From NCBI GenBank assembly GCA_963854735.1, contig OY978097.1, forward strand, positions 2,294,001 through 2,358,000: a stretch of 64,000 nucleotides of DNA, given 5' to 3'. This DNA comes from Marvania coccoides. Its lineage: Eukaryota; Chlorophyta; Trebouxiophyceae; Chlorellales; Chlorellaceae. How positions within the stretch are numbered: the first letter of the stretch is position 1; the number at the start of each line of letters is the position of its first letter. The position numbers were made by a program, and so were the translations under genes. The notes beneath the pieces are model-generated. The model was given only the letters and a program-made list of their open reading frames with translations. It had not been told where the DNA came from and ran no database searches. Of this stretch, positions 1 through 64,000 are shown piece after piece.

Positions 1-13
1 TGTTTTAAAGTTC

Positions 14-19
14 TTTATT
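14..19 (-). terminator. AATAAA polyadenylation signal of the GT31 gene
   Basis: AATAAA read on the minus strand about 100 bases after the GT31 stop codon. Position and motif fit a cleavage/polyadenylation signal; no cleavage site can be seen directly. Confidence 0.5.
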
Positions 20-115
20 GTTTGAAACAAAAATTGGCGCTATAGCAATACTTTCTTGTTATCCTTTTCCATGTCGAGCAAAAGTATGTTTAAAAAATTA
101 GTTTGCTCGGTTTTT

Positions 116-2493
116 TCATTCGCGGCTGCGGTGAATGCCGGCCTTCCATGCAGCCCAGCCCGCGTAGTCTCCTGGTAAGAACAGGCCGCTGGAGCACTGC
201 ACTGGCTTTTCGTCGGCCAGTCCAGACCAGTCTTGCTCAACCAGGCCAGCCAGCAGGCGAGGCGAATCCACGTCGAGATGGCGGACGGCAGTGTCAGGGA
301 TGCAAGAGCGCCAAGCAGGGCGGAATGCGGAATGGGAGTGGGGGCGGAGGACGGCGTCGGCCAGCAGCAGGCCCACTTGCACGTCCTCCCATTTGATCAG
401 CCTGAAAAAGAAGGAAGAAAGAAATAATATTGATTGCATGGCAGGCCCATGCGCATGCACAGTAGTGTATTGCATATTCTATTGAATATTTGTTTCTTAC
501 GCGAACCAGCGGGGGGCGTCTTGAGGCCGCCTTTCGTAGGTGTTGACTTTTTGCACGAGGTGCTGCATCAGGTCGCGAGAAAGCACGTACCCCCACCCGG
601 CAAGGTACTGCTGCCCCCACGGCACTATCTCGTCCGGCAGCTCCTCCTCTGACACAAACCACTTGGAGCCGGGGTCACGCACGGGGTGAAAACTGAAGGC
701 GATAAGGGTGGAAATGAGAAAGAAAGCGAGTGGTTAAAATTACCAGCGTGTCCACAATATTGCTGCACTTCACTCACCCTGACGCCACCTCCACGCATCC
801 CAGGTAAACCCCGCGCATACGGGGGCTTGAAAGGTCGGGAACGACGCCAGCCATCGCCAGCGGGGCCCTCTGGTGCTGAAAAAAGTGCGACTGGACGCGG
901 CGCTTGACTTCTTCCATGGTCATGGGGCTGCCATCGATGTCGTCCACGCTTGAATTAGGTCTGCGGTGGTTAATAAGGTCGGAGGCGTCGTAGATCGTCA
1001 TCCCCTCGCTCACTACGGGCCGTCCTCGGCTCTGTGACATGCGGTGGAGCTCTTCTTTGCGGACGGTGTTGGATTCAGCGAGCAGCAGGGCCCGCCCGCC
1101 CAGCTCGCTCTGCATTGCGATGCTTTCTGGGGCAGGGTCGTGCAGCGCCGCGATGAGGCGGTGCATCCTCACCCAGGTGTCGTCATCGGTCTGCAATTCA
1201 AACGTTGACTCAACTGTTCGGAACAACGAATGGCAAAAGAGGAATTTTCCTTTATACGTAATTACTAGTCTACCTGGTAGAAAGGAAAAAAATGCGATCA
1301 ACTGCGAATTCACTTCTTAAATCTTGCCTTGAGCACATGCGTGAACTTTGAGGGGTGCGCCAGCGTGAAGCGCAACATTCTGAACACCTTGTTCGGCAAA
1401 TTATCGTACGTTTCTCTCCCGCGCAAGATCACGGTGTCTCCGTAGGTCCGTGCCTCCTTCTCTAGCTCCGGCATCCAGCGCTGCATGGCGTCGGCGTCCT
1501 CAGGCTGGGCCAGGAAGAAAGTTATTTGAATGCCTTGAGGGTAGCGCTGGAAGATCAGGGCACCCCAGGTACTGCGCAAAGCACACACACACACACATAT
1601 TGATAATACACATCAACTGATTGATAATGGGTCACCGCCCCACCATCAAGCCCACTCTCTTCTCACTTTCTAATGGCAACTCTGCGCTCAAGTGAAACGA
1701 CGCTGCAACAAGAGCTCGTCACCGCCACCATGAGCTGGATAGGGCCCAAAGAGGGCCATTTGCTGTGGTCAAGGCCGCCTTTCAGCCCCAGCTTCTCTCC
1801 TGCACCTGCTGCCTTGAGCTCATCGAGTGTGCCGCCCCAGCGATTGAGGTGTAGCAGCCGCCCAACGGCGGGTTTTGTGGCATGGGACGACTGATACACG
1901 CCCTCAAGGTTGTCTAACAGCGCTTTCTCCTCCGGCTGAACCGGAAAATTGATGTCCAGAGCGTCCCTGCAAAATAAATTAATATTATAATATGAAAAAT
2001 ATTATAATAAATTGGGTGCATGGACGCCAAATTTTCAACCTTGACCGCTCAAAATGGGGCACCTGAAGCGCACGAAGAGCCCCGGGGCCGTAAATTCCAC
2101 CAAGAAGGATCCCAGCGGGGCTGCTGAGCGATTGCTCCCAGCAGCTCCGGGCGCTGACGCCAAGCTCTCTGCGTATCCAACTTTGCTGCTTAGCCCACCA
2201 GAGCCGCCGTGGCTGAACAATAATGTCGCGCCCAGCAACGCTGCGAGCCCCAAGACCGTGCACATGATTATTAGCGGACCTCTGCGGCGATGCGCCGGTG
2301 GCGTGTGACCTTTGAGCCCCGCCTCTGGGTCTGCTGCTGCCGCCGCCATGCGACCTATGCGACTTTGACTAAGAGTTCGGCGCATCCTTGTACGCACAGG
2401 GCCGAGAGGAGGGGTGGGAGGAAGGGTTATTCCCTCGGGAACTACTGCTCCCCCACCGCGCTGCAGCGCGGAATTAAACATTTTCTGTTGCAA
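116..2493 (-). CDS. GT31-family (beta-1,3-galactosyltransferase-like) Golgi glycosyltransferase
   Basis: Probable type II Golgi enzyme that adds a hexose to glycans. Six exons join in phase: 2063-2493, 1667-1966, 1328-1571, 778-1190, 501-692, 116-401 (621 aa). After a basic cytosolic tail there is one membrane anchor (about residues 69-92). The lumenal part shows the family landmarks in order: VAVTSS followed by RRVAIRNTWG, ITFFLAQ, the metal-binding TDDDTWVR (DxD motif), VRDPGSKWFVSEEE, GWGYVLSRDL and WEDVQVG. Every motif lies in the order expected for PF01762. The third intron (1191-1327) begins with GC, not GT; using GC restores the continuous stretch HVLKTDDDTWVR. A second Met is at residue 5. 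Donor and acceptor sugars cannot be read from the sequence. Family assignment is firm; the exact linkage made is unknown. Confidence 0.88.
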
Positions 2494-3046
2494 AATATTA
2501 TACGAAATGTTTTAATCTTTTGGAATTTTAGTTTTAGAGAAATCAGCGAGAATATTATTTATTTATTATTTTTTCTTCGTGAGCATATGCATGCCCTGGC
2601 CAACCTTGGATATATTTTGAAAATTTATAAAAAATAAGTGGCTGCAAGTCATACGCCAGCGCCTATATTCGGCAAACATCATAACGCCGCGGTTGAAAGC
2701 AACGCCCACACACCGCGTGTGACAAAGTTCATAGCCGAGCTCCCAGCTGGCGGCAGAGCCCCAATATCCAGATATACGCCGTTCATGCATTGACAGCTGT
2801 ATCGCCCTTTCTGTCCCGAAGAATCCATGCAGGCGAAGGCAGCGCCACCATAGGCTGCACGACAAACGGAAGAACAGCTGGTCTCCGGAGAATCGCAATT
2901 ATTTTCTGCCAAGACTTATACATATGCAACCGGCGGTGGCGGTGGCGGCTGGAGCGGGCAAGTTGAGGTGTTGGTCATCGCAATTTTGGCATATTGGTTT
3001 TCTTACTTATATGTATAAAAAATGCATATCATGTTATAATAAATTC
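2494..3046. other. Spacer between two minus-strand glycosyltransferase genes, with a weak Cys-rich open frame
   Basis: AT-rich stretches (2490-2640 and 2990-3050) flank a GC-richer middle. On the minus strand, 2679-2911 stays open and encodes about 77 residues with seven Cys, but has no ATG and no clear splice partner. It could be 3' UTR of the GT2 gene, an unplaced exon, or chance. The part next to 2493 must hold the GT31 promoter; I see no TATA box I would trust. Confidence 0.35.
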
Positions 3047-4340
3047 TCATCTGTACGAGTCAGAGTAGAGTTCCTCACACAGATTGCACAGCTGCTCAGA
3101 TCGCATGCCCAACCACCAAGCCAGCGAGATCCTGAACTGAATGTACGTCGACCGGGAGTTCCCCAGCGCAGCAATCCGCCTTCCGCTCGTGGTGTTGTAT
3201 GCCAGCAGCTGCACCTCACGCCCTGGCTTTCCGCTGGCCAGCCCACCGTGGTGCATCCTCACACAAAGGTCTGCGTCCTCCATTAACGGCAGGCTGTCGT
3301 CATAGCCGCCCACCCTCCAAAAATCAGCCGCCCTGCAGAAGATGCTCTGATCCCCAAACTGCACCACCGGAAGAAAAACGTGTTAGATATTTTTAATTTG
3401 GTAGATATTTGTACGCGCCGCTCTAACTGAAACAAAGTTTTTTCTTCTTTCTCACCAGGCACTTGAGGCCGCGCAGCGCGGAGAGGGGAGCAAACACCGC
3501 TGGTGCGTAGAAGCTGGACACGTTGTTGTGGAAGGTGGGAAAGCGCAGGACGTTGCCGGGGGGGTGCTCGATGCTCACAAAGAAGCCGCCAAGCACGGTA
3601 CCCGGGTTGGCCAGCGCCTCGCGGGCTCTGGCGATGGAATCGGGTGCTGGACGGCTGTCGGCGTGCACAAACATGAGAATGCCGCCTTTTGCCACCTTGG
3701 CCCCAGCGTTCATTTGCCGGCCGCGGCCTTTGCCGCTGCGCACCACCTTGGCCCCCGCCTTCTTCGCGAGGCGAGCGGTGCCGTCTGTGCTGCCGCCATC
3801 GACCACAATGATCTCGCAGGGAGCGGGATCTAGCGACGCCATCATGTGCTGCACAGCTTCAGCGATTGTCGCAGCCTCGTTGAGGGCGGGGATGACGATG
3901 GATACCGGCATGTTTTCGGTGGGGATTTTCTCTTCTTTCGGCTGCGCGTTGATGAGGGCAGCGGCAGCCACCGCTGCTCCCACCGCAAAGAACGCCAAAG
4001 GGACCCAGCGCCGGTTGCCGTCTCCACCCCCGCTGGAACCATCGCCGCCGCCTTCATGGCCACCTCCACCGCCACTTCCCCCGTCGCCATAGCTCACGAG
4101 CTCGCTAGCTGCGAGATATTGAATGACGTCGCTGTCGCTGTCGCCGTTGCCGCTTGCAGCTGCACAGCATCGAAAGTGGCCAATTCCGACATGGCTGTGC
4201 TGCCCCAAAGAATGACTGCGGCTCAAAGGAGACGTCGATTGCCTAAATGCAAGAGTTTTCTTCGGAAATACAGATTTCGAAAGATTTTTTTGTTGGCATT
4301 GTAAAATCAATGGCGCAGTTCTATGGTTGGAGAGCTTCAT
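3047..4340 (-). CDS. GT2 glycosyltransferase (TIGR04283-like), probably plastid-targeted
   Basis: Family 2 glycosyltransferase with a GT-A fold. Two exons, 3456-4340 and 3047-3358, are joined at a phase-0 gt/ag intron (398 aa from this start). Residues 1-60 are rich in Ser, Arg and Lys with almost no acid, like a plastid transit peptide. A Gly-rich linker and a hydrophobic segment (WVPLAFFAVGAAVAAAAL) follow. The catalytic domain shows SIVIPALNEA, IIVVDGGSTDGT, a GRGRQMNAGA loop, FVHADSRP (DxD-like HAD), then GDQSIFCRAADF and PLMEDADLCVR. That layout matches the small TIGR04283 group, which in bacteria is linked to arsenosugar synthesis; function here is not proven. An ATG 42 bases upstream gives a hydrophobic start that fits a transit peptide less well. 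The protein ends where the family ends. Confidence 0.82.
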
Positions 4341-4501
4341 GATACAAAAAATGTTACTTGCAAAATTTAAAAATAAAAACATTTATAAAACTCATAAAAC
4401 TGGAGGAAAAGAACAAAGTAATAGAACTGAAGAAATTCAAGCCATTTAGGCCCCAAATGTTGAGGTAATGTTGGCCATCAAACTGTATTTGGCAGCAGAT
4501 G

Positions 4502-4843
4502 CTATGCTCGCTTTCTCTCAGCGCGGCGTCGTGCTGCTGGGGCTGCACCGGCGGCAGCGGGAGCATCGGGGGCGGGGGCGGCGGTGGCCTTCCAGGCGAA
4601 CTCATAAATCATTTTCGAGCTGAAAATGACCCAAGCAATGATCAGCGCTTGTATCGATTGCCTGTACTCCGGATTTTCCTCTGCAGCTCTGCTCAAAAGC
4701 ATACCGCCGGCGGAAAGCACGATGATACCCACACTGACCATGAAGCGCGGACTGTCGAAGAATCTGCAAATGAAATCGCACGATGCATAATTTTTTAATG
4801 ATCTGCATCCAACAGAGAAGAGAAGAGAAGATCCTTACCCCAT
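4502..4843 (-). CDS. Small two-span membrane protein (88 aa), unidentified
   Basis: Two exons: a five-base first exon holding only ATGGG (4839-4843), and 4502-4763. The splice gives a protein starting MGFFDSPRF. Two hydrophobic segments follow (roughly residues 9-26 and 42-58), separated by a charged loop, then an Ala/Pro-rich tail ending in basic residues. This resembles small ER or mitochondrial membrane subunits in size, but I do not recognise the family. Support for the gene: the gt donor after the micro-exon, a clean ttgcag acceptor, and compact length. No close Met-started alternative includes the FFDSPRF segment. Confidence 0.6.
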
Positions 4844-5334
4844 TTAAAAAAAAATTGAAATTGAAATAATTTCAACTTCCGTTGCCTGCGCCTGCTTTAA
4901 ACAGGTTTTTGAATGAATATATTACTCGTATAATTCTATAATTTAGTAAATTTTGTTTGGTTTTTTGGGGCAGCGTCCAGAGTGGATGTTTAGTTTTTCT
5001 CGGCCGGTTCTGGGCTCTTTAATTTTCATTTCCTGGCCAATACAACGAATAACAGCCACAAAGTCGTATACCCTTCGCTGCTGCATTCCATTTTGTGCAT
5101 ATCTTTTTTAGCTACCGCCCAACCCCCCACCCCCCTTACGACTGCAGAAGAAGGAAAATTTTACAAAGAGACGTATGAACCAAAACCAGGTTTTTATTGA
5201 GGGTCAGATCAATTCCATCGTCAGTCAGTCAGTCAGTCAGTTGTCGTCGTTGCGTCAGGTGTACCGGTCAGTCAAGTCGCTTTGCTGTCAAAGAGAAATA
5301 CAGTTTGGGTGCTGTAAAAAACTACATTAGTTGG
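4844..5334. other. Spacer with TCAG tandem repeat
   Basis: AT-rich upstream region of the small membrane gene, then the 3' UTR of the HDAC gene. Five perfect TCAG units lie at 5221-5240. No coding signal seen. Confidence 0.6.
5193..5198 (-). terminator. AATAAA polyadenylation signal of the HDAC gene
   Basis: AATAAA on the minus strand about 140 bases beyond the HDAC stop codon, the expected place for a polyadenylation signal. Confidence 0.5.
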
Positions 5335-7115
5335 CTAGAGCGTCGCAAACGGGTCTACCGTCCCTTTTTCTACGCACTTGAGGTAGTGCGAAAAGTGCGC
5401 TTGAACGTAGGTCTTCAGCCGCTCATGAACCACCTCCTCCTCCTCCATACACATGTCAGGCAGCAGCGCCTCGGGGGGACGCAGCGTCATGCCCGCGCTC
5501 GGCGCCCCCCGCAGCTGCCTCAGGTTCTCCAAGATCGTCGACCGAATACGCTCAAGCTCTTCCTTCTTATTCTGGTCCACAAACCGAGCCTGCAGGTTGT
5601 GCCGCAGCCGCGGCTCGTGGAAGAAGTAGGCGGAGTACTCCCCCTGCGGCAGCCAGTCGTCCAGCTCCACCCCCAGCACGGTGGCGGTGTTGAGCGTCCA
5701 GGCGCGGGCAACAGTGGTCTTGGTGTACCCGCCGCCCCCCAGCACCAGCGTGGGGAGGTTGAACGACTTGACGAAGCGCACCGCCTCGGCGTGACCCTCC
5801 AGGGTCAAAGAAAAGGCGCCGACGCGATCCCCCACGAGCGCGTCAGCTCCTGGAGGTGGTAGAACGAGGAAAGGAGACAAATTTAAGTTAATAAAACGAA
5901 TTTCTGGATGACATATCATAACGAGTTAAGATTAAATGCAAACATGCAGAAGTATTAATGAACAAAAAAATGAGCACATGAATCCCCCCCCCCCACCCGC
6001 CTCACCGCACTGCAGCACCACTGCTCCAGGTTTGTACACTTGCATGATCCTCTCCACGATGGGTTTGAACATCGACAGGTACTCCTCGTCGGTGCACCCC
6101 TCCAGCAGCGGCACGTTCACCGCGTACCCCTTGCCTGCGCCCTCCCCAACCTCCGTCAGTGGCCCAGTGCCAGGGAAGAAGTATTCTGGGCGGTACAGGT
6201 GCAGGGACAGCGTCATGACGCGATCGGTGGTGTAGAACGCCTGCTCCACGCCATCGCCGTGGTGAATCTGCAAGTGCAAACCCAAAAAATGAAAAGAGTG
6301 AAGTGGGCCCAGATGAAATGCAGTACAGCAGTACTGCTACAACAGGGAGCCAAAATTATAGATAGATTCCAGGAAGAGCTCACGTCAATGTCGACGTAGA
6401 GCACCCGTGGGTGCACTCGCAGCAGCTCCAGGATGCCCAGCACGCAGTCGTTGACGTAGCAGAATCCCGATGCCTCTGACTTCTTGGCGTGGTGGAGCCC
6501 GCCAGCCCAGTTGATGGCCACGTCATACTGCCCCGAGTTCAGTTTGGAGGCGCCCTCGATGCTGGCGCCGGCGGAGAGCCTGCAGAAGTCGAAAATTCCA
6601 GGAAAGATGGGGCAGTCTTCGTCCAGGCCGAACCGAAGAAACTTTTCTTGATTTTGTCGAAATTGCGCAGGGGTGGTGTTGCGCAGGGTCTCCAAGTACT
6701 CGTCACCGTGGAAGGCGGTGAGCTCCTCGGCCTGGGCGCGGCGGGGACGCTGTGAAGCAACAAAGAGAGTCACCGGACAGAGATATGTTGGTTTTGTGCA
6801 TTGACAAAATACTACAGTACGCGAAAATTCAACATGAGGCTCTTACGTAAACGTCCATTTTATCGTGCAGGCCGTAGCCAAGGACGAGATCGTGCGTCAT
6901 TGCTATCCTGGGCGGCTTCATGGGGTGGTCAGCGCCATAGTACATGCCGGCATAGTCGGCTGCGAAAATAAAAAGAAGGGAGGGAAGGCCAGTTTAGCAG
7001 TCGTTGAAAGCATACCACGAGCTGCTCAACAGCCCCCAGTGCTGCTCAGTCCTCCTAAACCTCAGGGCACCTCACCGTCGTAGAAATAGGCCACCTTCCG
7101 CTTCTTGTCCGCCAT
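5335..7115 (-). CDS. Class I histone deacetylase (RPD3/HDAC1-3 type)
   Basis: Zn-dependent lysine deacetylase acting on histones in the nucleus. Five exons join in phase: 7076-7115, 6847-6959, 6384-6749, 6006-6267, 5335-5849 (431 aa, close to the usual core length). The protein opens with [24 protein letters not shown], the class I signature, cut here by an intron after the first Gly. Catalytic residues are intact: the paired His in [11 protein letters not shown] (H137/H138), the metal ligands in VDIDIHHGDG (D173, H175), the third Asp in [10 protein letters not shown] (D263) and the Tyr in GGGGYTK. The C-terminal tail is short. It is divergently transcribed from the SANT protein gene at 7687, a likely corepressor partner. 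Which class I member (HDAC1/2, HDAC3 or HDA9-like) is not decided. Confidence 0.96.
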
Positions 7116-7686
7116 GGCAGCTCTCGCGGGCCAATTAGTGGATTGACGACAGCTTATGCAAGCTTTTTTCTTCAAGAGCGTAGGTGCTTTGAGTGAGAAA
7201 TATTTTTTTCAGGCTGAGAATTAAAATCTGCCAAAGGCGAAGGTCTTGGCTGGCGGCCGCAGCGCCTCTGTGCAAATATTACAGCTCTAAAAAAAAGCAA
7301 CAGTGCTCAGAGAGTGAAAATTTCAGCGTTTTGAGCGTTTTTCAAAAGCGCGCGTGATAAAAAATTGAGCCGCAAAATTGCGTTTGCTGCAAAGCGGCCT
7401 ACACGTTGAAATTCTACGAATAAAGTACTTCAAGAATAACCTAGAGCAGCACAAAAATAAAAATAATAAAATTTGTGCAGCAACTTTTTGCTGGCTTGTC
7501 TGACAAAAACGACCTGACTTGACAGCATGACGACCCTGACCTTGTATTAAATTTATTGTGGATGGCTGACGGTGGCAGGCGGCACGCGCGCCCTGTAAGT
7601 GAACCTTATAAAATTAATTGAATGTAAACTTTATTTTCCAAAAGCCTTGGAGTCCCTTCAATTCTTAAATCCACCGCCTAATGTGA
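7116..7686. promoter_or_regulatory. 571-bp divergent promoter between HDAC and SANT corepressor
   Basis: The two ATGs face away from each other across this AT-rich interval, so both promoters and 5' UTRs must lie here. A two-codon upstream ATG-TGA sits at 7681-7686, directly before the SANT protein start. No TATA box stands out on either strand. Co-regulation of the two genes is inference. Confidence 0.5.
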
Positions 7687-10600
7687 ATGCAGAACTGGGC
7701 GCAAGGCCCGGCAGGGTCGTGGGACGACCAGCGCCATGGTGGAGGCGCCCCAAAGGTTTGTCCTGTTTTCCTGCTTCTCAATGCCCTCTTCTCACTTTCC
7801 CCCCTCCATTTTCGACTCATATTTTCGCCTCTCTTTTCTGCAGCGGGAGCACCCGCCGTACGGACCAGGTGGGTGGGGAGGACCGCCCCCTGGCAAGCGG
7901 GGACGGTATCACGAAGGCGGGGAGGGAAAGGGGCCGTCAGGGCCGTGGAAGGACGGCGGAATGCGCTCACACGACCGTCACGACAAAGGGCCACCCCCTG
8001 GGAGGTTCGATGGGCCACGTGGCGACCGCGGCAAGCCTTTCTCTGGCCCTCGATACGGCGGCGGGCCTGTGCCCTCTCACGGCCCCCCTACCAGGGACCG
8101 CTACGAGAAGGAACCTGTGCCGTGGAGGGGTGGGGGAGACCCCCACAGCGGGCCTGGGGGGCATTTGCCTCCCCCAAGGGGCCAGCCTGGTCTGTTGGAC
8201 CGCCGGCCCCCTCTGCGCTCTCATCACAGCGATCGGCCCTACTGGAACGGCCCTGCTGACGGCCCGCCCCCGCCTCATAGATCCGACAAGTATCCCCCTC
8301 CTTTTCACGGCAGCAGGAGCAGGTCGGCTGAGCGGGGACCGCCTCACTCGCACGGCAAGGGAGTGGCACCGCCGCGACACCATGGCAGGGAGCGCTCGCA
8401 CACCCCTGAGCGGGATGCAGTCCGCGGGAGGTCGCGAGAGAAGGAGGGTGCTGGCATGTGGGGGCGTTCCCCTCCCCAGCAGCAGCACCACCAGCAGCAG
8501 CCGCTATCTCCTGTTGGTGCAGCTCCTGCTGGCCCACCCCCGTCGTGGCACTCCCTCTGGCAGCAGTCTTCGCCGCCCGCTGAGCCCAACGGCGTCACAC
8601 ACCACGAGGAGGCCGCTGTGCCGCCGCGGGTGGCTTCTGCTGCTGAGTTTGCCCCTCCCCTGTCGCCGGTGTCTGACGAGGAGGGAGGGGGGCTGCCGCC
8701 GCAGGCGCCGCCCGAGGTGCAGTACAAGCCCTCAGCTGTGTTGGATGCCCCCAAGGTGGTGGGATCTACGCCAGAGCCTGGAGAAGTTGTTGAAAATGGC
8801 AGAGGACCGCCCAAGGCCGCTGCCGCTGCTACGGCCACCTTGGCTGCCGCTGCTGCTGTTGTGGTGCCGGCATCCCCCTTAAATCCCGCCATGTCTCCTA
8901 CCCCGCCCCCCGCCGTGAAAGCTGACGACATCGTCAGTGGCATCACTTCCGCAGATGCAGAAGTGGAAGCGCTGGAGGCAGAGCTGGTGGAGCTGGAACT
9001 GGAGCTGCAACGCCAGCGCACGGCCGAAAAGCGCGCCAGAAAGGCGCTGGAGAAGGCCCAAGGCTTGCCGCTGACGGCCCCTGCCCCACTGGAAGACATT
9101 GCCAAGGAGGAGGTTCTGCTGTCTTCCGATTCAGACCAAGAGGCAGAGACTACGACCACCGAACGCACGAGGGGAGGCCCCAGGAAGCGCGGACGGGGCC
9201 GCCCGCCGCGTGGCGGCAGAGGGAGGGTCGCTTCTGACGCTGGCGGCAGCCGAGACGGCCGTGGCATCGCTGAAATGTATGCAGAAGACATGGATGACGT
9301 GCCCCCGCCCTCCCCCCAGCTGCCCCCTGCGCGGCGCAAGCTGGTGATACGGCTGGGGGCGCTGGTGAGCTCGGCTACTGCAGAGAGCTCCACCGCTCGG
9401 GTGCTGCAGCAGGGGCGACATCTCGCGGCGGCAGCACGCGCGCAGTTCAACGAACTGGTGCCCGACACGCTGCTGGCGCGTGGCGGCGGGGCACCGCCTG
9501 CCGCGACAGCAGCTGTGGTGGAGCTGGACGCGGAGAAAGATGGCGAGGAGGAGATGGCCCTGGAGCCGGCCAGCGGCGGTTGTCCGGAAGCTGTTTCCGC
9601 GCTGCTGGCGTCGCCGCTGCCCCCCGCGCCCGCTGGCATCGACGCCACGCTGCGTCGCGAGTTTGGCGACGCCCTGCGCGCCCACGTTCTTGCTGCCATC
9701 GACTTCCGAGGGCGGTTTGACAAGTGGAGGAAGAAAGAAGCGCAGAGGATGCAATGGCAGCAGGCAAACCCTGTCCAGCAGCAGAGTAAGTTTATCTGTG
9801 ATATCTATAGAAAATCCTACATTTTCGATGTTTTGTAAGCTTCCAGTTTGTGATCTTGAAGCGACATTTTATTAGCTTAGCGTTCAATTTGTCGGTCTGT
9901 GCCTTTTGCAGCGCCTGTCAACGGGGAAGCAGGCGGCGCCCGCCGCGCCAACAGCACTGTGTCAGGGGGTGGCGCCAAGTCTGGGTGCGACACCCCCCGT
10001 TCCCCCAGCATGGGCCGCACCAACTCGCGTGGGCGCAGCGGGGACATCGTGCGCAGCGATCTGGAAGAAAGGCAGGCCATAGCCACCCTGCAAGTCATCG
10101 ACCTGGTTAAACAGATGGTGGAGGTGAGTACAAGAAAATTTTTTCTGTAAAAAAATACATGGGGTTATCGTATTTCATTGATAATTAAATTTCAAATTTT
10201 ACCCTTCTTAACTATTTGCAGCTGCCCACCATGCGGCTGCTGTCCCCTCGCGCCTCGCGCTGGGTACTGCGCTACCAGGACCGCAACCGCCTGGTCACAG
10301 ACCCCGTGGCAGAGGCAGAGGCCCGCGTCTGGGTCCGGCCGTGGGCAGAAGCAGAGCGTGCTATTTTCGCCGAGAAATTCCTGGCGCACCACAAGGACTT
10401 CCAGCGCATTGCCACCTTCCTTCCCGGCCGCACCGTCCCTGAGGTGGTGCGTCTGTATTACGCGGTGCAGCGGACTGAAGAGTTTGAGATCACTCGGCGC
10501 AAGTACCAGCTGCGCAAGCGGAGGGAGAAGGCCGAAGAGAACGCGGCGGCGCGGATCAACGGCGGCACACACGGCGGCATGATGATCGCCGGAGCGCTGC

Positions 10601-13600
10601 CGGTGCCGCAGCTCGGGGATCAGGGCGGCGCTCCAGGCGCGACCCCCGCCACCGCCACTGCTGCCGCCGCTGCAGCAGCTGCTGCGCGCGGCCTGGGCCG
10701 CACTGGCAGCCGCAGCTCTGGCATGGGCGACTCCGATGGCGAGGGCCCCGTCAAGGGTCTGCTGTCCAGCCGCAGCAGGGGCGGCAGGGGGCGTGGCGGC
10801 GGCAGAGGGCGCGGGAGGGGCCGCGCCTGGCCTGTGGTGTTTGCCTCCTCTGAGCCAGCCCACCCCGAGCCGCCGGTGCCTCTGTCGCGCGGCCCGCGGT
10901 CCGCCCGCAGTCGTGCCACCGTGGTGGAGCCCCTGTTTGCTTCAGACGACGAGGATGACTTCAACATGGGGGCCACCCACAACGCCTACAACTACGTCGT
11001 AGATGACCTCAACGACGAGGACTACTTTGACACCTCCACCAGGGGCGGCCCAGGGCCATCTTCCTGGCGGCGGGGCACCCGCGGGGCGGCCCAGGCTTCC
11101 TACGCGCTGCTGCGGGACGCAGACCTCGCTGGAGGGCTGGATTCCGGCGAGGAGAGCGACTACGCTGCTGAAGCGAAGGCGGGAGGAATGCCACGAGCGG
11201 GAATGCCTCCTCGCCCTGCTGTGAAGGGCGTAGGACGCGGCCGGCTGCCTCACCCGTCCACAGATGCAAAGTATGTTGAAGCGGTGAGACTGTACGGCAG
11301 AGACTGGTCCCTGATCGCCACCCACATGGGCAACAGGACCGTGGCTGCCGTGCGCACCTACTGGGACCGCCACAACGAGCGTCTGGGGCTGGAGGCGCTG
11401 GCAGGAGACCGCTCCGGGCTTGGCACGGCCGGGGGCCTGGCAGACGGAAGCGAGGCCTCCGCCAGCTGGGCGGACGGACTGGAGCTGGAGAGCGCGCTGC
11501 TGCGAGGCGGCGGCGGCGGCGCCGGTGTCGCGAACGATCCCTTTGCACTGGATGCTGCAGCATGGCGGCCGCTGCTGGCGGCGGTGGCTGCGCTGGGCGT
11601 TGGGGCTGCTGAAGCACCGGCACCAGCTCCTGCTACCGCGAAAGAAGAGCCGATGCCTGATGCCCCGACACCAGCCTCTGCAGCGGCAGCTGAGGAGTCA
11701 TCGCAGCACGCTATGGCGGCAGACGCTGTAAAGCCTTCGGAAGTAGACGAGGTGACTGCGGTGGTGGAATCGTTAGTGGCTGCTGCCGCAGCCTCCAGCG
11801 CTCCTGCTGCTGCATCTGCTGCCGCTGTGCAAGAAGAAGCTCAGCAGCCACCTCCAGCAGCAGCAGCACCAGAGCCGCCTACTACTGGCTGCGAGGGCCC
11901 TGCAGCTATGGAGATGGGAGCAGGAGATAAAGCGGTCCCCATGGCGCCTCTGTTTAAGACAGAAGATAAGCCCACTCTCACTGCTGCCCCTGATGTGGCC
12001 GCGCTGCTGGGTGAGCTGCCTCAGTCCGAGTGCGACAAGGCGGTGGTTATGCTGCAACCGGGCGGCATGCTATTCGAGGAGCTGAATGGCGCAGCCGCCA
12101 TGGCAGCGGAGGTCGCGGCACTTCTGTCTGCCCCTGCTGGGCTGGCGACACGCCCCGACCTGCTGCAATGCCTGGCAGGGGCCGTAGAGCGCTGCCTGGC
12201 GCGGTTTGCCGAGCTGCCCAGACCTGGGAGCGGCGGCTCCGGCGGTGGCGGCCCTGGGCGACGCGGCAAGCTGTCGCTGTGGACGCCTGCTGAGAAGGAG
12301 GCGTTGGTGGAAGCGTACCGCCTGTACGGCCGCGACTGGGACCGCATGCAGCAGGCGGTGCCCTCCAAAACCGCCACCCAAATCCGCAACTTCTACCAGA
12401 ACTACAGGGCTAAAGTGTTTGACCCCGTGGTATTGGCGCCAGGGGCAATTCTGCCCGCCGGCCGCGGCAGAGGGGCCACCCTCAGAACCGTGCCCCCTGT
12501 GGAGATCCACGCGCCCTCCAAGCGAGGGAGGAAGCGTGGCAGGCCGCCCGGTAACGGAGGGGGCGCTCCGGGTTCTGGAATGCCGGCCATTGCGCCCGGA
12601 GCCGGCGGCGGCAGCGGCGCGCTGCCCCCCAGCCCGCTGCCCCCCTCCGCGGCTGCCGCGATGATGCAGCAGCAGGCGCTGCTGCTGCAGCTTATGGCCG
12701 GCTCGGGGCCGCTGCCAGGCACGCCGCTGCCGCCGCCACCGCTGCTGGCGGCGCTCGCTGCTCCACCGCGCGCTGGAGCAGCCCCGGAGCCCCCAGTACT
12801 GCTGCCACCGCCGTCTGCGGTGCCCGGCGCTGGTGCTGGAGGTGGAGCTGCTGATGCTCCCATGCAGGAGCACGTTGCCAAGCTGATGTCAGTGGTTCAT
12901 AACACGTCAGCAGTGATGCAGATGAACGCGATGCTGCTCATGCAGATGCAGGCAATGGCGGCTAGGGGGCCGCTGGGCCCCGCACCCCTGCCCCCCGCCC
13001 CGCCGCTGTACAAACCGGCAGCAACCGCAGCGGCCCCGACAGCTGCTGCAGCCGCCGTCGCTGCTGCGCCTCCTCCCGCTGCCGCTGTGGCTCCTGATCC
13101 CATCGACGACGAGGCTGAGGACATTGACGTGGGCCAGGTGTCTCCCAGTCCCCCGCCGCAGGCGTTTCACGGTGTGGGCGTGAGGGATTTGATGGGAATC
13201 ATCCATCCGCCGGTCATTTCGCCGACCATCCCGCCTGTGGAGGTCCCCACGGCCCCTCCTGCGCCCACAGTAGTGGTGGCGCAAGCAGAGCCTCAAGTTC
13301 CCCCTCTCGTGCCGCTGCCGGAAGCACTGCTGCTGCCTACAGCTGAAGAACCAAAGCAAGAAGTGGAGGGTGTTCCCGCTGCTGCAGAAGGGCCGGAAAA
13401 TGTGGCTGTGGAGGCCAGCGTCCCTCCTACTGCTGCTGAAGCCGCTGCGGTGGAGAAAGAGGATGCGGCTGAGGCGAGCGGAATGGAGATTGACGGAGGG
13501 AGCGGGGAACCTGCTGCGGCTGCTGCTGCTGCCCCTCTCGTCGCTACTGCTGCTGAGGCAGAAGAGGTCCCACTGGTGCTGCCTACCGCACCTGTCGCTG

Positions 13601-13707
13601 CACAGGAGGTAGAGGCTGTGGCTATGGAGGAACCACCGCAGCCAGAGCAGCAGCCAGCGGAGGTTGAGAAAGGTGACGATGACGAAGAAATGGCTGACGT
13701 GGGATAG
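7687..13707 (+). CDS. Three-SANT (Myb-like) nuclear protein, NCoR/SMRT-POWERDRESS-like corepressor
   Basis: Large nuclear protein, probably the scaffold of a deacetylase complex. Four exons: 7687-7755, 7844-9785, 9912-10123, 10222-13707 (1902 aa). The N-terminal third is a disordered Arg/Gly/Pro/His-rich region with SR-type pieces, then a short coiled coil (VEALEAELVELELELQRQR) and AT-hook-like patches (GRGRPPRGGRGR). SANT1 (about 782-835) has WAEAERAIFAEKF and FLPGRTVPEVVRLYY, the NCoR/Snt1 pattern. SANT2 is at about 1089-1130 and SANT3 at about 1425-1472 (LWTPAEKEALVEAYRLYGRDW). Ala/Pro/Glu-rich linkers and a second AT-hook-like GRKRGRPPG lie between and after them. Multi-SANT proteins of this kind bind class I HDACs (NCoR-HDAC3, Snt1-Hos2, POWERDRESS-HDA9). 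The gene is head-to-head with a class I HDAC. Exact orthology is inference. Confidence 0.88.
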
Positions 13708-14264
13708 CATAGCACGACGTACAACAAGAAAAAAAACTACCTACGAAGCTGGCCGACCATTGATTGATTATCTATTTTGTTCCCGCTTTTTATTTGTTTT
13801 TCACGTACCATTACAGTAGTTCTGCATTCTCTCCTTTTGACTTTGACTGTTTGCTCTCTTTTTCGACTGTAAGTGTCGGTGACGTAGAGCAAGTTGAGGT
13901 GATGTCAAGAGATGCGTGCATGGAGCGGGGCAGCGCTTGGGACGGGCTTGCTGGTCAGGTACAAGCAAACAAACAAATGAATCCCAGCGGGGTTTCTAAA
14001 GAAACGGCACTGAAAGCGCGCGTCACTTGCCTCGTAGATAGTCTTAATGATCATGAGTCACTTGCCTTGTGATAAAATGCTGTTAAGACAGCTAATATGA
14101 TTCAAAACGAGGCCAAGCTGCCACATTTTTTTCCACTGTTTTTTTATTTTATTTATAAAAGCAGAGATCTCGGTTCAATAATTTCCTGGTCATTGCAGCT
14201 GCGGATAAGCCGGAAATGAAATTTATTTGTTGATTGAATGAACGTTGAAGTTGGTTAAGACGCG
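13708..14264. other. Spacer without recognisable gene
   Basis: AT-rich, 3' UTR of the SANT gene followed by the upstream region of the CTFxP-repeat gene. A short open frame at 13764-14072 has no domain and no codon pattern like the neighbours. Nothing else seen. Confidence 0.5.
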
Positions 14265-15732
14265 ATGCAAAGCCTGGAGGAGGTGAGCCAACCACAGCGC
14301 TTTGATTGCTGCAATTTAATCATACTTTCAGCGCGTAACGCCCGTCCCGCTGTGCACCTGCAGTTGGACATTGCTGCCGAGCTGCAGCGATGTCAAACTT
14401 TTCTCAGCCAGCGCGACTCGCTGCAGAACGAAGCCAGACACGATAGAAACACTACCGACCACGACGAGCTCCCCGTCCAGGCGCTTCCGCGCGGGAAGCC
14501 CACAACTTTGGAAGAGCTGCTGGCGCTGCTCGATGACGCTCCTGACGGTCCGGTGGAGCTTGACCCGGCCCTGCTGTACAGCCCGCGGTCCAGCGCTGCT
14601 GCCAGCGATTCTGTAGACTCCTTCAATGAGCCTTCATTCCATTTCAGAGGCCCTCCGGCAGCTCATCAAGCACCTCCGCGGCAAGACGAACAAGAGGTCG
14701 AAAATCGGCCAGGCTCGCTCGGCCGCACCTACCACAGCCAGCGCAGGGCGGCGCGCCGCACGGAGCAGCTTCTGGAGGAGCGGCAGCGGGAGGAGATGGC
14801 TGAGTGCACGTTCAATCCTCGAACTGGGCGCCCGCCAGCAGGCTCCGCATCTTCTAGGATCGTGTCGCGGCTGCCCGTGGAGGAGCGGCTGCTGCTGACG
14901 GCGGGGCAGCGACGCGCTGCGTCAGCGCGGGCGCTGCGGGAGGAGCGCGAGGAGGCGGAGCGCGTCGACTGCACGTTTGCTCCCCGCCTGGTGACTCAGC
15001 CGGAGCGCCTGGTGCAGGGCTCCCGGCGGCGGCCTATCCACGAGCGGCTGAACGACGAGTGGCGACGGAAGGAAGCGGCAATGGAAGCTGCGGCTGCCAG
15101 GGCCAGCGAGGGCCTCACATTCGCGCCAAAACTCAACCCTTTGTCGCTCCGCCTCGCTGCCAACCGAAAAACAGCAAAAAAGCACGCTGCTGGCGCTGGC
15201 ACCGCTACCTATGTTCCGCACTCTCCGTCCTTTCAACCTTCCATCAACCCCACCAGCTCCAGGCTGCTGGAACTGAGCTCCACCGTGCCCTCAGATTTTC
15301 ACCGCCGACAGCAGCACTTTGATCGGCGGCGGGAGGAGCACCGCCGCGCGCTGGCGGCAGGCGGTTTGGCACAACGGGACTGCACGTTTCGCCCGCACAC
15401 CAGCGGCACCGCCACTACTGTGCTTGCCCTCTCGGACCGTCTGTTTGACCAGGCGATTGAGGGGCCGCAGGAGCGGTGGGAGAGGCTGGCGATAGGGGAG
15501 GCGAGGGAAAGAGACGACAGGCGGGCGGCGAGGGAGGCGGCGGTGCGTGCTGAGGAAGAAAGTTCGTTTGCCCCGCGGCTCAACCCCCGCTCCCTCAAAA
15601 TCGCAGAAGCAGCAAAGGTGAGGAGGAAAAATATGGTTAATATTATTGCATGATTACTCTAAAAATCCTCGTTGCGTATTATTGGAAGTTAAAATGCGCG
15701 CATGGAGAAGCGAACAAGGTTTTTTATAGTCT

Positions 15733-15816
<84 letters not shown>

Positions 15817-16434
15817 TACTTTCGACTCATCATTATTCTTCTCTTCTCGCAGGGACGGCTGCCGGTGACTGATCTGGTGCCTGCAACCGAATCCCACACA
15901 GCCCGCCGCGCTGCTGCCACCGCACAGGCCCTCCGCGGCTGCACCTTTTTTCCCGACACCACAAAACCCCCTGTGCTGGGCTACTACGACGAATACCAGC
16001 CCCCACAGCCCAGCGCCAGACTCAGCATTGCTGCTGCGTCTGCGGGGGGTCCGGAGGCGCTGACTGCCAGCATTGACGAGTACCGAGCGGCCAAAGAGCG
16101 GTGGGCGGCCGAGGAGCGGGAGAAGGAGGAAAAGAAGAAAATGGCGGAGTGCACCTTTGCGCCCGACACCCGGCAGTCGAAGAAGACTGCAGCGGCGGCG
16201 GCAGGTGGGTCTCAGAGCGTGGCGGTAGCGGTGCCTGGGGTGGAGCGATTCTTGGAAGTAAAAAAATTGGCGGAGCGGCAGCAGGCGGAGCTGAAGGCGC
16301 GCGCGGCCAAGGCATTTATTTTGAATCCGCGATCCCCCAGAGACAGAGGGCCCACGGTACCGCAGCCGTTCAAGCTGGCGGGGGTGGCCAGGCGGGAGCA
16401 GCTAACGCAGGCGAGAAGGAGAGAAGCAGTTTGA
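14265..16434 (+). CDS. CTFxP-repeat cytoskeletal/axonemal-like protein
   Basis: Three exons: 14265-14282 (six codons only), 14364-15617, 15853-16434 (617 aa). The protein is Arg/Glu/Ala-rich and predicted helical, with a motif of the form (E/D)CTFxPxxx spaced every 50-110 residues. Copies start near residues 153 (ECTFNPRTG), 208 (DCTFAPRLV), 257 (LTFAPKLNP), 345 (DCTFRPHTS), 406 (SFAPRLNP), 453 (GCTFFPDTT), 523 (ECTFAPDT) and a weak one at about 577. Stretches such as ERLNDEWRRKE precede several copies. Similar scattered CTFxPxI motifs occur in protist proteins tied to cilia, basal bodies or microtubules; that role is inference. No catalytic domain is visible. Intron 2 carries a long CTTT microsatellite. 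Confidence 0.75.
15734..15817 (+). repeat. (TTCT)n microsatellite in intron
   Basis: About 21 uninterrupted TTCT units near the 3' end of intron 2 of the CTFxP-repeat gene, 35 bases before the acceptor. It therefore doubles as an extreme polypyrimidine tract. Confidence 0.95.
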
Positions 16435-16710
16435 TTACGAAGAGAATTTGAGTATATGAATTGCATCGCCCACTGTCTGTCCAGGCTTTGCATGAGCTTG
16501 ATAAAGTCAAACTTGCGCCCAGGCTGACCTGTCACGGCAAAACACTTTGCCTTCTTCGAAGGTCCTCGACACTTGCGGAAGCTTTGGATGCCAATTTACT
16601 GCCTCCCGAACGCACTTTGTAGACATTTACAACAATTAAAAGCCTTAAACACGCACGCACCTGTTGGAACACTCAAATTACGCCTATAAAAAAAATTCAA
16701 TTCCTGAGAC

Positions 16711-17631
16711 ATGAAGCTCGCTCTTCTGCGTTCCCCCGTGCGCTCGGCCATCGCTCGTGCGACCCGGCCCAGCACCTCACGCTCCCTGCGCGTTGCTCCT
16801 GTGCTGGCCCGCCTCACCGAGGGAGGCTCCAACCTGCCTGCCCGCCAGCCCCGGGCGGGCTCCGGCTTTGATGCCATCGGCTTCCCTACCCCCTTTGGCC
16901 GCTCCTTCCGCGACATCGAGGCGCAGATGGAGGTACATTGAATCGTGAAAGGCGATTTCCGAGGTTTTTGGTGCTGTTTTTCGTGGTTCCTCAAGAATAC
17001 CCAAGGCTGGTTTTGGTGCCCGGAAAATTCTAGGAGGCTACGCACATTTTGCTTCCTTTGGCAAAAGAGGTATAAATGCTTCCGGACTGTTTTCTCGCAA
17101 GAGATCCAACCTTTCATTTCCTCGCTTGCAGGACATGATGCGGGGCTTTGGCCTGTCGCCGTTCTCTGAAACCGCCTTGCACATGCCGACGACTGCCATG
17201 TCGCTGGCTGTTGACGTCAAGGAAGATGAAAACGCCTACACCATCACTGCCGACGCCCCTGGCATGAAGAGGGACGAAATCAAGGCGAGACTGCTTCTAA
17301 AATACAGCGCTCAAGTTTTTGTTCAATTCAAGAAATGCCAATCTTATCAATTTTTCGGAGTTTTATGCAGGTGGAAGTCTCCCCTGACCGAGTGCTGAGC
17401 ATCTCTGGCGAGCGCAAGGCTGAAGAGAAGACGGAGGACAAGGAAAAGGGCTTCGTGCGCGTTGAGCGCTCCTACGGCTCCTTCTCCCGCTCCTTCAAAC
17501 TGCCTGAGCATGTCGACGTGGCCGGCATCAAGGCCGAGCTCAACGAGGGCGTTCTGAAGCTGACGGTGCCCAAGGCCGAGGTTGCCGAGGAAAGGAAGAC
17601 AATCGCCATCGACGTGGGCGGCGAAAAGTGA
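16711..17631 (+). CDS. Organelle-type small heat shock protein HSP20, paralogue A
   Basis: ATP-independent holdase chaperone. Three exons: 16711-16932, 17132-17284, 17371-17631 (211 aa). The first 30 residues are basic and Ser/Ala-rich without acids (MKLALLRSPVRSAIARATRP), typical of a mitochondrial presequence. The alpha-crystallin domain spans about residues 90-205, with MSLAVDVKEDENAYTITADAPGMKRDEIK, then VEVSPDRVLSISGERK and the closing GVLKLTVPKAE hairpin. No IxI tail motif is obvious. Intron 2 starts with GC (gcgaga); the paralogue at 18383 has gt at the same place. Intron 1 here starts with gt while the paralogue uses GC. A tataaaa lies at 16685-16691, close to the ATG. Heat control is expected of the family but no perfect heat shock element was found. 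Confidence 0.9.
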
Positions 17632-18382
17632 ATGGATTTAAGATGATGAAACACTCGGCGCTGAGCTGAGACTTGAATGAAAAAATATATCCTCATCTGT
17701 ATGTTGTAGCTCCAATTTTCATCGGGGGTTTTCCTTCCTTCTGTCGTTGCTGCTTGGCAGTTGAATTTAACGATGCCAAAATGAATAGTAAATTAATACG
17801 GGATTTTGATGAAGTCTGGCCTTCACATACAGCCGTTCTGGGCCTTTATTTTACCGTCCTGTCGTATGTGTTGCAGCCGACGGTGAACATATAGGGAGGC
17901 TACCGTCGTCGTAAAAAAATTGTTCTGTAATGATAAGCATGTAAAAATCAATTATTTTGTTCCAAATCGTATAAACCTTCTTCTTCTTTATAGCAGACCC
18001 CAAGCCAGGCTAGCTTTGGCCCCGTCCCTGCATTTCATATGGATGTCGGTGGCACCCCTATCATTAAGTCTGGCGCTTTCGTTCTTTATAAGGTTAGACA
18101 ACATTGTAATTCTTTAGGATGAAATGAATTACATAAATATAGTGCTATATTTTAAAAGTGATAATGCTGGTACAGAAAAAAAAACCAAACTCGGTTTCGT
18201 TAGAGCTACGTGTCGGAACGTACGCGAGGTGGGCCACACAAAGCTTTTTGCTTTGTATTTTTGTCAAATAAATAAATAAAAGCTACTGAAATATTTCCGA
18301 CCGCAGAGTCTCCCCACCACATTTTGTTGTTGTAACTATTGGCAGCAGATTCGAAATACAAAACTCCGAAACAAAACAAACG

Positions 18383-19156
18383 ATGAAGCTCGCTGCCCTG
18401 TGCTCCCCACTCCGCCAGGCCATTTCCCGGTCTGTGTCTCGCCCTTCCAATGCTCACTGCTTGCGCGCAGCTCCTGCGATGATGCGCCGCGGTGAGGAGT
18501 GTGCCCACACCGATGCCCCTGCGCCAAAGCAGCAAAAGGGGGGCATGCGTCGCCGCCGCAGGGGCGGATTTGCTCCGCAGATGGAAGCAAGTTTATCTGT
18601 AAAGCTTGGATTCTCAGGCCTCCTTCAAAGTTAATACATGGACATGACCTCAGTTGTCCTCCCTCTCAGGACATGATGGGGGACTTTCGGCTGCTGTCCC
18701 CCTTAATCGAGACCGCCTTGCACATTCCTACCACCACGATGTCGCTGGCTGTGGATGTGAAGGACGAGGACAACGCATACATCATCTCTGCTGATACCCC
18801 CGGCATGAAGAGGGGCGAAATCAAGGTGAAGTAGCTAATAATAAAAAGAAATGCCTCCTTAAACTAGATATTGACATTTTAAATATATTGTGCAGGTGGA
18901 AGTCTCCCCTGACCGAGTGCTGAGCATCTCCGGCGAGCGCAAGGCTGAAGAGAAGACGGAGGACAAGGAAAAGGGCTTCGTGCGCGTTGAGCGCACCTAC
19001 GGCTCCTTCTCCCGCTCCTTCAAACTGCCTGAGCATGTCGACGTGGCCGGCATCAAGGCCGAGCTCAACGAGGGCGTTCTGCAGCTGACGGTGCCCAAGG
19101 CCGAGGTTGCCGAGGAAAAGAAGACAATCGCCATCGACGTGGGCGGCGAAAAGTGA
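18383..19156 (+). CDS. Organelle-type small heat shock protein HSP20, paralogue B
   Basis: Tandem copy of the preceding chaperone gene, same strand, same three-exon structure: 18383-18586, 18670-18825, 18896-19156 (206 aa). The presequence begins MKLAALCSPLRQAISRSVSR. The region before the alpha-crystallin domain differs strongly from paralogue A (Cys/His- and Arg-rich, including RRRRRGG). Exon 2 is diverged as well. Exon 3 differs from A by only four bases in 261, suggesting recent gene conversion. Intron 1 starts GCAAGT, not GT; reading it as GC-AG keeps the phase and aligns the junction with paralogue A. Intron 2 uses gt. Mitochondrial location is inferred from the presequence. Confidence 0.88.
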
Positions 19157-19822
19157 ACACGTTGTGAGGATGATGAATGAATAAAATGGTTGCACGTTGA
19201 AGGCCCGATTGCCATTTTTAATTTCTAATCAGCAGAGATTTTTCTTCCTTCCAGTGTTGCTGTTGCGTAGCAGTTGAATCCAATGATGCCAAAATGAACG
19301 CATTCATGTTTGAGATGGGTTTCATGAATTTATGGGACCCTCAAGTTGTTGTAAACGAGTTGTAGTAAAGATATATTTATACACCGGCGCACATGCTCTC
19401 GATACCAAGAGCAAACCAAGTTTTTATGCTCCTCGTTAACTGTCGTCAGTTGCTGGTCTGATAGGTGGCACCAAGCCGTGTAAACCCCGCGCTGGGCGTG
19501 TATTTCGTCATTAAACTCACAAAATAACATATGCAACTTAATAAATGGTCATTAATTGTTCCCTGCAACAATAAAATGTTACTTTGTTTTTTTAAATCGA
19601 CTGACTTTGGCCAAGATAGAGTCTTTCGCTGTATTAACGCTTTAATTATGCTTATATAAAACCTTTTTGTTGAGCGAGTCGAAACTTTTTAGAACGAGTT
19701 CACTGTCCTTTAGAACACGAGATTCAAAATTACCATCATGTGTGAATTGTCCTGTTCGCAACTCTTCTATAAGAACTTGTCAAAATTAAAAAAGTAACAC
19801 AAGGGAGCATTCGATACATCAA
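19157..19822. other. Spacer, convergent 3' ends of HSP20-B and 5-oxoprolinase
   Basis: AT-rich convergent 3' regions. Contains AATAAA at 19180-19185 for HSP20-B. No coding signal seen. Confidence 0.55.
19180..19185 (+). terminator. AATAAA polyadenylation signal of HSP20-B
   Basis: AATAAA 24 bases after the HSP20-B stop codon. Confidence 0.5.
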
Positions 19823-22800
19823 TCAAGCAGTCTCTTGCGCCCGCACGTACTCGCGCACGCTGCCGCTGTCCCGCACAGGCACAGAAAACTCCCCAGCGCC
19901 TCGCCTGCCAAACGCTGGCGGACGAGCTTCTCCTCCTTCATTTTCCTCTCCAGCACTCGCTGCTCCGTAGCCTCCCCCACCAGGCGTGAGCAACTTGATG
20001 CGATCTCCTGCCTTCACCTCCACCGTGGCCTTTCCCCCCAAACTCACAACCCTGCCGTCGTTGTGCACCCACAAATTCACCCCTCGCGCAGCGTCCCCGC
20101 CCCCCAGCAGCCCAAATGGCGGCACCGCGCGTCGCTCCGACAGGATGGAGGCCGTCATGGGGCGTAAGAACTCAATCTCCCGCACAACGCCGTCGCCGCC
20201 TCGGAACTTTCCAGCTCCGCCAGACCCCTCCCGCAGCCGAAACTGGTGCAGCACCACCGGGTACCGCCGCTCAAGGATCTCGGGATCCGTTATGCGGGTG
20301 TTGGTCATGTGCGTGTGCACTCCGCTGCGGCCGTGCCACCCTGGCCCCGCTCCGGCGCCCCCAGCCACCGTCTCGTAGTACCCCATGCCCGCGTCCCCAA
20401 ACGTGAAGTTGTTCATGCACCCCTGGGAGGCGGCAGCCGCCGCAAACGCCTTCAGCACGAGGTCTGTCACGCGCTGGGAGGTGAGCACATTGCCGCCGAC
20501 CACCGCCGCGTCAGCAGTGGGGCTCAACAAGCTGCCCTGCGGGATGGTCACGGTGATGGGCGCCATGCAGCCGTGATTGAGAGGGATGTCCCTGGTGACC
20601 ATGCAGCGCAGCGCGTAGATGATGGCGGAGCGGGTCACTGCGGGTGGAGCATTTGTGTTGCCCAACACCTGAGGACCGGTGCCAGCAAAGTCAAAGGTGG
20701 CGGACCCGTCGCGGCGGTCCACGGTGACCCCCAGGCACAGCGGGGTGCCGTCATCCATTTGATCCTGGGCGTGCACAGTCCCAACTTCAGGCAGCCCCCG
20801 AGCCAGCGAGAAAGCCACCAGCATCTCGCGCACTGCAGCCTCTGCGTTGGCCTGTATGTGGCGCATGTAGGCCTGCACCACCCTTAAGCTGTACTCCCGG
20901 ATCAAATCTGCCACCAGGGCGATGCCTCGCGTGTTGGCTGCCACCTGTGCTCTGAGGTCCGAAAGATTGTCGCGCAGGGCGCGGGTGCCCGCGCAGCCGG
21001 GCACGCCACTGCTGCCCGGCGCCTGCAGCAGCGCGGTGATGCCCTCCTCGTCAAATCGGCCCCCTCTGACCAGCTTGAACGACACGATCGCTGCACCCTC
21101 TTCCGCCAAGCTCTGGGAATGAGGGGGCATCGACCCGGGGGAAATTCCGCCGATATCAGCGTGGTGCCCGCGAGAAGCAACGAAAAACACCACGTGGCCG
21201 GCGTCAAACACCGGGGTTATAACTGTAATGTCTGGCAAGTGGCTGCCGCCAGCGAGCTGCGGGTGGTTGGAAACCAGCACGTCTCCCTCCACGACGCCTT
21301 CGTCACTGCCTGGCCCCCCTGCGCCGTAGTGCTTGATTTGGTACTTGACCGCTTCTGACATCGCGCCCAGGTGCACCGGCAGGTGAGGGGCGTTGGAGAC
21401 GAGGTTGCCGCCAGCGTCAAACAGTGCGCAAGAAAAATCGAGGCGCTCCTTGATGTTGACCGACACCGAGGTGCGCTGCAGCACGCGGCCCATCTGCTCA
21501 GCAATCCCCATGAAGCGGTGAGAAAACACTGCCAGCTGGATTGGGTCGCATGGCACTTCTGCGGGGGTGTCCCCGCCCTCTGCGCCGTTTTCTTCGCCCA
21601 TATGCCGCTCCATGCGCACATCCCCGCCATCCGTCACCGTCGCCGTCCACCCAGGCTCCACCAGAACCGTAGAAATCGCGTCAATAAAAATTGCCGGCCC
21701 CATAACCTCATGCCCAGGTTTTAATGTGCTCAACAGGTAGGCGGGGGTGGGCCGCCTGCCCCAGGCCTCAAAGTAGGTTGATACAGTGGCTTCGGGGGGC
21801 GGCAGCGGCCCAGGGTCTGTGATTAGCGCTGCTTCTCCGCCCAGCGAGTGAGCGCTGCCAGTTGCTCTCACCCTCAGGTCGTCCACCATGATGGCTCTGC
21901 CCTCCAGCATGAACCCAAACTCGCGGATGTAGACCGCCTCAAAGGCGGCGGCGTAGTTGCCGTCCTGCGGGCTGGGCGTCATCACAGGCACATCGGTGCC
22001 ATCGTACCTTCACAGGAAATAAATTAATAATTAATAATTTGTATTTATTTAGTTTCGGATAGCATAAAACCATTCGGAATGATGGATTATAAATGACTAA
22101 ATTTAGTTTGAGGACAAATGGAAAATGAAACAAAACGTACCGCAGGTTGAGAAAGCGCTGCGAGGTGATTTGGGTGTCTGTGAAACCCCGCTCCCTCAGC
22201 GCCGCAGCAGCAGTTTCTTGCAGCACAGCAAGCCGCTCCTCCAGGTGAGACGTCGCCTCCGGCTCCAGCCGCGCCGCGCTGGGCTCCTGCGCCTCTTGCA
22301 CAACGTCTGCCAGGCCGATGCCCACCGCCGATAAAATTCCAGCGTAGCGGTGCACAAAAATGGCGGGGATGCCCAGCGAGGTGGCAATGGCGCACGCATG
22401 CTGTCCTCCCGCACCCCCAAAGCACGCCAGCACGTGGCGAGTCACGTCGTAGCCCTTCATTTGCGTCAACGCACGAATCGGGCGACACATCGTCTCGTTA
22501 GCCACCCTCAAAAACCCCATGGCCACCTCATCTACGCTCTTCGTGGCCTGTCCAGTGGCAGCAGCGTGGGCATTGACCTCTGCAGTGATGCCTTCCATCG
22601 CTGTTGCTGCACCAGCAACATCTAGCGGCTGATTTTCACCGGGGCCAAAAATGTGAGGGAAAAACTCGGGGAGGACGCGGCCCAGCACCGCGTTGGCATC
22701 AGTCACCGCCAGATGGCCGCCTTTGCGGTAGCACACCGGCCCTGGGTGGGCCCCGGCGGATTCAGGCCCCACGCGAAAAACGCCGGCCTGGAAGAACAGC

Positions 22801-24222
22801 CTGCTGCCTCCCCCCGCTGCCACGGTGTTGATGTCCAGCTGGGGTGCCTGGATGGTCACCCCAGCTGTCGTACTCTCAAACACGTGCTCATACTGCCCAG
22901 CGTACCGGGAAACATCGGTACTTGTACCACCCATGTCGAAACCAATCACCTGGCCAGGGGTGTGTCCGCCCCACCGCGTCGTCACCGCGTACCCCACGTA
23001 CCCACCCGCTGGGCCCGACAGCACAGCTTGGTGTCCAGAAAAGGCGTCCACGCCGGCCAGCCCGCCGTCCGACTGCATGAAGTACACGGGGACTCCGGCG
23101 AGGCCTGCGTCGAACCCTGCTTGGAAGGTTTGAATGTAGCGCATGATGTGGGGGGTGAGGTAGGCATCGGCAGCGGCAGTGAATCCTCGTGGCACCATTT
23201 TGACCATGGGCATCACTTTGGAAGAAAGTGAGATCTGGGTGAACCCCATTTTGGCAGCCAGGGCGCCGACTGCGGCCTCGTGGTCTGGGAAGATGGCGGC
23301 GTGCTTCAAAACCACGGCTATTGACTGAATGCCGGCAGCCAAAACTGCTTCTAAGTCGCGTCTGAGAGCGGTGAGATCAGGTGCGACGCGGATTTCGATA
23401 GCTTCGCCTGTGGTGGCGGTGGCCAGGCGGCTGCGGCCATGGAGGGGGTGGGAAGCGGCGTCGGCAGCGGGGGAGCGTCCGGCACGCCTGCATGGCGCAA
23501 ATAGCGAATTTAATATGAATAAAAGTACTCGTTTTTTTTTTAATATTATAGAGTAGAACCGCATATGTTGTAGTTGTTCAAACTGGCTGAATGCTTGGCT
23601 TACGTTGACGGCATTTCTCCCAGCGGAAGCACCACTTGCTCATTGACTTCCACCACCATTTCGTACAGCACGTCTGGGGACTTGATCTCCAGGTCGAAGA
23701 TATTGGGGCGCGACTGGTTACCGATGTGCAGCAGATCACGAAAGCCCTTGGTAACTACGAGGGCGGTGCGCTCGCCTTGCCGCTCCAACAACGCATTGGT
23801 GGCCACCTGCACCAAAATTACTGGGGAAACAGTCAGAATATGGAATCTCCACGCTGTGAAATGTTTAGGTAGCCAGCAAAACTCGCCGTGGTGCCCATTC
23901 GAATGGAGGCAATTTTCGACGTGTTGAGCGGTCGGTCCCTGGGGTGCGCCACCCCCGCGTGCTGCTCCAGCACCCGACGAATGCCCTCCCTGGGTGCATC
24001 AGGGTAGTTGCTTGGGTCCACAGACAGCAGTTTCAGCACCGTCTGCTGAGTGATCCCACGTTCGTCACTGAATTCAGCGTAGACGTCCGTGAACCTGCGC
24101 GCATTTACAGTTTCCAGGGTTCCATTCACTAAATGGACCAATATCATATACTAGAATGTTGAATTTTCCCTAAAAACTCACGTGCCCCCGCGATCGATCG
24201 AAAATTTGAAATTGTGAGCCAT
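19823..24222 (-). CDS. OXP1: 5-oxoprolinase (ATP-hydrolysing), HyuA-HyuB fusion
   Basis: Opens 5-oxo-L-proline to glutamate with ATP, recycling glutathione breakdown products in the cytosol. Five exons: 24182-24222, 23887-24094, 23604-23806, 22141-23487, 19823-22007 (1327 aa; eukaryotic members are about 1290). The start gives [21 protein letters not shown], the N-terminal nucleotide-binding signature. HyuA landmarks follow: [59 protein letters not shown] and [14 protein letters not shown]. The HyuB half starts near residue 760 with [13 protein letters not shown] and contains [27 protein letters not shown] and the Gly-rich closing TPGGGGYG. Intron 2 (23807-23886) starts with GC (gcgagt); only that donor gives the conserved [12 protein letters not shown]. 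Exon 4 ends and exon 5 begins inside one Arg codon. No targeting peptide is evident. Confidence 0.95.
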
Positions 24223-25032
24223 TGAATGGCTGTTCAACAATTGATTATCACCAATTAATTTATAAATTAAAAATAAATTGTATGTGGTTCTGATGAAGAT
24301 GAAAAAAAGAGCTGTTTTTTTTTAAATAATTACTAAATTTATTCTCTTTCAATTTTTTCTGTCGTTGTTGGCTTTGGAGCTGCATTATTCATATTTACAG
24401 GCGCACAAAACATATACCTGATTAATAGGCCTCCCAGATGCAGCCAAACATAATGTTTTCAGAATGTCTGGGCAGGAATTCACAGATCAAATTCGAAAGA
24501 CTTGCTTGCGATAACGAGTCTTTCTGAGTACTACTGCATTGGAGTTCAGTATAATTTAATAATAATAATAATGTGAATTTCCAATTATTTGAGTGAGTTT
24601 AATGCCAGCACCCTTCATTCCCAATTCCCATTCAAGGATTGTGTACATTTCTTCTTTATCCATCGTATGCATATTATAAATTACAAGTCATGCTACATCA
24701 TTATAAGAGGGGGAAAGGCGGGAATAACAATATACTGTTTAGATTGGATTGGATTGGATTGGATTGGAGCTCGCTCACGGCCGACGCTCATCCATACCTG
24801 CCATTTCATCAATGGACGTAACACTATCAGCGTGAGAGAGTAAATAGCATGCTCATTATTCCATGCAAAGTGAAAGAATATTTCTGGAGCCAATGTCTGC
24901 GCCTGCAAACTATTACTTTTCTTCCACCGCCCATTAATATTTTCCTCAAACATGCAATTCAGAACCGCATAGAACAAGCACCATTTAATCAGAATAATCC
25001 ATAGCCTTGCCAACGGACCGTTTCTTCATACA
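24223..25032. other. Spacer with (ATTGG)n repeat
   Basis: AT-rich region upstream of 5-oxoprolinase and downstream of the sirtuin gene. It holds five ATTGG units at 24743-24767 and no convincing coding frame. Confidence 0.55.
24743..24767 (+). repeat. (ATTGG)5 tandem repeat
   Basis: Five perfect pentamer units in a spacer. Too short and of the wrong sequence for a telomere tract. Confidence 0.9.
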
Positions 25033-26590
25033 TTATGCAACGCCGACTTTTCCCCCTTTCACTCCACTGTTATTGGACGCCGCCCACGCTGCCGCCACCG
25101 CCTCCAGCTCCTCCTCCCACCCCAGCAGCCTGCACAGCTCCCGCACCCCTTCGTCGCAGTCCCCTTCGTACAGCGCGTCTCGACGATTTCCTTCATCAAA
25201 CCAGAAACCTTTACGGTATCCCATATTACGCAGCACGGGATCCGCTTCTCCCACTCGCTCTCTATTGATCAACAGCCGCGGGGTGTCCTCCCCCACCCTG
25301 TCTATCAACGACGCAAACGGCTGCACCACCAGGGATGTCCCGGCAACGATCAGCAGATCCGCCTGCGGAAGGTCCTCAGACAGCCCCGCCCAGAACCGCT
25401 GCGGCAAGCTCTCCCCGAAAAACACAATATCCGGCTTCACCAGCCCGCCGCACCCCCTGCCTTCTTTTCCTTGCGTACAGTAGCACGGGTCTTGAGAAAA
25501 CAGGGCGTCCCTGACTGCCTCCACCGAGTGAGGGGCTTTGCAGTTAATGCAGCTGGCGGAGTCGAAGTTGCCGTGCGCCGCGATGATAGCCTCCCTCGGC
25601 AGCCCCGCCAGACGCTCCAGGCTGTCGATATTTTGGGTGTAACACCGCAGGAGCTGCCCCTTGTCGTGCAGCAGCTTCATGAAGTGGTGGGTCAGCGTGG
25701 GGGCGTAGGACCCCGGGAACAGCTCCTTGGCCAGCAGGAAGAAGGGCCTGGGGTTCTTCTTGAAGAATTCGATCTCAAACACCGCCTGAAAAAGAAAACG
25801 CCGAGGGAGAAGAGAACATAGTTTTTTTTTCATATGTATAAATTGGTATCGCTGAATGATAATTACATCGGTGTTTTCAATAAACAAACACCCCCCCGCA
25901 CCCACTACCTGAGGGTGCGGCAGGCCGTAGTCTTCCAGCCTGCTGTAGAGCCCCGTCCCAGGCGAACGAAAGTCGGGGATGCCTGCGTTAACGCTGATGC
26001 CTGCGCCGCACATGAATACGATACGCTTGCACTCCCCAGAGGCGATGAGCTGGGCGACGCCGTCCAAGTCGAAAGAGGAGAGGCGGCGCAGGGCGGGGGG
26101 CGCGGGGGCAGGGGCGGTGTCATTGAGGTTCATGATTTCTTGGAGCCTGCTCAGCACTTCGCTGTAGTCGCCGTCCTGTGGGAAGATGAACATACACTAG
26201 TCAGATTATTAACACGTTTCGAAGATGTACGGTTGAGGTTGTACTTACGCTCTCAGAGCTGGAGGCATACCCGCCATTCTCTTCATTGGACTCCCTGCCA
26301 TCGCTCGAGGTGGAGGAGGGCGGCAGAGGCTCTGTAATAGCTGGATTCTCAGTCTCATTTGAAGTCTCAAGGTTTGATGCTGGCTCCACTGGCTCCGCAG
26401 CAGGTGCACCGCTCTCATTGTCCTTATTATCTGCAGCACGTGACGGGTTGGTTACGAAACCAACGAAAGGCAACGAAAGTTGATTATATGCATTAAATTA
26501 TATATATTAACCCGCGCACGCAGCGGAGCAGGAGCGCGGGTTAATCTACTAGTATATATATTTATTTATTTAATGCTCACCAGTCGGCAT
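25033..26590 (-). CDS. Class I (SIRT2-type) sirtuin, NAD-dependent protein deacylase
   Basis: Removes acyl groups from lysines using NAD. Four exons: 26581-26590 (ten bases), 26249-26430, 25909-26175, 25033-25785 (403 aa). The first exon supplies MPT plus one base. Residues 4-65 form a disordered Ser/Glu/Pro-rich leader. The catalytic core shows CGAGISVNAGIPDFRSPGTGLY (Gly-rich NAD loop), PFFLLAKELFPG, CYTQNIDSLERLAG, the catalytic His in AAHGNF, a Zn ribbon with CINC and later Cys residues, then KPDIVFFGESLP and VAGTSLVVQPFASL. This order is class I, closest in pattern to SIRT2/Hst2. The Zn-ribbon second pair (CYC...GCGG) is unusually spaced. No organelle presequence, so cytosol or nucleus. 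Divergent from the DDM1 gene. Confidence 0.93.
26506..26545. repeat. 12-bp perfect inverted repeat in sirtuin intron 1
   Basis: Arms at 26506-26517 (attaacccgcgc) and 26534-26545 (its reverse complement) flank a 16-base loop. The hairpin is GC-rich at its core and embedded in TA-rich flanks. Possible roles: an RNA hairpin inside the first intron, or a remnant of a small inverted-repeat element. Confidence 0.7.
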
Positions 26591-26880
26591 GATTGAGGCT
26601 TCGCTCGCTGGGGTGTTGAGATGCTAGACGCCTTGAGACCTTGCGAGTTTAGTAGCAAAAAAGCTGCGAAAGAGTCTTTGGGCACAAAAAAGAAGAAGAA
26701 AGAGTTTAATAATGGTTTTTAAATTTTTGCCTGGCCCTTTTTCTGAGAACTGTAACAAAATGCAATAACCAACACTCACACAAAATTTAATTAGAAAAGC
26801 GCGTCGCCGCCCTTCTGGAAACGAATTAAACGTGGCCTAACAACAATACTTGGCGCTTGTCCAACAGCAATAAAGGGGCA
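26591..26880. promoter_or_regulatory. 290-bp divergent promoter between sirtuin and DDM1
   Basis: The start codons of the two chromatin genes face away across this interval, which must contain both promoters. Nothing recognisable as a TATA box was found. Confidence 0.45.
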
Positions 26881-29350
26881 ATGAGCCGGGTGAGTTGGCT
26901 TGGTTCATATATACATATGGGAGATTCGAGTTCCTGGGCCAACATGCGCACCTAGACACCTCGTCTTTGCTTTTTTCAAATCTTGAGAGTTGATTGCGCG
27001 GGTGGAGGGTTTCTGCGCTCCAGTCCCCCATTTCACTCTTCAGATTGCATGTTCATACCATTTCAACCAAGATGTGGGCCACATTGCAGTCCAATAGGCC
27101 AACTTTTTTCACCTCTGGTTCGTTTTATTTTTGTGGTGGTTGCAGGACACAGAGAAGCCCAGCCCCTCGGGCCCAGCGCCGGTGGCCAACGGCGCCGACC
27201 CCGCGCCCAGCAGCCCTCCCCCTCAGCCTGGCCACCCTCGCGAGCACCCCGCCACCGAGTCCTGCGGCCTTGTGTCCAACGAGTCCCTGCAAGAGGGCGA
27301 ACTGGAGGCCTTCTTCGCGCCCGAAAAGGTGGCCGAAGAGGAGGAGCGGCTGCGGCTGGAGCGGGAGGCCGCGGAGGCTGCTGCTGCCGCCGCGCAGCCC
27401 GACCCCCCGGTTGAGGCGGTTCTGGAGGATAAGAAATTCGACCAGCTGGACCGGCTGCTCAACCAGAGCCAGATGTACACCCAGTTCCTGGTGGAGCAGA
27501 TGGCGGCGGCCGAGGAGCGCACGGAGAAGAAGGAGGATGACTCTCCGGGCGGCAAGGGCGGCAAGCGCAAGAGCCGCGGCGGCGTCGCCCCGAAGACCAA
27601 GAAGCACCGCGGCGAGGCCCCTCCCGAGGCCTCCGCGGAGCTCTGCCCGGGGCTGACGGCCAATCTGCGTGACTACCAGCTCAAGGGGGTCAAGTGGCTG
27701 GTTTCGCTGTACCAGAACGGCCTCAACGGCATTCTGGCCGACCAGATGGGTCTGGGAAAAACCGTGCAGACTATCGGGTTCCTGTGCCACCTGCGCGCCA
27801 AGAATATCTGGGGGCCCTACATGGTGCTGGGCCCGCTGTCCACGCTGCCCAACTGGGTGGCTGAGTTTCAGCGGTGGGCGCCCGACTTCCCGGTCATCTT
27901 ATACCACGGCTCAAAAGAGGAGCGCGCGGAGATGCAGCGCAGCCGGCTGCCCACCAAGAACTACAGCAACAAGGACTTCCCGGTGGTGGTGACCTCGTAC
28001 GAGATCGCCATCGCGGACATCAAGTTTTTGCAAAAGTTCAACTGGAAGTACGTTGTGGTGGACGAGGGGCACCGCCTGAAGAACATGAACTGCAAGCTCA
28101 TTCGGGAGCTACGCACGCTCAAGTGCGATAATAAGCTGCTGCTGACGGGCACCCCGCTGCAGAACAACCTCACCGAGCTGTGGTCGCTTCTCAACTTCCT
28201 GCTGCCCGACGTGTTTTCGTCGCTGGAGAACTTTGAGTCGTGGTTTGACTTCGCGTCGTCGGTGGGGCAGGAGGGCGCCGACGAGGCCATCGTGGCGCAC
28301 GAGCAGCGCTCCAAGGTGGTGTCCAAGCTGCACGCCATCCTGAAGCCGTTTCTGCTGCGCCGCATCAAGTCCGACGTGGAGACGTCGCTGCCGGGCAAGA
28401 TGGAGATCATTCTGTACGCCCATATGAGCGAAAAGCAGCGCACCATCAACCAGCAGCTGCGTGACAAGACGCTGTCCGCGGCCATGGCCAAGAGCAAGGC
28501 GCAGGGCGGCGGCGGCGCCTCCATGACCTCGCTCAACAACATGCTCATGCAGATGCGCAAGAACTGCAACCACCCCGACCTCATCACCGCGCCCTTCGAG
28601 GGCTCCCCCTGCTACCCCCCCGCCGCCCAGATGGTGGCCGACTGCGGCAAAATGGCGCTGATGAAGCGCATCCTGGACCGCCTGTTCAAAGAGGACCACA
28701 AGGTGCTGATCTTCTCGCAGATGACGGCCATGCTGGACATCATGGACGCCTACTTTGACGAGAATGGCGTGGTGGCGCTGCGCATCGACGGCACCGTGAG
28801 CTGGCAGGACCGCCAGGCGAGGATGGCTCGGTTCAACACCGATCCCGAGGCCAAGGTGTTCCTGCTGTCCACGCGCGCGGGTGGACTGGGGATCAACCTC
28901 ACCGCCGCCGACACTTGCATTATCTACGACAGCGACTGGAACCCCCACCAGGACCTGCAGGCAATGGACCGCTGCCACCGCATCGGGCAGACAAAGCCCG
29001 TGCTGGTGCTGCGGTTGGCCACCGCGCAGAGCGTGGAGGGCAAGATGCTGCGGCGCGCCAACTCCAAGCTGATGCTGGAGAAGTTGGTGATAAAAAAGGG
29101 GGCGTTCCTGGACGTGGACGCCAAGAAGTCAACGTCACTCAGCGCCGACGAGCTGCTGGACGTGCTGAAGGCGGATGTGTCCAAGGACGACGTGCCCCAG
29201 AGCGCGGTGGTGGATGAAGCGATGCTGGGCAGGATTCTGGACCGCGGCCACCTGGCCAAGGGCGCTGTGCTGCCCTACCCAGAGAGCGGCCCAGGGTACG
29301 AAGTGGTGCAGCAGCTTGAGGGCAGCGGGCTGCTGCAGGGGGTGGAGTGA
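26881..29350 (+). CDS. DDM1: SNF2-family chromatin remodeller, DDM1/HELLS (LSH) type
   Basis: ATP-driven nucleosome remodeller needed for DNA methylation and silencing in plants and animals. Two exons: a nine-base exon (26881-26889, Met-Ser-Arg) and 27146-29350 (737 aa). A disordered acidic/Ala-rich leader is followed by the coiled Glu/Ala region and FDQLDRLLNQSQMYTQFL, the segment before the ATPase that typifies LSH. The helicase core is complete: RDYQLKGVKWLVSLYQNGLNGILADQMGLGKT (Walker A), VVVDEGHRLKN (DEGH), LLTGTPLQNNLTELWSLLNFLLPDVF, LRKNCNHPDL-like RKNCNHPDL, DNKLLL, LSTRAGGLGINLTAADTCIIYDSDWNP and MDRCHRIGQ. No chromo-, bromo- or SANT/SLIDE domains, so not CHD or ISWI. Divergent from the sirtuin gene. 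Confidence 0.93.
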
Positions 29351-30256
29351 GTGGTGGATGGATTTTTGGCAGATGTTATAGAGGAAACATGGTGGAGAAA
29401 TGGAATGATGGAGGAAGAAGAAAAAAAAATTCTTGACAAACAGCGGAAAAAATTCATTAAAACACACATTATATAAATAAAATCGCGAGGTGCCCGCTTT
29501 TCTCGTGCGTGCTCCCTTCATCATTCAATTTAAATACCAGTGACATAACAACCAAGTACAGCTGTATTCTCTTTGACTCTTTTTTCTGATTTAATTCATG
29601 GCCGGCTTTGTAAAGCTTCGAGACTCTTGCGAGGGGCTTTGAAGGCAGTTGAAGGCCGCACACGTTGCAGCGCTCAAACAAGCTATTCACCATTTAGCCT
29701 TCCCAAGAGCAGATTTCCTAGTCTTCTCATTCCCAGCTTAGTTCATTCAAATGCCCGATAAGCACCGAGGATACTTAGTGCGGGAAATCTGGGACGGCGC
29801 TTTGTGTTCAATTCCCGCCCATGACCAGGACACTGACACCGCCGTCAGCTAGACCTCAATTCAGGAAGCCTTCGCGGATATTTCGGTGGTTAGTTTATTA
29901 TTGCAGTTTTGGTAGGTTTGAATGGTAGGTTTGAAGAAAGGGGTCGGCTTCTTCAGGAAAGAGGCAGTTTGAATTTGACTGGGCGTCACCCAACGAGCCT
30001 GCTGACTTTTCTTCACATCGCGCCAAATAAATAAGCACCAATAAAAAATTTTATTGCTTTCGGAGGGCGACAGCGCTGATATTTGCCGGTGCCTGGCCAT
30101 TAGATTAGATCGTGTTCGTCCGACCCCTCTCGTCCCAAACAACCAAAACACTTGGTTTTGGTACATATATTCTCAAGACGTTGAATAAATTTCATTGCAC
30201 ACCTGGTTTCATGAAATTTGGCAACTGGCAGACTGAATAAATTTCGAAACTTGCCA
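29351..30256. other. Spacer
   Basis: 3' UTR of DDM1 with AATAAA at 29476-29481, then about 750 bases without a credible gene. A 25-base segment at 29751-29775 recurs at 41949-41973 (see findings). Confidence 0.5.
29476..29481 (+). terminator. AATAAA polyadenylation signal of DDM1
   Basis: AATAAA about 125 bases after the DDM1 stop codon. Confidence 0.45.
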
Positions 30257-32926
30257 ATGAGACAACTTTTGCTGCTGGCTGCCCTCGTCAGCTTGGCTTC
30301 AGCCGGCACATATGACGTCGCGTTTCCAGGCTGGTCAAACTCATACACCCAGGTGAGTATTGCAGGAAACTGTTCACATAAAACTCTGAAATTCGAAATC
30401 TTGTGCGACCTTTACCATCGAGGACTTTAGTATTCGAATCCAATATGTCTCCATATCTCCAGGTGCAATTGGGCGTGGGCATGGGCAACGCTCGGGTGGG
30501 CACAAACTGGATCAACTGGATGTCGGAGTACCTCCGCCCTTCGGCAGCCCGCATGTTCATCACATCGATCCAAAACTGGAAGGGCATGATGAATAGCAGG
30601 CTCGGACGCTACGCCAAATCTTTCAGCGGCGCGGCGGTGGACTCCCGAGCCTCATGGGAAGCCGCTGTTGCGGAGCTGCGCCAGGCGTCGTCTCGGCCTG
30701 GCCAACCCAACTACAAAGACTGGCTCCGGAGTGACACCAGCATTCGCTGGAGCCAGTACCTGGACACGCTCACCGCGAATGCATCTGGGGCAAACTCGCC
30801 GGTCCTCCGCTGCTCCGGCAACCCGACCGAAAACATTCCAGAGCTGCGCCGCGCTGGGATCCACGTGCTGGCTGTCTGGTAAGCCGATAGCTTTATTTTT
30901 AGTTTTTTAGGAAGTATTTGAATATCTGTTGGATATAGGGCATTAATGAATTCCATGTATTTTTGCAGGCATGTCAAATGCAAGAATCTCCCTTTGTCTA
31001 CCACTGACCGGAATCTACCCGCCTATTGGGCAGAGCGGTGGGAACTCTACCGCTGGTTTTATTTGGGCGGACGCTTCCTGGCTGAGAGCGACGTTGAAGA
31101 TATCGAGCTGTGAGTAATTATTTTTCACGTGGCATTTATTCCATATGGCCAGCTTACCCTGAAGATGACTAAGCTCACACGTGGCATCGAAAACCTCCTG
31201 AAAAACCGCATCTCAGCTTATTGCTCTGCTTTCAACAATTTTCTCTAGGTACAATGAACCGAACCTCGATGCTGCCTGCCTCACCGCTGACAAATGGATA
31301 GACGAGGCTCGCATTCGCAGCGTGGCTCTGCAGCAATCCTACGAGGACCACAGCTCGTGGTCTGGAAAGCGCATCGTGCCCAACCTGATTGGGCCCCCCA
31401 TGAGCGCCCCTCGCTACGACCCTGGCACCATTGCAACTGCATGGGGGCGGCTGGCGGTGCAAGACGTCCACACCAAATTCCCTGGGCTGCAAAATGATGC
31501 GCTCTGGTGGAACTTCAAATCCTACAGCTACCACCAGTACAATTCGCCTGGGTTTGGAATGAAGTCAGCTTACGAAAAGGTGGGGAATAGGAAAAGAAAC
31601 AACGCCTTTTACTGAATGAATTTGCAAATAGTCGGTTTGTAATGGTTGTATGAATCTTTCTTCTTCTTATTCTTAATTAAACAGGTGGCTCCTGCTCTGA
31701 ACGCTGATGTTTCGATGCCCATTCGCATCACTGAGCACAACTGCTTTACCGGCGGCGAGGCAACAAAAGTGTCCATTAGGGATAAGATTGACGCCATGGA
31801 CACCGCCAAGACGGCAGCATGCCTAGCAGGCCAAGTGATTTCCATGGCGGGTCGCGCTCAGTATACCTACGTGCACAAATTCTCTCAAGCTCCCATCGGG
31901 AACGGCTTGCTGTGGGGAGACACCGGGGAGGACCTGACGCAGTCGACAGCCTGCAACATTGGCGGTTCCACAAAGTCTGGGGAAGCGTACCGCCTGCTCC
32001 TTCGCAGGGTGCCTGGGCGCAAGCGCATCTTGAACTACACCTTCACCCCACCCATTCTGAAGTCCTCCCCCATTTACCTGCTTCCTATCAGCGACAAAAT
32101 GGCCTACTACTTCTACGTCTCCAACACCGCCCTGACCGAAAGTCATATCGTCACCCTGCAGTTGGGCACGCGGGCAGCGACGGGAGCGCCTGTGATTATC
32201 AGCGCGGTCACCGACAGCCACCACGGAGAGGTGCACTCCTTCCAGGCCGTGCCCAGCACCAAGGCCGTTAAGCTGACAGCGCCGGCGAATTCTTTCTTCA
32301 TGGTGATGGTGCCTAAGGTAGCGGTGCTTTCAGTGCAGCTCCCAGCCACTGGGGACGCCACCGTCACTAGCGGCAGTGCTGCAAATGCCGGCGCAGCCAC
32401 CACGCTGACAGTGAAGACCTCTTCTGATGGCACCTCGTCGTCGGCAGCGTTCGTGAAGTTTTCAGTCGGCAGCATTGTCAGGTCGAAAATTGTGTCGGCC
32501 GTGCTGCAGGTCTCTCAAACCAGGAATACACGAGCGCTGGGTGACCCTGAGATCCTCACTATCTTTGGCACCTCTGATCTTTGGAATGAAACAGAGCTGA
32601 CGTGGGCATCTGCTCCAGGGCTGCTGACCCCCCCTGCCGCTGGCGTGAAGAGCATCTGTGACAATTTTATCGACCACAAGTCGTCAAAAATTGTGGGACA
32701 CGTCACCGTGGGCACTACCCGCAACCCTGTGGCTGTCGATGTCACTGACTATCTGCGACAGGGCGGAGCGCCGTCGTTCATGTTTGCGCGGATGTTCCGC
32801 TTCAACGGCAGGGTGCTTTCTACCACGGTGACTTTGCCAGCGGACAAGATGGGTCCTGCCGTCAGCTTCTCTTCGCGCGAGGCCGGCGCCACTGGCCCCA
32901 TGCTTCGCATTGCATACGCGCAGTGA
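30257..32926 (+). CDS. Secreted retaining glycoside hydrolase (clan GH-A-like) with C-terminal CBM96/DNRLRE-like domain
   Basis: Secreted enzyme, probably on a cell-wall or marine polysaccharide. Five exons: 30257-30352, 30463-30878, 30969-31109, 31249-31579, 31685-32926 (741 aa). A classic signal peptide (MRQLLLLAALVSLASA) opens the protein. The TIM-barrel-like part has the acid/base motif LYNEPNL (E221) and, 124 residues on, RITEHN, whose Glu (E345) suits the nucleophile of clan GH-A. A Trp-rich segment (DALWWNFKSYSYHQYNSPGFG) lies between. The last 180 residues (about 560-741) look like the DNRLRE/CBM96 beta-sandwich: AAFVKFSVGS, VSAVLQV, LWNETELTWASAPG and VAVDVTDYLRQG. Family number and substrate (agar-, alginate- or mannan-like) are not resolved. 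Confidence 0.8.
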
Positions 32927-33715
32927 TAGAATTTTTGTGATTGCACCGTGCTCCTAATAATCAGCCATCTGCTTTCTCTTATATACATTTTTAAATAATT
33001 TTTATTACAAATGTTTTCTCTTATTTCTTCTCTCTTATTGTAGTCGTTTAATATTGATTAAAAATTAAAAAAAAAATTAATTAATTAGCTGCATGCATGC
33101 ATCCATATGGCATAGAATACTCGACCTCATTTCTTTAAACATCAATTGATTCATTATTATTAGACCCGATGAAATATTCGACAATTAGTGCAGCATGGAA
33201 ATTGAGGGCTTCAAGCGAATGCCACTGCAGAGTGCCCGAAGGTATCCTGCCGCGCTCCTCCGAAGCGCTGCGGATTAAAATCCAGCAAAGCGGCCGCAAC
33301 CAATATCAGGGCGCTTTTCTCTTCTCGTCTCGAACAGCATTGCGTGTTTACGAATTTTGTGCTTCTTGACGGCCGTCGCATCCCATCTCAGCCGACTCGG
33401 GGAATAAGACAGGAAATATTAGAAAATGCCATATATTTCCGGCGTCAAGTATTAAAAAACTCGACTGTTAGTGATTTCTCACTTTGCCAGCTCTTTTGCT
33501 GAATCATAAATCTAAGCTTTTATAGCCAACGCTAGCAGCTATGCATTGCAGGGCTAATGAGAATCCATTTCCGGCATTCCAGATAGAATTAAATCAATAG
33601 TTTTAGGTTGAAAATAAGAAAAACGTGTCAAAATTGCTAGGACGAGTGCCGTCATGCAATGCTTGCCAATGAAAGAAAAAAAACTCAAAAGAAAAAACGG
33701 GGATGGTAGTGTTTA
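32927..33715. other. Spacer, convergent 3' ends
   Basis: AT-rich downstream regions of the glycoside hydrolase and the minus-strand glycosyltransferase. A short plus-strand open frame at 33169-33369 has no domain. No gene supported. Confidence 0.5.
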
Positions 33716-35314
33716 TTATACTCGTATAACGTAGCTATAGCATGCATCTTCAAAAGTATGCCATATTCTAAAGCCATTCTTTGAACAAAATCCATTGACT
33801 GCGTTCATAGCCCCGTCATTTTTCTCGCTGCAATTAAACCCCAGCCCCACGATCCAGCCGACACCGGGCTCCAAAATCTCGAGCGCAAACGTGAGGTCCC
33901 CCAGGACAGCGCCGTACGTGTGCTTTCTGTTGTCGAGCACAACCAGATCGACGTTCCTAGCGCCAATTATTGTGGGGTCGTTCCTTGGCAGGACACGCAC
34001 GCGAGGGCGCCGAGACTGGCTGCCAGATGCTGCTGCTGCTCTGAAAGCACGAGGGTCCAAACTCGAATCCACGGTTGACCTCACGAGCCATACCGTTTTG
34101 GGGTTGAATCGCTCCAGCAGGTACGAAGAAAATTTGGCGGTGGCGCTGGTAAACCCGACTTCAACGAGCTGCAAACTGCTTTGAACGTATTCGAAAGGCG
34201 CAGGAGAAGGTGTAATGGCTGTGTGCACGTCAAATCGAGTTGCCAGCGCTCCTGGCTGGGTTCGCTTGGCCACGTCCTGCCACGTCCGCTGCATCATACC
34301 AAACTTTTCTTCTTTGGAAAGACTGGCATTCTTGTAGTGGACCAACATACTGGACTCCTGGCCAACAAAGGCGTCAAGGGTGGGCACAGTGAGGAGCCGC
34401 GTGCAGAAATAGCGGTTCATGTGGGACTGCTCGTAAAAATGGGGCTTTTCGCCGTGCTGGTCGATTTGTGTGTTCAGCCCTTCAAAGTGCCGCCGCATTT
34501 CCTTGGTTGGGGCGAATCCAAACTGGCCCGCATTAAAAACAGAAACGTTGTTGTCCTTGAGAATGCTCCACTCCTCCTTGGTGTAATCGTTATGGGACCA
34601 CCACCGCACGGCGTGCGGGTTCTTATACTTTCCATCTTCGTTTTCGATCACCACGTGCAGCTTGTCTTTGATCTCCGCAATTTTATGAAAAACGGGCGCC
34701 AGCGGGGCCGTGATGATGATGTCAACGTCCAAAAACAGCACACCCTCGTAATCGCCGATGTCAGGAACCAAATCGAAGACTCTCGTCTTGCGCATGCTGG
34801 CCAGAATGCCGGGACAGGTGCGCCGGGGTCGGACAAAACAAGTGGAGGGGTCCATGTCATACGTGACAACGGCCACGCTGGCGGGGAACAGCTCCAACGC
34901 TGCATCCCGCAGCTGGGAATCGATCAAAACAACCACGTCGATGTCGTCGTTCTCGGGGAAAGACCGCAGCGTGGCAAGCTGAAAGCGTAACAAATTTATG
35001 TAGTGCACGTCGCTGCCGCCAATGGTGTAGTACACCATCCATCGATTGCGTTTGCTGGTGGGGGGAGGAGGAGAAACTGCTGCTGGCGAATGCTGGGGAG
35101 CAGTGGTGGCTGGAAGGAGGGACTCGTTGCCGTTGGCGGCGACAGCAAGTTCCCCCTTTCCGGCCCGCTTGCTGGAAGCATGACTTCTCCTTGCCCTCCC
35201 GTTTGTACTTCTGGGATGCGTGACGTAAAAGAGAGCAATCGTAAGGAACAAGATCACCACGGCATACGAAATAATGTTCACTCGACGAACGTTGCTGGGC
35301 TTTGGCGCCCCCAT
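33716..35314 (-). CDS. Type II membrane glycosyltransferase (GT8-like) with C-terminal methyltransferase-like region
   Basis: Single-exon gene, 532 aa. A basic N-terminus and one membrane anchor (residues about 13-31, ISYAVVILFLTIALFYV) place it in the Golgi. The lumenal domain reads VYYTIGGSDVHYINLLRFQL, VVVLIDSQL and YEGVLFLDVDIII, whose DVD is the metal-binding motif, then FNAGQFGFAPT and HMNRYFC, typical of GT8-like nucleotide-sugar transferases. From about residue 370 the chain changes to LQLVEVGFTSATAKFSSYLL, NVDLVVLDNRKHTYGAVLGDL and EPGVGWIVGLGF. This matches the pattern of Methyltransf_24/FkbM-type SAM enzymes, but the Gly-rich SAM loop is degenerate, so that half may be inactive. 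The fusion is unusual. No introns, unlike most neighbours. Confidence 0.75.
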   Translation of the reverse strand: MGAPKPSNVRRVNIISYAVVILFLTIALFYVTHPRSTNGRARRSHASSKRAGKGELAVAANGNESLLPATTAPQHSPAAVSPPPPTSKRNRWMVYYTIGGSDVHYINLLRFQLATLRSFPENDDIDVVVLIDSQLRDAALELFPASVAVVTYDMDPSTCFVRPRRTCPGILASMRKTRVFDLVPDIGDYEGVLFLDVDIIITAPLAPVFHKIAEIKDKLHVVIENEDGKYKNPHAVRWWSHNDYTKEEWSILKDNNVSVFNAGQFGFAPTKEMRRHFEGLNTQIDQHGEKPHFYEQSHMNRYFCTRLLTVPTLDAFVGQESSMLVHYKNASLSKEEKFGMMQRTWQDVAKRTQPGALATRFDVHTAITPSPAPFEYVQSSLQLVEVGFTSATAKFSSYLLERFNPKTVWLVRSTVDSSLDPRAFRAAAASGSQSRRPRVRVLPRNDPTIIGARNVDLVVLDNRKHTYGAVLGDLTFALEILEPGVGWIVGLGFNCSEKNDGAMNAVNGFCSKNGFRIWHTFEDACYSYVIRV

Positions 35315-35749
35315 TTAATTCAAGTTTAATGATGATAAGCTCGTATACTAAGCATAACTAACAAACAAAAAAATGGCTACAAAACATTTTCATTATTTCA
35401 AAAAAAAAAGGTTTCAAATTTCACAGCTTTTAAGCGACAGGAACCATGGCGAGTAACATGCTAATGAATATCAATAATATAATACACTTCAAAAACGAAT
35501 GCTGCTCGGCATTTTGATGCGTTTCTGTGTTCTCAAAAATTCAAAATGGAAAGAGGCGGTTAGTTTAGTTGCAGCTGGTGTGCAAAAGGATTCAAACCGC
35601 TTTTAAAGTAGTTGTGACAGCGCGATTTGAGCATTGACACATTCCTGCCATATCTCTCTGATCCATAAAACCTGCTTCCTCTTCCTCCCTCCGTTGCTTC
35701 TGATTATTATTCATTTTGAATATTTTTAAATCAATATATACAATTTCAA
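35315..35749. other. Spacer
   Basis: AT-rich upstream region of the glycosyltransferase and 3' region of the KAPA synthase gene. No feature seen. Confidence 0.5.
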
Positions 35750-37102
35750 TCACAGTCTACTGCCTACACTTATTGATTCACTATCTCTGCTGCTGTTGGT
35801 TCCCCCCAGCCCCCCATTCTTTCTTTTCAAACCGCTACCAACCACCGCGTTCACTGCCTCAACCAGTGCAGCAACGTCCTCAGCGGTGTGCGCAGCTGAC
35901 AGGCTTAGTCGCAAGCGGGAGGTACCCGCTGGCACTGTGGGCGGGCGGATGCCGCCCACGTGGAACCCCCTCTGCAGCAGCCCCCCCGCTGCCGCCATCG
36001 TTGCGTCTTCCGCCCCAATGACCACAGGAACGATGGGGCTCGTAGCAGGCACACCCAGCCCCTCCCCCACAAGGCCGACCAGCCGCCACAAATGCTGTCT
36101 CCGCCAGGGCTCTTCTTGCGCGATGCGCAGCGCCGCCGTCGCCGCAGCCACGATTGGCACTGGCAAAGCAGTTGAAAACACTTGGGCGCGGCCCAGGTTC
36201 ACCAAAAGTTGCTTCCACTGCGCGCTACACGCCACAAACCCGCCAAAACACCCGAACGCTTTGCTTAGGGTGCCAACGTGGAGGTCAACTTGGTCGGCAA
36301 CGCCGGCCGCCGCTGCAGCGCCCTCCCCGCCTGGGCCGCACACCAGCGTCGCGTGCGCCTCGTCCACCGCCAGCAAGAATCCGTACAGCCGCCTCAGCGC
36401 CGCGAGACCTGCCAAGTCTGCGAAATCTCCGTCCATGCTGAAGAGGGAATCGGTGATGACCAGCTGGCGGCGATTCGCAGCGCTGCGGGCGGTCAGCAAG
36501 CTTTCCAGGTGACTCAGGTCGTTGTGGCGGTAGATGTGCAGCTTGGCGCCTGACCGCCGCCCCAGGCGCGCGCCGTCCACGATAGACGCGTGGTTGAGCT
36601 CATCGCTGAAAATGTCAATGTCTCCGGAGCCGACAAGGGCGGAAACCACCGCCAGGTTGGCTGCAAACCCGGTAGGAAAAAGTAGCGCCTCTTCTGTGCC
36701 TTTCAAAGTTGCTAGAGCGGTCTCCAGCTCGCGGTGGTGGTACGTATAGCCGCCGACAAGGGCAGAAGAGCGGGGGCCGTTGCCGTAGCTGCGGGCGGCG
36801 TCTGCTGCCGCGGCACACACCCGGGGGTGCGTGGACAGCCCCAGGTAGTCATTGAGGCTGAAGAGCTTGATGGTGCGGGTGTCGGTGCGGTCTGCCAGAG
36901 TGGGCACCGGCTGGTTGCTCACCCACGCTGCGAGGTCAGCAGCACTGATCTGGGATTCTACGGGAGAAGACCCTGGCCAAGTGGGTCGCAATGTGCGCAG
37001 CAAGCTGCGCTGCCGCAGGTCGCCTAGGGCGTCCTCAAGCCAGGGCTGCCAATTGATTACTGAGTTTTGCAAAAAGTGGGGATTACTTGGTGCGCTGGCC
37101 AT
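35750..37102 (-). CDS. BIO4: 8-amino-7-oxononanoate (KAPA) synthase, biotin pathway
   Basis: PLP enzyme joining pimeloyl-CoA (or its thioester) with L-alanine, the first committed biotin step. Single exon, 450 aa from the Met used here; an ATG-less upstream extension is rejected because it is AT-rich and unlike the family. Motifs: FSLNDYLGLSTHPRV, GPRSSALVGGYTYHHRELE, LFPTGFAANLAV, FSDELNHASIVDGARL, VDEAHATLVCGPGGEGAA and the PLP lysine in GTLSKAFGCFGG (K281). The chain ends in -SRL, a canonical peroxisomal PTS1, in line with peroxisomal KAPA synthase in plants and fungi. The tail before it (GLKRKNGGLGGTNSSRDSES) is a non-catalytic linker. Head-to-head with the fused BIO3-BIO1 gene. bioF is the bacterial equivalent. 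Confidence 0.95.
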   Translation of the reverse strand: MASAPSNPHFLQNSVINWQPWLEDALGDLRQRSLLRTLRPTWPGSSPVESQISAADLAAWVSNQPVPTLADRTDTRTIKLFSLNDYLGLSTHPRVCAAAADAARSYGNGPRSSALVGGYTYHHRELETALATLKGTEEALLFPTGFAANLAVVSALVGSGDIDIFSDELNHASIVDGARLGRRSGAKLHIYRHNDLSHLESLLTARSAANRRQLVITDSLFSMDGDFADLAGLAALRRLYGFLLAVDEAHATLVCGPGGEGAAAAAGVADQVDLHVGTLSKAFGCFGGFVACSAQWKQLLVNLGRAQVFSTALPVPIVAAATAALRIAQEEPWRRQHLWRLVGLVGEGLGVPATSPIVPVVIGAEDATMAAAGGLLQRGFHVGGIRPPTVPAGTSRLRLSLSAAHTAEDVAALVEAVNAVVGSGLKRKNGGLGGTNSSRDSESISVGSRL

Positions 37103-37376
37103 CAAAATAATCGATAGAATACACAAGATTTTTAAAAATATTTTAAAATGGATCACAAATGCTGCTGCATCCCAGAAATCAATTTCGACTAGAATTCTTC
37201 GAAACCTGAAAGCTGCGTTCTTTGAGCTCAATAGAAGCAACTCATAGCCTCTAAAAATATTTAAGCTGCCGAAAATGAATGCCGTGAAGTAGAAGGCCCC
37301 TGTGCGTCCTTAAAGTATTTGAACACTTCATTTTTTTGAATTAAAATTTCCCTCACCATAGCGATAGGGGAACCGC
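37103..37376. promoter_or_regulatory. 274-bp divergent promoter of the two biotin genes
   Basis: Lies between the start codons of KAPA synthase (minus) and BIO3-BIO1 (plus); both 5' ends must be here, so shared control is likely. AT-rich; no known motif recognised and no riboswitch-like structure evident by eye. Confidence 0.5.
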
Positions 37377-37742
37377 ATGGCGGGTACGGCATTGAGCCTC
37401 CTGCGGCGCAGCGCATCACCAGCGCACGGCACCGTGGCTTGCCGCGCGCTCTCCTCTTCGTGTGCCGGCCCCAACACTGACGCCACTTGGCTGCCGCTGT
37501 CACTACCCTCTCTGTGCATCTGGGGTGCCAACACAGGCGTGGGGAAAACCCTGTTCAGCGCTGGTCTTTCTCACGCTGCAGCCGCTTCTGGTGCGCCCGT
37601 GCTTTACGTCAAGCCGGTGCAGACGGGATTTCCTGCAGATGCTGACGCGCGCCTGGTGGCCGCCGTGCTGGGCAAGCGTGACGAATGCGGTCCCCATGCC
37701 GCGGAGCTGCTCCCCGACAGCGAGGCAGTCTCCCGAAGCATT

Positions 37743-37773
<31 letters not shown>

Positions 37774-40188
37774 CTACCGCGCCCACCAGTGCATCAAAAC
37801 TCACGACGCTTTTTGCCTGGCGCAACGCAGTCAGCCCCCACCTGGCTGTAGAAATGGAGGGGCGAGGGGTGGAAGACGGCGTGGTGGTGGCAGCTGTGGC
37901 GCAAGAGCTGCGCTCTTTTGCTGCTGAGCAGCGAAGGAGCGGTGGTTTTGCGGTGGTGGAAACGGCAGGAGGGGTGGCCAGTCCTGGGCCTAGCGGCTCG
38001 CTGCAGTGCGACATGATGCGCCCGCTGCGACTGCCGGGGCTGCTGGTAGGGGACGGCAGGCTGGGGGGCGTGTCTGCCACGTTGGCTGCCTACGATGCTT
38101 TGCACTTCCGGGGACACACAGTGCCTTACGTGGTGCTGATGGACACGGAGCTGCAAAACTGGAAATCAATACATCGTCACGTCGGACCCCTCGGCACCCA
38201 AGTACTGCCTTTTCATGTGTGTCGCCCGCCGCCGTACGGAGCGCGCGACGATTCTTACGACATTGACGTCATCCTCTCGGAGTGGCTGGACGACTCATTT
38301 GGGCAATTTTCAAAGCTGTGGGAGGCGGTGCGGGAGGGGCATGGGGCGCGGCTGGCGGGGCTGCAGGGCGCAGCGGGGGAGGCACAGCAGGTGTTTTGGT
38401 GGCCGTTCACGCAGCATGGGAGCAGCCAATCGCAGCAGCAGCAGCAGCAGAGTGTCAAGGGGGTGAAGGTGGTGGACTCGCGTGCTGGGGAGAGCTATGC
38501 GGTGTTCGAGGAGAGCGACGATGGTGCTGTTGGACTGCGCCTGGAGTACGATGCCGCTGCTAGCTGGTGGACCCAGGCAAGCCCCATTATTTATTTTAAG
38601 CTCAAAATATAATATGGACTAACGACTACTGTACCCCCGATTCGCTAATAATGATAATGCTTTCCCTTTCGGTGCAGGGCATGTCAGCAGAGGCAGCACC
38701 AGGGATGGCTCGAGCAGTGAGCCACGCGGCAGCACGCTACGGCCACATCATCTTCCCTCAGACGGCGCACGAGCCCGCCCTCAACCTCGCCCGCACCGCG
38801 CTGAACCTGGTCGGCGGCGGTTGGGCCTCCCGCGCTTTCTTCTCTGACAACGGCTCCACCGCCATTGAGGTTGCCTTGAAGATGGCATTCAGAAAGTATG
38901 CGGTGGACCATGGGCTAGTGCGTGAAAGCCAGATCGACGAAGAGCACAGCGCGGCTTCTTCCGCTGCCCCCCAGTATCACGTTTTGGGGCTTCAGGATGG
39001 CTACCATGGCGACACGCTGGGTGCCATGGACGCTGTGGCCCCCAGCGTATTCAATGGCCGCCTGCAGACGCCGTGGTTCACGGGGAGAGGCCTGTTTCTG
39101 GACCCTCCCACAGTTGCACTGCAGCGAGGGGAGTGGAAGCTCGCCCTGCCGCAGCGCTTTGCCCACGACAAACGGCCGTCGTTTGACAGCTCCCTAGCCA
39201 ACGTCTTTGCCCCCGAGAGAGGAACCAGCGAGATGTCTGCTGCGTACCGCAAATCCATTGGCGCGAGCATCGATGCCCACCTGGCTGCACACCCCGCTGT
39301 GGCCATCGGCGCTGCCATCATGGAACCGCTGGTGCAGGGCGCTGGGGGGATGCGGCTGGTGGACCCAGAGTACCAGCGCGCTGTGGCCGCAGTTTGCAAG
39401 TCGCGGCGCATTCCTTTGATCCTGGATGAGGTGTTTACTGGGTTTTGGCGCTTGGGGGCGACGTCTGCAGGGGGCATGCTGGGGGTGAAGCCGGACATCG
39501 CGTGTTACGCCAAGCTGCTCACGGGAGGCATCGTCCCCATGTCGCTGACCCTGGCTTCCGAAGCCGTCTTCGAAGCTTTCTCAGGCGAGTTTAAGAAGAT
39601 GTTTTTTGGGGGGGAAAATGGGAAAATTTTGAGCCCCCCCCAAACGCCTTTTTTCTTCCTCCCCCTTCTGGAAAAGCATTCAAAAATTCAAAACTTAATT
39701 ATTTAATATTCGGCGCAGGGGATTCAAAGGCGTACGCGCTGCTGCACGGTCATTCCTACACCGCTCACCCCATCGGCTGCGCTGCCGCCAACCAAGCCCT
39801 CGCTACATTCTCCAGCCCCAGCACCAACTCCAACCTGCGCTGCTGTGGCGCAAAGACCACTTTCTCTGGCTGCGACGGCAGCGGCGCAGCGTGCTCGCGG
39901 CTGCAGGCCCTTTGGGATGAAGCGCGAGTGGCATCAATTTCACACCGCGACCAGGTGGAAAGGGTGCTGGCAATGGGCACGCTGCTGGCGGTGGAGCTGC
40001 GCAGCGCTGTGGCAGGGTACTCCTCCGACGCTGCAGCTGGGGCGGTGGCTGCCCTGCGCCGGCGGGGGGTGTCAGTCCGGCCGCTGGGAAACGTGGTTTA
40101 TTTAATGGTGACGCCAATGACTGCGAAAGCGCAATGCGACAGCCTGCTGGACGCGCTCGAGGGCGCGCTGGACGAGATATCCACTTGA
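37377..40188 (+). CDS. BIO3-BIO1: Bifunctional dethiobiotin synthetase-DAPA aminotransferase (BioD-BioA fusion)
   Basis: Catalyses the two middle biotin steps: KAPA to DAPA (PLP aminotransferase half) and DAPA to dethiobiotin (ATP carboxylation half). Three exons: 37377-38576, 38678-39584, 39719-40188 (858 aa), the same order as plant BIO3-BIO1. The N-terminus (MAGTALSLLRRSASPAHG) is a mitochondrial-type presequence. BioD half: P-loop WGANTGVGKT (50-58), YVKPVQTGFP, VETAGGVASPGPSG. A (CAG)-coded run of ten Gln at about 123-132 interrupts it. BioA half from about 339: VFWWPFTQHG, ASWWTQGMS, GWASRAFFSDNGSTAIEVALKMAFRK, DGYHGDTLGAMDA, LILDEVFTGFWR and the PLP lysine in YAKLLTGG (K679). Both introns begin with GC (gcaagc; gcgagt); only those donors restore WWTQ-GM and FSG-DSKAYALLHGHSY. 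Confidence 0.96.
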
Positions 40189-40367
40189 ATATTAATTCGA
40201 GCAATGTTTTTTAGCTTGGATTTTTCCAGTGAATTGCGTTACAACAATATATATGCTAAATCCAAAGTCAGTGCTGCTCTCAGTATTATTTAAAAATATA
40301 TAATATACCTTTCTTTCATTTATTTGCTCTCGACGCAAAACTGGTGTGTAGGGGGAGTCGAATAATC

Positions 40368-41537
40368 CTAAATGAACGGCAAGATGAGGTACTCGGCGTA
40401 AAACAAGTTCCAGATGAATTGGTAGAACGCGGCAATGGCCTCCTGGCTGTACTTCTTCGAGTCCAGCTTCAGTGTCTGGTACAGCAGCGCCAGCCCCGCG
40501 ACGGCGTGCGCCGGCACCATGACCGCTGCGTTGAACGCCCCAGGCACCAGCACCGCCGCGCCCACCGCCGCTGCATAGTTCACCATCAGCAGCCCCGACC
40601 CCAGGAACGCAATGTTGCGCACCCCCAGCCGCGTGGCAAATGTGTCGATGCCAAACTTCTTGTCTCCCTCCACGTCGGGCAGGTCCTTGGTGACGGCAAT
40701 GACAGTGGCAAAAACGGTGACAAAGGCGGTGATGAAGGTGATGGGAGGGCTCCAGCGGAAGGGCTGGCCCAGAGCAGCACGCACAGCATGGTATACCCCG
40801 AAGTTCAGCAGGAAGCCGCGCACGGTGGCGATGATGGTGAAGGCCGCGACCGCCGAGCGCTTCAGGCGCAGCGGCGGGACGCTGTAGATGGTGCCCAGGA
40901 ACAGCCCGAACGCGTACAGCTTGGATATAAGGGAGCCAAAGTTGAAGGTAGTGATGCCCAGGCCTGCCGCCGCCAGCGCGATGCACAGAAACCACGCGAC
41001 CCCTGGCGACATCTCGCCCGCCGCCACTGGCAAAAACGGCTTGTTCACGGCGTCGATGTCCACGTCGTAGATCTGGTTGATGCCTACGATGTATCCGTTG
41101 CCGCACAGCAGCGCCAGCACCCCCAGCGCCGCCTTGGGCACCAGTCCCCAGTCAATCAGCTCTGGCGTCTCCATCACCGCCTTGGCCGTGACAGCCATGG
41201 ACCCCAGAATGGTGCCGCGGATGGTGTGCGGCCGCAGAAACTTCCAGAACGCCTGCTGGAAGGCCACCGCCTTCTCTGCAAAGCTCGGATCGGGGGTGGG
41301 GAGCGCGCCGCCGAAGTCTGCCGAAGCGGCGGGAACGAGGGGGGAAAGGGGGCGGCGGGCGGGGGGCGCGGGGCGAGAGGGGAGGAAAAAGGGCGCCGAG
41401 GGGCAGGCGCCGCGGCGTGGGCGCGCGCTGGGGCGTCCCAGTGTGGTCATTTTGGCGGGGCGGGGCGGCAGAGCCCTGTGGACCAGGAGGAGTTGGGGGG
41501 GGAGGGGGGGGGTTGAGGCACGGCATCGGGACAGCAT
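40368..41537 (-). CDS. Homogentisate prenyltransferase (UbiA family), probably solanesyltransferase (plastoquinone)
   Basis: Plastid envelope membrane enzyme joining homogentisate to a prenyl diphosphate with decarboxylation. Single exon, 389 aa from the first ATG; a second Met at 41450 gives 360 aa. A Pro/Arg/Ser/Ala-rich transit peptide is followed by the core: [16 protein letters not shown], the first Asp motif [55 protein letters not shown] and the second Asp motif [23 protein letters not shown]. Eight or nine hydrophobic spans are visible, ending [11 protein letters not shown]. The wording of the two motifs ([18 protein letters not shown]) is nearer HST (plastoquinone) than VTE2 phytyltransferase (tocopherol), by eye only. 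This is the clearest sign that the organism is photosynthetic. Confidence 0.9.
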
Positions 41538-42995
41538 GAATACATGGAGCGGGGGTGTTTGGCTCACACTATTGGCCGCTGCATCGCCGAAGCGCGCCCG
41601 GCGAGGCTCATTTCACAGAGATTTTTTTGCGCTTGGTATTTAAATGATCGCCGGGCCAGCGCGATGAAAGGGATGGTGGCTTTGCGTGTTAAATTCTGCG
41701 TAATTGCTTTGAAATTGGTTTGTTTTGTTGCTCGCTATTTTTCCCCCGAGATGATGATGGCGCCTTTTTTCATTTCAATCGGTGAGACCACAAAGAAGAG
41801 TAACATTTTTCAATCCTCGCCTGTTTTTATCTTAGCACTTTGAAAAGCCCAATAATTTTTATTGGCTGTTCTTGCGTTTCTTCGAGTCCTTTGTTTCTGG
41901 TCCGGCCAGCTGCTCCGGCTGTGCCTGGACCTTTCTGTTGTTTTTCATATGCCCGCCAAGCACCGAGGATATTAAGTCTCAATCTTATTTTTCAACAAAA
42001 ATAAAAAATTAAAGGGACACCAGGGGGAGGACGCCCTATAGTAGTTGCACGTTTCTACTCAAAGGTTTCCCATCGTCCAGTCACTTGATGAGTGTACCAC
42101 AATCTGAGACCTGTTGTTTTGTGTTTTGTGTTGACTCCAGCCCACCGCCTACCACTGGAGGGAAGCGTCCCCAGGGGGAGGACGCCTGTAGTAGGTGCCA
42201 GTTTCTGATGGAAATATTTGACATACTAGCAGCGGGCAGCGTGGAGGTTGGAAATCGGCGCAAATGGCATTCAGAGCGAGAGCTGCGGCTGGCGATTGGG
42301 CGGAGCTACGACTGGCGTTCAACAAGCGGCGGTGATGCGGCTGGTGACCGGCGTTGATGACCTGCATGCATTCGCCTTTTATAGGGGCGTTTTATCGCCC
42401 CTTCAGTCACTCCTTCGGGGGTTTTGTTTTGTTTTTTGTTTACAGAAAAAAAAAAAACAGCAACCAACAAAAAAGTATTCTAAGAAAAATAAGATTTGAC
42501 ACTTACGTCGGTCACCTTGCGGATCTCTATAGGGGCAACCTCGGTAGGAGACGTGAAACCTCTGTAAACCCTTAAACCTAGCTGCAGCGTAGTCGTGGAT
42601 GGCCTTGAACAATTCTTGGAGTTTTTGCTGTCTCTGTACAGGTTGCTGTTTGTGCTGGTTACACGTAAATTCTGTAAAACCCGTGAGAGCTCGGGACTCG
42701 AGTGCCATTCAAAAAGTGCCAAAACGAAAAAAAGGAAAGGTTTTAAAAGCAAGAAAATTAAATAGATGCTTGATAGTGGATGATCCACCACTTTCTTTTT
42801 CAAGAAGAAGAACCCCAGCAGCCGCCACAGCGTGTCAGCAGCTTCTGAAGAGGCCACGCACGCCGCCGCCCACCGCTGTTCTTAAAAAAACAGGGCAGTC
42901 TAGCTGACTCCGCCACCTGCTGGCATCTACCATCGGATAAACGCTTTAGGCGAAAGCGTTTCTGCATCTGCACCTATTTTAGCTGTGCAAAAAAA
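41538..42995. other. Long spacer with local duplications
   Basis: No convincing gene. It contains a partial duplication (42021-42056 and 42172-42206, both around cagggggaggacgcc and ending gtttct) and the 41949-41973 copy of a dispersed motif. Short open frames here lack domains and ATG context. Convergent or upstream regions of HST lie at the left end. Confidence 0.5.
42021..42206 (+). repeat. Imperfect direct repeat, two ~35-bp copies
   Basis: Copies at 42021-42056 and 42172-42206 share cagggggaggacgcc, then a variable tagtag(t/g) core and gtttct. They differ at about five positions and are 150 bases apart. Confidence 0.7.
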
Positions 42996-43067
42996 TGGAT
43001 CTGGAAAGATTCGAACTCTCGCCCTTTCCCATGCTAAGGGAAAAATCTACCCCTGATATACAGACCC
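42996..43067 (-). tRNA. tRNA-Ala (anticodon AGC)
   Basis: A 72-base cloverleaf read on the minus strand. The acceptor stem is GGGTCTG paired with CAGATCC, with the G3-U70 wobble that marks alanine tRNAs. The anticodon stem TTCCC/GGGAA carries the seven-base loop TTAGCAT, giving anticodon AGC. The T arm is GAGAG-TTCGAAT-CTTTC. The D arm (TATC...GATT) keeps only three pairs and the A-box is correspondingly weak. No CCA is encoded and there is no intron, as normal for nuclear genes. Could be a slightly degenerate copy. Confidence 0.75.
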
Positions 43068-43209
43068 ACCTTTCGGTTGGCACTGCTAACTCGATCGCAT
43101 GACGACCACGGCTATCAGTCTTGTGATTTTTACAATGAGAAATTTATGTTCCACCATATAGGAGGGTTGGTTAAATAAATAAAATTCTCGGGGGGGGGGG
43201 CAGGGTCGA

Positions 43210-43216
43210 TATAAAA
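43210..43216 (+). promoter_or_regulatory. TATA-like box
   Basis: TATAAAA about 55-60 bases upstream of possible start codons at 43271/43276, ahead of the low-complexity coding region. Position fits a TATA box; evidence is motif only. Confidence 0.35.
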
Positions 43217-43494
43217 GCATCAGGTCGCCTGAAGTTCGGATCCCATGGGGTCATTCAGTCTGTTTTGGCAATGGGAATGGTGGTGAGAGACAAGAGTAAA
43301 AAACCATCTGATCATCGTCAGCCCGGCGCCTGGCCTGCGACCCGATTGCGGGAGGTGTGCATAATGCATTTTAAATACTCAAAATCAAAGACAGGACATC
43401 TTCTCTTCTCCCCCCGGAAATTTTTGGGAAAAAGAAAAAAATTGCACTGGCGCAATTTCATCTCCTCGGGCTTTCCCCCTTTCAATTGCTGCAG

Positions 43495-45029
43495 GAGGCC
43501 CAGCAGCTGGCAGACGCCCCCCTCCAGCGTCACTGCTACTGCCCTGGGTGCGTTCACTGTTGCCGCAAACGCCGCTGGCGCTCTCCCCATGCGGGCAGAG
43601 TTGGCTGCTCTGCCCCCCGCTGTCCTTCCTCCCGCTGGCTTCTCAGCCGGGCCAGGACGAGACGGGAGATCCTGCATTCTAGGCCAAAAAGACGGTGGGC
43701 TCGCCTGCCGAGAAGGCGGCGCCAGCTGCGAGCAGCAGCGATGCCTGCGCGCCGTGGAGCGTTGCCGCACTGGCTGCAGGCAAAGACAGCCTCACAGCAA
43801 CAGGCACGCAGGGGGGCAGCATCGTGCCCAGGCATCAGACGCGCTGGAGGAAGCGGCGCCTACCGCAGCATCGCCCCCCAGCGCTCTCGCTTCCCCCTGT
43901 GGCTTCTCCCGCCCGCCCTTCCAAGTCGGTGAGTCGTAGAATCACTTTTATTCCTGTGCAGGAATCCTGCACAAAATTATCTCAATATATTATCGATAAA
44001 CGGGTTATTAAAGTATCGCTATAATTAATATGTGAATTCACCCTTCTTACCTCTGCATTTCGCCCCCCTTGGTTTTTTCTTCCGCAGGTGGGCGAGCCCC
44101 TCAGCGCTCTGCTGCTGCCTGAGGTGGCTGCGTTGAGCGAGGTTGCGAAAGAGGTGCTGGGCAGCGGCACCTCGAGCGACCCCTTCGCAGAAGAACCCAC
44201 GCTGGAGGCGCTCCCCGAGGACGGAAAGGCCGCCGCCACCGCCGCTGTCCCCGCTGCCCCCTTTGCGTACATCCAGACAGCCACTGGCATCATGGCTCTG
44301 CTCGAGCTGGACATACCAGAGGTGGAAGAGGAGGCGTGCACGTCTTCAGCGCTGCGGTTGCCCTCCAGCAGGCGCCGTCTGTCGGCAGATTTCCAATTTG
44401 ATTTCGCCGAGCCGGCAGCGATGGAGGGGATGGGAGGCACCGCAGTGGACTGCGCAGCGCGAGGAGAAGAAGCTCCACACACCGAGCCGTCCTCGCCCAG
44501 CCTGGTAGACCCCCCAGCAGGCGACAACGGTGCAGGGAGCAGCCTGCTGCCGCACGCGCCCGCTCCTCTCATTCTGGATGGCGGCAACGCCAGCAGCAAC
44601 AGCCTCAGCCTTTCTAGTGATTGAGATATTGAGGGCGATGGCAGCGGCGCAGGCGCAGACGGCGGCTCTGCCACTGCTGAAAGCTCAAACGAGGGAGCTG
44701 CCGGCGAGAACGCTGCCTGGGTGTCGGAGATTGAGGCTGGCAGCCCGCGGGCGCCGCCCAGCCGCACTGCGTCGGCTGGATCGATGGTGGAGGCTGTCGT
44801 CCTGCCGCCCAGCCCGCTGATGGATATCACTGCATTGGCGGTGGCAACGAATGGCAGCAGCGGCAGCGGCGGTGGATTGCCCGCTGTGCTGCGGCTGCAG
44901 CCCGCAAAGGAGACGGCCGACGGCGGCAACGACGGCCGCTCCCGCACCCCCAGCACGCAGTCGCAGGGGGAGGCCCAGCGCAGCGCGCAGCGTTACCTCT
45001 CCCGAAAATATATTGAATGCATTAAATGA
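43495..45029 (+). pseudogene. Low-complexity Ala/Pro/Ser-rich coding region with frame changes and an in-frame TGA
   Basis: Coding-like but not cleanly readable. After a good acceptor (ttgctgcag at 43486-43494) the most protein-like composition moves between frames across 43495-43928. A strong donor (gtgagt at 43929) and acceptor at 44087 lead into 44088-44621, which reads VGEPLSALLLPEVAALSEV and on through an acidic/Ser-rich stretch with RRRLSADFQFDF. That frame is cut by TGA at 44622-44624, then stays open for another 405 bases to 45029 with the same composition (DIEGDGSGAGADGGS). Removing a 42-base gt...ag piece (44619-44660) would skip the TGA in frame, but that is shorter than any intron modelled here. 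Either a decayed gene, an unusual splice form, or a recoded stop. A possible first exon near 43245-43282 follows a TATA-like box. No domain recognised. Confidence 0.4.
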
Positions 45030-45032
45030 TCT

Positions 45033-45482
45033 TCAGCGCAGCGCCTCTTGCACAATTTCCATCCTCAGTTTTTCCTCCAGCCCAGGCACGCAGCGGTGGA
45101 GGCTCAGCAGAGTGCTTCTTATCCGCTTCTTTGTAGTCTCCTCCAGCCTTGAGAACAGGTGCCGCAGGTCCTCGGGGTGTTGCTGCGACACAAACAGCAG
45201 AGCGTCCTTCAATCCAGGGCAGTGGGCTGGAATGTGTTCCCATTTGCGGTAGCCGGCTGCTACAAGGGTCGCAGCCGCGAGCTCAGACAAGTTACCGCCG
45301 GATTTCAGCTCAGCGCCGGCATCGATCATACATTCCTTAGTCGCCGCCACCGCTTCCTGGCTCCCACGCCCTGTGGCTGCCCAGAATAGCGGACTGCGCC
45401 CGCGATTGCCGCCAATTTTATTCATCTGCGCTCCAGCTTGAAGCAGGGCTGCAGTCACGTCGGCATGGCTCCGCCAGGAAGC
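45033..45482 (-). CDS. Ankyrin-repeat protein fragment (3' exon or remnant)
   Basis: An open stretch on the minus strand with two ankyrin-like units: HADVTAALLQAGAQMNK and GRSPLFWAATGRGSQEAVAA...MIDAGAEL. A helical tail follows with LKDALLFVSQQHPEDLRHLFSRLEE. A possible acceptor (attattcag) marks the upstream edge. I find no upstream exon with an ATG that joins in phase in 45483-45900, so it may be the last exon of a poorly visible gene or a remnant. It is convergent with the disturbed coding region ending at 45029. Confidence 0.4.
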   Translation of the reverse strand, partial: ASWRSHADVTAALLQAGAQMNKIGGNRGRSPLFWAATGRGSQEAVAATKECMIDAGAELKSGGNLSELAAATLVAAGYRKWEHIPAHCPGLKDALLFVSQQHPEDLRHLFSRLEETTKKRIRSTLLSLHRCVPGLEEKLRMEIVQEALR

Positions 45483-45908
45483 GCTGAATAATGGCAAACA
45501 TTTCTCGAAAGTTTTAAGTACCCAACGCGGTGTTTAATGGATAGAAGGAAAGAAAAAAAAACTGCGCCGGCTCGATTTCGTTTCTGTTGCTTGGCTTTCC
45601 AATTTTATAATTTTCTTGGAGAGCAATGCGTTCATTCCGAACCGCTCCTCCACTGCATGCTCCTTATACAACTGCCTTGAAAACTTCGTTTTTATCCTCC
45701 AAAGTCTTCAATTCCCCCTCCTCGCTTTAAAAGGGGGGTTTTGTCAGCGCCACAGTTAGAGAATTAGAGAGGTAAGCCACAGGTAAAGCGGCATGGGGCC
45801 GCTGCCTCCTTGCTGCCGATTAAAATTAAATAAAATAATAATTTGAAATTCTAAGCGCTTGTCTCGTTTTCCCCGGCCTGCGCAGATTATTTCAACCTTG
45901 TGTGCACA
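45483..45908. other. Spacer upstream of the metallo-beta-lactamase gene
   Basis: AT-rich with short poly-A and poly-T runs. Promoter and 5' UTR of the gene at 45909; no other feature recognised. Confidence 0.45.
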
Positions 45909-48900
45909 ATGGCGTCTGCTAAAAAGCAAATTCGTGCGGGTGAGGGCCCAGCGACGATGGATCTGCGGCCGCTGGAAGAGGCCATCGCCCGCGAGGAGTT
46001 GCTGCTAAAGAAGGTGAAATCTGGGCTGATTCAGCTCAGCGACGGCGGCGCCAAGTTAGCGGCTAAGATAGAGGACCGGCAGAAGGAGCTGGCGGGCAAA
46101 AGACAGGCCGCAGAGCGCGAGGAGACACCGTCACTCACCGCCCCGCCAGCGAAACGAGCTGGTGGCCGTGGTATTTCTTCAGCTGGACATCAGCGGGGAG
46201 AAATTGAGAAGCTCCAGCAGGCGGTCAACGAAATGGAAAATTCAGCGCGTGAGCTGGCGGCGGGTGAGCTGTCGGCTGAAGCTGAAGAGCATCTCTTCTT
46301 CATGCGCAGCGCGTTGGCGGACAAGAGGCGCGCCGCAGATGATCTGAAGTTTGCCACAATTCTACAGAAGCGGCGTGAGACGTTGAACACATCGCTTTCG
46401 GCGTTTTACTCGGAGCAGTCCACAGGGTGCGGCACGGGGCGCGACACTGGGGAAGACGCGTCTGGCCGAGGCGGTACGTCCAGTGCACCAACGGCCGATG
46501 TAGACTCCGACGACAGCAGCAGCATCAGCAGCAGCAGCAGCAGCAGCAGCGATGACGACGACGACGACATCAACGCCTTTACACCCCCACCGGCGCAGCT
46601 GACCCCCGCTCAGGAGCAGGCCATCAACGCCCAGGCCGAGTGTATCTTGAAGGCTGTCGCAGAGTACCACGTAGACCCCCGTCGCCCCGACCCCAATCTC
46701 CCGCGCTGCTTGCCTGGGCAGAGAGACCTTAAAAACCACTACAGCGCAGCCTACAAGTCCCTCGCGTCGATCAAATCTACCCACAACGTCGTGCCGGACC
46801 AAGTGGCAAAGCACCTGAACGTATTTACGTTTCGAGCCGCCAAGGTTGCTGCGGGGCTTGCAGTGCCGGGCCAGAAGAAGCCCGGCGACAACGTGGGCAA
46901 CGAACGCCACCTGGGAGAGCACGTGACCGAGGAGGAGTACACCTCTGGTCACGCTCTTTACCTGGAGTGGTTTGCGTTGGCCAAGCAAGACCGGGTTGCG
47001 CGGGGGCTGCCTTCTAGCCAGGAGAAGTTTGGGCAGCATTTGATAGACATCGGGGTCGTTAAGACCCCTGTCAATGCTTCCCAGGCTTTCTACCAGGTGG
47101 AAAGCTCCACGCCTCCCATCAAGCGCAAGTCCAAGCTCTCGGTGAGTTTCTCTCCTTCTCTCTCTCTCTCTTTTCTCAATATTTCTTTTCTTTCTGCCTT
47201 TCCCTGCCAATTTTCTTCCTCCAAACCTCCAAACCTTCTTGCTTCTCCTCATTCTTCTTCTTCTTCTTACATATCCCACTTGCTTGTTTTTTTTTCTTTG
47301 CAGCTGGCGGCCGCTGTCTATCTCAAGCAGCACCCCGCAATGGCCAGCAACACTGGCACGGGGAGGTGCGGCGTTTTTGACAAGATCCAAGAGTGGCTGG
47401 ATGACCTGGGGTACTACTCCCTGGTCAACGAGCAGCCACTCCCGGATTGCGTCATGACGTTTGCGGTGGAGTTTGGGCGCCACACTGCGAAGCAGTGGGG
47501 CGATGCCACCACCCCCAAGAAGATCAACCTGGGTGGCATTGACGCGGCGAAGAGAGCGGCGCTGACAGCGGCGCTGGGGACGCTGCTGGACGAGGCGCCG
47601 CCTGGCTCGGCGGAGGGCCACCGCACGGCGCTGCTGCTGGAGGAGGAGGAGGCGGAGCGCGAGCAGCGGGCGCTTGACCGCGATATGGAGCGGCGGGGGC
47701 CCCCCTTCCTCTATGACAAGGGGCGCTGCCTGGCGGCGGAGGACGGGACGGGGATGGCGATTGACTGCTGCCCAGAGGCAGCCGCGAGGGTTGTGTCGTT
47801 GGTCTTGATGACCCACGGCCACCAAGATCACGCTGCCAAGGCCGCCACCAAATGACTCCTGAGGGGTATGGCCACAGGCACCATTCGCGTGGTGGCCAAC
47901 GAGCGCCTGGCGGCCATGCTGCTCTCCAACCCAAAGCTGCTGGGGATTGAAGGCCGCCTGACAAACAATCAGATCTTCTCCGTGTCGTTTGACATCCTGA
48001 CCGAGATCCCCGGCACCCCGTTCTCCATCATCATGGTGGACAACGAGCACGAGCCCTTGTCTGCCGCTTCCATCGTCGTGGACCGCTCCCAGGAGACCGC
48101 CCCCACCGTCCACTTCTTCTCTGGGGACATCTCCGCGTCCGAGCGCGTCTGCAGCGCCGCCGGCAGGGCCCTGGGCGTGGTGAGGAACCGCTACCCTGGG
48201 GTGGGCTGCGGGACGGCAGGGATGGATCACACCGGGGCGCTGCGGAGGCTGTCTGCCGGGCCCACCTCCATGGAGGGCCTGGAGGACGAGCTGCAGCACG
48301 AGCTGGCCGTTTGGATCTGTGAGTTTAACCAAATTACTTTTTTACTGCAGATTTTCCCATTTTTCTCACCCACCGCCGTCCCAAACTCTCGCTGCAGGCA
48401 AACACGGCGCAGAGAACGTCACCCTGCTGATGAACTCTGTAGGCCTGGGCATGAAGCACAAGGTCGCCGTCCCCCTGGCCACCAAGCTGGGGACCAAGGT
48501 CTACCTGGGGCCAGGGGTGTACGAGATGTACGCCGCTGTGGCCCCCTGCGTGCCGCCCGCCGTGCTGTGCCTCACAGACGGCGAGGCTTTCGACGCGCGG
48601 TACACAGATGTGGCCAACGAGTCCCGTGTGCACATCCTGCACCGCCGTGAGCTGGAGGGGAAGGTGGCGGCGTGGAAGACGGCAGAGCGCCTCGCAGCGG
48701 AAGCGCGGCCCGGGGAGCTTAAGGTCATGATCCAGACCTCGGCGTTTAAGCGCGCGCTGAGGGAGTGGGTCCACCCCTCTGGACTGGTCCAGTTCAGGCC
48801 CACCAGCGTCAGTGACCACTCTGACCCTGTGGGGCTGGGCAGGATGTGGAACGTGTTGTTTGGCTTTGGGTTCGTGGAGGATAACTTGGTGGTCAACGAG

Positions 48901-48972
48901 GTATACGGCGAGAAGCACGCCGCGGCCAAGAAGGTGATCCTCGAGAAGGGGCAGGAGTTGCGCGGGGGGTGA
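45909..48972 (+). CDS. SNM1/DCLRE1-like metallo-beta-lactamase protein with N-terminal coiled coil; in-frame TGA at 47853
   Basis: Three exons, 45909-47141, 47304-48318, 48398-48972, 940 codons in one frame apart from a TGA at 47853-47855 (codon 595). The N-terminal 410 residues hold coiled coils (PLEEAIAREELLLKK, EIEKLQQAVNEMEN), a Ser/Asp acidic tract (about 200-220) and an unrecognised helical domain. The second part carries a metallo-beta-lactamase core: YDKGRCLAAEDGTGMAIDCC, VLMTHGHQDHAA (HxHxDH, H582-H587), VDNEHEPLSAASIVV and VHFFSGDIS. Exon 3 (NVTLLMNSVGLGMKHKVAVPL, VQFRPTSVSDHSDPVGLG) resembles the SNM1/Pso2 repair-nuclease tail. The TGA falls nine codons after DH, and similarity continues on both sides. 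Either recoded, a nonsense allele/assembly error, or a truncated gene. Substrate (DNA versus RNA) is inference. Confidence 0.65.
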
Positions 48973-50515
48973 AGGAATTTGTTCGAGTTTTTTTTTTGCT
49001 TTTTCGAGTGACGGCATTTCAGCTGGGTGCTTGCATGCTGTTTGAAGCCTGCCGTCGGGCGCAAGCCCTGCATCACCACCATTTCTACACCATTTTCTGA
49101 CTCTTTGTGTGCTTGGTTAATTTTTTTTGACTTTTCCTGTACCCTCGGTTTTTTTTTGTTCAAATTTTCCTCCCTCTGCTCGTTGAGCGCATAATTCTTC
49201 TTCTTCTTCTTCTTCTTCCCACCCAGTTTGACATCTCGGTGTGCTGTGGAACTTGCCCATGTGCACCTTTTTGTGGTGTTTGTAAGTAAGCCACACTTGA
49301 AACTGAGTGAGACTGGCGCTCAGTCCTGCAAGCACCCCGCTTGAGCTGCCGCGTTGAGCCCACCCACCCCCCCAGCTACAGAATCAGTCGCGCCGCCCGC
49401 TGGAGCGTCAGTTGCGGAGCGGCGCCCCCTCTTAACGCGCTCAACACAAAAATGATAAATAATCACGCCGAGTTTTTTTGTGTGTAGAAATCGTCTACAA
49501 TCTCTCAGGAGAAAAATAATGGCGGCACACGCACATGCCTGGGTCTCTTAAATTATATTTTTGTTTAGAAATAGGACGAGCTTAATTATCCTCGGTGCAT
49601 ATATTGAGCATATTACTACCCTCGGTGCATATTGAGCATATTATTATTTGAAAACATTTGTGTGCCATCGCCGTTCGATTGCCGCGCTGTTCGCGAAGAG
49701 CTGGGCAAGGTGCGGAGGAGCAGCAAGCTGGCCAGCAGCAGCTTGTGTCCCTTTCACAAAGCCGCCCTCCTGGCGCTGCCTCGGCTTCTGAAGAAAATAC
49801 CTAGCGCTCCTCCCAGCATCTGCCTCACGGTGGAAAAGAGTGAGCCTTCTCTTTCGTTCGTTTTTTTTTAGACCCTTTCACGGCTTGTCCTTGGCTTGAG
49901 GTTAACAGCCTCTGGAAAACCCTCAAGAGCACTTTGTTTTATAAGGAAAGTGGCCAGGTAGCGGTGGCCCCCAAAAGGCTGCCCACCCACCCACTCACCC
50001 CTTTCAACTTCCTTATTACCTGCTCTGCAAAAGCAACATGACAATCAGAATACAATACCAGCAGAAGGAGCTACTGAAGGGACCTTAATGTGTGGGGCTG
50101 GACGCATGCCGAAAAGGTATTCTGGCTCTACGCAAACACCGCCCAGACCACATAGATATAACAGAGGACAGACATATTAGATGTCTGAAATCAACAACAA
50201 GTCCTGTCAAATGTCATCTCCTGCCATCAACATTCAATTCGCTTGAGCACGTTTTGCTGCAAGGAAAACCTCTCCTAGTGGCATCTAGACGCCTTTATAA
50301 ATCATTCCGCCACCTCCTTTTCAGCTATTTACTTACCGACAAACATACTTATGCATTTCAATGAAAAACTGAATACAAAACCTGTTCTTCTGGCCCTTCT
50401 CGTCCATTTAAGTTTTTGTTTTTAATTTCGGGTTCAGTACCAGACCAGATCAGCGTCTGCCCCCGTGCCTAGGGCCCCAAGCTATTCTCGAATTCAAAAA
50501 TAAAAAATAAAAAAA
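48973..50515. other. Long spacer with hairpin, TTC repeat and tandem motif
   Basis: The 3' UTR of the preceding gene holds a 7-bp stem (49010-49016 with 49050-49056). A (TTC) run lies at 49196-49218. A 25-base motif around cctcggtgcat is tandemly duplicated at 49589-49648. Open frames here are short with no domain; I see no gene. Confidence 0.5.
49589..49648 (+). repeat. Tandem duplication of a cctcggtgcat...ttgagcatatta unit
   Basis: Two near-identical units in an AT-rich spacer (first with an extra TA). The reverse complement of the core (gcaccgagg) matches the dispersed motif at 29762 and 41960. Confidence 0.7.
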
Positions 50516-51355
50516 ATGAAACCCCGCTGCTTGAGGCCAGGGACGTCCAGGCTGTGCGTCGCCGCTGCCGACTCGCGCCGCCCGCCGCCTGCATCTTCCG
50601 TTCCCTCGTTTTCTGGCCGGGTGACTTCTTCGTCAGCTCCCCCCGAAACTCGCACCTCCTCTTCCGCAGCGCTGGCCACGCCCACCGTGTCCATTGTGGA
50701 GAGACACGAGTTTAGGCGAGGGGTTGGCCTGTGTGTTGTAAACCGAGAGGGTCTTGTGTTCGCTGCAAAGTGAGTTTTTATGATCTGCGTTATGATCATG
50801 ACTTTTTCCAGAGGTTGCGGGCACTGATCACACGGCACCTGCTTGGTTCACGCTCACAGGCGCATGGACGACCGCCACGGTACCTGGCAGATGCCCCAAG
50901 GGTGAGTCGTGCTGCTGTTGTTTTTATATTATATTTCAACTCATTTTTTTCCCCTCCCTCGACCTACACACAGGGGCATCGACCCGCTGGAGAACCCGCT
51001 GGTGGCCGCCCTGCGCGAGCTCAAGGAGGAGACGGGGATGACGTCTGTTAAAATCGTGTCCTCCATCGACCGCTGGCTGGACTACGAGTGGCCCACCCGC
51101 GTTGCCTGCCACCTCACCGGCCGCCTCTTCCGGTACCGCGGGCAGACCCAAAAGTGGATCCTGATGCACTTTAACGGCGCCGACGAGGAGATCGACCTCG
51201 GCTGCCACGGCCACCCCGAGTTTTCAGAGTGGCGGTGGATGAAGCTGGAAGACCTGCCGCACTCGGTGGTGGACTTCAAGCGCGGCGTGTACCAGGCAGT
51301 AGCCGGCCATTTTGGACCTCATGTTGAAAGGTTGGGAGGGCGGGAGAAAAACTAG
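50516..51355 (+). CDS. Nudix hydrolase, RppH/Ap4A-hydrolase type, probably organellar
   Basis: Hydrolyses dinucleoside polyphosphates or RNA 5' pyrophosphate. Three exons: 50516-50769, 50860-50901 (42 bases), 50974-51355 (225 aa). The first 55 residues are Arg/Ser/Pro/Ala-rich with few acids, a plastid-type transit peptide. The core shows RRGVGLCVVNREGLVFAAKRMDD, then HGTWQMPQGGID and the Nudix box GGIDPLENPLVAALRELKEETGM (GX5EX7REUXEEXGU complete, split by an intron). WLDYEWPT, GQTQKWILMHFNG and EFSEWRWM follow, the pattern of plant NUDX26/27 and bacterial RppH. Plant relatives are plastid or mitochondrial. No oddities besides the tiny middle exon. Confidence 0.92.
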
Positions 51356-52910
51356 GTTTCTTTTTCTTCTGGACGTAAAAACTTTGCTTTGGTATTTTGT
51401 TCCCTTTTTGTACACTTTTCGAGCCTCTCAGAGCGCCTTTGTTCTCTATCATACCATGCACATCGAACGAACATTTGTTGCATAGCTGTCAATTTATTTT
51501 TCTTTGCTTCTTTTGTTAGCGTGGCGACGAACCCTTTGTACACTCTTGACAGCCAGCTTTGAAATCCCTATCCAAATAAGTACATCATTCATCTTTTTCT
51601 TTCATTCATTCCTTGCAGTTTTTGTCGTTTTAATTCATCGCCCATCTTGTTTCTTTTGATGTAAAAAACCCTGTGCCACTATCGATCTCCTTGGGGGAAG
51701 TACAGAAAACCATCAGATGCTGCCATTAATGGGGGACATTGACGCGCGCTTTGTCCCTTTGTTTGGAGGGCCAAACGCAACTTTTAAAGAACTCAAATGC
51801 GGCGGAAACTCAGTACGGCATGGACGATGCTAACAGCCAGCATTGACAGGCACCTACTGCTGACGGACCCCCTCCTTCATCAAGCGCAATCACCCTCGGA
51901 GAATAATGGGCAGGGAAAAAATCAGATGCCATTCATGCGCAGACTCGTCCCTGCACCTGCTTAGTACTTTTTGCACAACAATACACACACAAAATTAAAA
52001 GCTTAGACTCCACATAGAGACGGCAACAAAGGCCACACAGCAGTGAGGCAAGCTTGATCCTAACAATTAAGCCAGGAGAAAATCCTAACAATTAAGCCTG
52101 TCCGCCACACATGGAGTGGCTGTAATTGCAATGGCTCAAACAGAAAAAGGATCGGGGGGGGAAGTCGCTCCTGCAAATGCACGCCATTGACCTTCTTGCT
52201 GCTGCACATTACGATTCATCGAGAAACCCCTATGCTTAATCAGAGTCAGAGCTGCCGCACTTGTTCCTCGGAAGGAAAAAAAAAAAAACGATGCTGTGTC
52301 CGTACGTCCCCAGTAACTGAGGGTGGACCTGCCTTCATGTGGCGGGGTGGCACACCGCCTTGAGAGCCTCTCCGGCCGGAGCTAAAGATTATGCCCCGCA
52401 AGAGAGCGTAACCTGTAACCCAGCACCCAGTAACCCCACAAACCGCCACCCAGTAAACCTGAAAACTGGCACACGGAAACCCGCAAACCTGGAAACCGCC
52501 AAAATTTGCCAACGTGCACTACTCACGGTCTCGACCACTGTAGGGGCCATTGACGGTTCAATAACCTGTAAACCTGCTGCCGCCGCCGCTCAATCTCCCA
52601 GGGGCGCTCCCCCGAAAAGAGTGCAGATCGCGCACCAGAGTTTCCGGTCTGGCCTTAAAACATACTTTGTTATGCTTGGAGCTTGAACTGTCTCTCCTTT
52701 CATCCCTCTTTCTCTTTCCGTCAAAGCCAATTTCGTCAATGATTATCAAGAAAGCAATTATTGAAACAAAAACAAATGCAGCGTAGTTTTTAAAAATGTA
52801 CAAAGAAATACACAGAAACCTCTAAGAATAGCAGGCTGTTGTCGTACTTTTAGAGAAAGAAAAAAGAAGTTTTAAATTCACAAATATCACCACCGCTGTT
52901 TTATTCGTCC
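51356..52910. other. Long spacer, convergent 3' regions
   Basis: No gene recognised. Between 52390 and 52500 runs a degenerate series of AACC(T/C)-containing units (aacctg, aaccccac, aaaccgcc, aaacctgg), the complement of GGTTT-like steps; possibly a decayed minisatellite. Poly-T and poly-A stretches are common. Confidence 0.5.
52900..52905 (-). terminator. AATAAA polyadenylation signal of the Zn/Cd ATPase
   Basis: AATAAA on the minus strand only six bases past the ATPase stop codon, so the 3' UTR must be very short if used. Confidence 0.5.
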
Positions 52911-55900
52911 TCAGTGGTGATGGCGGTGGCCGCCGCAGCAGTGGTGCCCGTTCTCGGCCTTGCTGCTGCCGTGATCATGCCCATGGTGGTGCTCGTCCTC
53001 GTGATGAGAGTGATCGTGGCTGTGGCTTTGACCGCTGTGGTGATGCCCCTCCTCTTTGCCGCCGCCGCAGCCAGCACTCTTCTTTTCCACTCCACAGCAC
53101 TCCAGCCCCGCCCCCGCATCAGAAGCAGCGCAGCACGGCGTCACAGCCGTCGCGCGCCCGTCGCAGCACGACTTCGAGCTCTTGCACGAGATAGTACTAT
53201 TGCACGACTTCGTGCAGTTGCTGGTGCTCCCCACATCACAGCACGACTTGCCGCCACAGCTGGTGCTCTTGCAGGACGCGTCACTGCAGCCCTTGGTGGC
53301 AGCGGCAGCCTCGCCCACGCAGGCAGCTGCCCCGGCGGGAAGCTTAAAGTCGTAGCGCAGCAGCGTCAGCCCATTGAGCGTCACCAGCAGCGCCGTCCCC
53401 ACGTCCACCAGCACCGCCCCAAACAGCGTGAACTTGCCCAGCGCCGCCAGCACCAGCACCGCAATCTTGGTGACCACCGACAGCGCAATGTTGAACGCAA
53501 TCTTGCGAGAGGCAGCCCGCGCCAGCCGCACCAGCGCCGGCACCACCCTCAGATCGTTGGTGAACAGCGCCACCGAGCCAGCCTCCAACGCAGCAGCGGC
53601 GCCGCCCACACCCATGGCGATGCCGACGTCAGCCGCAGCCAGCGCAGGGGCGTCGTTGACGCCATCCCCCACGTGCGCCACCCGCACACGGCGCAGCAGG
53701 GTGCCCTTCCTCCACCTCAGCACCCCCGTGAGGCGGCTCCACAGCGACCGCCGGCGCCCGCCAGCGTCGGGGCCCAGATCGTAGGCCGCCACCAGCTCCA
53801 GCTTGTCCTGGGGGAGCAGGCTGGCGTGGGTGTGGTCGGGGGAGATGCCCGCCGCCTCTGCCACAGCGGCAGCCACCGCACGGTTGTCACCCGTGAGCAT
53901 GGCAGGCGTAATGCCCAGTGCCCGCAAGGCAGCCACTGCCTCGGGGGCTTCAGGCCGCATGACGTCGCGCGCGGCAACGTACCCCGCGTAGCGCTCGTCC
54001 ACCGCCACGTAGCACGTCGTCAGCCCCCGCCCCTCGGTGCTCTCAGTGTCTCCCTCCAGCGCGGCCGAAGACTCTTTGCCCTTGATCGACCCCGTGCTGC
54101 CGTCCCACAGCTGGCGAAGAAACTCGGCGGTGCCGGCGCGCACAGCCTGCCCCTCCACCACCCCTTCGATCCCAAAGCCAGGCACAACGGCGGTGCTGTG
54201 GACGGCGGCGTCGCAGGCCGCCCCCCGCGCGGCCGCCCGCCCCACGATCGCGGCAGCCAGCGGATGGCTGGACCCGCGCTCCAGGGAACCCAGCAGGCGC
54301 AGCAGCTGCCGCTCGTCCATCCCGCTCTTCTCGCTGTCTTCAGACACCGCCACCGTCTCCACCATGAACGCGCCCCGGGTCAGCGTGCCGGTTTTGTCCA
54401 GCGTCACCGCCTCCACGTTGCACAGGCTCTCCAGCACCACCCCGCCCTTCACCAGCACTCCCACCTGCGCGGCTCTGGCCAGCGCCGACACGATGGTCAC
54501 CGGCGTTGACAGCACCAAGGCGCAGGGGCACGCCGTGACCAGCACCTGCAGCGACAGGTACACCCAGTGGGTCCTGTCCGCGTTGGGGTTCGACCAGGGC
54601 ACAAAAGCCAGCAGGATGCAGGCCAGCAGCACCAGCGGGGTATAGATGCGGGCAAACTTGGCGACGGCGGCCTCGGCGGGGCTCTGCCGGGACGTGGCTT
54701 CCTCCACCAGCCTCGCCATGCCCGCCACGAACGTCTCCTCGGAGGTGGTGGTGGTGCGGACCTTCACCAGACCGGACCCGGCGTTGAGTGTCCCCGCCCG
54801 CACCTCATCGCCTGCGTTCTTCACCGCCGCCAGGCTCTCACCGGTGAGGATGGACTCATCGAACGCGGAACTGCCCGACACCACCACGCCGTCCAGCGGC
54901 GCTTTGTCGCCCGCACGAATGATGATCGTCACCCCCACAGGCACCGAAGCAGCGGGGACCTCCTCCCCAGTGGCTTCCAGCACGGCGTTGTCGGGCTTCA
55001 GCGCCAGCACCGCGGCGATGGCGTCCCGCGCCTGCCCCGTGCACCTTTCTTCCAGGAAATCCGACACTTTGAAGAGCACCACCACGATGCCCGCTTCAAT
55101 GTAGTCTCCAATGGCGATGGCGCCGATGCTGGCCAGCGTGATGAGCAGGTGGATGTCCATCACCCAGTGCCGCAGCGCGCCCAGCGCTTTGAGCGCAATG
55201 CCAGGCAGGCAGAGCGCCACTGCATAGGGGGATGGGATTCTTTTCTTCAGAGTTCTTTTCATTTTCAAGAAAATGAAATAAAACAGAAAACGAAAACGAC
55301 GCACCAGAGCCCAGGGCCACGTACTCAAAGTAGTCCAGCCAGTACACGCCGGTGGCACCCGCCAGGTAGTGCACCAACGAGATGATGAGCAGCACGCCGG
55401 CAAGCAGCACGTACGCAGGCGGCACCCAGGACCGCTTGCCGCTCCCGCGGGAGCGCGGCGCCGTCAGCGACGCCCCCAGCCGCGCCTCGTTGAGCGCCGC
55501 CACCATGGCAGCGGGGGAGGCCAGAGCGGGGACGTGGCGCACCATGATTGTCTTTGTGACCACCGACACCTCAACATCGATCACCCCAGCCAGGGAGTGC
55601 AGCGCTGCGTCTGCCACGGGGATCTCCATGGGGCAGCACACCTCCGAGCAGTAGATCTTGGTGACGGTGGGCTCGGCGTCGCTCACAGAGTCCAGGGAGG
55701 CGACGGCCAGGGAGGCGCAGCAGGGGAGAGTGCACCCAGGCCCCGTGCACCGGTGCTGCTTTGAGGGGGAGGCAGTTTTCCGCCTGGGCAAGAGACTTTG
55801 TGTAAGGGACGAATAAAGTAAGAATTGGGTTATCGACAGAAGAAAAAGAAGGCATTCAGAAATAAAATTTATGCAAAAATCAATACTTCTTTCTCGAATA

Positions 55901-56355
55901 GAAAGGAAGCAACGATTGACTGTTTTGCTCTACCTGTGCAGGCTGGAGATCCAGCGGCCGTGGCTGACGATCATCGGCTCGCACTTCTCCGCTTCTGGGG
56001 CGTGGTGGCTGTGAGAGCAGCACTCGGAGGTCAGGAGGTGATGCAGCATTCCGTCATCGCCTACATAGTCGTAGTGGTCGTCGTGCTGCACCACATCATG
56101 TCCGCAATCTGGGCCATGGATGTGGCCATCGTCCAGCATCAGAAGTCCGCCGGCGCCGTGGGAGCACTGCCGTGGAAAGCTGCCGGAAGAGTTCTGCGAC
56201 ATCTCCACCGACATAATCCTCTCTGCAGCGGCGTTGCCAGCAGTGTGAATGAGGTGGTCATGCCCATGGTGATCCGTAGGATGCGAAGGAGAAGAGTGGT
56301 TGCAGCAAGCGCCATGTTGGTGTCCGTGCGAGCTCCCATGATCGTGTGGAGCCAT
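52911..56355 (-). CDS. Zn/Cd-exporting P1B-type ATPase (HMA2/HMA4-like) with His/Cys-rich tails
   Basis: Pumps Zn2+/Cd2+ across a membrane at the cost of ATP. Three exons: 55934-56355, 55305-55783, 52911-55219 (1069 aa). The N-terminus is a His-rich leader (HDHGSSHGHQHGACCNH and more), then a heavy-metal-associated fold with TKIYCSEVCCPMEIP, the CC-P-E form seen in Zn/Cd pumps. Membrane spans start near YVLLAGVLLIISLVHYL. Signatures are complete: LTGES (actuator), the CPC metal site in TACPCALVLSTPV, DKTGTLT (D575 phosphorylated), SHPLAAAI and GDGVNDAPAL. After the last span comes a tail of more than 100 residues packed with Cys (CGGKSCCDVG, SSKSCCDG) and ending in a His run. Which membrane is not decided. 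Confidence 0.95.
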
Positions 56356-56876
56356 TCAAAGCTAAATCAGGGCCGTGGTGGCGCAAAAAGCGTGCCCTCT
56401 TCGCTTCAACGAGATTTTCAATTGAATATACGAGGGATAAAAATAGCAGCAGATGAGCTACGAGCTACGGAGGCTAGCTTATAAGAGGGAGAAGTTTTAT
56501 GATTCCATCTGCAAATTTTATACACGCCAGAAATCGCCTGCTTCACAAATAAGTGTTTTCGTTGAGTGAAACAGTTGCAGCAAAATAAAGTACCACCCAA
56601 TGTGGGCTGGCCAACCTACGTCTTCATTACCGGGAGGAAGGCTACTCCCCCTCACGATACACAATGCTCAACATTTATGCCGCATGGGCGCTTGTGCAGT
56701 GCAATTACAAGAAGAAGAAGGCGTTGTTGAAAAAAAAATAGAACAGCCGACTTGGGATATTATAGTAGAATTATTAAGAGTAAACAACAGTGTAAAAAAA
56801 ATAGGAAAAATAGTACAACAACTAAATGTAAAAAACAATCATTTGAATAGAAGTAGTAGAAAAGTTTGGAGGACGC
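56356..56876. other. Spacer between ATPase and hydroxylase genes
   Basis: AT-rich: upstream region of the ATPase and 3' region of the next minus-strand gene. Short open frames only. Confidence 0.45.
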
Positions 56877-57752
56877 TCATGCTGCTCGCTTGCCGTCGCT
56901 CTGAAAGTGCTCAGCCACCATGGCCCGGTACTTGGGGTGCTCTGTGCCGCACAGCCTGTCCCAGTGAGTCATGTAGAGGCTGAAATGCACCTTTGGGTGG
57001 CGGTGGTGCATGTCATGATGGCGCACAGTGTTGAGCGCATCAGCGGGAACTTTAGGCCCCTTAACCGCCAGCCCCACGAGCGCTTCCAGCGTGGGAATGA
57101 AGGGCGCCACCTCGTAGCCCGCGTGCCCCCCGCAGTGTATCAACGTGGTGTACATGTGGTAGGCCCGATGCAGGCCGACGTGAATGGGCAGTAGAAAGCA
57201 CACCAGCACCTCGTTGGCGAACACGATGGCGGCCTCCACCACGTGGAAGGAGTAGCCGCAAAAGGCGGTGGGCACCGTGGAGCGGTGGTGCATCGCGTGC
57301 ACTCGCTTGTAGAGCGGGGCCCAGTGGAGGAGGCGGTGCGTCCAGTAAAACCATGCATCGTGGAGGTAGTCAAGCGCCAAGACAGTGGCCAGTGCGTACG
57401 CGATGGCGCCAGGGGTGGAGATGGGGCCTGCGTAGAGGAGGCCTACGCCGGCAGCGTGCAGGCGCTCGACCACCGTCCACACCGCAGCTTTCACAGCCAG
57501 AGGGCCTGCAAGAGTGCATCTTTCGTTAAATCTAGGGGTTATGGGGTGATGAAGTGAAGGAAAGCGGGTCTTACCGAGGCTGGTGAGGGCTTCTTGGAGA
57601 GCCTGGCCCTGTTTTGGTGATCCCTTTTGAACCGAAGTCACCGAGAAGAGCACGGGGATGAGGAAGTGGATGAGGATGGCGGCGCCATAGTATGATGCAC
57701 ACGACTGGACAAATGCCGCCAGGAACCCCCCTCCATAAAGCGGAGGCCACAT
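56877..57752 (-). CDS. Fatty acid hydroxylase/sterol desaturase-superfamily membrane enzyme
   Basis: Di-iron, oxygen-dependent membrane enzyme on a lipid or sterol. Two exons, 57575-57752 and 56877-57505 (268 aa). Hydrophobic spans flank three His boxes: WFYWTHRLLH (HxxxH), RVHAMHHRST (HxxHH) and TVRHHDMHHRHP (HHxxHH), the complete PF04116 set. LDYLHDAWFYWTHRLLH carries the conserved Asp before box 1. The substrate cannot be told from sequence. Intron length is a multiple of three and the retained form stays open, but splicing gives the better protein. Divergent from biotin synthase (222-base gap). Confidence 0.9.
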   Translation of the reverse strand: MWPPLYGGGFLAAFVQSCASYYGAAILIHFLIPVLFSVTSVQKGSPKQGQALQEALTSLGKTRFPSLHHPITPRFNERCTLAGPLAVKAAVWTVVERLHAAGVGLLYAGPISTPGAIAYALATVLALDYLHDAWFYWTHRLLHWAPLYKRVHAMHHRSTVPTAFCGYSFHVVEAAIVFANEVLVCFLLPIHVGLHRAYHMYTTLIHCGGHAGYEVAPFIPTLEALVGLAVKGPKVPADALNTVRHHDMHHRHPKVHFSLYMTHWDRLCGTEHPKYRAMVAEHFQSDGKRAA

Positions 57753-57974
57753 CCGAATGCGGCTAATAATCTCCCCTCACTTCGTGATCAGGATTGTAGC
57801 CTGGTGCGCTCCATCAATCCCGCACAAACCAGCAATTTATAGCATACATTTAATGTGATAAATGATCGCCTGATCCGAGAATTGTGTGTTGTTGTTTCCG
57901 AAGTCCGAAACCCAAAGCCCCCGCTTTTCGCCTGCTGCCAGGGCTTGATCGAATTTTATTTTAAAATTACAGGC
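57753..57974. promoter_or_regulatory. 222-bp divergent promoter between hydroxylase and biotin synthase
   Basis: Start codons face away from each other. A ttacag|gc acceptor-like site directly before the biotin synthase ATG hints at a 5' UTR intron. No TATA box seen. Confidence 0.4.
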
Positions 57975-59354
57975 ATGTTGAGGTCTCGGCAGGTGGTCGG
58001 CGGGCTGCTTCGGCGGCTATCCGCTGCTCCAGGGCAACAATTGAGCGAGTCTTTGGCCCGTCTGCTGTCGTCCTCCTCCGCCGCCCAGCACGTCCAGGCA
58101 GCCCCCATTGAGGAGCCTGCGGCCGATGACAAGCCGCGCTGGAAGCAGGAGCTGGGCATCATGCGCACCGACTGGACGTAAGTCTTGATTTTTCAATCTC
58201 CAATCTCCTTCAAACCAGGGCCCACCCACTTTTCTCTCATCACCCACCCACAATTGCTCCTGCGCAGACGAGATGAGGTCTCGGAGGTGTTCAACGCCCC
58301 CCTGCTGGACCTGGTGTACCACGCTGCCGCCGTGCACCGCGCCCACAACGACCCCTCCATGGTGCAGCGCTGCACGCTGCTGTCCATCAAGACCGGCGGC
58401 TGCCCCGAAAACTGCAACTACTGCAGCCAGTCCAGCCATTGGTCCAAGGACACGGGCACCAAGGCCGAAAAACTGATGAATTTGGAGGACGTGTACGAGG
58501 CAGCCCTGCGCGCCAAAGCCTCGGGCAGCACGCGGTTCTGCATGGGCGCGGCGTGGCGGGGGCCCTCCCAGGTGGGGGAGCGCCAGTTTGGGCGCGTCCT
58601 TGACATGGTGACCCGCATTCGAGGGCTGGGCATGGAGGTGTGCACCACGCTGGGCATGCTGACCCCAAAGCAGGCAGCGCAGCTGCGGGACGCGGGGCTC
58701 ACCGCCTACAACCACAACCTAGACACCTCCAAGGAGTACTACGAGAAGGTGACCACCACGCGAACGTACGAAGACCGGCTGACCACCATCGAAAACGTGC
58801 GCCAGGCGGGCATCTCGGTGTGCGCTGGGGGCATCATTGGGCTGGGGGAGGGGCACATGGACCGCGTGGGGCTGCTGCACCAGCTGGCCACCCTGCCAGC
58901 TCACCCAGAGTCAGTGCCCATTAATGCTCTCGTGGCGGTGAAGGGTACGCCCTTTGAGAAGCACGAGGCCCCCACGGGGCTGGATGTGGTGCGATGTGTG
59001 GCCACCGCGCGTGTGGTGATGCCCAAGACCGTGGTGCGGCTGTCCGCCGGCCGCATGAACTTTTCTTTCGCAGACCAGGCGCTGTGCTTCCTGGCCGGTG
59101 CCAACTCAATTTTTGACGGCGACAAGCTGCTGACGACGCCCAACAACGACCGCAACGAGGACCTGGCCATGTTTGACCTGCTGGGGCTGAAGAGCAGGCC
59201 GGCGTTCATGGATTACCCGGCAGGCGGGCCCAGCAGCGCAGACTTTAAGAGCAGAGACTTTGTGGCTGAGCTGGACATCCACCCAGAAGCCCCGGAGACC
59301 TGCCCCAAGCGCGCCGCAGCGGCAGCATTGCAGCAGCAGCAGGCCTCTGCATAA
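57975..59354 (+). CDS. BIO2: Biotin synthase (radical SAM)
   Basis: Inserts sulfur into dethiobiotin, the last biotin step, using a [4Fe-4S] cluster for SAM cleavage and a [2Fe-2S] cluster as sulfur source. Two exons, 57975-58177 and 58268-59354 (429 aa). The N-terminus (MLRSRQVVGGLLRRLSAAPG) is a mitochondrial presequence, as in plant BIO2. The core includes the radical SAM triad in GGCPENCNYCSQSSH (CxxxCxxC), RFCMGAAWRGP, VCTTLGMLT, YNHNLDTSKEYY, CAGGIIGLGE and LSAGRMNFSFADQALCFLAGANSIFDGDKLLTTPNN. The Cys residues for the second cluster and the conserved Arg of LSAGR are present. A Gln-rich tail (ALQQQQASA) is unusual. Bacterial equivalent bioB. Mitochondrial location is inferred. Confidence 0.97.
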
Positions 59355-59610
59355 ATACGACGCGGGAATTTGAAGAGGGATTTTCTGCTTCTCTCTGATA
59401 TATATTTTCCTACTATTCAAAAAAATTCTTACACGATCCATGTTGCGCGTATCATTGTAAAATATTATGAAATTGACTGGGACTTAAGTTTGGGGGGGGG
59501 GGGGGTGATTTCTTACAGCAATCGCCTAATTTTTGGCATGAAATAATGGGGGCACGGAGGAAAAAGTGGATGCACGCTATCCCAACCCCTTCCAAGTCCC
59601 CTCGTATCAT

Positions 59611-60405
59611 TTAAGCCAGCACCTCACGAGCAAAGCGGTAGGAGTGAGACCAGCAGGGCTGGCACAGGTCGATGGGCACCTTGTCCTGCTTGTTGCGCAT
59701 GGTTTTGTCGGCGCCGTGGTGCAGCAGGTACTTGACGATCTCCACGTGGCCGCGCATGGAGGCCCAATGCAGAGCCGCGTTGTCGCCCTGTCGGGGAAAT
59801 ATTATTATTAGTTTAAGAGCGCCATAAAAAAATGTGGACTCTTTCTGAAAATATCCAAGATACGCACCATGTCGATGGCGTTGACGTCTGCACCCTGCTC
59901 CACTAGAAACTTGACGGTGTGGTGGTGGCCATTGTGAGCGGCGCGAATGAGAGGGCACTCGCCCATCTGCACCCATAAACAGAATGTATTGATTGGAATA
60001 ACGTATAATTTCTATCAAAACGGAGGGTCCAACGCACCACGTTGCGCTGCTCGATGTCGGCGCCTTCCTCGAGCAGCAGCTTGCAGCAGGCGAGGTGGCC
60101 GTTGCCAGCGGCCAGGAGGAGGGGAGGGTCACCGCAGTGGTCAGATTCGTTGAGAGGAGCGCCCTGCACAGCCAAGATCGCGTGAAAACCCAGCGATATT
60201 AAAAAATTAATGATTAATAAAAAACTTGCCTCCTCGATGTGCTCCTTCACCCAGTCATAGTAGCCGTCCACGCAGTCCCTCCAGATATTGGACTTCTCAG
60301 GAACAAATTTTCCGTTCTGCACCCAGAATTTGGCAAAGAGAGGGGCGTCAGCAGAGGTTTGGGAGTCGCACACGGGTGATCACTCACGATCAGGTCGAAC
60401 GGCAT
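59611..60405 (-). CDS. Small ankyrin-repeat protein
   Basis: Five exons: 60388-60405 (six codons), 60230-60316, 60038-60163, 59868-59966, 59611-59787 (168 aa). After MPFDLINGKFVPEKSNIW the chain is four ankyrin units: GAPLNESDHCGDPPLLLAAGNGHLACCKLLLEEGADI, GECPLIRAAHNGHHHTVKFLVEQGADVNA, and GDNAALHWASMRGHVEIVKYLLHHGADK, with a half unit before them. Exon edges fall at repeat edges. Intron 2 (60164-60229) starts with GC (gcaagt); splicing there gives the ankyrin consensus HIEEGAPLN. Ankyrins mediate protein contacts; no partner can be named. It is divergent from the carrier gene at 60712. Confidence 0.88.
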
Positions 60406-60711
60406 GGCGCTGGGTGGTCTAGACTATTTGTTGGTTTTTTAAGTGGGTTTACACACAATAGTGCGGGCTATTATTATTCGACGTTCGCAGGGAGAGAATA
60501 GGGCTGGTCAAAATTGACGCAAAATTTTAAAAGAAAGACAACTTACCCTCAACGCACTCCCTTCACAAAATTCGAGCAATCTGGAAGCACTTTTTTTGAT
60601 TGAAACACGGGGCTAAAGTTTCCTAGCGGGCGGGGAAACGAAGTGCACCGCACGAGCAATGAAATAAGCAATGAAAAATTGAAGAATTTTTAAATCCTCA
60701 GTTTGCTGGAA
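60406..60711. promoter_or_regulatory. 306-bp divergent promoter between ankyrin and carrier genes
   Basis: AT-rich interval holding both start regions. No motif recognised. Confidence 0.4.
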
Positions 60712-62021
60712 ATGGGAGAAAGCAACGAGAACTCTGCCGCCCACACCCCACGCATTTCTTTACTAAACCGCAGCATCGCGGCAGCTGGAGCATCCGTTGT
60801 TTCTGCAGTCGTGGTGAACCCCCTCGATGTTGTGAAGGTGAGAGGAGATGCTGGAATTATGTGCTGTTCGCTCCTCCAAGCCAGGAAACCCGCCACCCTG
60901 TTCCGTCCCGCAACTCAAAAACCTAAATCCCATTTTCTCCCCGCAGATTAGGCTGCAGGCGCAGGGCGCAGCGGTCCTCCCCGCAGCTGCCTCTGAAACC
61001 CTGCTAGAAAAATGGAACTTCGCAGGGTGCGGGCCCACTTGCGTGCGACTGGGGGACCCGAGGCTACCTGCTGCGGCCTGCGGCCCTGCCTGCGAGCCTG
61101 TCACGTACCGAGGCACGCTGCACGCCCTGAGAACAATTGCTGCCACTGAGGGCCTTCCCACGTTGTGGCGAGGCACCACGGTGGCGCTAATGATGGCCAT
61201 CCCAATGGTGGGCATCTACTTGCCGCTGTACGACTATCTCCTGGAGGCGGCGCAGCAGCAGGGCGCAGGCATGGCCGCTCCGCTGTTGGCTGGCACCGCG
61301 GCGAGAACAGTGGCTGTGTACGCCACGGCGCCGTTTGAGCTGGTGCGTACGCGCCTTCAGGCGGTACAGCGGGCGCCGGTGTCGGCAGCGGGGTATGCGG
61401 TGGCGCCGGCAGGCGGGGCTGGTTGCGGCGGGCGCCTGCAGTTTTTGCAACACTTACCACAGGTGAGAAGCGCAATTAATGATGAAGCGATAGTGATGTC
61501 ATATAATCGGTATTAATATAATATATCTCTCTACACATTTTAAAGCTGTTAAGCCTTCTAATACTATTGTTATTTATTTGTAGCTGAGCGCTGGGGCGTC
61601 GAGACTGCATGCTGTGCGTGCGCTGTGGACGGGCGTGGGGGCCACCCTGGCGCGCGACGTGCCCTTCTCTGCGCTGTACTGGGCCATGGTGGAGCCCATC
61701 AGGGGCGCCATTTTGCCGCCTGACGGGGCCTCTTCTGAGCTGGAGGTGGCGGCGGTGAATGCGGCTGCAGGAGGGGCGGCAGGGGCGCTGGCAGGCGCAA
61801 TTACCACCCCCTTGGACGTGGTGAAGACGCGAACGCAGCTGGCGATGGGGCAGGCGCACCCCTTGGTGCACACACTGAGGAGCATAGTGAAGCGGGAGGG
61901 CGCTGCTGGGTTGTTTCAGGGGTGGAGCGCGAGGTCCGCCAAAGCGGCGCCCGCCTGCGCCATCGTGCTGTCGGCATATGAAATGCTGAAATTCTTGCCT
62001 CAAAAGGGTACAATTGAATGA
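60712..62021 (+). CDS. Mitochondrial carrier, SLC25A39/40 (Mtm1) type
   Basis: Inner-membrane carrier; family members import glutathione into mitochondria and support Fe-S and Mn handling. Three exons: 60712-60837, 60947-61462, 61584-62021 (359 aa). It has the three carrier repeats with PLDVVK (repeat 1), PFELVRTR (repeat 2) and PLDVVKTR (repeat 3). Between helices 1 and 2 is a Cys-bearing matrix loop (CGPTCVRLGD, CGPACEPV), the feature that sets SLC25A39/40 apart from other carriers. TIAATEGLPTLWRGTTVALMMAIPMVGIYLPLYDYL follows, matching the same group. The stop codon overlaps an AATAAA signal. It stands one gene away from biotin synthase, an Fe-S enzyme; a functional link is inference. Confidence 0.92.
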
Positions 62022-62026
62022 ATAAA
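62021..62026 (+). terminator. AATAAA overlapping the carrier stop codon
   Basis: AATAAA begins on the last base of the TGA. If used, cleavage leaves an extremely short 3' UTR. Confidence 0.4.
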
Positions 62027-62370
62027 CCCGATATATATATGATAACGAATCCTTGATTTCTGTTGTGTACTACTTTGCTTGCCGACTCTTTCATGTTTTT
62101 TTCATTCTTGCCGGGCCTGGGAGTGCGCCCGCGGGGCCGGCAACATTTAGCTTCCTGGTGTTGGTGTCATTTTATTGCAAATGTAAATTCTTTGCATGGA
62201 TAGAAAGAAAAACGTAACGCAAATGCAACGGTCTTGGAGCTGCCAACTGTCGGCGGATCGGAACGCCCCGGCATCCTTACGCTCAATCTTTATTTTATTA
62301 AGTTTGTTTGCGTCATTTTAATCTGAAAATTATCCCCCTTTGCCTCCTAGTTTAGATTTTGGCAGGCAAA
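62022..62370. other. Spacer
   Basis: Carrier 3' region and promoter of the small secreted protein. Nothing else seen. Confidence 0.4.
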
Positions 62371-63279
62371 ATGGGGCTCTCAGCAGTTATCCTGTCTTTT
62401 GCCCTAACTCTCCTCAGGCTGTCCGCCCTGACTCCTGCTGCTGCCAGTGAGTGACACTATGGTGTTTGTTCTTGCTTTCAGGGCTGAAAATTAGCGAGAG
62501 AGACCGCTGAGCCTCCTTTTATTTTTTGCCAAATTTCTAACCCCCCATTTTTCGCTGCTGTGCAGGCCGCCAGCTGCGTCAGTTTGATATTTCGGTGAGT
62601 TTGTTTCATATCATAATAGCGTAATGCGGCCATTACACTTCTTTGGGGGGTAATTATTGCTCTGCGTGCCAGGCCCTCCCCTATATATATTCCTTGTAAC
62701 CTTCGCTTTTTCCCCACCCTCTCATCTACCTATTCTTGCAGTTTAACGTTTGCCCCAGGCCGGTCTTCATCAACTGCTGCCGTGACTTTGACTTTGGAGC
62801 CCTGACCACCAACTTACGAGGCCAGCCTTGGCCTGAAAACTCCGCCTGCGAAGTGAGTTCAGCGCGCAGTTTCGATTTCGTTGGCTTCAAACTGCTCATC
62901 AATCCCTAAACTACTCATATTCTTGCAGCTTCGGGCCAACGTTCGAAATGAAACCGTCGAAGTCCGCGTCCCTGGATTCGACATCACCCAGCGTCCCACT
63001 CCCGTCAACGTCACGCGAGTCCCTGCCCCTATTGAGTGGCTGTTGATCCAGTACGACCCCGTGGGTGCACTTCACATTTGGGGACGCCCCGGAGGCATCT
63101 TTTGCGTCTGCCCTCCCACCCCTGTCGCTGCGCCTGTTGCTCCCACTCGCACTGGAAGCGAAACCGCCTTGGTTGCTACCCCAGGCCCGCCAATCGCCCC
63201 CGTCGTAAGCCCCGTCGTTGCCATTGAAGAAGATCTGGACGAGGAAGACGCGGTCGAAGAAATTGATTTGGATGATTGA
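62371..63279 (+). CDS. Small secreted Cys-containing protein with acidic tail, unidentified
   Basis: Four exons: 62371-62446, 62566-62594 (29 bases), 62742-62852, 62929-63279 (188 aa); three introns start with gtgagt or gtgag. A signal peptide (MGLSAVILSFALTLLRLSALTPAAA) opens it. The mature part has paired Cys (FNVCPRPVFINCCRDFDFG, SACELRANVRNETVEVRV) and two NxT sites (RNETV, VNVTRV), then WGRPGGIFCVCPP. The last 60 residues are Pro/Ala/Thr-rich and finish in an acidic run (EEDLDEEDAVEEIDLDD). I do not recognise the family; it may be a wall or secreted matrix protein. Codon use and splice quality make it a likely real gene. Confidence 0.7.
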
Positions 63280-63418
63280 ATCAGCCAGCTCGCGTAATAT
63301 TTTGCCCTTTTGAACCCGAGGCTTCAGTAAACTCCCAAATCATGCTGCAATGATATGAAAACCCTACCACCTCCTCTATTATTTTATCTCGCCACTTTTC
63401 TTTTTTTCTCGTCCCATG

Positions 63419-63634
63419 CTACCGACCACTCTTTCCACCACATTCGCCAGTGCGATACAGCTTGTGAATTTTTATCAACGATGTAAGAAACTTCCGCTTC
63501 AGCCAAGCAAAGAAAGCCAAAAACAATACAAAGACCCCAAGGGAGATGACTGAAGGGGCAATATAACTGCCCCTGAAAAAGAAAGTCAAAAACATTGCTC
63601 GTGGCGGAGGCGCTCCAAGTAGCTGGTTAATCAT
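63419..63634 (-). CDS. Possible small single-pass membrane protein (71 aa)
   Basis: An ATG-started frame with one strong hydrophobic span (APSVISLGVFVLFLAFFAWL) followed by basic residues, then a hydrophilic tail. A single TM with basic flank is what a small organellar or ER subunit would show. No homologue recognised, no clear promoter, and base composition is AT-rich, so it may be chance. Confidence 0.3.
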   Translation of the reverse strand: MINQLLGAPPPRAMFLTFFFRGSYIAPSVISLGVFVLFLAFFAWLKRKFLTSLIKIHKLYRTGECGGKSGR

Positions 63635-64000
63635 TCCGGAAAATAATAAGGTTATTGGTTAGTTAGTCACCCTTACCCGAATATTCTACCCTCAGAAAAT
63701 TCTAACGCCAGACCAGAAACTCTGGTATGTGATCTGCCCAGGGGGGAGTGCCCTTGGGAGACCGTGCAAAGGCGGCGGGATGGTCCTGGGAATTCACAAG
63801 TAGCTGAGTTTACTTTCTTCTTAAGGAATCGCTGAGTTTATTCTCTTCTTAAATGGTGAATGGACGTACTTCAGTCACAAATTCAAGCTACCCCATTGTT
63901 GCTGAGTTGACCAAGTGTGCTGGGAGTATAAAAGAGGAATGCATTTGCTTCCTCTAAAAGCTTCATTCAGATAGATGCCGCCGCATACAACGGCATAAAA
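63635..64000. other. Right edge with TATA-like box and short start frame
   Basis: TATAAAA at 63927-63933 lies 42 bases before an ATG at 63975, but that frame stops after seven codons at the window edge. It may be a transcript start of a gene beyond the window. Nothing else supported. Confidence 0.35.

Follow-up and report, generated by a model that had tools for sequence, protein, structure and literature searches.

Loose neighbourhood of BIO4, BIO3-BIO1 and BIO2 in the green alga Marvania coccoides and its recurrence among Chlorellales

Several eukaryotes carry gathered biotin genes, and the M. coccoides locus described here resembles each of them in part. Like the fungal cluster of Magliano 2011, which according to its title includes a gene for a BioD-BioA fusion (bioDA), it is a nuclear cluster of a eukaryote; among fungi, BioF bearing a PTS1 is conserved (PMC3713238). 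It likewise recalls the BIO clusters of Saccharomyces (Phalip 1999; Hall and Dietrich 2007; via PMC7267198), described there as involving the vitamer-uptake gene BIO5, BIO1 paired with BIO6, and genes acquired horizontally, whereas the M. coccoides genes are plant-type and native-looking. With the Arabidopsis BIO3-BIO1 locus (Muralla 2008, via PMC3713238) it shares the same fusion of dethiobiotin synthetase and DAPA aminotransferase. In being loose and conserved, it is similar to the green-algal neighbourhoods for nitrate, urea and arsenic reported by Foflonker and Blaby-Haas 2020 (PMC7826186) from genomes including Coccomyxa C-169, Picochlorum SENEW3 and Chlorella NC64A. The first criterion of that study demands presence in at least four of nine chlorophytes, so a set confined to the three trebouxiophytes it covers would escape it; in its text apart from the Table 1 body and supplements, mention of biotin is confined to the introduction, with Hall and Dietrich cited, and to the reference list. 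A literature search of titles and abstract openings found no reported algal biotin gene cluster, and none is reported in the sections covered of PMC3713238, PMC7563122, PMC7455551, PMC7826186, PMC7267198, PMC12633428, PMC5639578 and PMC11092101.

We analysed a 64,000-nucleotide stretch of M. coccoides DNA (the window; contig OY978097.1, positions 2,294,001 to 2,358,000), for which an earlier note had proposed that all four core biotin genes lie within about 24 kb. Indeed, three genes encoding the last four steps of biotin (vitamin B7) synthesis span 23,605 bp. BIO4, the probable KAPA synthase (BioF) gene, is an intronless ORF of 450 aa on the minus strand (35750..37102) with a Pfam PF00155 domain and PDB matches, the closest of which are KAPA synthases; bioF tops its 16 NCBIfam matches with 377.7 bits, below that bacterial model's cut-off of 426.45. 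K281, which we take to be the PLP lysine, is identical in all 10 sequences of the alignment, and the protein ends in SRL, a PTS1-like C-terminus. BIO3-BIO1, on the plus strand, has three exons that yield a spliced frame of 858 aa, with GC-AG borders at both introns: exon 1 (37377..38576) encodes the dethiobiotin synthetase part and the beginning of the aminotransferase part, exon 2 (38678..39584) the DAPA aminotransferase part, and exon 3 (39719..40188) includes the stop codon, whose last base is 40188. BioD is thus followed by BioA in a single frame once spliced. The splice frame at exon 2 matches the homologues P0121 and P0122, PF13500 and PF00202 are present in homologues that align over 95% of the protein, and the top NCBIfam match is bioA (261 against a cut-off of 405, hence below it). 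The first 30 residues contain three R/K and no D/E, compatible with a mitochondrial presequence. BIO2, also on the plus strand, encodes a product of 429 aa in two exons, the first (57975..58177) with five R/K and one D/E in the first 30 residues, the second (58268..59354) with the biotin synthase radical-SAM domain and its CxxxCxxC motif, CPENCNYC; the bioB model scores 359.2 bits, above its cut-off of 225.

BIO4 and BIO3-BIO1 are arranged head-to-head, with exactly the 274 bp between starts (37103..37376) given in the earlier note, and BIO2, described there as 18 kb further, starts 17,786 bp beyond the BIO3-BIO1 stop. The 274-bp region is probably one bidirectional promoter region shared by both genes. 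One 11-mer is common to the presumed promoter regions, but it was reached in 25 of 500 shuffles (not significant) and is not specific genome-wide (98 rows, and 74 with the reversed control). The pair is separated from BIO2 by four or more unrelated protein genes and by one tRNA gene, a tRNA-Ala that was the sole RNA element detected in an RNA-element search. Among them are the HST, Nudix and ATPase genes noted earlier, found here as a UbiA prenyltransferase (40368-41537; above the homogentisate phytyltransferase cut-off, 265.8 versus 226), a NUDIX domain (within 50906-51355) and a heavy-metal P-type ATPase (52911-55262). The biotin genes are neither contiguous nor on one strand, as BIO4 and BIO3-BIO1 lie on opposite strands and BIO2 is set apart by other genes, in line with the earlier description of the locus as loose and not an operon. 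Non-homologous genes of one pathway nevertheless lie close together (three genes, four steps, 23.6 kb), as in a metabolic cluster.

A further gene, absent from the earlier note, stands head-to-head with BIO2: an ORF on the minus strand (56877..57752) with a FA_hydroxylase domain (PF04116), its start separated from that of BIO2 by 222 bp (57753..57974). It has a single match in the genome and none in PDB or NCBIfam, so that its specific substrate cannot be named. We know of no identified enzymes that make the pimeloyl-CoA precursor in plants and algae. A true biotin regulon, evolved apart from the fungal clusters, in which this hydroxylase would supply an oxidised fatty-acid precursor of pimeloyl-CoA, seems to us very improbable. 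Inspection by eye of ORFs of at least 120 aa in the 10 kb that adjoin the window on the right revealed phosphatase-like and sulfotransferase-like frames and nothing biotin-like. The BPL/LplA/LipB family has one match in the genome, on another contig (C9), a possible biotin-protein ligase.

The earlier note had also raised the matter of additional copies, and no second BIO4, BIO3-BIO1 or BIO2 was found in the 22.46 Mb genome. BIO4 has three further matches with an identity of just 33-38%; the best of these, L002, was rejected as a second BIO4, being distant and scoring highest with serine palmitoyltransferase models, though below their cut-offs. Family models were run on L002, and the other two look-alikes (L003, L004) were judged by identity. 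Three further matches of BIO3-BIO1 were likewise rejected as second copies, as they are 30-32% identical and confined to the aminotransferase part, and BIO2 has one match. The probability that three random single-copy loci fall within a 23.6-kb span of 22.46 Mb is ~3e-6, a value for one preset trio that ignores contigs and is uncorrected for the large number of pathways that could have drawn attention. Nearness by chance, without functional meaning, would be in keeping with the unrelated genes that lie in between and with the many pathways per genome, some of which are expected to have neighbouring genes; given this low value for a preset trio and the recurrence of the linkage in relatives, by which chance is already disfavoured, we regard it as improbable.

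The genes are not dispersed at random in the closest relatives found, a point on which the earlier note had placed weight: protein searches returned same-contig records and neighbouring locus tags. Linkage in relatives was read from exactly equal contig sizes and from locus tags, records that do not give gene orientation or most distances. In Micractinium tetrahymenae, BIO2 (ABPG75_007525), BIO4 (_007530) and BIO3-BIO1 (_007531) are each on a 5,888,142-bp contig, with four tags between BIO2 and BIO4 and consecutive tags for BIO4 and BIO3-BIO1. The tags of BIO4 (g03440) and BIO3-BIO1 (g03439) are also consecutive in Nannochloris (contig of 2,770,097 bp). Both genes occur together on two small metagenome contigs (5,856 and 6,724 bp), BIO3-BIO1 and BIO2 on a 45,624-bp contig, whose BIO2 is 90% identical to that of M. 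coccoides over 60% of the query covered, and BIO4 and BIO2 on a 130,041-bp contig. For Coccomyxa, Picochlorum, Myrmecia, Elliptochloris and C. variabilis, the evidence is just a common contig of 0.3-4.7 Mb; as Picochlorum has 12 chromosomes, a common contig is expected there by chance in about 1 in 12 cases. Coccomyxa has a second BIO4-like copy (P0092) on a different contig, and in Symbiochloris BIO4 and BIO2 are on separate contigs. In Arabidopsis, BIO4 and BIO2 are presumably located away from BIO3-BIO1.

Based on the best 120 matches per protein, in which a missing species carries no meaning, at least two biotin genes share a contig in 7/8 comparable trebouxiophyte species compared to 0/10 other green-lineage species (Fisher p = 0.00025). 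One shared assembly is likely, not certain, for Haematococcus, Pleodorina, Scenedesmus, Monoraphidium and a pedinophyte, and the count without these five is 7/8 versus 0/5 (p = 0.0047). The 18-species count excludes Chlorella vulgaris, Auxenochlorella, Trebouxia, Sanguina, Tetradesmus, Tetraselmis and Diacronema/Pavlova lutheri, for which two or more genes are on record but either not from a single assembly, species or strain or without an assigned contig. Exact contig-size agreements above 3 kb numbered five for BIO4 with BIO3-BIO1, six for BIO4 with BIO2 and three for BIO3-BIO1 with BIO2; the corresponding shift controls averaged 0.065, 0.095 and 0.060 (sums over two size classes). These agreements come to 12 distinct contigs because Micractinium enters three times. 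Two agreements below 3 kb (1,914 and 1,623 bp; control mean 1.035), each joining rows of different sources, were attributed to chance. The BIO2 record P0327 (2,809 bp) stood outside this comparison, and its size is found in neither other list. Linkage conserved beyond chance in relatives, as in a metabolic cluster, was hence observed, with distances known for some of them. As the same genes appear to share DNA stretches in several related algae, their grouping looks inherited, not accidental. The description of the cluster as partly assembled, put forward in the earlier note, appears doubtful, since a linkage common to several Chlorellales makes the neighbourhood look old.

In trees covering BIO4 and BIO2, M. 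coccoides BIO4 groups with Nannochloris (98/94), and BIO2 joins its counterpart on the 45.6-kb contig (99/55) within a chlorellalean group (97/98). These groupings place the genome among the Chlorellales near Nannochloris, and from this position the host would be photosynthetic. Acquisition of the biotin set as one unit, from a fungal or bacterial donor with an existing cluster, has a precedent of sorts in the existence of biotin clusters in fungi (Magliano 2011b; Hall and Dietrich 2007), but we find it barely credible. The closest named matches of all three genes are green-algal, zero named fungal proteins occur among the best 120 matches per gene (many of them without a name), the BIO4 and BIO2 trees, which contain no fungal sequences, broadly track green-algal groups, and the bacterial BioD-BioA fusions recovered are only 33-36% identical to the query P0121, a trebouxiophyte homologue. 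Horizontal transfer is disfavoured by these matches and trees, and the biotin genes look vertically inherited. In viral_contigs and genome_contigs, no algal contigs were found; against viral_contigs, BIO4 gave five loci at 33-39% identity, and BIO3-BIO1 no viral relative, its search also giving four bacterial loci. The cluster of Magliano 2011 is fungal, whereas the genes studied here fall with those of green algae and plants; an origin of the algal arrangement independent of the fungal one is therefore probable.

Whether BIO2 belongs functionally to the neighbourhood bears on how the locus is read. If only the divergent BIO4/BIO3-BIO1 pair were functional through a common promoter, the nearness of BIO2 would be neutral inherited synteny under slow rearrangement. 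The pair is tight here, consecutive by tag in Micractinium and Nannochloris and together on the two small metagenome contigs, and 17.8 kb and unrelated genes separate BIO2 from it. On the other hand, five named species and three further contigs link BIO2 by equal contig size to BIO4 or BIO3-BIO1 and, if tags follow position, BIO2 flanks the pair at the BIO4 end in Micractinium and at the BIO3-BIO1 end here, suggesting that local order changed and linkage stayed, which a local inversion could also produce. We therefore consider the pair-only explanation unlikely, while giving it some weight. We favour, with some reserve, a loose, evolutionarily conserved biotin-gene neighbourhood of trebouxiophytes, in which the divergent pair is probably co-expressed and BIO2 is kept near; judged from gene linkage, its conservation is firmly indicated within the Chlorellales and only weakly beyond. 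In this favoured reading, the tight core would be the divergent pair, whose probable common bidirectional promoter region may lead to joint expression of the KAPA-making enzyme and the enzyme of the next two steps. The PTS1-like end suggests a peroxisomal BIO4 and the N-terminus a mitochondrial BIO3-BIO1. BIO2 would be kept close (17.8 kb away here, no more than 45.6 kb in a relative, and with four tags intervening before BIO4 in Micractinium) by selection rather than by slow rearrangement, and the genes may be co-regulated.

Should selection hold the three genes in place, biotin would be added to nitrate and urea as a clustered green-algal pathway, and green algae and fungi would each have gathered one vitamin pathway, apparently separately. 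This would offer a natural comparison for asking what leads eukaryotes to cluster a pathway with enzymes believed to act in different organelles. The neighbours that BIO4, BIO3-BIO1 and BIO2 retain throughout the Chlorellales would be where to seek precursor-making and regulatory genes.

The three biotin loci proposed in the earlier note proved genuine and correctly placed. BIO4, the predicted KAPA synthase gene, is one unbroken frame on the reverse strand (35750–37102), and BIO3-BIO1, the dethiobiotin synthetase/DAPA aminotransferase fusion, is a spliced forward-strand frame of three exons (37377–38576, 38678–39584 and 39719–40188) encoding 858 residues, with homologues agreeing with the splice frame. 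The two introns of BIO3-BIO1 (38577–38677 and 39585–39718) are both of the GC-AG type, which is uncommon among splice sites. The biotin synthase gene BIO2 (429 residues, forward strand) has a single GT-AG intron (58178–58267). Among NCBIfam models, BIO2 scored above the bioB cut-off, and the top models for BIO4 and the BIO1 part were bioF and bioA, each with a score under that bacterial model's cut-off. The claimed head-to-head gap of 274 bp is exact from the BIO4 to the BIO3-BIO1 start codon, and BIO2, placed 18 kb further, starts 17,786 bp past the BIO3-BIO1 stop.

The C-terminal tripeptide of BIO4, SRL, is PTS1-like. Endings of the form [SAC][KRH][LM] were present in 78 of its best 120 listed homologues, bacterial ones included, with the top ten among these 78. 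Over its first 30 residues BIO3-BIO1 has three basic residues and none that is acidic, while BIO2 has five basic and one acidic. The predicted targeting is compatible with the plant and fungal compartments of biotin enzymes described in the available part of PMC3713238.

The genome comprises 22.46 Mb in 15 contigs, with the window at 2,294,001–2,358,000 of contig C1 (3.40 Mb). Extra copies elsewhere, named in the earlier note as evidence against a cluster, were sought across the whole genome, and no second BIO4, BIO3-BIO1 or BIO2 was found, leaving one copy found of each gene. For the best other BIO4-like frame, the top-scoring models were those of serine palmitoyltransferase, with scores below the cut-offs. 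Because the sole BPL/LplA/LipB-family match in the genome, a possible biotin-protein ligase, lies on another contig (C9), not all biotin genes need be at the window locus. In trees midpoint-rooted for drawing, Marvania BIO4 and Nannochloris form one supported group (98/94), and a BIO2 group (97/98) takes in Marvania, Micractinium, Chlorella, Parachlorella, Auxenochlorella and Picochlorum. On these groupings Marvania most likely belongs to the chlorellalean trebouxiophytes. Searches also returned a second BIO4-like gene on a different contig of Coccomyxa C-169 (P0092); a 673-residue protein joining dethiobiotin-synthetase and KAPA-synthase domains, on an unnamed contig (P0115); bacterial BioD-BioA fusions in Silvanigrellales MAGs, Fluviispira and one proteobacterial MAG (L017–L020), 33–36% identical to the query, a trebouxiophyte BIO3-BIO1 homologue (P0121); and BioF-like genes on five viral-collection contigs (L021–L025), 33–39% identical to BIO4.

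As the earlier note had described, unrelated genes separate BIO3-BIO1 from BIO2. The interval holds a UbiA prenyltransferase above the homogentisate phytyltransferase cut-off, a Nudix domain, a heavy-metal P-type ATPase, a tRNA-Ala and some frames without a Pfam match. An FA_hydroxylase (PF04116) gene (56877–57752, reverse strand) is divergent from BIO2, with starts 222 bp apart; its single genome match was itself, and searches against PDB and NCBIfam gave no match. Soon past BIO2, at 60700–61500, a frame resembles a mitochondrial carrier by eye. Both divergent intergenic regions share an 11-mer, TATTTTAAAAT (37139–37149 and 57957–57967), absent elsewhere in the window. Since 25 of 500 shuffles also shared a word of this length, the sharing was not significant by shuffling; a genome-wide search gave 98 matched rows for the 11-mer and 74 for its reversed control.

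Linkage in relatives was read from equal bp sizes of the longest protein-bearing contig and, for some, from locus tags. In Micractinium tetrahymenae, BIO2 (ABPG75_007525), BIO4 (_007530) and BIO3-BIO1 (_007531) all had a contig of 5,888,142 bp. BIO4 and BIO3-BIO1 shared contigs in Nannochloris (g03440 and g03439; 2,770,097 bp) and Chlorella variabilis (1,632,337 bp); BIO4 and BIO2 in Coccomyxa C-169 (4,035,500 bp), Picochlorum SENEW3 (1,133,345 bp) and Elliptochloris (317,441 bp); and BIO3-BIO1 and BIO2 in Myrmecia (4,668,230 bp). With unnamed contigs bearing BIO4 and BIO3-BIO1 (5,856 and 6,724 bp), BIO4 and BIO2 (130,041 and 520,730 bp) or BIO3-BIO1 and BIO2 (45,624 bp), 12 distinct contigs had at least two of the three genes among the matches listed. 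When one size list was shifted by 1–100 bases either way, the mean number of agreements above 3 kb was below 0.1 for each pair of lists. Species in which a shared long contig is all that links the genes are weak positives; Picochlorum has 13.75 Mb in 12 chromosomes (PMC11092101, available part), so that chance co-location is about 1/12.

Rather than the random dispersal in closest relatives that the earlier note held would count against it, at least two biotin genes were on one contig in 7 of 8 comparable trebouxiophytes, compared with 0 of 10 other green-lineage species (Chlamydomonas eustigma, Haematococcus, Volvox africanus, Pleodorina, Edaphochlamys, Scenedesmus, Monoraphidium, Bryopsis, a pedinophyte and Riccia; p = 0.00025). 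Among the matches listed, Symbiochloris was the sole comparable trebouxiophyte without a shared contig, and none of the ten others had two biotin genes on same-size contigs. Leaving out five non-trebouxiophytes whose single shared assembly is uncertain gave 7/8 versus 0/5 (p = 0.0047). If tag numbers track position, Micractinium BIO2 lies on the BIO4 side with four tags between, opposite to the window, where it lies on the BIO3-BIO1 side, and order has thus been altered with linkage kept. This fits selection on nearness, although one local inversion could equally account for it.

Fungal biotin clusters are described, in the available parts of the sources, for Aspergillus nidulans and yeast (PMC7267198). 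A systematic survey of green-algal neighbourhoods (PMC7826186), whose first criterion is at least 4 of 9 chlorophytes, includes three of the linked trebouxiophytes; its available text names biotin just in the reference list and where the introduction cites the yeast work. No report of an algal biotin gene cluster was found in the literature searched, with subscription papers and supplements mostly outside the search. We classify the window locus as a loose, conserved biotin neighbourhood of trebouxiophyte algae, built of apparently native plant-type genes around a tight divergent core.
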